Source: a virus | DNA length: 36,460 nt | Reading direction: 5' to 3' (one strand) | Virus record (IMG/VR): IMGVR_UViG_3300021197_001912 | Coordinates: 1 to 36,460 of that record | Shown here: piece after piece, positions 1-36,460 of the stretch | Layout of the letters: each line of letters starts with the position of its first letter | Numbering within the stretch: the first letter of the stretch is position 1 | Made by a program: the position numbers and the translations under genes | Notes under the pieces: model-generated | Database searches by the model: none | Seen by the model: the letters and a program-made list of their open reading frames with translations, nothing else | Told to the model about the DNA's origin: nothing

Positions 1-113
1 TACGTATCTCCTGTGAAGAAATGAGGCTTGAATGGACGTTTGTAGTAAGCATCTGCACTGCCTCTATCCCATGGTCCGCCGTGTCTCATCTTTAAGTAGT
101 TCTTATCTTCCAT
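1..113 (-). CDS. Small conserved phage protein, 3' end outside window
   Basis: The reading frame starts with ATG at 113 and runs off the left edge, so only about 37 N-terminal residues are visible. It begins MEDKNYLKMRHGGPWDRGSA and continues DAYYKRPFKPHFF. The HGGPWDRGSADAYY pattern is, from memory, typical of a small protein found in many tailed phages and usually called hypothetical. Its role is unknown. The start is fixed by an upstream TATAAT-containing element ending 6 bases before the ATG. The gene is first in its transcription unit as seen here. Confidence 0.75.
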   Translation of the reverse strand, partial: MEDKNYLKMRHGGPWDRGSADAYYKRPFKPHFFTGDT

Positions 114-137
114 ACTATTATTATATCTGAGTTCCTT
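114..137 (-). promoter_or_regulatory. Early-type promoter-like element, copy 1 (reference description)
   Basis: Read on the minus strand the element is AAGGAACT, a four-base spacer, TATAAT, then 5-7 bases and an ATG. In the commonest form the last bases are TAGGT before the ATG. This copy has spacing 6. The TATAAT fits a sigma70-type -10 box. No -35 hexamer at 17 bases is conserved; instead GGAACT lies only four bases upstream, at about -22 to -17 if TATAAT is -12 to -7. The expected transcription start is at or next to the A of the ATG. AAGGA lies about 18 bases from the start codon, too far for a Shine-Dalgarno. The promoter function is inferred. Confidence 0.7.
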
Positions 138-349
138 TAGAGGTAGGTTACTTCGGTGATTGCAAAGTAATTCTCTTCACGTTGATGAGCCCATTCGAGT
201 TGATTCTCAGATAGAACCTTCCAACCTTTAGTATTAAGCAACGGTAGAGCCTCTACAAGCTTCTTCTTCTCATGAGATACTGCAACTACGATCTCGCTGT
301 GATCATTTCCGTAGTGCTTAAGCAGTCTGTAGCATTTACTTTCTTTCAT
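137..349 (-). CDS. Small protein of unknown function, 70 aa
   Basis: A 70-residue soluble protein, MKESKCYRLLKHYGNDHSEI at the N-terminus, with an alternating strand/helix look. A middle segment (KKKLVEALPLLNTKGW, residues about 28-43) resembles the 'index residues then helix' layout seen in other small early proteins here. I do not recognise a family. ATG at 349 follows directly on the element at 350-372. The stop TAA (137-139) abuts the next element, so there is no free intergenic space. Confidence 0.7.
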   Translation of the reverse strand: MKESKCYRLLKHYGNDHSEIVVAVSHEKKKLVEALPLLNTKGWKVLSENQLEWAHQREENYFAITEVTYL

Positions 350-372
350 ACCTAATTATATCAGAGTTCCTT
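350..372 (-). promoter_or_regulatory. Early-type element, copy 2
   Basis: AAGGAACT, spacer CTGA, TATAAT, then TAGGT and the ATG at 349 (spacing 5). The CTCTGA of the element also supplies the last sense codon and stop (L, TGA) of the gene at 361-615. Confidence 0.7.
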
Positions 373-615
373 AATTGATACTACGACGTATTCGTGATGA
401 TTCTTGTAACTATCTGCATATTCAACACAATCAGTAAACTTACCTGAATGATCGATGTATGATGCATCAATAACATGATAACTTTCTTCTTTTACTTTCT
501 CTGTTGTAATGACCTCCACCCTGGTAAGTGAGTGAATTAGCCATGCTTGCCACGATACTACCACTAGTGCAATAACACCGAATAGAGTGGCTTCATTTGT
601 ATATGTCTTAATCAT
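361..615 (-). CDS. Small single-pass membrane protein, 84 aa
   Basis: One membrane segment is visible at residues about 11-31 (LFGVIALVVVSWQAWLIHSL), followed by a roughly 50-residue soluble domain. The family is not recognised. The C-terminus ends IKEL and its last codons are read from the AAGGAACTCTGA of the downstream regulatory element, so the element and the coding end overlap. The start ATG at 615 lacks the early element. It lies 10 bases after the stop of the gene at 626-853, so the two are probably cotranscribed. Confidence 0.65.
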   Translation of the reverse strand: MIKTYTNEATLFGVIALVVVSWQAWLIHSLTRVEVITTEKVKEESYHVIDASYIDHSGKFTDCVEYADSYKNHHEYVVVSIKEL

Positions 616-625
616 AATTCTATTT

Positions 626-853
626 CTACTTAGCTGCTACTAATACCCCGTGGAGATCTGCAATGGTCTCATCCTTCTTGACTTGCTCTTCTTCAAGTTT
701 CTTACTCCATGCATGAAGTTCAGCGATGGTCTGGTCTTTCTTAACAATTAGCCTCTCATGAGACTCTAGCTCTGCCCTAAGGGCAATAACCGTATCAACA
801 AGAGAGCTTACTTCTTCTTCTAGCTGCTTAACATCATTTTCCATCTCTTTCAT
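626..853 (-). CDS. Coiled-coil protein with tandem heptad repeat, 75 aa
   Basis: The whole protein is predicted coiled coil: acidic/basic residues alternate with regularly spaced Leu, Val and Ile. Two near copies of a segment are visible, VKKDQTIAELHAW (about residues 37-49) and VKKDETIADLHGV (about 58-70), 21 residues apart, exactly three heptads. It is probably a small oligomerising protein; the partner is unknown. It starts directly after the element at 854-876. Confidence 0.7.
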   Translation of the reverse strand: MKEMENDVKQLEEEVSSLVDTVIALRAELESHERLIVKKDQTIAELHAWSKKLEEEQVKKDETIADLHGVLVAAK

Positions 854-876
854 ACCTAATTATATCGGAGTTCCTT
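854..876 (-). promoter_or_regulatory. Early-type element, copy 3
   Basis: AAGGAACT, spacer CCGA, TATAAT, spacing 5 to the ATG at 853. All core bases match the reference. Confidence 0.7.
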
Positions 877-878
877 TA

Positions 879-998
879 CTATACTTCAAACTCACCGTAT
901 TCTAGCTTAAGCTCTTTAAGCTCTTTCTCTGCACGTACTAGTCTCTCAGTAAGCTCTAGAGCTTCTGTTAGCATTTCAATTCGTTCTTTATCCGTCAT
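879..998 (-). CDS. Short helical protein, 39 aa
   Basis: A 39-residue frame, MTDKERIEMLTEALELTERL then VRAEKELKELKLEYGEFEV. It is highly charged and almost certainly one long amphipathic helix or coiled coil with a Leu/Ile heptad pattern. No family is recognised. It is supported as a real gene by its own upstream element (999-1020), an ATG at the usual spacing and a stop that ends just before the next element. Confidence 0.65.
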   Translation of the reverse strand: MTDKERIEMLTEALELTERLVRAEKELKELKLEYGEFEV

Positions 999-1020
999 AC
1001 CTAATTATATTAGAGTTCAT
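999..1020 (-). promoter_or_regulatory. Early-type element, copy 4 (variant)
   Basis: TGAACT replaces GGAACT; the spacer is CTAA and TATAAT is intact, spacing 5 to the ATG at 998. The element's CTCTAA provides the last codon and the stop of the gene at 1010-1189. Confidence 0.6.
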
Positions 1021-1189
1021 TATCCATATTAGCATAACATTTTTTACATAACTGCCCTGCTCCTTCAACATAACCTATTCTATAGTCTATATGAGTATCA
1101 TAACTGTAATCGGATTCTTCTCCACAAATAATACAGAGATCTTTACCATTTTCGCTAACACCTAATAATTTGTTTTGTTCTGTTTCCAT
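1010..1189 (-). CDS. Zinc-ribbon-like small protein, 59 aa
   Basis: A four-cysteine pattern is visible: CIICGE (about residues 19-24) and CKKCY (about 49-53), i.e. two CxxC knuckles about 26 residues apart. This is typical of a single treble-clef or zinc-ribbon unit, so zinc binding is likely. The target (nucleic acid or protein) cannot be told. The C-terminus (MDNEL, stop) is read from the adjacent regulatory element. Confidence 0.65.
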   Translation of the reverse strand: METEQNKLLGVSENGKDLCIICGEESDYSYDTHIDYRIGYVEGAGQLCKKCYANMDNEL

Positions 1190-1212
1190 ACCTAATTATA
1201 TCGTAGTTCCTT
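1190..1212 (-). promoter_or_regulatory. Early-type element, copy 5
   Basis: AAGGAACT, spacer ACGA, TATAAT, spacing 5 to the ATG at 1189. It abuts the stop codon of the gene at 1211-1522. Confidence 0.7.
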
Positions 1213-1522
1213 ATGCAATCAGCTCTAGTGTCTTATTGATCTCCTTGAGTCTCATCTCATTCTCGTCCCTCTCAGTTTCAAGTTGAACACGTAAAAGGTT
1301 AGCCATTAAAAGCATCTTACTATTAACATCTGTTAATTTCTCATCTGAATAGCTGAAGTTAAGCCAGGTCTCAGTTGGCTCTGTTGGCCAGAGTTCATAT
1401 CGCCATCCTAGTTCTTTGTATTTACATTCAGTAAGTACTACGCGAGGCGATACAACAACAATCTTTCTAAGAGTATCTCTACCCTTATTTGCAATATAGT
1501 TCTTTCCAACGGTATCGTTCAT
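1211..1522 (-). CDS. Small protein of unknown function, 103 aa
   Basis: The N-terminal half is strand-rich with aromatic residues (KYKELGWRYELWPTEPTETW, about residues 34-53). The C-terminal third is a helix with heptad spacing (residues about 75-103, ending NKTLELIA) that could oligomerise. No known domain is recognised. The start is set by the element at 1523-1546. Confidence 0.7.
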   Translation of the reverse strand: MNDTVGKNYIANKGRDTLRKIVVVSPRVVLTECKYKELGWRYELWPTEPTETWLNFSYSDEKLTDVNSKMLLMANLLRVQLETERDENEMRLKEINKTLELIA

Positions 1523-1546
1523 ACTATTATTATATACGAGTTCCTT
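1523..1546 (-). promoter_or_regulatory. Early-type element, copy 6
   Basis: AAGGAACT, TATAAT, spacing 6 to the ATG at 1522. It is read through as the C-terminal codons of the gene at 1530-1799 (KGTRI, stop TAA inside the TATAAT). Confidence 0.65.
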
Positions 1547-1799
1547 TTACTGTATGCACAATACACTTTATCGGTCTATCGCTTGGGTCTGTATCTCGCC
1601 ATGCACTATTAAACTCTTCTGTTCCAGGCGTCCATCCATTAACCATCTCATTCTTACGCTCTCTATTGACTGGTACTACCTTCTCTACCCATACGTTCTG
1701 TACTTCATCCTTTACTTCATGAATGCAGAGGTTAAGAGCTTTGAGTACATTAGTCTTTGTCTTAGTATAAGCTACAACAACATACTTACTCTCTTTCAT
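1530..1799 (-). CDS. Small protein of unknown function, 89 aa
   Basis: An 89-residue soluble protein with the N-terminus MKESKYVVVAYTKTKTNVLK, sharing MKESK with the gene at 137-349. The middle is rich in charged residues; no catalytic or binding motif is recognised. Its last five residues (KGTRI) and stop are encoded by the regulatory element of the next gene. The upstream element at 1800-1821 overlaps the end of a structured RNA region. Confidence 0.65.
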   Translation of the reverse strand: MKESKYVVVAYTKTKTNVLKALNLCIHEVKDEVQNVWVEKVVPVNRERKNEMVNGWTPGTEEFNSAWRDTDPSDRPIKCIVHTVKGTRI

Positions 1800-1821
1800 A
1801 CCTAATTATATTCTAGTTCCT
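1800..1821 (-). promoter_or_regulatory. Early-type element, copy 7
   Basis: TAGGAACT, spacer AGAA, TATAAT, spacing 5 to the ATG at 1799. The GTAGG before GAACT is also the 3' strand of a long stem in the structured region at 1815-1892. Confidence 0.65.
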
Positions 1822-1892
1822 ACTCCCACCTAGCCTCCCCCTTTCGGGTTGTAGGCGTGAAGATTTTGACGCCTCGTTAATTACTAGGAGCA
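1815..1892 (-). ncRNA. Structured RNA segment 3' of the tRNA-like RNA
   Basis: On the minus strand this segment can fold into a branched structure. CCTGCTCC at its 5' end pairs over eight positions with GGAGTAGG at its 3' end (one G-U). Inside lie GGCGT/ACGCC closing a ten-base loop, and CCC-GAAA-GGG, a GNRA-type tetraloop. No protein frame fits. It may be the 3' part of one longer RNA with the tRNA-like element, a processing or termination structure, or a separate small RNA. The fold was drawn by eye only. Confidence 0.45.
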
Positions 1893-2001
1893 GGCCCGAG
1901 CAGGTATTGAACCTGCATTACCTCCCATACTTAGCCGTCGCCTTGTTGTAGCCTTGCTAGCATTGCTACCGGGTGGTTCTTCCCAGTTAGATGACCGGGC
2001 C
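1893..2001 (-). ncRNA. tRNA-like RNA with an expanded anticodon arm
   Basis: Canonical parts: acceptor strands GGCCCGG and TCGGGCC (six Watson-Crick pairs and one G-U) and a perfect T arm, GCAGG-TTCAATA-CCTGC. There is a short D arm (TCT/AGA) whose loop holds GGG, and a five-base variable region (GTAAT). Where the anticodon arm should be, CACCC pairs with GGGAG (one A-A mismatch), but it closes about 44 bases rather than 7. The total is 109 bases. No CCA is encoded. No anticodon can be assigned. It could be a tRNA with a tiny insertion, a decayed tRNA or a tRNA mimic. Confidence 0.5.
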
Positions 2002-2011
2002 ATATTTTGTT

Positions 2012-2034
2012 TCTATATTATACTATAGTTCCTT
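2012..2034 (-). promoter_or_regulatory. Early-type element, copy 8, in front of the tRNA-like RNA
   Basis: AAGGAACT, spacer ATAG, TATAAT. The RNA's first base (2001) lies 15 bases after TATAAT and no protein start follows. This copy is the main argument that the element is a promoter and not a translation signal. Confidence 0.7.
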
Positions 2035-2157
2035 AAAGTTTAGGGTCTTTCTCTGAGGGCACCCTTACTCCCACGATAGTTCATTATTTAACGTCTTATC
2101 CTATTCGCTTAACCGTGTTTATACTCACTTGACGCACCATCTTACGGGTGAAAACTT
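2035..2157 (-). other. Non-coding spacer with hairpin potential
   Basis: About 120 bases between the stop of the gene at 2158-2355 and the tRNA-like promoter. Only 14-codon frames occur. On the minus strand CACC/GGTG and AGGGT/ACCCT can form small hairpins with loops of 8 and 14 bases, but no T-run follows, so neither is a clear terminator. I cannot assign a function. Confidence 0.4.
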
Positions 2158-2355
2158 TTAATCTGTCTTAATGTTTACGATCTGATTGACATGCCAGCCA
2201 TTAGTAGATCCCATAAACTCAATCTGAAACCAACCGTTAGCATCGAGCCTTTTGATAACACCCTCTTCAGACCACATCTCACCATCACGTCTAGGGCAGA
2301 TATCTAGGAACACATGCTCACCAGATTCAACTAATCTCTCAACTCTCTCTTTCAT
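2158..2355 (-). CDS. Small protein of unknown function, 65 aa
   Basis: The protein reads MKERVERLVESGEHVFLDIC at its start, with later strand-rich, Trp-containing segments (NGWFQIEFMG, NGWHVNQIV). It looks like a small beta-barrel, SH3-like at most; no family is recognised. The start chosen is the ATG at 2355. A longer frame to 2388 would only translate the regulatory element (it would read ELNYNK across it), so it is rejected. Confidence 0.65.
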   Translation of the reverse strand: MKERVERLVESGEHVFLDICPRRDGEMWSEEGVIKRLDANGWFQIEFMGSTNGWHVNQIVNIKTD

Positions 2356-2379
2356 ACTCTTATTATAATTAAGTTCCTT
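2356..2379 (-). promoter_or_regulatory. Early-type element, copy 9
   Basis: AAGGAACT, spacer TAAT, TATAAT, spacing 6 to the ATG at 2355. Its AAGG overlaps the stop of the gene at 2378-2683. Confidence 0.7.
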
Positions 2380-2683
2380 ATCGCTCATTATCTTCTACTA
2401 CTATTGCTTTACCTGCACTACTAGTATTAATATTGTGATCTGAATAATTAAGCTTACCAGCATCACCTTCTATCTTCTCTATCCACTTTCGCCTACCTTC
2501 TGTATTATGTAGATCGTTATCACCGGCCCAGTACACGGTTGCGAGGAAGAGTACAATACATATTATCTTTGAGAAAGACATTATAATTACAGGAACATAC
2601 TTAATAATCCACCAAAGGATAGCTGGCATCGCGCAAATAACGATAACTAAACTCAGCAGCAAACAAGGTATCATATTATCCAT
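2378..2683 (-). CDS. Two-pass membrane protein, 101 aa
   Basis: The first half is two hydrophobic segments (residues about 4-27, rich in Leu/Ile/Val, and about 32-52, IIMSFSKIICIVLFLATVYW) with a short polar turn. A charged C-terminal tail of about 50 residues follows. It probably sits in the host inner membrane. A role in lysis or superinfection exclusion is conceivable but nothing in the sequence shows it. It is expressed from its own element. Confidence 0.65.
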   Translation of the reverse strand: MDNMIPCLLLSLVIVICAMPAILWWIIKYVPVIIMSFSKIICIVLFLATVYWAGDNDLHNTEGRRKWIEKIEGDAGKLNYSDHNINTSSAGKAIVVEDNER

Positions 2684-2706
2684 ACTTAATTATAACGTAG
2701 TTCCTT
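2684..2706 (-). promoter_or_regulatory. Early-type element, copy 10
   Basis: AAGGAACT, spacer ACGT, TATAAT, spacing 5 to the ATG at 2683. Confidence 0.7.
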
Positions 2707-2923
2707 ATTTAGCGTTAATTCTATCTTCCGCTACTCCAACCTCTTTCAACCATTTAATTGCATCCTCTTCACTATCATGCAACTCACCTTCCATCCTACC
2801 TGAAACGAATGTTGCTAGACCTCCTCTAGTCTGACTCCACACTATTCTAATTTTACCTTTTGCAAAAGTAGAACCCCATACATCTTTAAGAGTAGGTAGA
2901 TTATCAGCACCTTTAATCTTCAT
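2705..2923 (-). CDS. Small protein of unknown function, 72 aa
   Basis: A compact alpha/beta protein. Strand-like segments KIRIVWSQT and LATFVSGRMEGEL are followed by a helix starting SEEDAIKWLKEVG (about residues 51-63). The 'strand, display, helix beginning DxEDAIxxL' layout recurs in the genes at 2944-3126 and 11470-11685, which may belong to one small fold. No function is recognised. Confidence 0.7.
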   Translation of the reverse strand: MKIKGADNLPTLKDVWGSTFAKGKIRIVWSQTRGGLATFVSGRMEGELHDSEEDAIKWLKEVGVAEDRINAK

Positions 2924-2945
2924 ACCTTATTATATAAGAGTTCCT
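2924..2945 (-). promoter_or_regulatory. Early-type element, copy 11
   Basis: TAGGAACT, spacer CTTA, TATAAT, spacing 5 to the ATG at 2923. The TAG is the stop codon of the gene at 2944-3126. Confidence 0.65.
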
Positions 2946-3126
2946 AATAATCGAGAGAATGCCCTGCAAGCTGTATGGTAACTGAATAAGTTTCTTTATC
3001 TTGCCAGAGCGTGTCCATTTTATGAACAGCATCATGCTTTTCTTCAAACGGACCATAGTATCTCACACTCTTATCTTTCTTTGAATCAACTTTAGTATGC
3101 ATTACATACCAGTTATTTTCTTCCAT
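2944..3126 (-). CDS. Small protein of unknown function, 60-62 aa
   Basis: Two starts are possible, ATG at 3132 (MIMEENNWYV) or at 3126 (MEENNWYV); I chose 3126 without strong evidence. The protein has strand segments NNWYVMHTKV and VRYYGPFEEK, a helix from about HDAVHKMDTLW, then a strand TYSVTIQLAG. Upstream is an A/T-rich TATATA but no GGAACT block. No family is recognised. Confidence 0.6.
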   Translation of the reverse strand: MEENNWYVMHTKVDSKKDKSVRYYGPFEEKHDAVHKMDTLWQDKETYSVTIQLAGHSLDY

Positions 3127-3182
3127 TATCATACTATTCTGTATATATTGTTAACTATAGGAGAGCCCTTAAGCTCCCGCCC

Positions 3183-3305
3183 TTATTCTAATAGCTTTGC
3201 CAATGCTCCAGCTACTCCAATTGCTGCTGTAATAAGAAACCATGATACTAACGCAACGATTGTCACTTTCTCGAAAAACTCTCTATCTGTTTTATTTTTC
3301 TTCAT
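3183..3305 (-). CDS. Short single-pass membrane protein, 40 aa
   Basis: MKKNKTDREFFEKVTIVALV followed by a hydrophobic stretch (WFLITAAIGVAGALAKLL) gives one membrane helix with a basic N-terminus. It overlaps the end of the gene at 3292-3471 by 14 bases in another frame, which suggests translational coupling. After its stop, GGAGC/GCTCTCC can form an imperfect hairpin without a T-run. No family is recognised. Confidence 0.55.
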   Translation of the reverse strand: MKKNKTDREFFEKVTIVALVSWFLITAAIGVAGALAKLLE

Positions 3306-3471
3306 AATAGTCTTCTTCATCAAAAGGTATAATCTCTTCAAATTGGGTTAAGAGTACTTGCTCACCCTTATCGTTATATTCAAACGTTCTTTCTACTATA
3401 GCACCATCTTCATATTCAAGAGTAAAGATAACTCTACCCTGATCGTCATATTTTTTATGATTTTTACTCAT
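3292..3471 (-). CDS. Small acidic protein, 59 aa
   Basis: The sequence shows strands with a DDQGRVIFTLEYEDG / RTFEYNDKGEQ pattern, two short repeats of 'D/N-x-G then strand', and an acidic tail (FDEEDYYEEK). It is reminiscent of single YD-type repeats, as in the gene at 5931-6185, but too short to assign. Its ATG overlaps the stop of an 11-codon upstream frame. Confidence 0.55.
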   Translation of the reverse strand: MSKNHKKYDDQGRVIFTLEYEDGAIVERTFEYNDKGEQVLLTQFEEIIPFDEEDYYEEK

Positions 3472-3499
3472 TAGTTATGCTAAGGTATTTTTTGTTCAT
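3464..3499 (-). CDS. Possible 11-codon leader peptide
   Basis: The element at 3500-3522 is followed at the normal spacing by an ATG that opens only MNKKYLSITNE. Its stop TAA overlaps the ATG of the next gene by reading AATGAGTAA. It may be a leader peptide coupling translation to the 59-residue gene, or the remains of a start displaced by a small deletion. Confidence 0.35.
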   Translation of the reverse strand: MNKKYLSITNE

Positions 3500-3522
3500 A
3501 CCTAATTATAACAGAGTTCCTT
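3500..3522 (-). promoter_or_regulatory. Early-type element, copy 12
   Basis: AAGGAACT, spacer CTGT, TATAAT, spacing 5 to the ATG at 3499 (the 11-codon frame). The first sizeable gene starts 28 bases further on. Confidence 0.65.
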
Positions 3523-3545
3523 ATGAGTTATTACTACAAGTAGCC

Positions 3546-3758
3546 TTACATTGGTAACCCCACGTGGTCATCATCGCGAACCGCAGCAATACCGTATCGG
3601 TTTGACATTCCCATTAATGTTGGGGCCCATAGCCCAACAAAGATTCCAAGAGATTTGTCTGTGTTGGTGGAATATAGAAAGATAGAGGCAACCACTGATG
3701 CAAGTGATGCAACGAAAAAGAATTGTGACTTAGTTGTATTTGTAATATTAGTATTCAT
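3546..3758 (-). CDS. Two-pass membrane protein, 70 aa
   Basis: Residues about 11-29 (SQFFFVASLASVVASIFLY) and about 36-53 (LGIFVGLWAPTLMGMSNR) form two likely membrane helices joined by a short polar turn, with a polar C-terminus. This arrangement is common in small phage membrane proteins of unknown role. Upstream there is TATAAT (3767-3772) 8 bases from the ATG, but the GGAACT block is missing. Confidence 0.65.
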   Translation of the reverse strand: MNTNITNTTKSQFFFVASLASVVASIFLYSTNTDKSLGIFVGLWAPTLMGMSNRYGIAAVRDDDHVGLPM

Positions 3759-3802
3759 ATGCTCTAATTATAGTAGAACATAATAATTAATCAACTAATT
3801 TG

Positions 3803-4780
3803 TTACCACTTTCGGCAAGACCAATAACGTGCTTTTGTTTTCGGGCCCGGGTTGTCACAATTATGTCTAGCTCTGAAAGATTTACGAGCTTTAGGATTAC
3901 TCTTTCGAATCTTCATAGTCTTTTCACCTTTCCTCTTTGCTGATGTACCACCATGTCCGAAGTTAACCTTCTTAACGTTACCAGTCTTAGGATCCTTTAC
4001 ATAGACCTTAAACTTCTTAACATCACCTCGAGTTGGCTTGTTAAGAGAAACCTTTCGCCCTCTATATTCAGCATCTTCTTCAGGATCCTTCTTCATTCTT
4101 TCAAGTTCACGTTCATTATAATAATCATCCAATACATCACCCTCAGATGGATTATCATCTTTACCTTCTTCATCACTAATAAGTGCAGCTCCTGCTCCTC
4201 CAATTGCTCCAGCAACAGCTCCAGTTGCAGCCCCAAGACCTACTTTACCAGCTTTCAATGCAGCTTTACCAGCTAGCTTTGCACCCAGTTTACCAGTTTT
4301 CAATGCAGCTTTACCGGCTAGTTTACCAGCACCAGCAGCTAGTTTACCAGCACCTCTAGCGATATTACCGAGAGCCTCCTCTTGTACCTCTTCATCCTCT
4401 GGAGATAGTAAGTTTTTTGTATGGCCATATGGTTTACCATCTTCACATCCACATGTCTCGCAATCCTCATCTGTACACTCATGATCTTCTGCTTCAATTA
4501 ACGGCATAATAAGGTCATGAAGTACTTTAGCAAGATCCTTAGAAAGAGTAATTTCTACTGTATCAGTATCCTCTTCATCTTGAACACCTCGACCCCCGTG
4601 AGTAGCTTTTGACCTTCCTGGTGTATTAGGACGTGTGCGTCTATACCTTCCACCCGGTCCATCGGAATCAGAAGAGACTCCACTCGGCTTCCAGTTATTT
4701 TGAGAGTCATATGAATCTCCTTTCGGAGCTTTAGATGTACTATCTTCGATTAGTTTAGTAACGAGATTGTCGAATGTCAT
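3803..4780 (-). CDS. Late virion-associated protein with Gly/Ala/Lys repeats and conserved C-terminal domain, 325 aa
   Basis: In order: a Gly/Ser/Arg-rich N-terminus; a short block TVEITLSKDLAKVLHDLI (74-91); a Cys cluster (C102, C107, C110, C112); tandem repeats built on AGKLAGKAALKTGKLGAK (about 143-185), which may form amphipathic or membrane-active helices; an acidic linker; and a basic domain from about 255 with KKFKVYVKDPKTGNVKKVNF and a final ARYWSCRKW. I recall the C-terminal domain from marine T4-like phages, where it has no assigned function. The late promoter and repeats suggest a structural protein. Block 74-91 recurs in the protein at 22633-23646. Confidence 0.65.
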   Translation of the reverse strand: MTFDNLVTKLIEDSTSKAPKGDSYDSQNNWKPSGVSSDSDGPGGRYRRTRPNTPGRSKATHGGRGVQDEEDTDTVEITLSKDLAKVLHDLIMPLIEAEDHECTDEDCETCGCEDGKPYGHTKNLLSPEDEEVQEEALGNIARGAGKLAAGAGKLAGKAALKTGKLGAKLAGKAALKAGKVGLGAATGAVAGAIGGAGAALISDEEGKDDNPSEGDVLDDYYNERELERMKKDPEEDAEYRGRKVSLNKPTRGDVKKFKVYVKDPKTGNVKKVNFGHGGTSAKRKGEKTMKIRKSNPKARKSFRARHNCDNPGPKTKARYWSCRKW

Positions 4781-4784
4781 ACAT

Positions 4785-5120
4785 TTATTTAATCACTCGA
4801 ACAGATATTGCATTAGAATTAATCCATGAACCTTGCGCGTTATTTCTTGCTGCTATATCTTCTTTAAACTTATCCGACTTAACATAACTTTCAAATAATT
4901 TAGCGTCTTTTTCCTTTAAAAAGCAATAGTTAATCTCTACACCATCACGTGACATAGTGTAGAGACTATTTCCATCCTCAGAAGGCACCCAATCAACTTT
5001 CTTTTCGAGATTTGAATTACACCAGACTCGACATGCACGTACTGTACGATCATCTCCCGATAATGATATCACTGTACCGATGTCCTTTCTATATAATTGA
5101 TTGTGGCTATCATCCGACAT
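4785..5120 (-). CDS. Late protein of unknown function, 111 aa
   Basis: A soluble mixed alpha/beta protein, MSDDSHNQLYRKDIGTVISL at the start, with three cysteines and a Trp-containing middle (VWCNSNLEKKVDWVPSEDG). No family is recognised. It has the best late box in the window (TATAAATA, exact T4 consensus), so it is probably made late, perhaps as a minor virion or assembly protein. Confidence 0.6.
   Translation of the reverse strand: MSDDSHNQLYRKDIGTVISLSGDDRTVRACRVWCNSNLEKKVDWVPSEDGNSLYTMSRDGVEINYCFLKEKDAKLFESYVKSDKFKEDIAARNNAQGSWINSNAISVRVIK
4786..4793 (-). promoter_or_regulatory. T4-type late promoter box ATTAAATA
   Basis: ATTAAATA ends 5 bases before the ATG at 4780. It overlaps the final codons and stop of the gene at 4785-5120. 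Confidence 0.6.
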
Positions 5121-5125
5121 ATGGT

Positions 5126-5133
5126 TATTTATA
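5126..5133 (-). promoter_or_regulatory. T4 late promoter, exact TATAAATA
   Basis: It is an exact match to the T4 late consensus and ends 5 bases before the ATG at 5120. It overlaps the stop codon of the gene at 5129-5308. Confidence 0.75.
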
Positions 5134-5308
5134 CCTCTTCAGCGATACCGAGGCATTCTGCAGCCATAAACAATATAGCCAAACAAAAAATACCTGTCTC
5201 CGGAGAGATGCCTGGTATTAATGCTGGTATACATCCAAGGATACGTACAAACGATTTAACTACTGAGATATAAAAGTGCTTTTTTGAATTTGATTCTTTT
5301 GGTTCCAT
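5129..5308 (-). CDS. Small hydrophobic protein, 59 aa
   Basis: After a polar start (MEPKESNSKKHFYISVVKSF) come two hydrophobic stretches, VRILGCIPALIPG and TGIFCLAILFMAAECLGIA, ending EEV. The layout, with 'KSFVRI..G' then a membrane helix ending near E..GI.EE, resembles a small membrane protein I recall from other marine T4-like phages. It overlaps the gene at 5260-5403 by 49 bases in another frame. Confidence 0.6.
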   Translation of the reverse strand: MEPKESNSKKHFYISVVKSFVRILGCIPALIPGISPETGIFCLAILFMAAECLGIAEEV

Positions 5309-5403
5309 TTTTTTATTGTTAGTTTAAAGTCAATTGTAAGTAGTACCGATACAATTATTGCAATCAATACTGCTGTTAACATGTTAAATACTATTCTTAC
5401 CAT
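5260..5403 (-). CDS. Short single-pass membrane protein, 47 aa
   Basis: MVRIVFNMLTAVLIAIIVSV then LLTIDF makes one N-terminal membrane helix, followed by a basic/polar tail (KWNQKNQIQKSTF). Its start overlaps the stop of the gene at 5403-5585 (TAATG) and its end overlaps the next gene. The three frames therefore form a tightly coupled membrane-protein cassette. Confidence 0.55.
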   Translation of the reverse strand: MVRIVFNMLTAVLIAIIVSVLLTIDFKLTIKKWNQKNQIQKSTFISQ

Positions 5404-5585
5404 TAGAGATAACGTTCATACCACTCTGCTTCTTTATCTTTGCCTAAGGTTGAAATGTTATCTTTAGCTTGACGCTTAAGCATTTCATTATCTACTTGAC
5501 GCTGAAGCCAGGTACGATGCTGCAAACAATTAACATACTTAAGCTCTTGCTTCTTCTTAAATAAATTTGTAATTAATTTAAACAT
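5403..5585 (-). CDS. Small basic helical protein, 60 aa
   Basis: MFKLITNLFKKKQELKYVNC opens with a short amphipathic helix carrying a KKK patch. A long helix rich in Gln, Arg and Lys (RTWLQRQVDNEMLKRQAKDN) follows. It could be a membrane-peripheral or nucleic-acid-contacting protein, but no family is recognised. It shares one base with the upstream gene (start/stop overlap at 5585). Confidence 0.55.
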   Translation of the reverse strand: MFKLITNLFKKKQELKYVNCLQHRTWLQRQVDNEMLKRQAKDNISTLGKDKEAEWYERYL

Positions 5586-5827
5586 TAGTCTTGAATTTGC
5601 TGGTTAAGAAAATTAAGAAACGATTCTACATCGTCCATATCATCTTTAGTTACTTTACTGTTTAACTCACTCATTGTAGTATTAACATCATTCTTAAAGA
5701 AAGCTACGTCTTGCTCTGCCTTCTCAAGCCTAGCGTCGATCACAGCGATCATACCTTCTTCAATTGACACCTCATTATCGATACAGTAATCGATTACTTC
5801 TTGTGGAATTTCTTCTTTCTTTTGCAT
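5585..5827 (-). CDS. Small helical acidic protein, 80 aa
   Basis: Starts MQKKEEIPQEVIDYCIDNEV and continues as two helices with heptad-like Leu/Val/Met spacing (residues about 23-55 and 60-80). It is probably a coiled-coil or helix-hairpin protein of unknown role. It is first in the cassette that runs down to about 5129 and starts right after the element at 5828-5850. Confidence 0.65.
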   Translation of the reverse strand: MQKKEEIPQEVIDYCIDNEVSIEEGMIAVIDARLEKAEQDVAFFKNDVNTTMSELNSKVTKDDMDDVESFLNFLNQQIQD

Positions 5828-5850
5828 ACCTAATTATATCAGAGTTCCTT
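5828..5850 (-). promoter_or_regulatory. Early-type element, copy 13
   Basis: AAGGAACT, spacer CTGA, TATAAT, spacing 5 to the ATG at 5827. Same sequence as copy 2 through the core. Confidence 0.7.
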
Positions 5851-5934
5851 TTAACCACCCCTACCGGAAATATCGATAAACAGTACAATTCCAGCAACAA
5901 TAACAAGCGCAATTAAGAGAAGATCTACACTCAT
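5851..5934 (-). CDS. Tiny membrane peptide, 27 aa
   Basis: MSVDLLLIALVIVAGIVLFI then DISGRGG: a single hydrophobic helix with almost nothing else. Its ATG overlaps the TGA of the upstream gene (ATGA). It is accepted because of the overlap and because its stop abuts element copy 13, but it is short and could be chance. Confidence 0.45.
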   Translation of the reverse strand: MSVDLLLIALVIVAGIVLFIDISGRGG

Positions 5935-6185
5935 TTTACAGCACCTACACTTCCGTGAATATCTTCCAGAGCAAACCATCGAGCTTCCTCTTCTGGCATA
6001 ACCCATTTTTGAGTAATTCCCTCCGAGTTTCTGTAACCAATCTTTCTTCCTTCATTATCAAACTCCCACCATGCTTCAAAACCATTTGAGTTCTTCTGAT
6101 AAACGCAATTACCTCTATCATCATACTCATACCACATCTCAATCTTACGGTAAATTACATTACCATCTTTATCTGTCTTCTCCAT
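5931..6185 (-). CDS. YD/RHS-like repeat small protein, 84 aa
   Basis: Three successive short repeats are visible: TDKDGNVIYRKIEMWYE, YDDRGNCVYQKNSNGFEAWW and FDNEGRKIGYRNSEGITQKW. This 'YDxxGxxxxxxxxxG' rhythm resembles YD/RHS repeats. Known RHS proteins are very large cell-surface or toxin-delivery shells; here only three units occur as a free protein, so function is unknown. AAGG lies 9 bases before the ATG and serves as an ordinary ribosome site inside the operon. Confidence 0.6.
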   Translation of the reverse strand: MEKTDKDGNVIYRKIEMWYEYDDRGNCVYQKNSNGFEAWWEFDNEGRKIGYRNSEGITQKWVMPEEEARWFALEDIHGSVGAVK

Positions 6186-6186
6186 A

Positions 6187-6339
6187 TCACTTACCTTTAA
6201 TTAGTCCTAATGATTTAAGATGTGATAGCATATCCTTATCTACCTTTACATCACCCTTTTTAATTTTCTTTACTCCCTTCTCAATCGGAAGATCCTCAAG
6301 AAAATAATCTCTACCAAATGTACTTTTTTTACGCTTCAT
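6187..6339 (-). CDS. Short basic protein, 50 aa
   Basis: Starts MKRKKSTFGRDYFLEDLPIE, then alternating Lys/Asp-rich helix KGDVKVDKDMLSHLKSLGLI. A longer frame upstream only overlaps the neighbour at 6329-6517 and is not credible. The chosen ATG overlaps the end of that gene by 11 bases. No family is recognised. Confidence 0.55.
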   Translation of the reverse strand: MKRKKSTFGRDYFLEDLPIEKGVKKIKKGDVKVDKDMLSHLKSLGLIKGK

Positions 6340-6517
6340 AAAATTCTTTCTTTTCCCTAGCTGTCTTATTAAATGTATCCATCTTTCGCCTTGTATACCA
6401 AGCTTCAAACTTCTTTGTTGCATCTGGATCCATACAATCATTGAGATAAGCACTCATAAGATTGTATAACTTAGTATCTAAGTCCTTCAATGTTTCTTCA
6501 ACCTCTTGTTTATTCAT
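6329..6517 (-). CDS. Small helical protein, 62 aa
   Basis: MNKQEVEETLKDLDTKLYNL begins a long helix, followed by a more basic segment (WYTRRKMDTFNKTAREKKEF). The ATG at 6517 is chosen because it lies just after the TAA of the upstream gene; an in-frame ATG at 6544 lies inside that gene. It is unrecognised. Confidence 0.6.
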   Translation of the reverse strand: MNKQEVEETLKDLDTKLYNLMSAYLNDCMDPDATKKFEAWYTRRKMDTFNKTAREKKEFYEA

Positions 6518-6521
6518 TATT

Positions 6522-6869
6522 TTACTGAAATTCTTTCCTATCATCCATTTCAGGTCGATTAACCCTATTGTCTATCATTCCCATAATATTCCAAAGTGCA
6601 GCTCCTAGATGATCTTCTGATGCATCACCAGTCCAATCGGCCATTAGATGACGCATACAAGAGTCATAAAGCACAGAGCTCTTCATACCCATCTTCCAAT
6701 TGTTCTCTCCATAGGTCTCAGCACCAGCAAGATATCTATGCATAACAGCAGTCAACGCAGCGTGAGGTACTAGACTCATGCGAGGTTTACCTTCAGCGCT
6801 ATCACGGATTGCACCTGTATCAAACTCTCTAGCTTTACCTGTAGTCTTTAATTTACTTTTGTTGCTCAT
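6522..6869 (-). CDS. dATP/dGTP diphosphohydrolase N-terminal-type protein, 115 aa
   Basis: The sequence has the hallmarks of the phage family described as dATP/dGTP diphosphohydrolase, N-terminal (DUF5664): FDTGAIRDSAEGKPRMSLVP (16-35), a helix leading to GAETYGENNWKMGM, then YDSCMRHLMADWTGD and EDHLGAALWNIMGMID. The acidic EDH and the RH pair fit a MazG-like all-helical metal site. Family members act on purine deoxynucleotides; here only this one domain is present. It lies mid-operon among unknown small genes and overlaps the next gene by 17 bases. Confidence 0.7.
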   Translation of the reverse strand: MSNKSKLKTTGKAREFDTGAIRDSAEGKPRMSLVPHAALTAVMHRYLAGAETYGENNWKMGMKSSVLYDSCMRHLMADWTGDASEDHLGAALWNIMGMIDNRVNRPEMDDRKEFQ

Positions 6870-7017
6870 AGTAGTCTTCTAAAACTCTATTATTAAGATG
6901 TGAAAGATACCAGAAAAGAGTCTCCTCAAAGGTCTCATGCTGTGTATCTAGCTCTCTATCATTCCATAAATCAGTAACCTCTGCAGTTACCTTATCAATT
7001 GTACCTTGATCAATCAT
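6853..7017 (-). CDS. Small helical protein, 54 aa
   Basis: MIDQGTIDKVTAEVTDLWND, then helical residues to a C-terminal EQQK. It overlaps upstream (ATGA at 7014-7017) and downstream genes, as expected for coupled translation in a compact operon. No family is recognised. Confidence 0.6.
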   Translation of the reverse strand: MIDQGTIDKVTAEVTDLWNDRELDTQHETFEETLFWYLSHLNNRVLEDYYEQQK

Positions 7018-7340
7018 CTGAAAGCTGGCTTGTATTCACATTTGAACTTAGCGGTAGGTACAGTAAAGACTGAACCACCTCGAGCACCTGCCTCACCAAC
7101 AGAGTATGCTTCGTGTACAATCTTAATCTCAATACCATCATCAACTTCACTCCAAGAGATGACATCATCTTCTAGCAAGTCAACTGCCGTTGGACACTCA
7201 TAGTCATCTCCATATACATCCCATTGTAGTTCTTCTCTCATATCTTTCTTTCTAAATATTTTATCAAAGTTATCTGAGTAAGCGCTATAGTTAGTCGTAC
7301 GTTGCTTTGAACCTTTACCGCCATGCCATTGCATACTCAT
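7014..7340 (-). CDS. Phage small protein with HGGKGSKQR N-terminus, 106-108 aa
   Basis: The N-terminus MQWHGGKGSKQRTTNYSAYS with a following DNFDKIFRKK recalls a short conserved phage N-terminal motif (HGGKGS...F..WD.IF.KK). An acidic middle (VDLLEDDVISWSEVDDGIEI) and a Gly-rich turn (GEAGARGGSV) follow. The function is unknown. Two starts are possible, 7340 or 7334. A TATAAT abuts the first ATG and lies 6 bases from the second, without the GGAACT block. Confidence 0.6.
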   Translation of the reverse strand: MSMQWHGGKGSKQRTTNYSAYSDNFDKIFRKKDMREELQWDVYGDDYECPTAVDLLEDDVISWSEVDDGIEIKIVHEAYSVGEAGARGGSVFTVPTAKFKCEYKPAFR

Positions 7341-7352
7341 ATTATATCTTCT

Positions 7353-7652
7353 TTATCGCCAATATCCACGGTTAAATCTAAGCATCTCTTCGTAGTTTAG
7401 ACCTCTTCTACCTCCCGCATAAACAATTTTACCCGGATCTCCACCAGCCAATTCACAAAATAAATCCCAAGCAATTGGATCAGTCTCAGAGGCAGGACCT
7501 TGGCGCATTGTAATAGCTGCATATTGCTCTACTTTTTCATTATATTCCTCAAGTAAATCCTCTTCCCCATCTCTAATTAAGTCAGCTAGCTTATGAATTT
7601 TACTTCTTAACTCAATCTTATCAACGTATATGTCTTTTTTAACTGGTCTCAT
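7353..7652 (-). CDS. Protein of unknown function, 99 aa
   Basis: Helical N-terminal half (residues about 10-50, rich in Leu, Glu and Lys), then a Gly-rich loop GGDPGKIVYAGGRRGLNY and an aromatic tail. The ATG at 7652 has GGAG 8 bases upstream, one of the clear Shine-Dalgarno sites in the window. This shows that non-first genes in operons use ordinary ribosome sites. No family is recognised. Confidence 0.65.
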   Translation of the reverse strand: MRPVKKDIYVDKIELRSKIHKLADLIRDGEEDLLEEYNEKVEQYAAITMRQGPASETDPIAWDLFCELAGGDPGKIVYAGGRRGLNYEEMLRFNRGYWR

Positions 7653-7654
7653 AA

Positions 7655-8005
7655 TTAATCTCCAAATGCATCTATCTCACTCCATTGCGCGTTGCCAAAC
7701 ACCAAAATATCTCTTTTAAACTTGCTCAAGTATGGAGCATATCCCCATACATCACCTGATTGCCATTGAGCATATATCCATTGCTGAAATGCTCTACTCT
7801 CAAGTACTTTAATGGGTTTCTTTATACCTTTTGTAATAAAGTAATACAATTCACGATCGTTCATTTGTAATACTTCTGGCTCAAAACCATCAATCGTTAA
7901 AGTATATACACCATCCGTTTCATCGAGCTGCCAACTCCGACTATATGAAGGGGCGCAATCTCCAACACGTACTTTAGTCTCAAAGTCAAATGATTTAATT
8001 ACCAT
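7655..8005 (-). CDS. Protein of unknown function, 116 aa
   Basis: A strand-rich N-terminal half (RSWQLDETDGVYTLTIDGFE) and an aromatic C-terminal half with Gln/Trp residues (WIYAQWQSGDVWGYAPYLSK). It looks like a compact soluble domain and is unrecognised. It overlaps the upstream gene by 7 bases (GGATGGTAA). Confidence 0.6.
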   Translation of the reverse strand: MVIKSFDFETKVRVGDCAPSYSRSWQLDETDGVYTLTIDGFEPEVLQMNDRELYYFITKGIKKPIKVLESRAFQQWIYAQWQSGDVWGYAPYLSKFKRDILVFGNAQWSEIDAFGD

Positions 8006-8268
8006 CCGAAGTAGTGAGCTTGAGGTGAGTTATAAGTCTCGTTCTTATCTTGAGCGGCTCTCATGAGAGCGTCACGAGTAATCTCTTCTTCAATAATCAT
8101 TTCTCTCTTAAAATCTTTCATCTCTTGAATAGACATCGCATGACGCTCAGCATACTCAAGATCGACAGTATCAAGAAATATCTTACGTTCACATTTAGGA
8201 GCCTTAGCTAGAGTATCTCCAGGTTTAAGGTATCCCATTTCAATTAAATCTTCTCTTGTTGGTCTCAT
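7999..8268 (-). CDS. Protein of unknown function, 89 aa
   Basis: MRPTREDLIEMGYLKPGDTL then a cysteine (C26) and a long helical region with many Glu/Lys (about 34-75). The true start is the ATG at 8268, 7 bases after TATAAT of element copy 14. A frame extending to 8355 would translate the element and the neighbouring lipoprotein region, so it is rejected. This is the first gene of the operon running to about 5851. Confidence 0.65.
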   Translation of the reverse strand: MRPTREDLIEMGYLKPGDTLAKAPKCERKIFLDTVDLEYAERHAMSIQEMKDFKREMIIEEEITRDALMRAAQDKNETYNSPQAHYFGW

Positions 8269-8269
8269 C

Positions 8270-8476
8270 TTACTTATTATATCGGAGTTCCTTTTTAAGA
8301 TTGCTCCAGGTTTTATTGTCTGACTGATTATGAATCTCCTTAATGTGGTCATCACCCCAAGCAGTTCCTTTCAAATAGTACCCATTTTTGTATTCAACTT
8401 TTATTTCTTCTTTTGTATAAGACTTACTACACGAAGCAATAAGCATGACGAAAGGTGTTAACATTACGTATTTCAT
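8270..8476 (-). CDS. Small predicted lipoprotein, 68 aa
   Basis: The N-terminus MKYVMLTPFVMLIASCSK has a short hydrophobic core and a lipobox (I-A-S-C, C16 as the lipidated residue), so export and anchoring to a membrane is likely. The mature part is polar (KEEIKVEYKNGYYLKGTAWG) and unrecognised. Phage lipoproteins are often involved in superinfection exclusion or lysis (as with Rz1), but nothing specific supports either here. It overlaps the neighbouring stop by one base (TAATG). Confidence 0.65.
   Translation of the reverse strand: MKYVMLTPFVMLIASCSKSYTKEEIKVEYKNGYYLKGTAWGDDHIKEIHNQSDNKTWSNLKKELRYNK
8276..8293 (-). promoter_or_regulatory. Early-type element, copy 14
   Basis: AAGGAACT, spacer CCGA, TATAAT, spacing 7 to the ATG at 8268. 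The whole element is inside the coding end of the lipoprotein gene at 8270-8476, being read there as KELRYNK. Confidence 0.65.
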
Positions 8477-8730
8477 TATGCGTCTTTCCAGTTATTAATA
8501 ATGTCTGATGGTGAGTTAGCCTCTAAGTTATTAGCTAAGCTCTGAATCAATGGTCTCATCACATCAAGCTCTTCTACAAGTCGTTGAGCATATCGAGCAT
8601 CAGTCTGAGAAAACTCTTCTACATCATACTCCATCAATGCTTCTTGCAAGTCTTGCATAAAGAAGTAAGCATCCTTCATGTAATGACCTTGAGCCATTCT
8701 GCGACCTTGTTTATCCTTTCTTGCTGCCAT
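8476..8730 (-). CDS. Helical protein of unknown function, 84 aa
   Basis: MAARKDKQGRRMAQGHYMKD gives a basic N-terminus, then helices (EEFSQTDARYAQRLVEELDV) with regular Leu/Ile spacing. No family is recognised. Its element at 8731-8753 separates it from the EF-hand gene's terminator at 8761-8785. Confidence 0.65.
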   Translation of the reverse strand: MAARKDKQGRRMAQGHYMKDAYFFMQDLQEALMEYDVEEFSQTDARYAQRLVEELDVMRPLIQSLANNLEANSPSDIINNWKDA

Positions 8731-8753
8731 ACCTAATTATATCAGAGTTCCTT
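8731..8753 (-). promoter_or_regulatory. Early-type element, copy 15
   Basis: AAGGAACT, spacer CTGA, TATAAT, spacing 5 to the ATG at 8730. It lies immediately downstream of an intrinsic terminator, so transcription here is likely to restart. Confidence 0.75.
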
Positions 8754-8760
8754 TAGAGAT

Positions 8761-8785
8761 AAAAAGAGGGTCCGCAGACCCTCTT
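8761..8785 (-). terminator. Intrinsic terminator after the EF-hand gene
   Basis: On the minus strand AAGAGGGTC and GACCCTCTT form a perfect nine-pair stem with a four-base loop, followed by a run of T. It ends transcription from the gene at 8808-9200 just before the next promoter element. Confidence 0.85.
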
Positions 8786-8807
8786 AATATGTTATGACTC
8801 AAATAGA

Positions 8808-9200
8808 TTAGCCTTTCTTAGGTGCAGGCTTCTTACCGCCCTTTTTAGGACCCTTGCCTTTACCTTTACCTTTTTCTCCCTTCGGCTTACGAGCTTTACG
8901 ACGTTCTGCCATAGCTTTCTTAGCTGCAGCTAGCTCCTTACCTTCAACTTTGCCATTACCATCCTTATCGAATCGCTTGACCCAAGCCGCTTTGGCTGTC
9001 GCTTTCTCTGCATCACAAAGTTTACCATCTTTATTCTTATCGAACTTGGCCATATGAGGAGGAAGCTTCTTCTTACCACCAGCCTTTTCTGCTGCTGGCT
9101 TTTTCTTACCTTTCTTCTCATCATGATGATCTGCACTTACATTAAGAGTAAGTGCAGCGATCCCTGCAATAATGCTCAATAGAGCTCTTTTTGTTTTCAT
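8808..9200 (-). CDS. Secreted EF-hand calcium-binding protein, 130 aa
   Basis: A signal peptide (MKTKRALLSIIAGIAALTLN, cleavage probably after VSA) is followed by a Lys/Gly-rich segment. Then come two EF-hand loops: D54-N56-D58-K60-C62-E65 (weak at position 9) and D78-D80-N82-K84-E86-E89. The tail is a low-complexity Lys/Gly/Pro run. It probably binds Ca2+ outside the cytoplasm. The style is that of bacterial exported EF-hand proteins and the gene looks acquired from a host. It is bracketed by a late-type box upstream and its own terminator. Confidence 0.75.
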   Translation of the reverse strand: MKTKRALLSIIAGIAALTLNVSADHHDEKKGKKKPAAEKAGGKKKLPPHMAKFDKNKDGKLCDAEKATAKAAWVKRFDKDGNGKVEGKELAAAKKAMAERRKARKPKGEKGKGKGKGPKKGGKKPAPKKG

Positions 9201-9225
9201 ATAATTAATTGTATGATAGTAATGT

Positions 9226-9233
9226 TATTTATC
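9226..9233 (-). promoter_or_regulatory. Late-type box GATAAATA
   Basis: It overlaps the stop of the thioredoxin-like gene and ends 25 bases before the EF-hand ATG at 9200, further than the usual 5-7. Confidence 0.45.
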
Positions 9234-9456
9234 AACTATTCTCTTTGATGATAGAGATAATATCATCTGTACCTTTAACTATACTTACACCTCTACTATC
9301 TTCAAGTACAAGAGTAGGTACAGATTTAATATCATGTTCTTTGATAAAATCGGGACTCTCATCCACATCTACTATTTCAACTTTTAGACCTTTTACATCT
9401 AAAATATTCTTAAGCATAGAGCATGGACCACACCACTCTGCTGTTACTAGTTTCAT
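9232..9456 (-). CDS. Thioredoxin/glutaredoxin-like protein, 74 aa
   Basis: A minimal thioredoxin fold: MKLVTAEWCGPCSMLKNILD holds the active site C9-G-P-C12, the later SVPTLV holds the cis-Pro (P47), and a C-terminal helix ends KENS. CGPC is thioredoxin-like, while the length is closer to glutaredoxin or NrdH-type proteins. It is probably a thiol-disulfide reductant, for example for ribonucleotide reductase. The start at 9456 is chosen by spacing (7) from a late-type box; an ATG at 9462 is possible. Confidence 0.8.
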   Translation of the reverse strand: MKLVTAEWCGPCSMLKNILDVKGLKVEIVDVDESPDFIKEHDIKSVPTLVLEDSRGVSIVKGTDDIISIIKENS

Positions 9457-9463
9457 TTTCATA

Positions 9464-9471
9464 AATTTATG
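9464..9471 (-). promoter_or_regulatory. Late-type box CATAAATT
   Basis: It lies 7 bases before the ATG at 9456 and overlaps the stop codon of the upstream gene (GCATAA). It is a one-base variant of the late box. Confidence 0.4.
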
Positions 9472-9718
9472 CGCAAACATTCTTACTAAAGTTTTTAACA
9501 CAACTACGCCCTCCTTTAGGAATAAAGTAGCCCTTATTCTCTCGCCAGGTTTCAGCAGACATAATCTCAATCTGAGCACCAACCTTACCGTCATACACCA
9601 TACGACCTTTAGGAGGCTCTACGGGGTTCTCATGAGCACATCTCACACAATTATCAAAGCCAGCTTCAACACGAGCAGGTCTTACAAGACTTCCACAAGC
9701 ACAATATACTATCTTCAT
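9467..9718 (-). CDS. Cysteine-rich, possibly zinc-binding protein, 83 aa
   Basis: MKIVYCACGSLVRPARVEAG begins with CxC (C6, C8), followed by CVRCAH (C24, C27). This gives four ligands in a zinc-ribbon arrangement. The C-terminal half is basic with two more Cys. A longer upstream frame crosses the element and the neighbouring gene, so the ATG at 9718 is used. The function is unknown; a zinc knuckle binding nucleic acid or protein is plausible. Confidence 0.6.
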   Translation of the reverse strand: MKIVYCACGSLVRPARVEAGFDNCVRCAHENPVEPPKGRMVYDGKVGAQIEIMSAETWRENKGYFIPKGGRSCVKNFSKNVCA

Positions 9719-9742
9719 ATCATTATTATACCAGAGTTCCTT
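9719..9742 (-). promoter_or_regulatory. Early-type element, copy 16
   Basis: AAGGAACT, spacer CTGG, TATAAT, spacing 6 to the ATG at 9718. It abuts the stop of the gene at 9741-10574. Confidence 0.7.
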
Positions 9743-10574
9743 ATGCAACAAGTAGCTTACTTGCTCTTTGTGAGATTGTATTCGAATTGAATGAGCGCAA
9801 GAACTTCTCTGTAGATTGCTTGCCTGTATGAGTCTCATACTCTGTTACTGCATTAAGAGCATCCCATTTACTCTCACCTACATTACCTCGTCCATTAGTA
9901 AACAATTCAACTAGCTGCTCTCGTTTATTAACTCGTTTTGTAGAATCATTTTCTGTAATAGGGATAAGCTGCTCAGTTAACTCAGTCATATTATCCCTGG
10001 TAAAGGATTCAGCTCGTAACTTATTAGCTACCTTACCAAACCTAATAGTAGTATTGACATTACTTCTAATATTGTCAATCATTGCTTCAATCTTTCCATC
10101 AAAAGTTAATGCATGTCTAACTCCAGAATTCCTAGCAATTGCCCCTTCGGCATCAATAAGATGCATTGCATTATCACAAGCAACTCGTAAGGTAGAAGCA
10201 ATTGACTTATTAGACCCCATACCTGTATTATCAATAACTGTATAGAAATGAGGTTGTATAATATCACCCCCTAAATCTATATCGGATAGCAAGCGAGACC
10301 GAAGCACCATCTTGCGACCAGCTCTCGATTCAGCCCAGCCGGTGTGCTGAATATTACCAATTTCAGTTGATGCTTTATCGATAATATCAAACATCTCATC
10401 CATTTGAATAGGCCGATAAGAATCTTTTACTACCGAGAGATGCTCATGAGTATCTGTTCGCTGCAAAGAGAATGCACCAGGAATTGACCTCCCATTTGCA
10501 TCTTGAATAGCTACTTTCGTTGTCTCGAATTGCTCAACATCATTGAGCCCGTGTATTTCTCTAAAAAATCCCAT
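9741..10574 (-). CDS. DUF932-like phage/plasmid protein, 277 aa
   Basis: The N-terminal part HEHLSVVKDSYRPIQMDEMF (44-63) and the later segments AGRKMVLRSRL, VIDNTGMGSNKSIASTLRVA and CDNAMHLID match the layout I know for DUF932 / TIGR03299 phage-and-plasmid proteins. In that family a 'V..D.Y.PIQ' strand is followed by a region with a conserved 'VC.N' (here ACDN). The biochemical role of the family is unknown. The start at 10574 is 29 bases downstream of element copy 17; a second TATAAT lies 3 bases before it. Confidence 0.7.
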   Translation of the reverse strand: MGFFREIHGLNDVEQFETTKVAIQDANGRSIPGAFSLQRTDTHEHLSVVKDSYRPIQMDEMFDIIDKASTEIGNIQHTGWAESRAGRKMVLRSRLLSDIDLGGDIIQPHFYTVIDNTGMGSNKSIASTLRVACDNAMHLIDAEGAIARNSGVRHALTFDGKIEAMIDNIRSNVNTTIRFGKVANKLRAESFTRDNMTELTEQLIPITENDSTKRVNKREQLVELFTNGRGNVGESKWDALNAVTEYETHTGKQSTEKFLRSFNSNTISQRASKLLVA

Positions 10575-10602
10575 TTTATTATATTAGTTAGTTTCTTTCT
10601 TC

Positions 10603-10625
10603 ACCTAATTATACAGGAGTTCCTT
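10603..10625 (-). promoter_or_regulatory. Early-type element, copy 17, detached from its start codon
   Basis: AAGGAACT, spacer CCTG, TATAAT, then TAGGTGAAG where other copies read TAGGTATG. The immediate start is lost (only a six-codon GTG frame remains) and the gene begins 29 bases later. Confidence 0.65.
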
Positions 10626-10629
10626 TTGA

Positions 10630-10791
10630 TTACCAGTGTCTAATTGTATTAGCAATAATAAAACCACAGGTAGTTATGTGTACCAACCACCAAAATGTAC
10701 GAATAATGGCTGCTGCATCTGACTCATTTGATGAAGTGGAGATCTTTTCACCCATAGTCTTGCACCAGACTCTCCAAGCTTTCTTAATCAT
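10630..10791 (-). CDS. Small Trp-rich membrane protein, 53 aa
   Basis: MIKKAWRVWCKTMGEKISTS then SNESDAAAIIRTFWWLVH and a hydrophobic helix (ITTCGFIIANTI) ending RHW. The pattern 'W..W...GEK...S..E.D..A.IRTFWW' recalls a short protein found in several marine T4-like phages with no known function. It has one likely membrane helix. Its stop lies just before element copy 17 and it almost abuts the lysozyme gene, so both may come from the element at 11447-11470. Confidence 0.65.
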   Translation of the reverse strand: MIKKAWRVWCKTMGEKISTSSNESDAAAIIRTFWWLVHITTCGFIIANTIRHW

Positions 10792-10792
10792 A

Positions 10793-11446
10793 TTAGAATA
10801 CAGCTACATCCCCTCGCCATAGAGAGACTTCCCACTTACGTCTCTTAACTAGACCCTCTCTTACTTTACCTCCAGCTTTACGATACATCGGCATAAGTCG
10901 CTCAACACTTTCATAGTTACCATCATTAAGCCTATTATTACCATTAACAAGCTTCTTAAGATTAGTTATTCCACAGTTAAATGCAAAAGAAGTTAGAGCA
11001 TTAAGTTGATGTTCTGCTAGTTCAACAGTCACATTTTCCTGTACAAGCTTTCTCGTATCAGATAACTCTCGTTCTAGGACCTCAGCTGCCTTATGTTGAT
11101 CGATTCTACCTTTGGAGACAATTGATCTATTCGTACAACCATATCCGATAGTAGGTACTCCTGCACAACACTTATAACGTTTTGGTTTAAATCCTTCGAA
11201 GTATTTAACTCCTCCTATCATAACCGCATCGTAATCAATCTCAGGATAGTTATCAATAGATGGTTTAAGTAAAACTGGTACCTGTATTTCGATTATCTTT
11301 GGAACCTCATATGGTACCATAATATATTCTGGCATCCATACAGGAACCTCTATAGTTTCTGTAATTACTTCTGGTTCTGATGCTGGATTACAATAGCAAG
11401 CTAAGGCTATCAGGGACGCCGCACTAGTAATAATAATACTTTTCAT
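10793..11446 (-). CDS. GH24 (T4-type) endolysin with N-terminal export signal, 217 aa
   Basis: The muramidase domain spans about 75-217. FEGFKPKRYKCCAGVPTIGY holds E84, C93 and T99 in exact E-x8-C-x5-T spacing, the GH24 triad with Cys in place of Asp as in some phage lysozymes. The N-terminus (MKSIIITSAASLIALACYC) is a signal or signal-anchor, possibly a lipoprotein signal with C17. It is followed by a Pro/Glu/Val-rich stalk to about 65. It should cleave peptidoglycan from the periplasm for lysis. It is driven by an early-type element rather than a late box, and no holin is adjacent. Confidence 0.85.
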   Translation of the reverse strand: MKSIIITSAASLIALACYCNPASEPEVITETIEVPVWMPEYIMVPYEVPKIIEIQVPVLLKPSIDNYPEIDYDAVMIGGVKYFEGFKPKRYKCCAGVPTIGYGCTNRSIVSKGRIDQHKAAEVLERELSDTRKLVQENVTVELAEHQLNALTSFAFNCGITNLKKLVNGNNRLNDGNYESVERLMPMYRKAGGKVREGLVKRRKWEVSLWRGDVAVF

Positions 11447-11470
11447 GTCTATATTATATTGTAGTTCCTT
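11447..11470 (-). promoter_or_regulatory. Early-type element, copy 18
   Basis: AAGGAACT, spacer ACAA, TATAAT, spacing 6 to the lysozyme ATG at 11446. Confidence 0.7.
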
Positions 11471-11685
11471 TAGGTCATTGGACCTTCATAGTAATGAGTA
11501 GTTGGTGTGCGAAAATTAGTAAAAATAATATTATCATCAGAGTCTCTAACGTTTACCTGATTAAATCTACGATCATCTTCTGTAGTTCGAAAATATTCAA
11601 AGGCATAATCTATAGCATCATTTTTATTATCAAACGTAATAAGAATTTCATTATTTTCTCCCTCAACTACATATTTAATATTCAT
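11470..11685 (-). CDS. Small protein of unknown function, 71 aa
   Basis: MNIKYVVEGENNEILITFDN has a strand-turn-strand start, then a helix (NDAIDYAFEYF), then strands with VNVRDSDDNIIFTNF. It is the same strand/helix layout as the gene at 2705-2923. No function is recognised. A late-type box lies 9 bases upstream, a looser fit than most. Confidence 0.65.
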   Translation of the reverse strand: MNIKYVVEGENNEILITFDNKNDAIDYAFEYFRTTEDDRRFNQVNVRDSDDNIIFTNFRTPTTHYYEGPMT

Positions 11686-11694
11686 TAATATGTT

Positions 11695-11702
11695 TATTTA
11701 AG
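11695..11702 (-). promoter_or_regulatory. Late-type box CTTAAATA
   Basis: Ends 9 bases before the ATG at 11685; the first base departs from the consensus. Confidence 0.35.
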
Positions 11703-11738
11703 TGTATTAATTGGTTGCTTTTAAGAGTTTTTTTAATC

Positions 11739-12149
11739 TTATTGTCTTTGTGGTAACACTCTATTTGGAACTGTATCAGGTATATTAAATGACTCCTCTA
11801 GAGTAGGTGTAGGCTCACCTGGTGGTCTAAATGTTACTGGGTTTGAATCTTTCTTTTGATTATCTTTAATCCAATGTGCTAAGGTACTTGATCCATAACC
11901 ATACGGTTCAGGCAACTTAACATAATCACTAAGTTGAATATTAGGAGGAGGTCCCCAGTGCTCAGGATATGATAACTCTGGCAATCTTTCAGCTATTACT
12001 ATATGAGGTTCAACAAATATAATTTCTTCTATAACCTCATCTTCAGTATCTGATATGGATGGTATATATTTCTCCCAATACCAATGCCATACACATATTA
12101 GTACACATATTAATACTGCATCAATTATTAACCATTTCACATATTTCAT
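11739..12149 (-). CDS. Membrane-anchored Pro-rich protein, 136 aa
   Basis: One N-terminal helix (KWLIIDAVLICVLICVWHWY, about 5-24) precedes a roughly 110-residue acidic and proline-rich domain, likely extracytoplasmic. The domain ends TVPNRVLPQRQ. An N-terminal anchor with a Pro-rich periplasmic domain is spanin-like, but no second partner frame is seen, so this is only a thought. AAAGGA lies 7 bases before the ATG, and the ATG overlaps the previous stop (ATGA). Confidence 0.6.
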   Translation of the reverse strand: MKYVKWLIIDAVLICVLICVWHWYWEKYIPSISDTEDEVIEEIIFVEPHIVIAERLPELSYPEHWGPPPNIQLSDYVKLPEPYGYGSSTLAHWIKDNQKKDSNPVTFRPPGEPTPTLEESFNIPDTVPNRVLPQRQ

Positions 12150-12331
12150 CTTTTATCCTTTCTAGAAAATGTTTGTATTTCGTTTATATAAATGGTCCAA
12201 CGCAGACCATTATTAGATAAAGTTAACTCATTATCTTTTATAAAGATAACCGTACCAATACCTTCGTTAATTACTACTGTATCTCCAACACATATATTTG
12301 TGTTAAATTTAGGTAATTGTATAAAGTTCAT
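12146..12331 (-). CDS. Small SH3/KOW-like protein, 61 aa
   Basis: Residues 11-50 show a barrel-like rhythm: CVGDTVVINEGIGTVIFIKD, then NELTLSNNGLRWTIYINEIQ. 'VGDxVxI..G.GxVxxI' is typical of KOW/SH3-like barrels. The target is unknown. It is cotranscribed with the gene at 11739-12149 through a 4-base overlap. Confidence 0.55.
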   Translation of the reverse strand: MNFIQLPKFNTNICVGDTVVINEGIGTVIFIKDNELTLSNNGLRWTIYINEIQTFSRKDKR

Positions 12332-12337
12332 ATAATT

Positions 12338-12438
12338 ATAAAGAAAGCGGAGCCTGCCGAGTAAAGTTGTCCCAAAATAGAAGGTCGAAAACTAGATTGT
12401 TCGGGCGGACGTTTACCTTACACGACAGACTCACAAAA
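12338..12438. other. G+C-rich unexplained spacer
   Basis: About 100 bases between a stop (12439) and the next TATAAT/ATG. It is much richer in C and G than its surroundings. On the minus strand a GTG at about 12427 opens a 32-codon frame ending at the TAA before 12331 (it includes NNLVFDLLFWDNFTRQAPLS). CGAA/TTCG and a few other short stems are possible. It could be a small RNA, a degraded gene or a short insertion. I see no known feature. Confidence 0.4.
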
Positions 12439-12621
12439 TTAAAATCCACTACTATGATTCATATACCAATGCGATATTTCGAAATGAAAGTCCTTCTCAC
12501 TAACACCCTTCTCAACTTTAATTGTTGCAAACGGTCGCGATGATCTTGTATCATCGTACACCTCTATAAGATCTAAATTCTTATTTAGAATAAATTTAAA
12601 TGAATTAATTTTCGCTTCCAT
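12439..12621 (-). CDS. Small protein of unknown function, 60 aa
   Basis: MEAKINSFKFILNKNLDLIE, then strand-rich VYDDTRSSRPFATIKVEKGV and a tail with HWYMNHSSGF. A small beta-rich protein, unrecognised. It starts inside the end of the upstream gene (17-base overlap in another frame), suggesting coupling. Confidence 0.55.
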   Translation of the reverse strand: MEAKINSFKFILNKNLDLIEVYDDTRSSRPFATIKVEKGVSEKDFHFEISHWYMNHSSGF

Positions 12622-12868
12622 ACTCTTCTTTTAATATATTAGATACTTCTTTAAAACTTTCACGCACCATATGTAGATATAAGCTATCGTTAAATATCAT
12701 TTGTTCACCAACATTTTTACCTATTACCTTATCGATTACAAAGTGCACTGTAAAGTCTCTTATTGAAATTGTCTTATCTTCTTTGTTATAATTATACCAT
12801 AGTTGGGTTAAAATGCCATCATCTTTTTTATTCGGAGATGGAAATATTTTACGATGAATATATTTCAT
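12605..12868 (-). CDS. Small protein of unknown function, 87 aa
   Basis: MKYIHRKIFPSPNKKDDGIL, followed by strands (TQLWYNYNKEDKTISIRDFT, VHFVIDKVIG) and a helical C-terminus (SFKEVSNILKEEYGSEN). No family is recognised. It overlaps the upstream zincin-like gene by four bases (ATGA), so the two are probably translationally coupled. Confidence 0.6.
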   Translation of the reverse strand: MKYIHRKIFPSPNKKDDGILTQLWYNYNKEDKTISIRDFTVHFVIDKVIGKNVGEQMIFNDSLYLHMVRESFKEVSNILKEEYGSEN

Positions 12869-13320
12869 CCTAGTTTATTTAATCGAAGGTCATCAAATTT
12901 AGAGTTAAAAGCTACATGTAAGTCATACATCTTAATAATCTCACGAGTTAGTCTCTCGATCTTACGAGCATCTACCTCTTCTTTTGATCTATAATAAGCA
13001 GTATACGTTTTAAACTTACCTGTATCAGGCCAGTACCTCCATATATGATACTGACAGCAATGTCTAAGCTCATGCAAAAGCGAGCTAAATATAAACTTCT
13101 TCGTTTGCTTTGCTGTTTGATCTAACTTAATAAGGAAGTTATTTCTATCGATAGCCTCACATAAAGAAGTATCGCTAATTCTACTCTTATGTACCTTCGC
13201 AGTAATATATAAGTCCCGCTTATGATTAACTTCTAGTAACATTGTCAATATATTTGACAGTAGTTTAAAGTCAATGCCTGTCGCTTTTTTAATACCCGCT
13301 GACGGTTCTAATATAATCAT
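12865..13320 (-). CDS. Zincin-like protein with HELRH motif, 151 aa
   Basis: The helix SLLHELRHCCQYHIW carries H83-E84-x-x-H87, the zinc-binding/catalytic motif of metallopeptidases. About 27 residues later, SKEEVDARKIERL offers E114 or E115 as the third ligand, the spacing seen in IrrE/SprT-like and gluzincin families. The rest is mixed alpha/beta. It may be a protease acting on host or phage proteins, or a zincin fold without activity. Overlaps at both ends place it in an operon with 12605-12868 and 13320-13511. Confidence 0.65.
   Translation of the reverse strand: MIILEPSAGIKKATGIDFKLLSNILTMLLEVNHKRDLYITAKVHKSRISDTSLCEAIDRNNFLIKLDQTAKQTKKFIFSSLLHELRHCCQYHIWRYWPDTGKFKTYTAYYRSKEEVDARKIERLTREIIKMYDLHVAFNSKFDDLRLNKLG
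12876..12883 (-). promoter_or_regulatory. Possible internal late-type box ATTAAATA
   Basis: Ends 7 bases before the ATG at 12868, but it lies in coding sequence (codons R-L-N-K), so it may be chance. Confidence 0.3.
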
Positions 13321-13511
13321 TATCCAATCTTCTTGATCTCAACCTTATTATAGCCGAGTTCCTTTAGACGATCAGCAGCTGCTGCTGCTTCTTCTTGAGT
13401 ATTTAACTCCTCTTTAAGAAAGTTATGAGGACTCTTTGGTGCCTCTTGATACTCCACAATATACTTGCCGAATACAAATGGCTTTCTCGGGAATGTTTTA
13501 GCTTTTGCCAT
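13320..13511 (-). CDS. Small Lys-rich protein, 63 aa
   Basis: MAKAKTFPRKPFVFGKYIVE, a strand, then a helix (TQEEAAAAADRLKELGYNKV) and an IKKIG end. 'EEAxxxADxLKELGYxxVEI' has the look of a small alpha/beta fold, again like 2705-2923. A copy of the early element is embedded in the codons for KELGYNK, the only copy fully inside a gene interior. Confidence 0.6.
   Translation of the reverse strand: MAKAKTFPRKPFVFGKYIVEYQEAPKSPHNFLKEELNTQEEAAAAADRLKELGYNKVEIKKIG
13347..13364 (-). promoter_or_regulatory. Early-type element, copy 19, inside a coding region
   Basis: AAGGAACT, spacer CGGC, TATAAT. The next start downstream is the zincin-like ATG at 13320, 26 bases away, and AAGAAG lies between. It could promote that gene, or merely be favourable codons. 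Confidence 0.5.
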
Positions 13512-13534
13512 ACCTTATTATATCATAGTTCCTT
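13512..13534 (-). promoter_or_regulatory. Early-type element, copy 20
   Basis: AAGGAACT, spacer ATGA, TATAAT, spacing 5 to the ATG at 13511. Confidence 0.7.
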
Positions 13535-13544
13535 TAGATGGCAA

Positions 13545-14024
13545 CTAATTAAAAAGTTGCCCGCCTTTTTGAAGTCCTTGTAGATCATTAACTTCGATAA
13601 TCTTTAAATTGAGTGCAGAATCTAACTCTGTAAGTTGTTGCATTTGCTCTTCACCTGAACCTCTTAAACGCTTACCATTACGATCCCATGAACGCATGTT
13701 CTTATAACGAACCCCTTCATCCCAAACTAACGACATCTGCACTTCACCATTATCCCAATATGAAATAAATGGTCCATGCATAACTCCATCCTTAAAGCTA
13801 GCTTTAGAATATACCTTACCGTTAGGATGAAGCCTTACAGAATAACCATCAACTAATTTATTATCCTTATCTCTAAATGTTGGAGGCATAGAGAATACAT
13901 TAGCTGTAAGATCGTCCCCATTATATTTTTTTCCGGTAAATGTAGGCTCTTTTTTAACTATAAACGGTACTGCTATAAACACTGCTACTAGTACAATTAC
14001 ACCTAAGACTGTTTTCATATCCAT
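13545..14024 (-). CDS. Membrane-anchored MORN-like repeat protein, 159 aa
   Basis: One N-terminal membrane helix (TVLGVIVLVAVFIAVPFIV, about 5-23), then an extracytoplasmic domain. Three short repeats are seen: VRLHPNGKVYSKASFKDGVM, HGPFISYWDNGEVQMSLVWD and GVRYKNMRSWDRNGKRL. These resemble MORN_2/YwqK-type repeats (x-x-x-DGxxxGxxxxYYxNGxxxx). The C-terminus is helical. Such repeats occur in bacterial exported proteins of unclear role. An in-frame ATG at 14018 is equally possible and sits 6 bases after TATAAAAT. Confidence 0.6.
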   Translation of the reverse strand: MDMKTVLGVIVLVAVFIAVPFIVKKEPTFTGKKYNGDDLTANVFSMPPTFRDKDNKLVDGYSVRLHPNGKVYSKASFKDGVMHGPFISYWDNGEVQMSLVWDEGVRYKNMRSWDRNGKRLRGSGEEQMQQLTELDSALNLKIIEVNDLQGLQKGGQLFN

Positions 14025-14051
14025 ATTTTATACTATAAGCAGCTAAAATCA

Positions 14052-14059
14052 ACTAAATA
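14052..14059 (+). promoter_or_regulatory. Late-type box ACTAAATA
   Basis: Ends 5 bases before the ATG at 14065. It is in the divergent gap between 14024 and 14065. Confidence 0.5.
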
Positions 14060-14064
14060 TATGT

Positions 14065-14556
14065 ATGTTTGAAGAAGTAATACTAGAAAACAGTACTCAA
14101 CAAATTGCCAAGTTGTACGGCTCTGCAGCTAGAGCAGCTGATAAACCAGATACTGGTGTAGAAATAAAGAAGAAGGCTGCTTATTATGTTATTAGAGACT
14201 GTGCTAATATTACAAAGAAGTACTTAGCAATACACATCTGGGGTCTATTTGATGATCCCATTCTAGATCTTAAAGGTAAGTTTACTAGTAATGAAGTAAA
14301 GAGCTTCTTGAAGAGAGCAGAAACAGAAACAGAAGCTAAGTTACTTAAGAAGTTAATCTTATCTGATATTAAACAGAAGTATGAAGTCATTCATACATCT
14401 TCTGGAACAACAGCTGTAAGTTATGAAGCTGACTCTGATGATATATACTCATATTATGAAGAGTATGAAGAGGGTCTAGATGAATCAGTTGATGCAGAGG
14501 ATAGTGAAGAAGGAGCTCTTACAGATGAACAGCTCATTTTAAAGTATCTCTTTTAG
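14065..14556 (+). CDS. Late protein with acidic C-terminal tail, 163 aa
   Basis: Residues about 1-115 look helical and positively charged. From about 125 the tail is very acidic (DSDDIYSYYEEYEEGLDESV) and ends in a hydrophobic LILKYLF. An acidic tail with such an end recalls clamp-binding peptides of T4 gp33, gp55 and polymerase, though no family match is seen. Its 3' end overlaps the convergent gene by 18 bases. It is alone in its plus-strand unit between minus-strand genes. Confidence 0.6.
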   Translation: MFEEVILENSTQQIAKLYGSAARAADKPDTGVEIKKKAAYYVIRDCANITKKYLAIHIWGLFDDPILDLKGKFTSNEVKSFLKRAETETEAKLLKKLILSDIKQKYEVIHTSSGTTAVSYEADSDDIYSYYEEYEEGLDESVDAEDSEEGALTDEQLILKYLF

Positions 14557-15483
14557 ATAGAACTCCACTGTATCAGATAGATCAAAATCTCTCTGCTCTC
14601 TAACTGACTTCAACGAATGCTTTGTACTGACAGAGTACTTAAAGTCATGACCAGCTCTATCATCTACAAACTCGATGGATGGGGTAATCTCAGGTTTTAA
14701 CTCGAGAACTTTCTCAATAATCTCATCAACCATTTCAAGGTTAGTTAAATGACAGCTACCTGGAATGTTATAAACAGTATCAGTATGACCAGTATGAAGG
14801 ACTTCGATGATTGACTTAGCATGATCAGTTACATGAATCCATTCACGAATGTTCTGACCATTACCATAGATTGGAATAGGCTCACCTTTAAGTAGCTTAC
14901 CAATCACAGTAGGTATAAGCTTCTCACATGCTTGCCTTGGCCCATAGTTGTTACAGCATCGAGTAATAGAAGCATTAATATCAAAGGTTGTAATGTATGA
15001 CTGAACTAATAAGTCTGACCCTGCTTTGGTAGCAGAGTAAGGGCTACGGGGAGCAAGCTTAGTCTCTTCAGTAAAGGCAGGCTCATCTAATTGAAGGTGA
15101 CCATACACTTCATCAGTAGAGATATGAACCAATCGAGCTTTATCTACACGAGCAAGTTCTAAGATCTTAGCAGTACCCATTACATTACTTGTCACACATG
15201 CAAGTGGATCAGTAATAGAACGATCAACATGAGACTCAGCAGCAAGATGGAGAATGTAATCAATACCTGGGAGGTCTTCGTATGCTCTATCACTAGCAAT
15301 GTCCTCAAATACAAACTTAACACGTTTATCATCAGCAATGTTATCCATATCAGAGCCCATACCAAGTTTATCGATAACAAATATCTTATTGATATCGTCT
15401 CTCTTAAGTAGCTCATCAATCACATGTGAGCCAATAAAACCGGCACCACCAGTTACAACATAATTAAATTTATCTGTTCTCAT
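14539..15483 (-). CDS. RmlB-like dTDP-glucose 4,6-dehydratase / NAD-sugar epimerase, 314 aa
   Basis: An extended SDR enzyme: TGGAGFIGSH (11-20) binds NAD, HLAAESHVDRSI (79-90) is the RmlB signature, and ISTDEVYG (121-128) contains the catalytic T-D-E. YSATKAGSD gives Y149-x3-K153; RCCNNYGPRQ and REWIHVTDH follow. TDE with YxxxK fits 4,6-dehydratases more than epimerases. The likely product is a 4-keto-6-deoxy nucleotide sugar. It overlaps the cytidylyltransferase-like gene upstream by four bases. Confidence 0.85.
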   Translation of the reverse strand: MRTDKFNYVVTGGAGFIGSHVIDELLKRDDINKIFVIDKLGMGSDMDNIADDKRVKFVFEDIASDRAYEDLPGIDYILHLAAESHVDRSITDPLACVTSNVMGTAKILELARVDKARLVHISTDEVYGHLQLDEPAFTEETKLAPRSPYSATKAGSDLLVQSYITTFDINASITRCCNNYGPRQACEKLIPTVIGKLLKGEPIPIYGNGQNIREWIHVTDHAKSIIEVLHTGHTDTVYNIPGSCHLTNLEMVDEIIEKVLELKPEITPSIEFVDDRAGHDFKYSVSTKHSLKSVREQRDFDLSDTVEFYLKEIL

Positions 15484-16052
15484 CTCTCTAATTGTGTAAA
15501 GTCTCCATTGAGTATATCTTCTGATGCATCTTCATCATTGAGTAAGGCTAGTACTTTATTGCGTAACTTCTCATTCTGAATCATAGCCATAGCTGCAATA
15601 CGATTCTTAAACTTAGTAGTAGACCATTCATGTGATCTTGTAGTGTAGATAACTTCATGCCCTATATCACCACCAGTGAAGTACTTATTAAGATAATCTT
15701 CTCCTAAGATACGTACATCAAGATCAAAGGTCTTCATAAGGTGTAGGAGTTCGTCCTCTGTCTGATACATATAGACTTCATCAATATGCTTAATAGACAT
15801 AAGCATCTTGTAACGGTCATAATAAGGTACTATAGGCTTATACTTAGTATTGCGAGTAGCAGATGGGTCACCATGCAAGAAGACAATGAACTTATCACAA
15901 TGTCTTTTAGCCTCTTCAAACGTAGCTGTATAACCAGGATGAATAATATCAAAGTTACCTGCTGTAAATGCAACTACATCCTCATGAGGCTTAACAGACT
16001 TAAGCTTTTTATAGACAGGACTCTTATGTGAGTCAGCTAAAGGGTTATACAT
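15480..16052 (-). CDS. Cytidylyltransferase-like nucleotidyltransferase, 190 aa
   Basis: A Rossmann-type nucleotidyltransferase. FTAGNFDIIHPGY (29-41) replaces the usual GxFDxxHxGH by HPGY, so the second His of the motif is Tyr. YYDRYKMLMSIKHIDEVYMY and LDVRILGEDYLNKYFTG fit the RfaE-domain-II / glycerol-3-phosphate cytidylyltransferase fold, and SHEWSTTKFKNRI matches the ISTTxxxxR signature. It may activate a sugar or polyol phosphate; the substrate is unknown. It is cotranscribed with the RmlB-like gene. Confidence 0.75.
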   Translation of the reverse strand: MYNPLADSHKSPVYKKLKSVKPHEDVVAFTAGNFDIIHPGYTATFEEAKRHCDKFIVFLHGDPSATRNTKYKPIVPYYDRYKMLMSIKHIDEVYMYQTEDELLHLMKTFDLDVRILGEDYLNKYFTGGDIGHEVIYTTRSHEWSTTKFKNRIAAMAMIQNEKLRNKVLALLNDEDASEDILNGDFTQLER

Positions 16053-16059
16053 ACATATA

Positions 16060-16067
16060 TATTAATG
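16060..16067 (-). promoter_or_regulatory. Late-type box CATTAATA
   Basis: Ends 7 bases before the ATG at 16052. It is a degenerate match (CATTAATA). Confidence 0.4.
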
Positions 16068-16093
16068 TATGGTAGTGTGGAAATCAACTGATA

Positions 16094-17725
16094 TTACGTA
16101 GGGTAAATTTGGGGAGGTATTGGTGCAGCTGCTGCTTGTTTATTATTAGTAGCTGTTTCAACTTTTTCTTCTTCTTCTCTTTGTTTCTGTTGCCGGTTTC
16201 TGAATTGTATTCTTAAATATTTCGCTACTTCTAGATATAGTTTATCATAATCATTTACCGTTTTGTCTCCAAACACACTATTGGCAATAATCTTTGTAGT
16301 ATATCTACCGTCAACAATTGAATGCTGTACTGAATTAACATACCACAAATTCTCAAGCTCAGAAGTTTTTTTAGTTCTCTCTATCCAAATAAATTTGCCA
16401 GGTGTTCTGTATATTGCACCTTTGGATTCAAACTCAATTTGCTCATTTACCGTTACAAAGCTTTTTGTAACTTTATTATATATCTCATTACGTGTAGCTT
16501 TAGTTGACGAATCTTTAAGATCTCCAATATTATAAAAATACGTCTTCTTTTGGTGCTTTGGGTTAATTAAAGGTAAATTTATACCAGCATTTTTTTTAAG
16601 TCCTAATTCATTTTTTATAAAATTCTTTGCAATCGTAACATAGGGAATTACCTGAACGTTAGTTTTAGAAATAACATCATCCTCTGCAGAAGGAAACATA
16701 TAGTAATTTGTCCAGGTATCTTCCATTAAGGTACCAGTATCTGGTCTTGTTACCGTTTCACCTTCAATTGAATTATGCCAGTTAGTATTAGGATCTGTAA
16801 ATCCTTTTAATTGAGCAAATGGACCAAATGTAAATTTCTCTGTATATACGTCACTATAATCAGTAGGATTTGTTTCACCAAAATCATCAAGACTAATTCC
16901 TTCTTCTCTAACTTCTTCAATTAAAGCTCGATGTCTATCTGTAAAATATGGTTTAAATGTCATCAACCTACCTTCAGATGTATTACTAAATCTAAAAGAA
17001 GGTAAGTGAAAAATAGTATCATCGGAAATCGTCGACTTCGCTGTAACCGCTTGTGTACGTTTTAATAATGTACTAACAACATCATACACACTATCATTAT
17101 TTCGTTTAGTATTAACTTGAACAGGTATTTTTATATCCGGTTCGTAATCACTTTCAGCTGTAATAGACTCCTGTACATCTACATCACTCCCATCTTTCCA
17201 GGTATTTTCATAAAAACTATTTACTATTTCAACTACATTAGCACCTTCCGGCTTATTGTTAACTTCTGATTGTGAAGTAAATTGATCCCATGATGTATGG
17301 TGCATGTCAGCAACAATTGCCTCTTCAAACTCAAACATAATAAGGTTATCTTCAAAGTTAGCTGATGCTGTAGTTGTCTTTTCTACCAATCCAAGAAACT
17401 CTACCTTTATTTGATGTGGTTTTAAACCCGCCTCCTTTTCGAGTTCTAAATCTTTAATACTTATCGCTATATATAAATCTTCTGCTTGACCATTATTAAT
17501 ACCTATTACATCAAGGATGTTAGCTTTATTGTTGATCTCGATAATACCATATAACCCCATTCTCATTAAGTTATCATCAATCTGTAACGAGTTAATTGAA
17601 CTTAACTCTATATCAACAACTTGCTCAATCTCATCAGTAATCTGTTCACCATTAACTTTTCTAATCTTCTTAATTAACTTAATGTCAATATCAAGATTGT
17701 GATCACCTAGTATGTTAAAGCTCAT
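16094..17725 (-). CDS. Putative baseplate hub / tail protein, 543 aa
   Basis: A large late gene. The N-terminus IDIELSSINSLQIDDNLMRM-type region has alternating strands. The C-terminal domain includes KFIWIERTKK and LWYVNSVQHSIVDGRYTTKI followed by IANSVFGD, a 'return-to-result' pattern I associate with phage hub-type tail proteins. The tail is Gln/Glu-rich and helical, ending in Pro/Ala. It probably belongs to the T4 gp27-like hub group, but the match is by eye. It lies between sugar genes rather than with the tail cluster. Confidence 0.55.
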   Translation of the reverse strand: MSFNILGDHNLDIDIKLIKKIRKVNGEQITDEIEQVVDIELSSINSLQIDDNLMRMGLYGIIEINNKANILDVIGINNGQAEDLYIAISIKDLELEKEAGLKPHQIKVEFLGLVEKTTTASANFEDNLIMFEFEEAIVADMHHTSWDQFTSQSEVNNKPEGANVVEIVNSFYENTWKDGSDVDVQESITAESDYEPDIKIPVQVNTKRNNDSVYDVVSTLLKRTQAVTAKSTISDDTIFHLPSFRFSNTSEGRLMTFKPYFTDRHRALIEEVREEGISLDDFGETNPTDYSDVYTEKFTFGPFAQLKGFTDPNTNWHNSIEGETVTRPDTGTLMEDTWTNYYMFPSAEDDVISKTNVQVIPYVTIAKNFIKNELGLKKNAGINLPLINPKHQKKTYFYNIGDLKDSSTKATRNEIYNKVTKSFVTVNEQIEFESKGAIYRTPGKFIWIERTKKTSELENLWYVNSVQHSIVDGRYTTKIIANSVFGDKTVNDYDKLYLEVAKYLRIQFRNRQQKQREEEEKVETATNNKQAAAAPIPPQIYPT

Positions 17726-17732
17726 GCATACT

Positions 17733-17740
17733 TATTTAAT
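17733..17740 (-). promoter_or_regulatory. Late-type box ATTAAATA
   Basis: Ends 7 bases before the ATG at 17725. It overlaps the stop (TGA) of the RmlD-like gene. Confidence 0.5.
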
Positions 17741-18591
17741 CAAGAAGCAATTGCTTTAAGAGCCTTTCTTAAAGCTTCAGTCTCTGTAAGCATCGTAAAG
17801 CCATACTCTTCTTTAAGCTTAGTAGTATCGAGAATACAATTAGATCTTCCAGCTGCTAGCTTAAGATCCTTAAGATCTACCCATGACCAGCTTTCATTCT
17901 CTAAACCATATTCTTTCATAAGCTCTACAGCACCAGCTGTCTCTAGAGGTTCAGGGTTAGTAAAGTGAACTACATCATGCCCCTTACGCTCATCCTCAAT
18001 AATTTGCTCGATAAAGTCAACAAGTTCCGGAATATAGGTCTTGGAGTTAACAGCGCTGATGAGGTTATCATACTTATGAATCTTAGTCAGATAAGATCTT
18101 TCATTAAGAGTATCACAGAAAGGCATACGAATACGAATAGTAATACCATTATCACTTACTGACTCAAAGGCATGCTTGCTTGTAGAGTAGAAAGAAGCAG
18201 CAGAGTTAAATACACCAAAGTTAGGTTCATCGGCTTCACTCCATGCTTTATCGTAACCTGTAAAGATACAACCAGATGTAATATGAATAGGTTGAACATG
18301 AAGCTCTCTGCATACAGTATTAAACATTACTGGTACTTGAACATTATACTTCCAGCACGCTTCTTTATCTCGTTCTGCTGCATCAACGTTAGGTCGACCA
18401 GTATATCCTTGAGCATTAATTAGATAATCAAAACGCTGCTCTTTGAGGTAGTCACGGAGATAGTATTCATCAGTATAGTCTAGAGTAGCTTTCGACTCTA
18501 ATGTAACCTCAAGTGATGTATTTTTTGATAACTGTGCAAAAACATAACCACCAACATATCCATTACCACAAATAAGAACTCGCTTCTTCAT
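17740..18591 (-). CDS. RmlD-like NAD(P)-dependent sugar-nucleotide reductase, 283 aa
   Basis: Rossmann start VLICGNGYVGGYVF with the GxGxxG at 9-14. NAQGYTGRPNVDAAERD, HITSGCIFTGYD and FYSTSKHAFESV (the Y-x3-K pair) follow the dTDP-4-dehydrorhamnose reductase pattern. It could reduce the 4-keto sugar made by the RmlB-like enzyme. It is separated from the 14539-16052 pair by the hub-like gene. A TATAAT with spacing 6 precedes its ATG. Confidence 0.75.
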   Translation of the reverse strand: MKKRVLICGNGYVGGYVFAQLSKNTSLEVTLESKATLDYTDEYYLRDYLKEQRFDYLINAQGYTGRPNVDAAERDKEACWKYNVQVPVMFNTVCRELHVQPIHITSGCIFTGYDKAWSEADEPNFGVFNSAASFYSTSKHAFESVSDNGITIRIRMPFCDTLNERSYLTKIHKYDNLISAVNSKTYIPELVDFIEQIIEDERKGHDVVHFTNPEPLETAGAVELMKEYGLENESWSWVDLKDLKLAAGRSNCILDTTKLKEEYGFTMLTETEALRKALKAIAS

Positions 18592-18597
18592 GTGATT

Positions 18598-18603
18598 ATT
18601 ATA
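18598..18603 (-). promoter_or_regulatory. Possible -10 box TATAAT
   Basis: TATAAT lies 6 bases before the ATG at 18591. The GGAACT block is absent. It is part of a 13-base palindrome (GATTAT-T-ATAATC). Confidence 0.4.
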
Positions 18604-18605
18604 AT

Positions 18606-18809
18606 CTATTCTAAGATATTATCAACTGCTTCTCTTAGCTTTTCTACTCCCTCGGCAATCTGCTCTTCTAGCTCTTCAACATACTCATTAGCTAACTCAT
18701 CTAATTCAGGATCCTCAACACTAGATAATACATCACGAGCCTCATAAAGACCTGTTAAAGCTTCATCAATCTTTTTCTCGAACTTAGATAGTACTGTGCT
18801 TTTCTTCAT
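18606..18809 (-). CDS. Small acidic helical protein, 67 aa
   Basis: MKKSTVLSKFEKKIDEALTG, then acidic helices (SSVEDPELDELANEYVEELE, EGVEKLREAVDNILE) with heptad-like Leu/Val. It is probably a helical bundle or coiled coil. No family is recognised. It lies between the nuclease and the RmlD-like gene. Confidence 0.6.
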   Translation of the reverse strand: MKKSTVLSKFEKKIDEALTGLYEARDVLSSVEDPELDELANEYVEELEEQIAEGVEKLREAVDNILE

Positions 18810-18836
18810 AGTTGATATAATAATTATTCAGCTAGC

Positions 18837-19547
18837 TTAACTATTCAATCGGTTTTCTCGATAATGTTTAAATAAATTAAGTACTTCAGCCTTCATATAG
18901 TTACCGTGATGTGCAACAAATCTATCACCCTGTAGGTAGTATATAACTAACTTACGGCATTTCTTACCTGTTAATTGCTCATACAAATAAGCATAGATAG
19001 ATAATTGCATTGTATAAGTTGAATGCTCACATACAGTTAGATGGTCTAGAGGTGTAAGCATCCACTCATTATAGTCAGAGCTAAATCGATAACGCTTATT
19101 AGTTTTAAAATCCCCTACGGTAAAAGTACCATCTTTATGTTCATAGATAAGATCAGCAAGCCCAGAGATCTTAAAGTCCTCATTCCATAATATCTGCTCA
19201 CATTTAACTTTCTGATATCTATCAACATTATATTCTGCACATCTATCATAAGTCTTATAGAGCCAACCATAATCATCTACCTGTTCGCCAACGGTAATAT
19301 AATCCTCGAGTAGTTTATGCATACTAGTTCCACGATCACATGCGCGATTCTTCTCCTTTTCCCACATTTCAAGAACCATCTCTTTCGTTACACCTTCCCG
19401 CTTGGCAACTCTAGTAGCTGCTCCATCAGAATCAAACGGCTTCTTATATTTACCTAGCAAAGTGGTTACAGAGGTATATCTTTCGCCTGTTGTATTATGA
19501 GTATACGTATGTTTTGCTTCATTAAACGTAAGCGGACATTTATTCAT
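18837..19547 (-). CDS. PD-(D/E)XK (RecB/Cas4-like) nuclease, 236 aa
   Basis: The motifs of a RecB-type nuclease fold are in order: GTSMHKLLE (73-81, H77), GLADLIY (129-135, D132), VGDFKTNK (144-151, D146-x-K148) and QLSIYAYLYEQ. H, D, DxK and Q-x3-Y are the usual catalytic set. It is likely an exonuclease in phage DNA metabolism or host DNA breakdown. It carries a variant early element (19548-19570), consistent with early use, and diverges from the fibre gene. Confidence 0.8.
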   Translation of the reverse strand: MNKCPLTFNEAKHTYTHNTTGERYTSVTTLLGKYKKPFDSDGAATRVAKREGVTKEMVLEMWEKEKNRACDRGTSMHKLLEDYITVGEQVDDYGWLYKTYDRCAEYNVDRYQKVKCEQILWNEDFKISGLADLIYEHKDGTFTVGDFKTNKRYRFSSDYNEWMLTPLDHLTVCEHSTYTMQLSIYAYLYEQLTGKKCRKLVIYYLQGDRFVAHHGNYMKAEVLNLFKHYRENRLNS

Positions 19548-19570
19548 ACTCTAATTATACGGAGTTACTT
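19548..19570 (-). promoter_or_regulatory. Early-type element, copy 21 (variant)
   Basis: AAGTAACT, a three-base spacer, TATAAT, spacing 6 to the ATG at 19547. It is the only copy outside the first 14 kb. Confidence 0.55.
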
Positions 19571-19601
19571 ATAAAAATCAACGATAAAAGTAGTCTTCGA
19601 G

Positions 19602-19609
19602 CATAAATA
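19602..19609 (+). promoter_or_regulatory. Late promoter box CATAAATA
   Basis: Ends exactly 5 bases before the ATG at 19615, divergent from the nuclease promoter. Confidence 0.65.
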
Positions 19610-19614
19610 TTGAT

Positions 19615-20295
19615 ATGGCCGGAATTAAGATCAGCAATTTACCAGCAAATAGTACGCTAGTTGGAAACGAACAAATTGCAGTTGTTCAAACTGCAATTAC
19701 TAAAGTTGCTGAATTAAGTAGTGTCTCTACTTTAATAGGTAGTTCTTTTCTTCCTAAGACTCAATTTGCTGCTACATCAGGCGTATGGACTACAGTTAAC
19801 ACTAGTAGCGCTACATGGTCTGGTGTTTATTCTGATTGGAAATCACTTTCCTCTTCACTTCCTAATAAAAACTGCAACAATACTTTTTGCGGAACACAGA
19901 CTTTTAATAAACTTGCAGCAGAAAGTATTGAAGCTGGATTTCAGGCGAATGCTTGTGGAGCTTGTGCATCTGTTTTAGGTGGATATTATAATGATGCATC
20001 AGGTGGAGGTTCAGCTGTTGTGGCAGGAAACAACAACGATGCATTAGCTAACTTTTCTTCTATTGCAGCTGGTCAAAACAACTTAGTTACCGTTGACGGT
20101 CTTAATGGCTTTATTGCTGGTGGAACATGTAATCAGGTTAAACATTGTAATGCTGTTGCAATGGGCACGAGTACTACTTCAGTAAGTTCAAATATGCTTC
20201 ATATTAGTAAATTGTATGTCAGTTCTCTACCTACATCTAATCCACGTGTTGCTGGTGTTATATGGAGTAACAATGGAACGTTATCTGTTGGGTAA
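19615..20295 (+). CDS. Fibre-like protein with YadA-head-type repeats, 226 aa
   Basis: The N-terminus MAGIKISNLPANSTLVGNEQ is a typical tail-fibre start. Residues about 118-185 are 14-17-residue repeats with a 'S.VxGGxxN' rhythm: ASVLGGYYNDASGGG, SAVVAGNNNDALANF, SSIAAGQNN, GFIAGGTCNQV. These resemble the left-handed beta-roll of YadA-type trimeric adhesin heads. Seven Cys occur (as in NCNNTFCGT, ACGACAS, TCNQVKHCN). A trimeric adhesive fibre or head decoration is likely. A glycosyltransferase gene follows. Confidence 0.65.
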   Translation: MAGIKISNLPANSTLVGNEQIAVVQTAITKVAELSSVSTLIGSSFLPKTQFAATSGVWTTVNTSSATWSGVYSDWKSLSSSLPNKNCNNTFCGTQTFNKLAAESIEAGFQANACGACASVLGGYYNDASGGGSAVVAGNNNDALANFSSIAAGQNNLVTVDGLNGFIAGGTCNQVKHCNAVAMGTSTTSVSSNMLHISKLYVSSLPTSNPRVAGVIWSNNGTLSVG

Positions 20296-20318
20296 CAGTT
20301 GATTTATTTCTTATAGGG

Positions 20319-20326
20319 AATAAATC
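20319..20326 (+). promoter_or_regulatory. Late-type box AATAAATC
   Basis: Ends 5 bases before the ATG at 20332; AGGG lies just upstream. A moderate match. Confidence 0.4.
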
Positions 20327-20331
20327 TTTAT

Positions 20332-21357
20332 ATGAGCGAGTTTACTGTTTTTAACATTGAAGGGGGTATTGGTAAGCATATTCTAAGTACAGCTGTTGTA
20401 GCAGCGTACAAGAAAAACAACCCAGATAAAAAAATTGTTGTAGTTTGTGCATGGCCAGAAGTCTATTTACATAATAAAGATATTCATAGAGTTTATCGGC
20501 TAGGAAATGTACCGTATTTTTATCAAGATTATATTGTAGGTAAGAAGACTGAAGTATTTGCACAGGAGCCTTATAAGCAGACATCGCATATTGGTAAGAC
20601 TCAGCACCTAATTAAAACATGGTGTGATATGATTGGTACAAAGTATAGTGGTGAAGCTCCCAAACTACCAATGAATTTACGTGAAGCTGGATATATTGAT
20701 CCGGAACTAGCAGCTATTCAAAAAACAAAGCCGTTGCTTTTATTTCAGCCGTTCGGAGGTCCGGGTAAAGACCATCAAGCAGATAACTGGTCGTGGGTAC
20801 GAGACATTCACCCACAAGTAGCTCAACACATAGTTGATAAACTTAAAGAGCATTATCAGATTCTACATGTGTGTTATGATCTTCACCCAAAACTTAACGA
20901 TGTTATTCGTTACGAGAAAGTTGTACCTAAGAAGAATTTATTTAACCTACTACGCTTCGCTGATCGATGCTTGTTTGTAGATTCTTCTTTCCAACATGCT
21001 GCTGCTGCTATGGGCAAACCATCTACAGTTGTATGGATTGCAACTCAACCTGAAGTATTTGGCTACGATATGCACCATAACTTTAAACCTCCTGTCGAAT
21101 TTCCAGAAGGTACAATTGATTCTTTCTTACATGATTATAACTTCACTGGTGCTGTTCATGAGTGTCCGTATGATGATGTGAACCAAATGTTTGACGTTGA
21201 AGGTATTGTTAACTCGCTCTTACAACCTTCACCTCAAGCGAACCCTGTCGAACCTGTTGCTGTTGAATCTGCTCCAAAGCAAGTTAAATCTGCTGCGAAA
21301 CAACTAAACTTTGCTCCAGGTATAAAGACAGGAAAGCATAAGAAAGGTAAGAAGTAA
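20332..21357 (+). CDS. GT9-like (heptosyltransferase-type) glycosyltransferase, 341 aa
   Basis: A GT-B-type layout is visible. N-terminal Gly-rich start FNIEGGIGKHILSTAVVAAY, C-domain opening LLLFQPFGGPGKDHQADNWS, then LLRFADRCLFVDSSFQHAAA and MGKPSTVVWIATQPEVFGYD. The last two match the 'D...S...H.A.A.G.P...LFG.T.P' acceptor/donor region of ADP-heptose:LPS transferases. The C-terminal 40 residues are Lys/Pro-rich and disordered. It may glycosylate the adjacent fibre protein or the host surface. Confidence 0.7.
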   Translation: MSEFTVFNIEGGIGKHILSTAVVAAYKKNNPDKKIVVVCAWPEVYLHNKDIHRVYRLGNVPYFYQDYIVGKKTEVFAQEPYKQTSHIGKTQHLIKTWCDMIGTKYSGEAPKLPMNLREAGYIDPELAAIQKTKPLLLFQPFGGPGKDHQADNWSWVRDIHPQVAQHIVDKLKEHYQILHVCYDLHPKLNDVIRYEKVVPKKNLFNLLRFADRCLFVDSSFQHAAAAMGKPSTVVWIATQPEVFGYDMHHNFKPPVEFPEGTIDSFLHDYNFTGAVHECPYDDVNQMFDVEGIVNSLLQPSPQANPVEPVAVESAPKQVKSAAKQLNFAPGIKTGKHKKGKK

Positions 21358-21373
21358 AGTCTCTTACTCGACT

Positions 21374-21411
21374 AGAGCTCGTAGGTGGCCCCAGCTGCTT
21401 ACGAGCTTTTT
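21374..21411 (+). terminator. Intrinsic terminator after the glycosyltransferase gene
   Basis: AGCTCGTA and TACGAGCT form an eight-pair stem with a 16-base loop, followed by TTTTT. It separates this unit from the convergent neck gene. Confidence 0.8.
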
Positions 21412-21414
21412 GCT

Positions 21415-22206
21415 TTAATAGTAGCCACCGTAGATGTCAGTATTATTCTGATCCATATCATAAACATCATCTTGTGATATTTGATCGATGTTATGATCAT
21501 ACTTCTTTGCAGGTGACACTTCATCATCTGGGATATTAGTACTTAGTACACCAGTAAAGCTATCATCATAAACCTGCTCATTCTGCTGCTCTTTCGGTGA
21601 GTTAGGCTTGTATGAGTAATCGTAACGTTTCGCCCGTACTCGGTAAACATAATGACCCATAATAGGATTAATAGCTGATATATCTTCATCAACTCTCTCT
21701 GTAATCTCATATATCTTTGGACCTCTACCTCCAGGTCTATCACAGCCAAGAGAGACTAATTCAACAAGATCACCTGCGCGTGGTTCAATAGCAGAGAAAC
21801 TATCATTAAGAGAAAAATATTCTCTAGCAGATAGTACTGCACTTACTGTACTAGCAAATGTCTCTATATGAAGAAACCCTGTAAAGTCGTCACCTGGATC
21901 GAATCCAAACTGGCTAAGTGTAAGAGCATCTTGTGATAGCTCTACATACATTTGCATTTCTATTCCATTTAAGAAAGATGCTGTAGGCTCTTCACCGTAT
22001 AGCAGATTAGCACCTGATAATGTAAATGTATTAATAAAGTATTCAATCTGAACACCTTGGTTATTAATGAGATCTCTATACGCTAGGTCATATACAAGCT
22101 GTTCTGCTTGCAAATTCTCACCGTTCATAAATTTACCGCAAGGCAATTGCCCAGCAGCCATAATTTCTTCTGGTGTACAGTTTTGTCTCTCAGTATTGCA
22201 GGCCAT
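21415..22206 (-). CDS. Neck protein, T4 gp14-like, 263 aa
   Basis: Matching gp14 layout: DLINNQGVQIEYFINTF, then LLYGEEPTASFLNGIEMQMY, LSQFGFDPGDDFTGFLH, REYFSLNDSFSAIEPRAGDL and VELVSLGCDRPGGRGPKIYE. The 'PRxGDLVEL' step is characteristic. T4 gp14 sits in the neck that joins head and tail. The C-terminus is acidic and polar. It runs opposite to the terminase/tail cluster. Confidence 0.7.
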   Translation of the reverse strand: MACNTERQNCTPEEIMAAGQLPCGKFMNGENLQAEQLVYDLAYRDLINNQGVQIEYFINTFTLSGANLLYGEEPTASFLNGIEMQMYVELSQDALTLSQFGFDPGDDFTGFLHIETFASTVSAVLSAREYFSLNDSFSAIEPRAGDLVELVSLGCDRPGGRGPKIYEITERVDEDISAINPIMGHYVYRVRAKRYDYSYKPNSPKEQQNEQVYDDSFTGVLSTNIPDDEVSPAKKYDHNIDQISQDDVYDMDQNNTDIYGGYY

Positions 22207-22207
22207 A

Positions 22208-22546
22208 TTAATGTTTCTTGCTTAAGATACCGCACTCATTATCCTCTTCATCTTTATACATTCTAACCTCTACACCAGAGTTACCACACCCGTTAGTTAC
22301 TCCAGGTTGAAACTCCATGCCATATGCTTGAAGTGTTTGCATAAGAGGCATACCCATGAGTTTAATTTGCGATGCGCCCCCATTTAATAAGTTACGTACA
22401 TGAGGACATTTATGGCTATATTCCTTACGCTTCAAGTTTTCATGCTTTCTACCAGTGCGCATTATACTCTTACCACTTGTTGTTGCAGAAACAGCTCCAG
22501 CATTCATCATATTGTCACCCTGATAATATTCTTTGAAGGTTCTCAT
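22208..22546 (-). CDS. Late protein of unknown function, 112-114 aa
   Basis: The protein begins MRTFKEYYQGDNMMNAGAVS, then a basic middle (GRKHENLKRKEYSHKCPHVR) and a cysteine-containing C-terminal half (NGCGNSGVEVRMYKDEEDNE). The start at 22546 is 7 bases after the late box; an ATG at 22552 is 1 base after it. It abuts the neck gene. It may be a head or neck component by position; the family is unknown. Confidence 0.6.
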   Translation of the reverse strand: MRTFKEYYQGDNMMNAGAVSATTSGKSIMRTGRKHENLKRKEYSHKCPHVRNLLNGGASQIKLMGMPLMQTLQAYGMEFQPGVTNGCGNSGVEVRMYKDEEDNECGILSKKH

Positions 22547-22553
22547 GTACATA

Positions 22554-22561
22554 TATTTATG
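22554..22561 (-). promoter_or_regulatory. Late promoter box CATAAATA
   Basis: Ends 7 bases before the ATG at 22546 and would transcribe 22208-22546 and the neck gene. Confidence 0.6.
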
Positions 22562-22580
22562 CCCACTTAAGCGGAATACA

Positions 22581-22611
22581 AAAAAAGACTCACGATTTAA
22601 AGTCGTGAGCC
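22581..22611 (-). terminator. Intrinsic terminator after the acidic protein gene
   Basis: On the minus strand GGCTCACGA and TCGTGAGTC pair (one G-U) across a seven-base loop and are followed by a T-run. Confidence 0.85.
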
Positions 22612-22632
22612 TCTTTAATGTGTTGTTAAAAA

Positions 22633-23646
22633 TTAAGCTTTGACAGACTTATTCATTGGCTCAACTTTAGGCTGACCGAAGCCATCACCTAGGTTACCAA
22701 CTTTGTTATTCTTTCCGTCACCGTCGTTTACTGTGTGATGAAGTACTTCTGCAGTTGAACCAGTATCAGCTGATCCACCACTTCCACCAAGACCGGTTAC
22801 GTTACCAACTTTATTGGACTTACCGTCATTGTAGTGAGTGTTCATTGCGTGAGGCTCTCCCTCTTCGTCTTCTTCATGATGTCCTTCACCATCTTCAACT
22901 TCGTCAACTTCAACTTCGTCAACTTCAACGTCGTCGTCATCTTCACCACAAGCTGCTTTAAGGATATCACAGAGATGCTGTGCCATGTCCTTATCAAGAG
23001 TTATAGTGACTTCTTCTTCGCTATCCCCATCTTCACCTTCAGCGTCAGGAGCAGCGTCATCAATTCCGAGTGCAGCGAGATCGTCCATCTCTTCCATCTC
23101 GTAATTTTCGTTAACCATGACCTTATTATAAAGGCGGTCGAATACAGATTTATTAGCCATGAAAGTATTTAATCCCTCTTGTGCCATTTCCAAGTCTTTT
23201 TCTGAACTTTCTTCATCCTCATCCTCCTCTTCTTCATGATCCTTCTTCTTTTTATCTTTGGCAGCTTGCTTCATTGACTCTTTTTTGTCTCCATCACCAT
23301 CAAGATCGATATAGTCTGGCTTTCCTTCTTCATCTTCTTCACCGTGTAGAGCATCTTCACCGGTTGGTGCTGGCTCCTCAGCCCCCACACCAGGATCATT
23401 ACCTGCACCGTATGAATATGCTTTAACATTGTATGGATTCTTATCTCCGCACTTTGTTACATCAACTGTTGGTTCCTCGAAACCGGCTTCCTTAGTCGGT
23501 CCTCCAGGTAAAATATCTGCATCACCAATACCAGCTTTTACATCGCCGACAGTAAGTGATTGAGTCTCCTCAGCGAGTACTGCAGTCTCTTTACCGAGAT
23601 TACCGTAGACCTCACCAAGATCTTTAAGGTCATATTGTTTAGCCAT
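22633..23646 (-). CDS. Acidic repeat-containing virion protein, 337 aa
   Basis: A long, strongly acidic late protein. DYIDLDGDGDKKES (111-124) is an EF-hand-like D-x-D-x-D-rich loop. Runs of E/D follow, then EEVTITLDKDMAQHLCDILK (211-230), which resembles residues 74-91 of the protein at 3803-4780. Two C-terminal repeats NDGKSNKVGNV and GDGKNNKVGNL are separated by a Gly-rich linker. It could be a scaffold, core or decoration component; proteins with the same DGDGDKKE loop occur, as I recall, in T4-like cyanophages. Confidence 0.6.
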   Translation of the reverse strand: MAKQYDLKDLGEVYGNLGKETAVLAEETQSLTVGDVKAGIGDADILPGGPTKEAGFEEPTVDVTKCGDKNPYNVKAYSYGAGNDPGVGAEEPAPTGEDALHGEEDEEGKPDYIDLDGDGDKKESMKQAAKDKKKKDHEEEEDEDEESSEKDLEMAQEGLNTFMANKSVFDRLYNKVMVNENYEMEEMDDLAALGIDDAAPDAEGEDGDSEEEVTITLDKDMAQHLCDILKAACGEDDDDVEVDEVEVDEVEDGEGHHEEDEEGEPHAMNTHYNDGKSNKVGNVTGLGGSGGSADTGSTAEVLHHTVNDGDGKNNKVGNLGDGFGQPKVEPMNKSVKA

Positions 23647-23651
23647 ACTAA

Positions 23652-23659
23652 TATTTATG
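23652..23659 (-). promoter_or_regulatory. Late promoter box CATAAATA
   Basis: Ends 5 bases before the ATG at 23646. It forms a divergent pair with the terminase promoter. Confidence 0.65.
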
Positions 23660-23696
23660 CAAAGGGCAAAAAAAGTCTACAAAAAACGAAGTAAAG

Positions 23697-23704
23697 ATTA
23701 AATA
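23697..23704 (+). promoter_or_regulatory. Late promoter box ATTAAATA
   Basis: Ends 6 bases before the ATG at 23711; the two divergent late boxes are 37 bases apart. Confidence 0.65.
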
Positions 23705-23710
23705 TGTATA

Positions 23711-25414
23711 ATGGCTACTACTAATAAAGACAGTCAATATTACATGGGCAATAAGCATTTGCCTAATGCTAAATGGAAGGGTGAGTATACCAAAGAACAG
23801 GTTGCAATGCTTAAGAAAGCAAAGCGCAACATCTTATATTTTGCCGAGAACTTCTTTCATATTGTTAACTTGGATACGGGTAAGGAGAAGATTAAACTCT
23901 ACCCTGCTCAGAAAACAGCTTTAAGAGCGATGCGTGATAATAGATATTATATTTTATTAGCATCGAGACAGATTGGTAAGTCTACTCTTATGACTATATA
24001 CCTTTTATGGCAGGCATGTTTTAAGAGTGATCAACGCATTCTTCTTGTAGCGAACAAAGAAGCTACTGCTATTGAAATCTTTCAACGAGTGCGAATGGCT
24101 TATGAGGAGTTGCCTAACTGGCTTAAACCTCCAGTAAAAGAATACGCAAAGACATCCATGACGTTAGAGAATGGTTCTCGTATTGGTATTACAACTACGA
24201 CTGGTACTGCTGCTCGAGGACAATCAGTTAACTGTTTAGTTATTGATGAGTGTGCATTTATTGAGTCTCATTTAGTAGATGAGTTTTGGAAATCAGTCTT
24301 TCCTATTATTTCATCATCAAAGAAATCTAAAGTATTCATATGCTCTACTGCAAATGGTACACATAACCTATTTCATAAGCTTTATACAGGAGCTGTTAAT
24401 GGAGATAATGGATGGGGTCATGGTAAGATAATGTGGAATGAAGTACCTGGTAGAGATGAAAAATGGGCTGCTAGTACTAAGCAAGCTATTGGCTCGCATG
24501 AAGCTTGGATGCAAGAGTTTAACTGTGAGTTTGTTAACAGTGGAGAGTCTTCTATCGATGATGAGCTATTTGAGATAATGGAAAGGCAGATTTGTGAACC
24601 AGCTATAGTTTTAGATGATGGAGCTTATAAAGTATGGGAAGAAGCAGATCCGTCTCGTATATATGTTGCTGGTGTTGATACATCAGAAGGTGTTGGTAAG
24701 GATTCATCTATCGTTCAGATTCTAGATATAACCGATCCAGTTGATATAAGACAGGTAGCTGTTTATAGAAGCAATATGATTTCTCCTTTAGAATTTTCTA
24801 ATAAGGTGCATAGTATATTAAGAAACTATGGTAATCCTCTTGCATTAATTGAACGCAATAACTGCGGTGCGCAAGTTGTAGATAGACTTGCTGTAGATTT
24901 AGGCTATCCAAAGATAGTATCATATGGTAACTCAGCTGCTCATAGAAAGAATCGTATGCAAGGTATGATTGCTCATACTAATACCAAACATAAAGGTGTT
25001 CTTAATATGCGCTACTGGATTAATGATTGCAGAGCTCTTACATTAAAGGACGAAAGAACTTTACATGAGTTAAGGCATTTTGTTCGTTATCCTAACGGCA
25101 CTTGGAAAGCTCGTCATGGGGAGAATGATGACCTAGTAATGGCTCTTCTATATTCATTATATGTATTGGATAATGATATAGCTGAGAAATACTTCGATAT
25201 TAATGAAGTTGACTTAACTGGTAGACCTAAAGTCATTTCACCGATGGACTTTGGTGTATCTCTTTTTGAAGACCCTACATCCATTTATACTGACAATGAA
25301 GTAGTAGGTGATTCTAATCACAATTTGAATCCTTGCTTCTTTGGTATGGATTCTTCACAGCAATCTGATGATATGTCTGACTTAGAAATGAACGGTTATG
25401 CACCGCTGTATTAA
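23711..25414 (+). CDS. gp17: Large terminase subunit (T4 gp17-like), 567 aa
   Basis: The ATPase/nuclease packaging motor. Walker A SRQIGKST (85-92), Walker B NCLVIDE (174-180, D179-E180), coupling motif CSTANG (211-216). The RNase H-like nuclease is shown by VAGVDTSEG (D323), ALIERNNCG (E381) and HGENDDLVMALLYS (D473/D474). The length is close to T4 gp17 (610). It pumps DNA into the prohead and cuts concatemers. No small terminase gene is seen in the window. Confidence 0.95.
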   Translation: MATTNKDSQYYMGNKHLPNAKWKGEYTKEQVAMLKKAKRNILYFAENFFHIVNLDTGKEKIKLYPAQKTALRAMRDNRYYILLASRQIGKSTLMTIYLLWQACFKSDQRILLVANKEATAIEIFQRVRMAYEELPNWLKPPVKEYAKTSMTLENGSRIGITTTTGTAARGQSVNCLVIDECAFIESHLVDEFWKSVFPIISSSKKSKVFICSTANGTHNLFHKLYTGAVNGDNGWGHGKIMWNEVPGRDEKWAASTKQAIGSHEAWMQEFNCEFVNSGESSIDDELFEIMERQICEPAIVLDDGAYKVWEEADPSRIYVAGVDTSEGVGKDSSIVQILDITDPVDIRQVAVYRSNMISPLEFSNKVHSILRNYGNPLALIERNNCGAQVVDRLAVDLGYPKIVSYGNSAAHRKNRMQGMIAHTNTKHKGVLNMRYWINDCRALTLKDERTLHELRHFVRYPNGTWKARHGENDDLVMALLYSLYVLDNDIAEKYFDINEVDLTGRPKVISPMDFGVSLFEDPTSIYTDNEVVGDSNHNLNPCFFGMDSSQQSDDMSDLEMNGYAPLY

Positions 25415-25417
25415 ATA
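25410..25417 (+). promoter_or_regulatory. Late promoter box ATTAAATA
   Basis: Ends 5 bases before the ATG at 25423 and overlaps the terminase stop. Confidence 0.6.
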
Positions 25418-25422
25418 TACAT

Positions 25423-26001
25423 ATGGCTACTAACTCTAACAACCAATCTTTTCTTAACAAGAGTCGTCTTGATAAGTTTATAATGGTATTCCAAGTACCT
25501 GAAGCTCTTAAGAAGGTTGAAAGTAAAACAGAGAGACGTACCTATAATTTAAATGAGGATGCGTTTCAGTTCTCTGTATACGGTTCTGTTGTTCCAGAAA
25601 TTACTGTACCATCTATTCAAATAGGATATGCAGGTTCTAATCTATATAACTCTGCTCATGCGAAGGAGCCATATCCTCCAGTTACAGTTAACTTTACAGT
25701 GGATAATGAATTCAATAACTATTGGACTATCTATAAATGGTTAGATTTAATGCACGACGAGAAAGAAGGTCTATACGATGTTGACGATCTTTCAATAGAT
25801 GAGCGATTTGCTTCTTATCAAACTGATATGACTTTATATGGCCTAGATGAGTATGATAACAAGCGTATTAAGTTTACTTATACAAAAGCTTTTCCTATAA
25901 ATGTTGGTGCAATGAACTATAATTATAGAGACTCTGCAGAGATTGAAAGCTCAATGACTTTTGTATACTCACAGATACATTCCGAGCTTATAAATTACTA
26001 A
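25423..26001 (+). CDS. Tail-tube-like protein, 192 aa
   Basis: The protein has a beta-rich body with VVPEITVPSIQIGYAGSNLY, then PPVTVNFTVDNEFNNYWTIY and later RIKFTYTKAFPINVGAMNYN with ESSMTFVYSQIH at the end. The 'conserved strand, helix with W..I..W, FxxYxxAFP..VG...Y..' layout is that of gp19-type tube proteins. It lies between terminase and sheath, unlike the main tube gene downstream of the sheath. It may form part of the tube or a distal cap. Confidence 0.55.
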   Translation: MATNSNNQSFLNKSRLDKFIMVFQVPEALKKVESKTERRTYNLNEDAFQFSVYGSVVPEITVPSIQIGYAGSNLYNSAHAKEPYPPVTVNFTVDNEFNNYWTIYKWLDLMHDEKEGLYDVDDLSIDERFASYQTDMTLYGLDEYDNKRIKFTYTKAFPINVGAMNYNYRDSAEIESSMTFVYSQIHSELINY

Positions 26002-26021
26002 TTAAATTTGAGATTTGACAG

Positions 26022-26045
26022 ATTTATGCCAAGAATGGCATAAAT
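26022..26045. repeat. 10-bp perfect inverted repeat overlapping the sheath late promoter
   Basis: ATTTATGCCA and TGGCATAAAT pair perfectly around AGAA. The right arm includes the CATAAAT of the sheath late box, and the left arm presents CATAAAT on the opposite strand. As RNA it would form a stable hairpin upstream of the sheath gene. Confidence 0.75.
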
Positions 26046-26046
26046 A
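26039..26046 (+). promoter_or_regulatory. Late promoter box CATAAATA
   Basis: Ends 5 bases before the sheath ATG at 26052. Confidence 0.65.
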
Positions 26047-26051
26047 ATGTT

Positions 26052-28406
26052 ATGGCTAGACGAACAATTCAATCTCCTGGTGTAGAGATTCGCGAGAGTG
26101 ATTTATCACTACGCACTGCTCAGACCGGGACTACAACTTATATCGCTGGATTTGCCTCCGAAGGACCTACGGATGAAGTTATCGGGCTTGGAAATATTTC
26201 TGAGTTCGAACAAATCTATGGTACTCCGAAGACACCAGCTGAAAGATATTTCTATCACACGGCACGTGCTGCCCTCAACTCTTCCGGATCACTGCTTGTT
26301 AACCGACTACCATACGGTGGAGGTAATGGAGCTGGTTTTGGTACAAAGATAGGTGTTCTTGCCTATCCAGCAATTAATGCTGATCCAGTAACTGGCGTTC
26401 CTGCAACATTTTTCTCTACAGCAAGCGCTGGGGGTACGTATATTATAGGACGCCCTAAGCTATTTTCTGTTACACCTGACGAATATCGTAAGATAAAATC
26501 AGGTGAGCTTTTTGAATTTACAGATAGAGTTGGTAAAGCTACTGAGTTTAAAAACACCATCGCTTCTCTTAGTAGTGCAGCAATGCTTATATTTAATAAA
26601 GGGCAATCAACTATTGATAATCAATTTAATGGTTATTATGTTGGCATTGGTGATAACTCCAATATTAACCCAGCGAGAAACTTTGATGCAATTACTGACA
26701 CATTTACCGTTACTGGTTCAGCAGCGAATGCGGCAGGAGGCGCAACATTTACTAGAATACCTACTGAGCGTTTTGAATTCCAACTCTCTGCTACTCCTGA
26801 AGATGGTACTAACCCTGCTACTAATTCTATCTCACAAGTCTTGGAAGACCGTATCGTAGGATATAATATTGCTACACGTGAGTTTGATGATACATTGAAT
26901 ATTGGAGTGTTTAAGTTAGGACCTTCTACTTTCTCAAAACAAGCTGGCAATCTTAACTACCTTCTAGAAGAAGGCTATAATGGTTCTATTGGTGCTTTCC
27001 GTCAACGTAATTCTGAAAATGGTGGTGCTCCGATTAACTTCTCTCTCGACACTATAGAAGATGAATCACGTAATATTGATGTAGTAATCAATCCATATAT
27101 GTCTGATAAGTTTAAAGGAGTAAAGCTTAATGCAGATGGTACTCCAGTAAACAATGTTCGTGTATTTACAAAATCACTATCTGCAGCATTGAGTGATGGT
27201 ACTCTAACTCCCGCTTCTGTTGGTTGCCCGGTAGATACATTTTTCAGGGTTACTTCTGCATTTACAAGAGATGAATTTGATTTCGCTGACTCACTTGCTC
27301 CGATCGGACTTCATGAAGTAGCTGGTCTTAGTGCTAAAGATCTAGGAAATATTCCATTGAAACTTGATCGTGCTTTTAATCGTGTTAGAAATGATCGTAA
27401 GTTTGATATCGATATTATGGCTGAAGGTGGTCTAGGAACCATTCATACATATCAGCAAACTGCTACAGGTGCTGATGCTGGAGCATTTGATGATACCAAA
27501 ACAACATCTGCTATTGAATCGTTAAGAACATCTAACGACTTATCTATTCCAACAGCTCGTACAGCTTATACTACTATCTTTAACCGCTTTGCAACGTTTG
27601 CAGGTCCAGTTAAGGATGGGGGACGTGGTGATGTTCTATTCATTGCTGATCCAATTCGTCAATTGCTTGTTACTGGTAAGAATAGTAAAGTACAGAAAGA
27701 TCCTAATAGGAATTTCTACACAGACATTTACTGGGGCTTGCGTCATCAGTTTGAACTAGCTAATACTTCGTATGCTACAGTGTATGCTAACTGGATGTCA
27801 GTCTATGATAATTATACTGGATTGCAAACATATGTTCCATCTTCTGGCTTTGCTGCTGCTAAGATGGCTTCAACAGATGCTGCAGTCGGACCATGGGGTG
27901 CACCTGCAGGATTCAATCGAGGTATAGTTACTGATGCATCTGATATAGCAATCACACCAAACCAACGTCAACGTGATGATTTGTATACAGTCAATCTTAA
28001 CCCAATTGCTAACTTTGCTGATCAAGGTAATGTAATCTTCGGACAGAAGACATTGCTTAAGAAGCCAAGCGCCTTTGATAGGATTAATGTTCGTCGTACT
28101 TTCCTCTATCTTGAGAAGATTACGAAGAAGACAATGCAATTCTTCCTCTTTGAGAACAATACATTGTTTACACGTACAAGAGTTATTAACACTTTGACAC
28201 CGTTCTTTGAGCGTGTTAAAGCTGATGACGGTCTATATGACTTCATGCTTGTTTGTGATGATCGTAACAATACTCCGGAGGTCATTGACCAGAACGAGCT
28301 TGTTGTCGACATTTATCTCAAGCCAGTACGTACTGCAGAATTTATCCTCGTTAACTTCGCTGCTGTAAGAACAGGAACGAATTTTGAGGAAATCGTATCT
28401 AACTAA
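26052..28406 (+). CDS. gp18: Contractile tail sheath (T4 gp18-like), 784 aa
   Basis: Start ARRTIQSPGVEIRESDLSLR then GTTTYIAGFASEGPTDEVIG and FEQIYGTPKTPAERYFYHTA, the classic sheath N-terminus. The C-terminal domain contains RRTFLYLEKITKKTMQFFLF, then FLFENNTLFTRTRVINTL and NELVVDIYLKPVRTAEFILV, typical of the sheath subunit fold that stacks on the tube. Longer than T4 gp18 (659), probably from extra surface domains in the middle. It contracts to drive the tube through the envelope. Confidence 0.92.
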   Translation: MARRTIQSPGVEIRESDLSLRTAQTGTTTYIAGFASEGPTDEVIGLGNISEFEQIYGTPKTPAERYFYHTARAALNSSGSLLVNRLPYGGGNGAGFGTKIGVLAYPAINADPVTGVPATFFSTASAGGTYIIGRPKLFSVTPDEYRKIKSGELFEFTDRVGKATEFKNTIASLSSAAMLIFNKGQSTIDNQFNGYYVGIGDNSNINPARNFDAITDTFTVTGSAANAAGGATFTRIPTERFEFQLSATPEDGTNPATNSISQVLEDRIVGYNIATREFDDTLNIGVFKLGPSTFSKQAGNLNYLLEEGYNGSIGAFRQRNSENGGAPINFSLDTIEDESRNIDVVINPYMSDKFKGVKLNADGTPVNNVRVFTKSLSAALSDGTLTPASVGCPVDTFFRVTSAFTRDEFDFADSLAPIGLHEVAGLSAKDLGNIPLKLDRAFNRVRNDRKFDIDIMAEGGLGTIHTYQQTATGADAGAFDDTKTTSAIESLRTSNDLSIPTARTAYTTIFNRFATFAGPVKDGGRGDVLFIADPIRQLLVTGKNSKVQKDPNRNFYTDIYWGLRHQFELANTSYATVYANWMSVYDNYTGLQTYVPSSGFAAAKMASTDAAVGPWGAPAGFNRGIVTDASDIAITPNQRQRDDLYTVNLNPIANFADQGNVIFGQKTLLKKPSAFDRINVRRTFLYLEKITKKTMQFFLFENNTLFTRTRVINTLTPFFERVKADDGLYDFMLVCDDRNNTPEVIDQNELVVDIYLKPVRTAEFILVNFAAVRTGTNFEEIVSN

Positions 28407-28432
28407 TAGTTCAATAGTTATAAACCATATAA

Positions 28433-28461
28433 GGGGAGGTCGAAAGACCTCCTCTTTTTTT
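28433..28461 (+). terminator. Intrinsic terminator after the sheath gene
   Basis: GGGGAGGTC and GACCTCCTC form a nine-pair stem (one G-U) closed by a GAAA loop and are followed by seven T. Confidence 0.9.
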
Positions 28462-28482
28462 GTACAATTTACATGTATACTG

Positions 28483-28490
28483 CATAAATA
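28483..28490 (+). promoter_or_regulatory. Late promoter box CATAAATA
   Basis: Ends 5 bases before the tube ATG at 28496. It settles the start over an upstream in-frame ATG at 28460. Confidence 0.7.
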
Positions 28491-28495
28491 TTAGT

Positions 28496-29035
28496 ATGCC
28501 CGTAAACCAGACTATTCAGAATTTCTATCGCGCTGCAGCTGATCGTGACTTCTCGAGAGACTTTCTCTTTAGAGTAACACAGATGCAGCTTCAAGGTGTT
28601 CCAGCTCTTGGTGAGAATGATCTTGTATATGTTAAGACAGCTTCTCTACCAGGACGTAACATTACAAACGTTCCCGTACCTTATATGGGTCTTCAGTTGA
28701 ACATACCTGGTGCTGCAACCTATCCTGGTTCAGATGCTTATGCTCTTAACTTCTATCTTGATGCTGATAGTGAGCTTCGTAACTACTTCGAAGGTGCTTC
28801 TCGCTCAGTATTTGATGACCTTAACTCTACTGGTGAGTATGGTACTCCAGATGATGATTTCTTTATCCAACTTGCACAGCTCGACAAAGAGCTTGAGCCA
28901 GTAGCTCAATACAAGCTTGTTGGTGCTTCTATTCGTAATATTGATAACATTGCTTATAATATTTCTGATGGAACAGGTGCTACTGTAGAGATTAATTCAA
29001 CAGTTTCATATCACTACTATACAAAAGAGCAGTAA
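28496..29035 (+). CDS. gp19: Tail tube protein (T4 gp19-like), 179 aa
   Basis: Opens MPVNQTIQNFYRAAADRDFS, then DFLFRVTQMQLQGVPALGEN and SLPGRNITNVPVPYMGLQLN. The end includes IRNIDNIAYNISDGTGATVE. The length equals that of gp19-like tube proteins, and it sits directly downstream of the sheath. The hexameric tube rings pass the DNA. Confidence 0.8.
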   Translation: MPVNQTIQNFYRAAADRDFSRDFLFRVTQMQLQGVPALGENDLVYVKTASLPGRNITNVPVPYMGLQLNIPGAATYPGSDAYALNFYLDADSELRNYFEGASRSVFDDLNSTGEYGTPDDDFFIQLAQLDKELEPVAQYKLVGASIRNIDNIAYNISDGTGATVEINSTVSYHYYTKEQ

Positions 29036-29040
29036 GATAG

Positions 29041-29763
29041 ATGGCTTCGCCAATTAGACAGAGGATTCAAGTCCATCAGGATTGGACCGGAGATATCCCC
29101 CTCAAAAATCTTTGGGGGGTTTATTTCGCGCCGCGCGCCGGATCTGCTTCAATGACTCAAATTGGTGAGAATATTAGAGAAACTATAGCAGATTATCAAC
29201 CCGGGGCATTTCAGGTTGAGATTGATTTAATTGATAGATTCTCTAGCAATGATGAAGGCTACTTATTAGCACAAGGAGTATCAATGCCTACTGAAAACGT
29301 TCAGATAAATACCACTGATATACCAGGGGCAGGAGGGTTTATTAATGGTTATTATGGTGAAACAAGAGGTAAATATGGCACTAATGGCCTTTCCATAGAT
29401 TTTTTAGAAACTAATATTGATATTTTCGACTTCTTTATTAAGCCTTGGATAGTTGCAACATCTTATAAAGGTTTAATTGAAGATATAAGTGAGCCTGATA
29501 TTAAGTGTAATATATCTATCGCGCAGTATACGAGAACGGATGCTTTTTACGGTGACAAGCGAGGATCATCTCAAAATACTAGAAGAGACTCTTATAATTA
29601 TGGAGTTCGTAAAATTACTAACTTCTTTAATTGCGCTCCAACAAGTATGGCAGCAGATCAAATGAGCTATGGTGAAATCACAGAGAGTGATATTAAAAGA
29701 TCTGTAGGTTGGACTTTTTCACATTACGATATAAATATTCCTAGACTGGGATATGAGTTTTAG
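29041..29763 (+). CDS. Second tail-tube-like / baseplate-tube protein, 240 aa
   Basis: SPIRQRIQVHQDWTGDIPLK begins a longer, related protein. It has GDIPLKNLWGVYFAPRAGSA, a middle segment LETNIDIFDFFIKPWIVATS with an aromatic helix, then YGVRKITNFFNCAPTSMAAD and VGWTFSHYDINIPRLGYEF. It resembles the tube fold with insertions. A role as tube initiator or in the gp54/gp48 region of the baseplate is plausible. No late box precedes it; it is translated in the tube operon. Confidence 0.55.
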   Translation: MASPIRQRIQVHQDWTGDIPLKNLWGVYFAPRAGSASMTQIGENIRETIADYQPGAFQVEIDLIDRFSSNDEGYLLAQGVSMPTENVQINTTDIPGAGGFINGYYGETRGKYGTNGLSIDFLETNIDIFDFFIKPWIVATSYKGLIEDISEPDIKCNISIAQYTRTDAFYGDKRGSSQNTRRDSYNYGVRKITNFFNCAPTSMAADQMSYGEITESDIKRSVGWTFSHYDINIPRLGYEF

Positions 29764-30571
29764 TGTTAAAATAAAATTACCTAGTGGTAAAGAGAGAAGA
29801 GTTCCGGAACTTAGCAATCAACAATACTTAACTATAGTTAAGTTTGCAGAGAATAAAGACTATGAAGGTCTTAATTCTTTCTTTGAAGATACAGTACTAG
29901 ATGTTGATCTAAACATTTTCGATAGATTTTATCTATTAATATATCTTCGTATGCTATTTGTTGATGATAAGCTTATTATTACTAAAGGTGAAAGGCAAAT
30001 TGATGTTAGTCTAGTTGCATTATTAGACAGTCTTGAGACCAACTATAAAGATCTTGAAACTAGTTTTGAAGAAAGTGGTGTACATGTTATATTAGATCTA
30101 CCTACTTTATCATACTTTAATAAGGTAGATGATCTCTTAATTAGTTCAATTAAGAGTTTAACATACGGTGATACTACTTTGAACTTTTATAATCTAAGTA
30201 GTGAAGAGCAATCAGAGGTTTTAGATAACTTACCTTCAAGTGTGTTTAATCGTATCAAACAATTCATTAATACAATTACTACAGACCTACTCGACGTTAC
30301 AATTATAGCAGAGAACGAAGCGCTAGGTGTAGAGCGGTTTGGTATTGATGTGATTGGAAATGGGGTTATTCACTTTATAAGTAACATTTTCGCTACTGAC
30401 TTGAATCAGTTCTATAATATGATATATATATTTCAAAATACAATTACCCCCGGATCTGATTTATTCTTTAAAATGTCACCGATTGAATCTAAAATTGTTA
30501 TGAATCACCATAACAAGAAAGTTAAAGAGGAAAACGAACAGCTTGCAAAACAGCAACAAGCGAATAATTAA
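29753..30571 (+). CDS. gp26-like baseplate protein A, 272 aa
   Basis: FSVKIKLPSGKERRVPELSN is followed by LTIVKFAENKDYEGLNSFFE and IFDRFYLLIYLRMLFVDDKL, a helical core. GDTTLNFYNLSSEEQSEVLD and NLPSSVFNRIKQFINTITTD follow. The build resembles the T4 baseplate hub-assembly protein gp26/gp51 group. It shares a repeated plan with the gene downstream. It starts 11 bases inside the previous gene. Confidence 0.5.
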   Translation: MSFSVKIKLPSGKERRVPELSNQQYLTIVKFAENKDYEGLNSFFEDTVLDVDLNIFDRFYLLIYLRMLFVDDKLIITKGERQIDVSLVALLDSLETNYKDLETSFEESGVHVILDLPTLSYFNKVDDLLISSIKSLTYGDTTLNFYNLSSEEQSEVLDNLPSSVFNRIKQFINTITTDLLDVTIIAENEALGVERFGIDVIGNGVIHFISNIFATDLNQFYNMIYIFQNTITPGSDLFFKMSPIESKIVMNHHNKKVKEENEQLAKQQQANN

Positions 30572-30575
30572 TATA

Positions 30576-31313
30576 GTGAAAGCGGATGTAAAGAACTTTT
30601 TAGCTGACCTTAAACAGGTAGGTGAAGCTAATGCAGTATCAATTAAGATACCATCAACAAAGAAGAAAGCGACATTTAAGCAGTTTAATGTTACTCAGCA
30701 AAAAAAACTATTACGATCTGCTTTTGATGGTGTAGAGGGCTCCATTGAGACAGGTAGCATATTTAACGGTATAGTAAAGGATAACTGCGAAGAGGATATT
30801 AACTTTCTATTATGTGATAGATCTACTGTTCTTTTAGAGCTACGTAAAGGTTCGATTGGTAATAAATTTACTATAGAAGATAATTCCTATGATCTATCTA
30901 CTTTAAAGCCGTTTGATATCAAAGAAGTTGATCTTACTAAAAAAATTGAAGTCAATGGGGTTGAGGTTTCAGCTAAGATACCCACACTAGATGTTGATAC
31001 AAAAATTAATAATAAGTTAATTGCTGAGTTTGGTAAGCTTACTGATAATCAGAAGCAAGTTCAGAGTGTTGAGCTTGTTCTCATATATGAGATTGTTAAG
31101 TACATTGATAGTATTAAGATTGGTGATGTAGTTATAAATTTTGAAGATATTAGTGTTTATGAAAGGGTTAGTATTGTTAACGAGCTGCCTCTAGCATTAA
31201 ATAATAATATAATTGATTATATCTCAGGTACTAAGACAGTAGAAACAGAATCACTTACCTTTGATGATGGTAACGTTGTAGAGATTGATGCAGGTTTCTT
31301 AGCTGCAGACTAA
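30576..31313 (+). CDS. gp26-like baseplate protein B, 245 aa
   Basis: The start used is GTG at 30576 (MKADVKNFLADLKQ), just after the TAA of the previous gene; a TTG at 30543 is also in frame. VSIKIPSTKKKATFKQFNVT then QQKKLLRSAFDGVEGSIETG is the domain I compare to T4 gp26-like proteins. IGDVVINFEDISVYERVSIV then NELPLALNNNIIDYISGTKT parallels GDTTLNFYNLSSEEQ/NLPSSVFNRIKQFI in the gene before it. Confidence 0.55.
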   Translation: MKADVKNFLADLKQVGEANAVSIKIPSTKKKATFKQFNVTQQKKLLRSAFDGVEGSIETGSIFNGIVKDNCEEDINFLLCDRSTVLLELRKGSIGNKFTIEDNSYDLSTLKPFDIKEVDLTKKIEVNGVEVSAKIPTLDVDTKINNKLIAEFGKLTDNQKQVQSVELVLIYEIVKYIDSIKIGDVVINFEDISVYERVSIVNELPLALNNNIIDYISGTKTVETESLTFDDGNVVEIDAGFLAAD

Positions 31314-31322
31314 AGCTCTATG

Positions 31323-31330
31323 ATTAAATA
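31323..31330 (+). promoter_or_regulatory. Late promoter box ATTAAATA
   Basis: Ends 5 bases before a GTG start at 31336. Confidence 0.6.
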
Positions 31331-31335
31331 TCTAT

Positions 31336-32907
31336 GTGGCGTCAGAAGATACAGAAGCTCTTATAGATACTCTCAATATAATTAATGCTCAGCAGCAAAT
31401 GGCTGCTGCGGGTGCAGCTACTGGTAACCCTAGAACCAAAGGTGTTGTAGTTGATAGTAAATCTGGCAGCAAGGCTAGAAATGTTAGCCCAACTTTAACA
31501 ACAAATGAGAAATCTAGATATCAAAATATCTTTAAGATACTTAAAGATATTATTGATCCGGGTCCAGAAGCAGGTAAATCGACTACTACATCTAGAGAGC
31601 GGAAAGAAGCTAATGTTTCTGATGCTGCGAAGGTAGCAGCTAATGGCAAGGTAGAGCAAAAACAAGCAGATAACTGGCTTAATAAATTACTCGCTGGCTT
31701 AGGTATACTGGCATTTGCAAAGAAAATTCTTGATTCACTTACAAAAGGTCTTAAGAGTATACTTAAAAAGATGGGTTCTTTTATTAAAAAAGGTCTAGCA
31801 GCTGCGTTTAAATCAGCAAAAGCGATACTTAAAGGTATAGGTAAATCAGCACTTAAAGCAATTAAATCTGCAAGTAAGTTTGCTGGAAAAATGTTTTCGA
31901 AATTAGCCAATTCTAAAGCTGTAACTGCTCTAAAAGGAGCCTTCGGCGCAGCTTTTAATAGATTAAAAGATGTATTTAATGGTGTAAAAAATGCTGTAAT
32001 GAAACAGGCATCAAAACTAAAAAATGCAATAGCTCCAGGTGCAAAAGCTGTAGCTTCTAAGGCTGGTAGTTTCTTAGGTGGATTATTAGATAAGGGGAAA
32101 AATTTAGTAAGTAAGGGAGCACAAGGCATAAAATATGTTGGAGGTCAAGCTGTTAAAGGAGTAAAAGCAGTTGGTGGTGCATTATTGAGTAAAGGCAAGA
32201 CTGCAGCAACTGTTGCAATGAAAGGATTAACTGCTGGAGGTAAGGGTGTTTTAGGTGTTCTTAGTAAGTTTGCTAAATTACCTATAATAGGTCCTGTTAT
32301 TGAAGGGTTTTTAATTAAAGGAGATTTAGAAAATTTACAAGAGCAATTTGCAGCAGGGGAGATTTCACAAGAAGAGCTAGAAACTAAGGCTGGTAGACGG
32401 GTCATGACCGGGGTTACTGCTCTGGGTGGATCAGCTTTAGGAGGTATTGCTGGTAGTTTAATTCCTATTCCAATTATTGGTACTCTTGCAGGAGCAGTTG
32501 CTGGTGATATATTAGGTAGAATGGTTGGAGGTGTTGTTGCTGATACTTTATTAAATCCTTACAAACGTGATGTTGGTAAATTTGCCTTGAGTCGTATGAA
32601 TGGTACACCAATGCAAGACTTTATTGTTCAAAATGGCGCAATAGTTCCTTTTTCTAATAAAGATCAAGTGCTTGGTATGAAAACCGGTGGTGCAATTGAT
32701 CAGCTTATCTCTAGTCAAGATGGTATGGGTATTGAACAAGCAGCAGTATTTAATGATATGAGAGAGTTAGGAAAGGCTCAACTTCAAACTCTAGTAGCAA
32801 TTAAGAACGGTATTAACGCACTTGTTGCAGGTGCAGGTTCTTCTCCAGCAATGGAAGTAAATCTAAAACCTAATACTTTAACAAACGAATTTTATAGAAC
32901 AGCATGA
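31336..32907 (+). CDS. Tape-measure-like tail protein, 523 aa
   Basis: GTG start, fixed by the late box. The N-terminal third is helical; residues about 110-335 are Ala/Lys/Gly-rich amphipathic helices (KGLKSILKKMGSFIKKGLAA). Two hydrophobic stretches (ALGGSALGGIAGSLIPIPII, TLAGAVAGDILGRMVGGVVA) may be membrane-inserting. The end has DFIVQNGAIVPFSNKDQVLG, a motif I associate with tape-measure C-termini. Length comparable to T4 gp29 (590). It probably measures the tube and enters the host membrane. Confidence 0.65.
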   Translation: MASEDTEALIDTLNIINAQQQMAAAGAATGNPRTKGVVVDSKSGSKARNVSPTLTTNEKSRYQNIFKILKDIIDPGPEAGKSTTTSRERKEANVSDAAKVAANGKVEQKQADNWLNKLLAGLGILAFAKKILDSLTKGLKSILKKMGSFIKKGLAAAFKSAKAILKGIGKSALKAIKSASKFAGKMFSKLANSKAVTALKGAFGAAFNRLKDVFNGVKNAVMKQASKLKNAIAPGAKAVASKAGSFLGGLLDKGKNLVSKGAQGIKYVGGQAVKGVKAVGGALLSKGKTAATVAMKGLTAGGKGVLGVLSKFAKLPIIGPVIEGFLIKGDLENLQEQFAAGEISQEELETKAGRRVMTGVTALGGSALGGIAGSLIPIPIIGTLAGAVAGDILGRMVGGVVADTLLNPYKRDVGKFALSRMNGTPMQDFIVQNGAIVPFSNKDQVLGMKTGGAIDQLISSQDGMGIEQAAVFNDMRELGKAQLQTLVAIKNGINALVAGAGSSPAMEVNLKPNTLTNEFYRTA

Positions 32908-34031
32908 GTTTAGTATTAATAAATCCCAGCGCGTCAACAGCTAGATCTAGTGTTGATGCTATCGCACCAGGTTTGAAGGACGTCAGTACTTTTAAATTAG
33001 TAGATGAAGATGCTCAACCGCTTCTGAAGCCTAGAAATAAAGTTATTGATGTAGTTAATAACTTTTCTTGGTATTCTGGACCGAGAGCATCACTTAGAGC
33101 GTTAGATAAACAGCCATGTGCTTTTCTTATTGAGCGAGAGCAACGGTTAAGTTCACTTATATCTGGCGCTTTATATTATTTAAACGCAGCTACTAAAGCA
33201 GGTAAAAGAGCAAGTGAAGCTCTTAATAACGATACAGTAACATCTCTTTTAGGAAAGCTTGGTACTGATATTATTGATTCAGGTAATAATATACTTAATA
33301 ATTTAAAAAAGCAATTTGATACCCAGTTTGACTCTGATAATGGATTGCTCAAAAACCACAACCTTAACTCTTTACAAGGGATATATTTAACAGAACCTAC
33401 AGGATTTCAATATAGACTACCCATGTATGGGGTAAACCAAACTTTAACTAACAACTGGGGTGGTCGGCAAAACGATAGTCTTTTAACTGGTTTAGTTGAC
33501 AGTGCAACAGAAGTTGTTGAGAACTTTTCAACTGGATATTTAAACATTTCACAACCAGGGGTATATATAGAGAAACCAAAGTACTTTCAAACTGGTGATC
33601 AAGGTGAGTCGCAGACTATTAAGTTTCCTCTTATTAATACTATACGAAGAAGTAATATAAATCAAATTCAGCAAAATTATGAGCTTCTATGGCTTTTAAC
33701 TTTTCAAAATAAATCGTATAAGACATCATTTTCTAGAACACCACCACCTAAACTATATACTATTTCTGTACCAGGTCAATTTTCTTTTCCTTATGCTTTT
33801 ATTAGTGGTATGTCAGTTGAGTTTCTTGGAACAGTACGGCGTACTGAAGTAACTGTACCGATATTAAAAGGCAAAACTGTAACTACTACAACAATTAAAG
33901 TACCGGTGCCTGATGCATATAATGTATCTTTAACATTTACATCCCTTATAGGAGATTATGGAAACTCTATGATGAGTGATGCATTCAGTACAGATATTAG
34001 AAATGGGGTTGTAACATTTGGAGCAGGTTAA
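32904..34031 (+). CDS. Baseplate tube cap-like protein (gp48-like), 375 aa
   Basis: Helical N-terminal half; C-terminal beta domain GESQTIKFPLINTIRRSNIN, then ELLWLLTFQNKSYKTSFSRT, PPPKLYTISVPGQFSFPYAF and VKVPVPDAYNVSLTFTSLIG. Similar in plan and length to T4 gp48 (364), the tube-baseplate junction protein. It overlaps the tape-measure gene by four bases (ATGA). Confidence 0.5.
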   Translation: MSLVLINPSASTARSSVDAIAPGLKDVSTFKLVDEDAQPLLKPRNKVIDVVNNFSWYSGPRASLRALDKQPCAFLIEREQRLSSLISGALYYLNAATKAGKRASEALNNDTVTSLLGKLGTDIIDSGNNILNNLKKQFDTQFDSDNGLLKNHNLNSLQGIYLTEPTGFQYRLPMYGVNQTLTNNWGGRQNDSLLTGLVDSATEVVENFSTGYLNISQPGVYIEKPKYFQTGDQGESQTIKFPLINTIRRSNINQIQQNYELLWLLTFQNKSYKTSFSRTPPPKLYTISVPGQFSFPYAFISGMSVEFLGTVRRTEVTVPILKGKTVTTTTIKVPVPDAYNVSLTFTSLIGDYGNSMMSDAFSTDIRNGVVTFGAG

Positions 34032-34033
34032 TT

Positions 34034-34408
34034 ATGAGTACTATAAACACAGGAGCAAAAAGAGATCAAATTACAGAGCTAGAAGGTTTAAGTCGTAATT
34101 TATACGAGAACATCTTTAATGTGACTCTAGTAAATAATTCTGACAAGTCTTTCTACGCATACAACTTATTAAATAAAGTAATTTTTCCTGAATCTTTAAA
34201 CTCAGAGTTTATTGAAGAGGTGACACTTACATCAGATCAGCCATGGACAATGCTATCTTTTGAGCTGTATGGTACTATTCAACTTTGGTGGGTAGTTTAT
34301 CTTTTAAATAAACCTGACTATATTTTTAAGGCAAAAGCTGGGACAACTTATAAGTATATTAAGTCAAAGTATATTACTAGTGTACTTCAACAAATTACAA
34401 CCAGTTAG
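34034..34408 (+). CDS. gp53: Baseplate wedge protein, T4 gp53-like, 124 aa
   Basis: DQPWTMLSFELYGTIQLWWV then VYLLNKPDYIFKAKAGTTYK is the gp53 core: 'W..LS.ELYGT.QLWW..YLLN'. T4 gp53 (196) links wedges to the hub; here the extra C-terminal part is missing. GGAG/AGG lie a few bases before the ATG. It lies between gp48-like and a large virion gene, as expected for a baseplate block. Confidence 0.75.
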   Translation: MSTINTGAKRDQITELEGLSRNLYENIFNVTLVNNSDKSFYAYNLLNKVIFPESLNSEFIEEVTLTSDQPWTMLSFELYGTIQLWWVVYLLNKPDYIFKAKAGTTYKYIKSKYITSVLQQITTS

Positions 34409-34410
34409 TG

Positions 34411-36333
34411 ATGGTAATTTACAGTAATAATCTTCATCAAAAGCTACAGGGAGTTGCTATAAGTAGAGAGTACTTAAAGTATAATACACCATTTTGTGAT
34501 ATAGTTGACGATCCCAACTTTCAGATAGATTTTGATTTAGCTATAGGTTATAATAGTGCTATTAACGGTAATCTATCAGCTGCAGATAGCTTTATTAAAA
34601 ATCTTACTCTTAATAGTGGAATTCTTGATTGGTCTACTTTAGATTATTATACAAAGAAAACATCTAACAACCCAATTTTTGCTTCTTCTATTAGAGAGAT
34701 GCAAAATAGATTTAATACGCCTAGCTTTTATGATGATTCGTTTCAGCAATCTTTTAATGAGCTATTAAAGGATTGTCTTAACTCTCCATGCAATCTATTT
34801 TTACAAACTTCTGATAGTATTGGTAGAATGGCACAAGCAACATCTACAAAAAATGCAAGTAATACATTTGGTGTTGGAGCATTGTCAGGAAGCTTTGTTA
34901 ATATGATTGATGATTTAGATCAAACAATCTTTAATAAAATACCATCTCTCTTTCAAAACGCTCATGTTGAAACGGTACAAGTAGCAGATAAAGCTTGGAC
35001 TAATACTCAAGCTATTCTTGCAGGTAAAAAGAATTTACCTGAGTTAATTGAGCTGGCTAGAGAGGGACAATCATTTAGAGGTACATCTAATGTGTATCGA
35101 TATACACCCGATGTAAAGTCTTATAATGATTATTCTGCTGCAGGTTCATTAATACTTAATAATATTAAAGGAAGCCTTGGTGGGTGCTTTGATAAATTTC
35201 AGTATAATTATCGATATAACCCCTATAGTAATAATACTCAGTTCCCTTCAGGTGATCGAGTTGTGCATGTTAACGGCAGAGATATCTTGGCGGATGGTAC
35301 TGGTAAAATTTACCGCTCTACAAATAATACAAAAAATTTAAAAGGTCAGACCGGTAATAAGAGTAGTTTATCTAAACCTACAATTATTCCAGAGTCTGGT
35401 AATGCTTTTTCTGATAATACAACCGCTATATCTAAGATATATAATTTAACATCAAAAGGTAATGGAGTACAAGCTAGTTATTCTATATTCGGCGCTCTTA
35501 TAGACAAAGCTAATAAAATATTTTGGTATGAAGATTATAGTAAAACTATAAATGATAAGTATACTCTTATGGGTAAAGGTAACGCACCAATGGGAGATAT
35601 TTATCGTATTTGCCCATCTTATGAAGGTAGCGATCTGAATTTACAAAGAAAAGCTCTAAACGGTGAGTTAACAGATGAACAAATTAATAACTTAGACTCA
35701 GAAACATTATATACCTTTGCAGGAGTTTATGCGCGTGGGTGGAGACATGATCTAACTGATGAGGGTATGGAGACTTTATATAATACTAGTGATACAAAGT
35801 ATATTAATGACGGGGTAGCAATTAGCCTTCCTCTTTTCGAGAGTTTTATTAATGATCCAGAGGTTAACCCAATAAGTACAGCGTATGACGCTTTACAAAG
35901 ACCTAATAAGTTCTTTATTGCTGCTAGGGTACCAAATGGAAGATGGTATTTTTATAAAGTTGTAGACAAAAAACAGAAAGAGATTGTAGTTGATTTTACA
36001 GTTGGAGCTTATCAACACTTTATGAAAGCTAATAGTAAAGGAACTAGCCCAGAGTATTTAGGTAAAACTAATGAAGAAGAAATAAAAGGTACCACATGGA
36101 CAAGGGTTAAAAAGACCACACATGACAATCTTGGACCGTTAGAGATTAGAATATGTCAAGGTGATATTGCTGATGTAAAGGAAAGAATTAAAAAAATGGA
36201 TTTAGAAAATAATAATTTAGAAAAGATAGAAGCAGGTAATACTCTCCTACCCAGGCTCGATGGTTCTGCAAAAGGTGGAGTTAGTCTAGAGACTGACGAA
36301 GAGGGAGCTGAAAATGAGTTACCTCCCGGCTAG
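34411..36333 (+). CDS. Large virion/baseplate protein of unknown function, 640 aa
   Basis: Begins MVIYSNNLHQKLQGVAISRE. ATG at 34411 follows TAGTG of the previous gene; GTG at 34408 is alternative. The N-terminal half is polar and helical. SGDRVVHVNGRDILADGTGK and a Cys-containing segment (RICPSYEGSDLNLQRK) occur in the middle. FFIAARVPNGRWYFYKVVDK then KQKEIVVDFTVGAY lies near the C-terminus. It ends in an acidic tail. By position it belongs to the baseplate or hub; no domain is recognised. Confidence 0.6.
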   Translation: MVIYSNNLHQKLQGVAISREYLKYNTPFCDIVDDPNFQIDFDLAIGYNSAINGNLSAADSFIKNLTLNSGILDWSTLDYYTKKTSNNPIFASSIREMQNRFNTPSFYDDSFQQSFNELLKDCLNSPCNLFLQTSDSIGRMAQATSTKNASNTFGVGALSGSFVNMIDDLDQTIFNKIPSLFQNAHVETVQVADKAWTNTQAILAGKKNLPELIELAREGQSFRGTSNVYRYTPDVKSYNDYSAAGSLILNNIKGSLGGCFDKFQYNYRYNPYSNNTQFPSGDRVVHVNGRDILADGTGKIYRSTNNTKNLKGQTGNKSSLSKPTIIPESGNAFSDNTTAISKIYNLTSKGNGVQASYSIFGALIDKANKIFWYEDYSKTINDKYTLMGKGNAPMGDIYRICPSYEGSDLNLQRKALNGELTDEQINNLDSETLYTFAGVYARGWRHDLTDEGMETLYNTSDTKYINDGVAISLPLFESFINDPEVNPISTAYDALQRPNKFFIAARVPNGRWYFYKVVDKKQKEIVVDFTVGAYQHFMKANSKGTSPEYLGKTNEEEIKGTTWTRVKKTTHDNLGPLEIRICQGDIADVKERIKKMDLENNNLEKIEAGNTLLPRLDGSAKGGVSLETDEEGAENELPPG

Positions 36334-36460
36334 TCTAGATCAATAGCCTCTTCTTTATCTTCTTTTGAGACTACCGGTATATCGTCTTCCATTAACATCT
36401 TCATAACCTCTTGCTGTGAAAGGGCTATTCTCGTAGTATTGTCAGCAGTGTTAATTTCTT
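36330..36460 (-). CDS. C-terminal end of a minus-strand gene
   Basis: The frame ends KEDKEEAIDLD and is open to the right edge, giving about 43 residues, helical and acidic (QQEVMKMLMEDDIPVVSKED). It overlaps the 3' end of the large virion gene by four bases tail to tail. The identity is unknown; the start lies outside. Confidence 0.6.
   Translation of the reverse strand, partial: EINTADNTTRIALSQQEVMKMLMEDDIPVVSKEDKEEAIDLD

Follow-up and report, generated by a model that had tools for sequence, protein, structure and literature searches.

A short two-part element, AAGGAACT-N4-TATAAT, is repeated on one strand of a viral DNA of 36,460 nucleotides (IMG/VR record IMGVR_UViG_3300021197_001912, positions 1–36,460; hereafter the window), in most cases a few bases before an ATG. 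Judged from sequence, it is very probably an early-type promoter of a T4-like phage clade, with a transcription start site on the ATG itself.

A one-strand element in front of start codons

Between positions 120 and 13534, the minus strand carries 17 exact copies of the 18-base element (AAGGAACTNNNNTATAAT) and three more that differ at one base (Table 1). This confirms the 20 minus-strand repeats listed by a first-pass annotation of this DNA, which had found the right sites but placed them mostly a few bases low, marking the base near the ATG. Allowing up to one mismatch, we counted 20 minus-strand and no plus-strand copies, and the reversed-pattern control gave no match; allowing up to three, there were 27 copies against 10.7 ± 3.0 expected, and as many were seen in 0 of 100 shuffles. 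The gap from TATAAT to the ATG is 5–7 bases in 17 of the 20 copies (the exceptions begin at 2017, 10608 and 13347), or in 18 of 21 if a variant at 19.5 kb is included; the pattern claimed earlier therefore holds, while its count of 18 applies only with the variant. That variant, placed near 19548 by the annotation, is real: TAAGTAACTCCGTATAATTAGAGTATG precedes a gene with its start at 19547. We also noted that the start at 3499 opens an ORF of only 11 codons, the end of which overlaps an ATG at 3471.

Table 1. Early-type elements and late-type promoter sequences in the window. Gap, bases between the feature and the start codon.
Feature	Position	Strand	Gap	Start codon	Remark
Early-type element	120..137	-	6	ATG 113	
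Early-type element	355..372	-	5	ATG 349	kept in both orthologues found
Early-type element	859..876	-	5	ATG 853	kept in orthologues, 73–78% amino acid identity
Early-type element, 1 mismatch	1004..1021	-	5	ATG 998	
Early-type element	1195..1212	-	5	ATG 1189	
Early-type element	1529..1546	-	6	ATG 1522	
Early-type element, 1 mismatch	1805..1822	-	5	ATG 1799	
Early-type element	2017..2034	-	11	ATG	
Early-type element	2362..2379	-	6	ATG 2355	
Early-type element	2689..2706	-	5	ATG 2683	
Early-type element, 1 mismatch	2929..2946	-	5	ATG 2923	
Early-type element	3505..3522	-	5	ATG 3499	
Early-type element	5833..5850	-	5	ATG 5827	kept down to 49% amino acid identity
Early-type element	8276..8293	-	7	ATG 8268	kept in 10/10 orthologues
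Early-type element	8736..8753	-	5	ATG 8730	kept in 7/11 orthologues
Early-type element	9725..9742	-	6	ATG 9718	
Early-type element with leader	10608..10625	-	33	ATG 10574	next gene's ATG
Early-type element	11453..11470	-	6	ATG 11446	phage lysozyme
Early-type element	13347..13364	-	26	ATG 13320	in 3' end of ORF 13320-13511; next gene's ATG
Early-type element	13517..13534	-	5	ATG 13511	
Degenerate element TAAGTAACTCCGTATAAT (19.5-kb variant)	19554..19571	-	6	ATG 19547	coordinates derived from the start
Late-type TAAATA	14052..14059	+	5	ATG 14065	
Late-type CATAAATA	19602..19609	+	5	ATG 19615	
Late-type TTAAATA	23697..23704	+	6	ATG 23711	gp17 large terminase
Late-type TTAAATA	25410..25417	+	5	ATG 25423	
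Late-type CATAAATA	26039..26046	+	5	ATG 26052	gp18 tail sheath
Late-type CATAAATA	28483..28490	+	5	ATG 28496	
Late-type TTAAATA	31323..31330	+	5	GTG 31336	
Late-type CATAAATA	23652..23659	-	5	ATG 23646	
Late-type TATAAATA	5126..5133	-	5	ATG 5120	
Late-type TTAAATA	4786..4793	-	5	ATG 4780	
Late-type TTAAATA	17733..17740	-	7	ATG 17725	

The same arrangement was seen in 18 related contigs, which are fragments, many of them closely related, so that the following counts do not represent independent events; gene starts were assigned by a simple ORF rule. Of 293 copies with up to one mismatch, 214 sit 3–9 bases before an ATG and a further 46 lie 10–45 bases before one. Only seven are within ORFs and two in an opposite-strand ORF, hence the element is neither scattered inside genes nor oriented both ways relative to them. 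Since about a quarter of the copies stand more than nine bases from an ATG, some mRNAs would have leaders. Of 43 orthologues (49–91% identity) with a start codon at the corresponding place, 33 keep the element at that start.

A logo of 347 unique sites shows conservation of AAGGAACT and TATAAT and of nothing farther upstream, the near-invariance of TATAAT being partly fixed by the search pattern. In these sites, the positions ~17 bases upstream of the -10, where a -35 hexamer would be sought, carry at most 0.11 bit, and those 3–40 bases upstream of the box at most 0.12 bit, which bears out the earlier statement that there is no conserved -35. Furthermore, the base before the ATG is a T in 130 of 160 sites (81%) that the scan pattern had not picked, compared with 207 of 454 genes without a -10. 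The position of the element, the lack of a -35, the orthologous starts and this pyrimidine-A step all support the first-pass reading of a promoter at the start codon.

We propose that TATAAT acts as the -10 hexamer of a sigma70-type RNA polymerase that would read it without a -35, and that AAGGAACT, four bases upstream of the -10, serves as a second recognition element in the stead of the -35. With the ATG 5–6 bases past the hexamer, +1 would fall on its A, and the mRNA would be leaderless. A counterpoint is that the five-base spacing puts this A at the sixth base past the hexamer, whereas transcription usually starts at the seventh. Early timing is suggested by gene content and clustering; in contig G521, 31 of 35 elements lie within the first 30 kb, in one early-looking stretch.

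Probable late promoters and the absence of Shine-Dalgarno sites

The contigs appear to come from uncultured aquatic, probably marine, relatives of T4. Contig G516 encodes homologues, 24–46% identical, of the T4 core proteins gp17, gp18, gp20, gp21, gp23, gp41, gp43, gp44, gp46, gp47, gp55, gp61, uvsX and uvsW. Homologues of gp55 were found in five contigs, by HMM in G015, G022 and G023 and by tblastn in G516 and G521; a match to phrog_234 had a value of 4.2e-24. Annotated phages gave no megablast match and only protein relatives at 33–43%.

The first-pass annotation had considered the early element alone. Its placement at the start codon stands, but the scope was too narrow, as the late promoters of these phages (TAAATA, T4 type) are likewise placed, mostly five bases before the ATG. 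In an independent sample of 80 loci picked by terminase (793 genes), the gap from TAAATA to the ATG was five bases in 392 cases and six bases in 120. Late sites share the spacing of the early ones without the AAGGAACT box, and a T or C precedes the ATG in 97% of 462 unique late sites. By sequence and by its five-base spacing to the ATG, this class (NATAAATA) matches the T4 type, with a predicted start site. The T4 late promoter TATAAATA covers -13 to -6 (PMC1524935), and for this reason the +1 of the late promoters here is expected to be the A of the ATG. Late mRNAs made from such gp55-type promoters would then be leaderless as well.

Across the 793 genes, a -10 at 4–7 bases before the start was found 426 times (control, 14), and a Shine-Dalgarno (SD) site at 38 starts against 44 in the control, that is, no SD signal. 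The -10 is present at 35–57% of genes set apart from their neighbor versus 7% of abutting genes; genes lacking a promoter of their own mostly abut or overlap the preceding gene and are probably translated by coupling. In T4, S-PM2, HTVC008M and phiM9, SD sites are found at 26–57% of genes and a -10 at 4–7 bases at 0–8%. A published criterion for bacterial leaderless genes is a TA-like signal ~10–12 bases before the start (PMC3160421); the phages studied here show a TA-like signal at that distance together with the lack of SD sites. The geometry was not seen in three phages of SD-poor Bacteroidota hosts, which suggests that a leaderless design does not follow automatically from an SD-poor host.

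Probable host and proposed recognition of the upstream box

The host is probably a member of the Verrucomicrobiota, family Akkermansiaceae, itself SD-poor, which would fit the absence of SD sites. This is suggested by a likely phage relic in an Akkermansiaceae contig: the 4.6-Mb genome has two element copies (up to one mismatch), about the chance level, and one of these is in the probable relic. A scan of 84,980 species genomes for the exact element returned four stretches only, and the single copies in Latescibacterota and Tenericutes seem to be fortuitous. The epithet 'phage-specific' used in the first-pass annotation is justified only insofar as the few bacterial genomes scanned for the element contain it about as often as expected by chance. 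An EF-hand protein of the window has matches in 14 of 241 Verrucomicrobiota genomes and in 0 of 247 Bacteroidota genomes. One contig of 14 kb that carries copies of the element had been binned in a Flavobacteriaceae MAG, but its appearance is that of phage DNA; given this, the EF-hand result and the three Bacteroidota phages, we rejected a bacteroidotal host. We also rejected a leaderless design copied from the host: in 160 kb of the Akkermansiaceae MAG, ATG codons are not preceded by a -10 peak, although at 54% GC starts taken from the longest ORF are less trustworthy.

We infer that AAGGAACT is read by a phage-made or injected factor. MotA and AsiA gave no tblastn match in G516 and G521 (these contigs are perhaps incomplete and the homologues divergent). 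Among the 65 proteins of the G521 early region, whose Pfam matches were listed in full, there is no transcription factor. Ribosomal protein bS21, considered as a translation-switching gene, was rejected, being absent in 24 records. A possible though less probable explanation is that the host RNA polymerase itself reads AAGGAACT, through an extended -10 or spacer contact, with no phage factor involved. Early phage promoters as a rule rely on the host polymerase in unmodified form, the spacer sequences show a bias (CCGA, CTGA and CTAA are most frequent), and a TGN extended -10 occurs at 22% of at-start sites, too small a share to be a class feature. However, we know of no sigma contact at that place as long as eight well-conserved bases, and host use of the box sits poorly with the near-chance frequency of the element in the Akkermansiaceae genome and the four stretches in the species genomes.

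Other readings, in which the element is not a promoter of this kind, are far less credible. The single orientation and the short intergenic gaps would also suit a stoperator-like repressor or regulator site at gene starts, but this reading is very unlikely: the element contains a near-perfect -10 at a fixed spacing to the ATG, no other promoter is conserved nearby, and the phages are T4-like without sign of lysogeny. It is equally improbable that the element is a ribosome-binding or translational signal in a longer leader: AAGGA does resemble an SD core, but it ends ~18 bases before the ATG, well beyond a working SD; moreover, TATAAT is conserved equally with the box, no promoter-like signal lies farther upstream, and SD sites are absent elsewhere in these phages. 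Least plausible of all is a continuous ~23-base promoter of a T7-like single-subunit RNA polymerase starting a few bases before the ATG, which the length and the TATA near the start superficially recall, since the phages are T4-like with gp55, the late promoters share the spacing without the box, and PF00940 (T7-type polymerase) had no match in 24 records, a search in which the controls were silent too.

Comparison with known promoters and implications

Our preferred reading, an early-type promoter starting on the ATG, differs from the closest known systems. T4 early promoters are read by sigma70 and have a -35 of GTTTAC (PMC1524935); they share the -10 TATAAT and the many one-orientation copies before small early genes, but here the -35 is lacking, AAGGAACT lies directly upstream of the -10, and transcription would start on the ATG rather than upstream of a leader with an SD site. 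T4 middle promoters, with AsiA and a MotA box (GCTT) at -30 to -27 (PMC1524935), likewise combine a box and a -10 without a -35. By contrast, the box here has another sequence and is centered near -20, closer by roughly one turn of the helix, and no conserved block was seen upstream of AAGGAACT at -30 to -27. The late promoters share the TAAATA sequence class and gp55 homologues with T4, yet are fixed ~5 bases before the ATG, a peak that T4 lacks. Leaderless 'TA-led' genes of Actinobacteria and Deinococcus have a -10 ~10–12 bases before the start and no SD (PMC3160421), whereas here two promoter classes do so together in a lytic-type phage genome.

Late transcripts of phiKZ start at or near the ATG (TATG motif), but that phage is not related and has multisubunit RNA polymerases of its own. 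A literature search for the element motif gave nothing relevant, and in the papers searched there was no description of a start-codon promoter arrangement across a T4-like genome.

In the textbook account of phage gene control, exemplified by T4, mRNAs carry leaders and SD sites. We consider the chances evenly balanced that a major T4-like clade has replaced this mode of expression with a genome-wide leaderless program, driven early by AAGGAACT, with a phage-made or injected factor standing in for the -35, and late by gp55, as an adaptation to SD-poor Verrucomicrobiota. The clade is widespread, and most of its separately transcribed genes seem to start on the ATG. If this is true, AAGGAACT and the -10 would constitute a new two-part promoter, promoter architecture would be tied to SD-poor hosts, gene starts in these uncultured phages could be called by simple rules, and a complex lytic program can run on leaderless mRNA.

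Distribution and architecture of the element

At 36,460 bases, the window is an IMG/VR fragment from a T4-like phage. The tail sheath and large terminase that it encodes are related, at 33–43%, to proteins of T4-like phages from Pelagibacter, cyanobacteria and other hosts. Structural genes occupy the right part on the plus strand, and the left 13.5 kb holds small minus-strand genes, mostly unassigned in function. The minus-strand element, an 18-base repeat of a AAGGAACT block, four bases and TATAAT, occurs there in 17 exact copies and three with one mismatch; the window's plus strand has none, and a reversed-pattern control gave none. The 20 copies described in the first-pass annotation were thus recovered, with ATG 5–7 bases past TATAAT in 17 rather than the 18 it listed. 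The element stands as described, and its full consensus is broader: (A/T)(A/T)AAGGAACT-N4-TATAAT-TAGGT-ATG at a gap of 5, and TATAAT-AATAGT-ATG after the same upstream part at a gap of 6.

An exact IMG/VR scan found the element in 98 stretches, with as many as 15 copies per 8 kb. Among 293 copies in 18 contigs read at length, ATG lay 3–9 bases past the element in 214 and 10–45 bases past in 46; 26 were elsewhere, and only five (same strand) and two (opposite strand) fell inside an ORF. A check for copies scattered within genes therefore came out negative. The proposed absence of a conserved -35 was borne out by a logo of 347 unique sites, which also lacked any further upstream block. Since the scan pattern itself imposes part of the TATAAT-to-ATG conservation at 5-base spacing, a separate count of the spacing and of the base at -1 used 160 sites outside the pattern: 97 had 6 bases, 40 had 5 and 15 had 7, and T preceded ATG in 81%. 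Among orthologues of window genes (49–91% identity), 33 of 43 kept the element at the corresponding start, amid differing flanking sequence.

Features in the window and in related contigs
Location	Feature
Window 120-13534, minus strand	20 element copies
Window, left 13.5 kb, minus strand	lysozyme, EF-hand protein, dATP/dGTP diphosphohydrolase
Window 3471-3522	element ahead of an 11-codon ORF that overlaps, at its stop, the ATG of the following gene; resembles a leader peptide that would serve coupling and itself be leaderless
Window 8808-9200	EF-hand protein, small and secreted-looking; relatives (49–76%) in many clade contigs, weaker ones in Verrucomicrobiota genomes
L110:7792-7866 (G001 67792-67866)	phage tRNA(CAU) much like bacterial initiator tRNA-fMet: D-arm GGAGCAG..GGTAGCTCG, no pairing at 1:72, anticodon stem with two G-C pairs next to the loop
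L110:18338-18374	abiF RNA family (RF03085) match, T4-like phage contig
L117:19271-19350	tRNA like that at L110:7792-7866, with a C1 x A72 mismatch in addition
L118:8-197 and 4869-5063	a pair of group I introns, in or beside the G006 tRNA cluster
L118:5643-6036; L267:4252-4661	phage tmRNA genes; predicted tag peptides unusually long, dissimilar
L132 (CAKZOO010000152.1)	phage-like contig of 14 kb, assigned to a Flavobacteriaceae MAG by binning; adjacent repeat-protein genes (HREDGPA motif), several with the element at their head
L135:8006-8320 (JAPKCM010000004.1)	Akkermansiaceae MAG contig: ORF (77% amino-acid identity), then intact element
L270-L273 (G521)	QueC, QueF and GTP cyclohydrolase I homologues; the set suggests 7-deazaguanine DNA modification
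L270:130-690 (G521)	protein with formyltransferase domain

Late-type promoters and start codons

Several late genes of the window are preceded by late promoters of the T4 type, CATAAATA or TTAAATA, which end 5–6 bases short of the start codon. A convincing Shine-Dalgarno (SD) sequence was seen at none of the window's genes. TAAATA peaked 5 bases before ATG in nearly all contigs tested, and TATAAT 5–6 bases before it in element-rich contigs. In an independent sample picked by terminase similarity only (80 loci, 997 kb, 793 genes), TAAATA stood 5 bases before ATG 392 times and 6 bases before it 120 times, against a background of about 10. A -10-like hexamer at 4–7 bases preceded 426 of the 793 genes (14 at the control position), and SD-like tetramers showed no excess (38 genes versus 44 in the control). 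T4 late promoters occupy -13 to -6 (PMC1524935), so the 5-base spacing would place +1 on the A of ATG. Homologues of gp55, the T4 late sigma factor, were found in clade phages. A pyrimidine directly preceded ATG at 97% of 462 late sites, compared with 54% of genes without a -10; a pyrimidine before +1 is the usual initiator step.

By contrast, in 50-kb stretches of T4, S-PM2, HTVC008M and phiM9, SD sequences are common (26–57% of genes) and a -10 at 4–7 bases is rare (0–8%). Three phages of Bacteroidota hosts had no leaderless peak, despite an SD signal little or not above control. Within the clade, a strict -10 at the start marks 35–57% of genes set apart from their neighbour and 7% of those abutting or overlapping it, which suggests two modes of expression, from a leaderless mRNA of the gene's own or through translational coupling.

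Reading of the element and candidate host

The element is best read as a promoter of early type in which AAGGAACT would replace the -35 and +1 would fall on ATG; leaderless mRNAs from such start-codon promoters are a strong inference. Its early class is suggested by small-gene context and by clustering in the related contig G521, where 31 of 35 copies lie within the first 30 kb, apart from structural genes. The proposal that the element is phage-specific held only in that it is not in use, occurring at about chance frequency, in the few bacterial genomes scanned for it. Searches for a reader protein, by tblastn for MotA and AsiA in the two long contigs G516 and G521 and with Pfam in the element-rich, early-looking region of G521, returned no T4 activator and no named transcription factor, respectively. 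The main rival is that host polymerase alone reads AAGGAACT. Reading by a phage-made or injected factor is the likeliest account.

An exact scan of genomes found the element in four stretches. The ORF and element in the Akkermansiaceae MAG match phage contig L024 (90% over 110 bases), whose terminase (L184) is 97% identical to that of the window. The surrounding genes look chromosomal, so the match is probably a relic of this phage group; a chimeric assembly could also have produced it. Matches of the EF-hand protein favour Verrucomicrobiota over Bacteroidota as the candidate host. Akkermansia and another member of Verrucomicrobiota are reported to be SD-scarce (PMC10783764), and the Akkermansiaceae MAG had SD sequences at 9% versus 7% in the control.

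Each ingredient has a precedent: leaderless genes, T4 late promoters, and promoters of two parts in phages. Combined as here, with both promoter classes placed on the ATG across a T4-like clade that lacks SD sites, they were not found in the limited set of open-access literature searched. An initiator tRNA supplied by the phage, if the tRNA(CAU) is one, would suit leaderless translation.

Follow-up and report, generated by a model that had tools for sequence, protein, structure and literature searches.

A tRNA-like RNA that bears a two-hairpin arm instead of an anticodon arm, encoded by a group of marine phages and best read as a new family of non-decoding tRNA mimics

The window, by which is meant the whole stretch of DNA analysed here (36,460 bases), is an IMG/VR virus record whose terminase and tail sheath match those of myovirus families. 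Its terminase shows at most 39% identity to the best matches, which are T4-like, among 50,697 phage records, and in an INPHARED DNA search (50,697 phage records) neither the window nor the element described below had a relative. The locus of interest lies on the minus strand and contains, read along that strand, a gene for a 65-residue protein (2158..2355), a conserved non-coding block (2038..2133), a phage-specific promoter-like motif (2017..2034), a 5' leader (2002..2016), a tRNA-like element of 109 bases (1893..2001) and a downstream structured domain (1822..1892).

The tRNA-like element was recognised by pattern and by fold, and its orthologues with covariance model R1. It possesses a 7 bp acceptor stem (GGCCCGG...TCGGGCC; 5' strand 1995-2001, 3' strand 1893-1899) with G.U as the last pair, a short D arm (TCT/AGA, 1978-1991) that is preceded by U8 and carries A14, A15 and G18G19, a 56-base replacement arm at the site of the anticodon arm (1921-1976), a variable region ending in U48, and a perfectly paired T arm (GCAGG-TTCAATA-CCTGC, 1900-1916). 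The D/T elbow, on which membership among the tRNAs was judged, is complete (U8, A14, A15/U48, G18G19, U54U55C56 and A58). The tRNA upper half (acceptor, D and T arms) that the preliminary description had placed at 1893-2001 was thus found entire, on the minus strand and with all of its elbow bases. A combined pattern of acceptor, U8, A14, GG, T arm and over-long middle matched the window once, at this element, and gave no match in 150 dinucleotide-shuffled windows. The window copy does not encode CCA, has U at position 73 and has C-G as pair 3-70; given the missing CCA and the unusual U73, charging of the RNA is uncertain.

Likeness to tRNA (RF00005) extends over the acceptor, D and T arms, the variable region and the elbow bases; the difference is that the element lacks an anticodon loop and carries a two-hairpin arm of 48-72 bases instead of an anticodon arm. 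ARAGORN, run on the window in its standard, introns-allowed, mitochondrial and tmRNA modes, was silent at the element, and Rfam returned nothing for the window copy, RF00005 being unmatched even at E 10. The search with tRNA and tmRNA models that had been proposed as a check therefore failed for the window copy itself, but a diverged orthologue on contig L202 scored 31.9 bits against RF00005, just above the gathering score of 29. Apart from chance matches, a search for tRNAs with a matching D arm turned up just ordinary genes for tRNA-Trp and tRNA-Glu. The folding z-scores of the whole element were -1.4 in the window, -4.5 in L004, -3.4 in L202 and -3.1 in L203; by this measure the window copy alone is unremarkable and the orthologues are far from chance.

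Eleven contigs, namely the window and ten other viral contigs, carry the element in four sequence types, and the carriers are a group of marine phages. Scanning IMG/VR for exact patterns yielded seven contigs, of which five have near-identical copies and two (L004, L006) a shorter, different middle. With the upstream protein as an anchor, three further diverged copies were recovered, having covariance-model E-values of 6e-12 (L202) and 2e-11 (L203/L204). Among six distinct sequences, pairing in the acceptor, D and T arms is maintained in 100% of cells; pair 7-66 occurs as G.U, A-U or G-C, and one D pair as C-G or U.G. Two-sided changes are absent from these three stems in the same six sequences, so that their support consists of conservation and perfect pairing, not of covariation. 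The closeness of this conservation is seen in the comparison of the window with contig L063. In the upstream gene 37 of 65 third codon positions differ, which places synonymous sites near saturation; differences number 1 in the 102 positions of the upstream block, 2 in the 71 of the downstream block, and none in the 37 of the promoter and leader or in the acceptor, D and T arms. So low a divergence of the block would be accounted for either by purifying selection on it or by repeated exchange confined to it.

These observations bear on the proposal that the locus holds a decaying tRNA gene or the remnant of an attachment site. The anticodon and CCA are both missing, as such an origin would predict, but the strong conservation with compensatory changes contradicts it, no tyrosine integrase was found in eight records, and no copy of the element turned up when 84,980 reference genomes of bacteria and archaea were scanned with an exact pattern. 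The "degenerate tRNA" of the preliminary description was dropped on the same ground, its acceptor, D and T arms being near-invariant over eleven contigs beside a near-saturated neighbouring gene (window against L063). Conservation excludes decay, and we regard a remnant of this kind as extremely improbable; neither chance nor decay is the origin of the element.

The middle of the molecule was originally described as CACCC/GGGAG closing a loop of about 44 bases. The over-long middle is real, but an A.A mismatch lies inside the helix and the supposed loop is made up of two hairpins standing on a closing helix. The latter (CC.CCC/GGG.GG) falls within 1921..1976; hairpin 1 occupies 1948-1969 and hairpin 2 (GGC-GACG-GCU) 1929-1946, all on the minus strand. 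Across the four sequence types the replacement arm measures 56, 48, 71 or 72 bases and its sequence is very different, and the minimum-energy fold consists of a closing helix plus two hairpins in all four, an architecture reached by just 1.3-3% of the shuffles of each arm. Comparison of the window and L004 types shows two pairs altered on both sides and four mismatches turned into pairs. The two-sided changes lend modest support, there being four distinct rows, with 37 of 500 shuffles equalling them. Hairpin motifs are shared by the window with L004 and by L202 with L203, which reduces the recurrence of the arm architecture to about two independent cases. When the two-hairpin arm was searched for in other contexts, a single chance match appeared, inside a coding region (L184). 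The GGCGACG of hairpin 2 resembles a 16S rRNA motif, a likeness that was judged compatible with chance.

Could the replacement arm be an anticodon arm with a small intron, removed by splicing to leave a decoding tRNA? As this would call for, nothing is missing from the outer parts of the tRNA, and the over-long loop is closed by a stem of five positions. None of the eight 7-base loops possible in the window copy has U33, however, and no anticodon is obtained by removing an insert, which agrees with the earlier statement that no anticodon fits and disposes of the tRNA with a small insertion offered beside it. Three of the four loop framings of the L004 type likewise fail the U33 test, and ARAGORN gave no match with introns allowed. 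The insert has 37 bases and a self-splicing intron needs more. Group I, group II and archaeal tRNA introns were considered and rejected, as the exons do not rejoin to a standard anticodon loop. An intron-bearing tRNA is accordingly very unlikely and, so far as sequence alone can tell, the window copy is not a decoding tRNA, because no 7-base loop with U33 can form.

The element is only part of what is conserved. While 1893-2001 correctly delimits the tRNA-like portion, the conserved non-coding unit is larger (about 2133-1822) and takes in the upstream block, the promoter (in the window), the element and a downstream three-way-junction domain. The upstream block (2038..2133) always accompanies the element; it is 95-100% identical across all window-type contigs and is present in L202-L204 too, directly upstream of the element. 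A coding role for the block was rejected, the longest frame having 14 codons and being broken by indels in contig L052. Folded alone, the block has a z-score of +0.8, so that its stability is not unusual, and it shows no two-sided changes; any structure of the block is for these reasons putative. The downstream domain (1822..1892) has a CCUAG/CUAGG closing helix and the hairpins GGCGU/ACGCC and CCC/GGG. Four of its 19 tested pairs show compensatory two-sided changes, a value reached by none of 500 shuffles, all four stemming from one diverged sequence, L052. As it is 97% identical in L063 despite a different next gene and promoter, the domain belongs with the element. The compensatory changes that had been looked for in relatives are therefore present in the downstream domain (4 of 19 pairs) and the replacement arm (two pairs), but not in the acceptor, D and T stems.

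The promoter-like motif (AAGGAACT-ATAG-TATAAT, 2017..2034) stands 15 bases before the element, the intervening leader (2002..2016) being identical or nearly so in window-type contigs. In the window, all 19 occurrences of AAGGAACT-N4-TATAAT are on the minus strand (sites 135 to 13532); nearly every one comes right before a short gene, and one precedes the tRNA-like element. The motif usually lies 5-9 bases ahead of an ATG, a spacing which suggests leaderless or nearly leaderless mRNAs. The promoter-like element of its own that had been credited to the RNA thus holds for the window lineage but not generally, since neither L202 nor L203 has a copy. In L202 the upstream block runs directly into the element and in L203 a short spacer separates them; in L052 the two are separated by an inserted promoter and an ORF of 29 codons.

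A 9-base direct repeat, GUGGGAGUA (minus strand GTGGGAGTA), is situated in both flanking blocks, at 1821-1829 and 2066-2074, and both copies are complementary to the trailer UGCUCC of the tRNA-like element. When the full L202 and L203 units are folded to minimum energy, the upstream block pairs with the trailer through its copy of the repeat; covariation backs the downstream fold. A switch between alternative pairings with the two repeat copies is possible.

From this arrangement comes the main rival to a free-standing tRNA mimic, in which the tRNA-like part is a processing or stability element within one non-coding RNA of about 300 bases that includes both flanking blocks. RNase P and the 3' tRNA-processing enzymes would cut there, making the ends of a functional upstream or downstream RNA, and the repeat copies would compete for UGCUCC, so that the fold could switch before and after cutting. 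The constant company of the upstream block in all window-type contigs, its adjacency in L202-L204, the lack of a promoter motif between block and element in L202 and L203, the pairing of block with trailer in both of those folds, the repeat itself, and a downstream domain that folds on its own with covariation all speak for this proposal. Against it stand the promoter directly before the tRNA-like part in the window lineage and the promoter and ORF that intervene in L052; moreover, punctuation alone needs no replacement arm of conserved architecture. We consider it unlikely on balance, though to be taken seriously.

The occurrence of two three-way junctions in one transcript also recalls pRNA, and an RNA for phage DNA packaging or replication was considered. 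The promoter is, however, of the kind used by many small minus-strand genes, the terminase gene lies about 21 kb from the element, and terminases at 50-55% identity are found in records (mostly fragments) that lack it; the chance of such a role appears slim indeed. Two other structured phage non-coding RNAs, GOLLD and ROOL, are comparable in kind but are far larger, and neither has an Rfam match in the window. GOLLD is frequently found near tRNAs.

The 65-residue protein gene (2158..2355) is the invariable neighbour of the RNA, being directly upstream of the element in 11 of 11 contigs. The protein model has a helix and four strands and a pLDDT of 73, which is modest confidence. In structural comparison the top rows were Hfq and Sm proteins (Z 6.0-6.6), with Hfq first at 6.6; these proteins have an N-terminal helix and a five-stranded bent barrel, as against the four strands of the model. 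Foldseek gave no match to the model reaching E 0.001, and sequence comparison with Hfq gave none, for which reasons the predicted helix plus small beta-barrel is tentatively assigned to the Sm/Hfq-like fold as a lead only.

Such a neighbour raises the possibility of a Y-RNA-like scaffold, in which the tRNA-like part would dock an RNA-processing enzyme and another arm a small ring-forming phage protein, here the Sm-like neighbour, as a phage counterpart of the Ro60/YrlA/PNPase machine. The YrlA RNAs, 90-150 bases in length, mimic tRNA (PMC8394870). The resemblance to YrlA (RF02553) lies in a size of about 110 bases, in D-, T- and acceptor-like arms and in an added arm for a protein partner. The adjacency of gene and RNA in every contig and the Hfq/Sm rows of the structural comparison also speak for the scaffold. 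The added arm of the window element is, in contrast, at the site of the anticodon arm; the window has no Rfam match to YrlA, the best score being 15.6 bits in the L203 orthologue against a gathering score of 69; and no Ro60/TROVE gene was found in eight records, which are possibly partial. The limited confidence of the protein model and its lack of Foldseek and Hfq sequence matches also tell against this arrangement, as does a related record (G012) which has the protein gene and no RNA. It is held to be improbable.

Several of these phages encode a second RNA of reduced tRNA form. A match of 63-68 bases to the whole tmRNA model is present in five of eight window-type records and in the L203 record (six of the eleven contigs), for example, all on the plus strand, at L064:17252-17318, L062:17364-17431, L052:14485-14548, L194:1501-1565 and L203:2611-2673. 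These minimal tmRNAs consist of a tRNA-like domain with G3.U70 in which the tag region and pseudoknots are replaced by a hairpin of 3-5 pairs. They lie about 2 kb upstream of the element in window-type sister contigs (five of seven) and about 0.7 kb downstream in L203, and were not found in the remaining contigs, the window included, all of the contigs being partial. More than 100 IMG/VR contigs (L066-L183) match the tag-less tmRNA-like pattern (about 60-80 bases, many with CCA), and the form appears to be widespread in phages. In a passage of PMC11915505 that cites Mao et al. 2009, the tag-less (CDS-less) tmRNA of phage DS6A reportedly inhibits the endogenous host tmRNA in E. coli.

With the DS6A type the window element has in common that it is phage-encoded, reduced to a tRNA-like domain and devoid of a decoding part, and in sister contigs the two RNAs are near one another. 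It differs in its ordinary D arm, in the absence of G3.U70, in having U73 and not A73, and in its two-hairpin arm and two conserved flanking blocks. None of the features by which a tmRNA is known (a match to RF00023, the D-loop UUCGAC, G3.U70 and A73) is present, and 109 bases leave no room for a tag reading frame and pseudoknots. The earlier suggestion of a minimal tmRNA-like molecule does not survive this comparison, and a separate minimal tmRNA exists in five of seven sister contigs.

Two further tRNA-like genes were noted in passing. One, at 770-880 on the plus strand of both L203 and L204 and about 1 kb upstream of the element, scores 38.7 bits against RF00005, is missed by ARAGORN and has about 45 extra bases in its anticodon loop. 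The other, on the minus strand of an unrelated high-GC phage contig (L011), is 120 bases in length from base 6576 of the reverse complement; it encodes its CCA, carries a loop of 47 bases on an anticodon-type stem of 5 bp (CGCGU/ACGCG), adjoins a tRNA-Val gene, and is an independent analogue of the window element.

The fold of the tRNA-like element is well supported, and among the four options offered in the preliminary description the tRNA mimic is the one that the evidence backs. The explanation we prefer, though still tentatively and at somewhat less than an even chance, is that the element encodes an RNA which mimics tRNA without decoding and serves a tRNA-recognising host factor as decoy or scaffold; the RNA is best read as a new family. 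It probably works through imitation of tRNA in infected cells. It would be transcribed from one of the phage's own promoters, of the kind that precedes its small genes, and the transcript would comprise a tRNA upper half whose L-shaped elbow is intact, the two-hairpin arm and, on its 3' side, a further structured domain. Host RNase P and 3' tRNA-processing enzymes may trim it. The most economical mechanism we can infer is that the RNA would serve as decoy or scaffold for a host factor reading the elbow and the acceptor/T-arm, candidates being RNase P, RNase Z, a tRNA-modifying enzyme, EF-Tu or PNPase. The replacement arm would either block entry to translation or hold a partner, for which the adjacent, putatively Sm-like phage protein is a candidate. 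The tRNA mimic and the tag-less tmRNA that several of these phages carry would then share a strategy: the co-resident RNA shows, by analogy, the same kind of mimicry in these phages, aimed, if precedent holds, at trans-translation.

The upstream and downstream blocks are conserved as much as the tRNA-like part or more, so that the latter may serve a larger RNA and not act alone. Rather unlikely would be a new phage ribonucleoprotein system in which the Sm-like protein works with an RNA of about 300 bases and several domains, namely a tRNA-like core, an exchangeable arm of two hairpins, and near-invariant flanks on either side that are capable of alternative pairing; such a system would take over a host tRNA-processing or RNA-degrading enzyme, alongside a tag-less tmRNA directed against ribosome rescue. 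Because the window-type copies escape both Rfam and the standard tRNA finders, non-decoding tRNA mimics are probably under-counted in phages. Where a tRNA shape is kept without its anticodon, the capabilities of the elbow and acceptor arms stand by themselves, and the element provides a testable case of phage RNA mimicry against the host tRNA or ribosome-rescue machinery.
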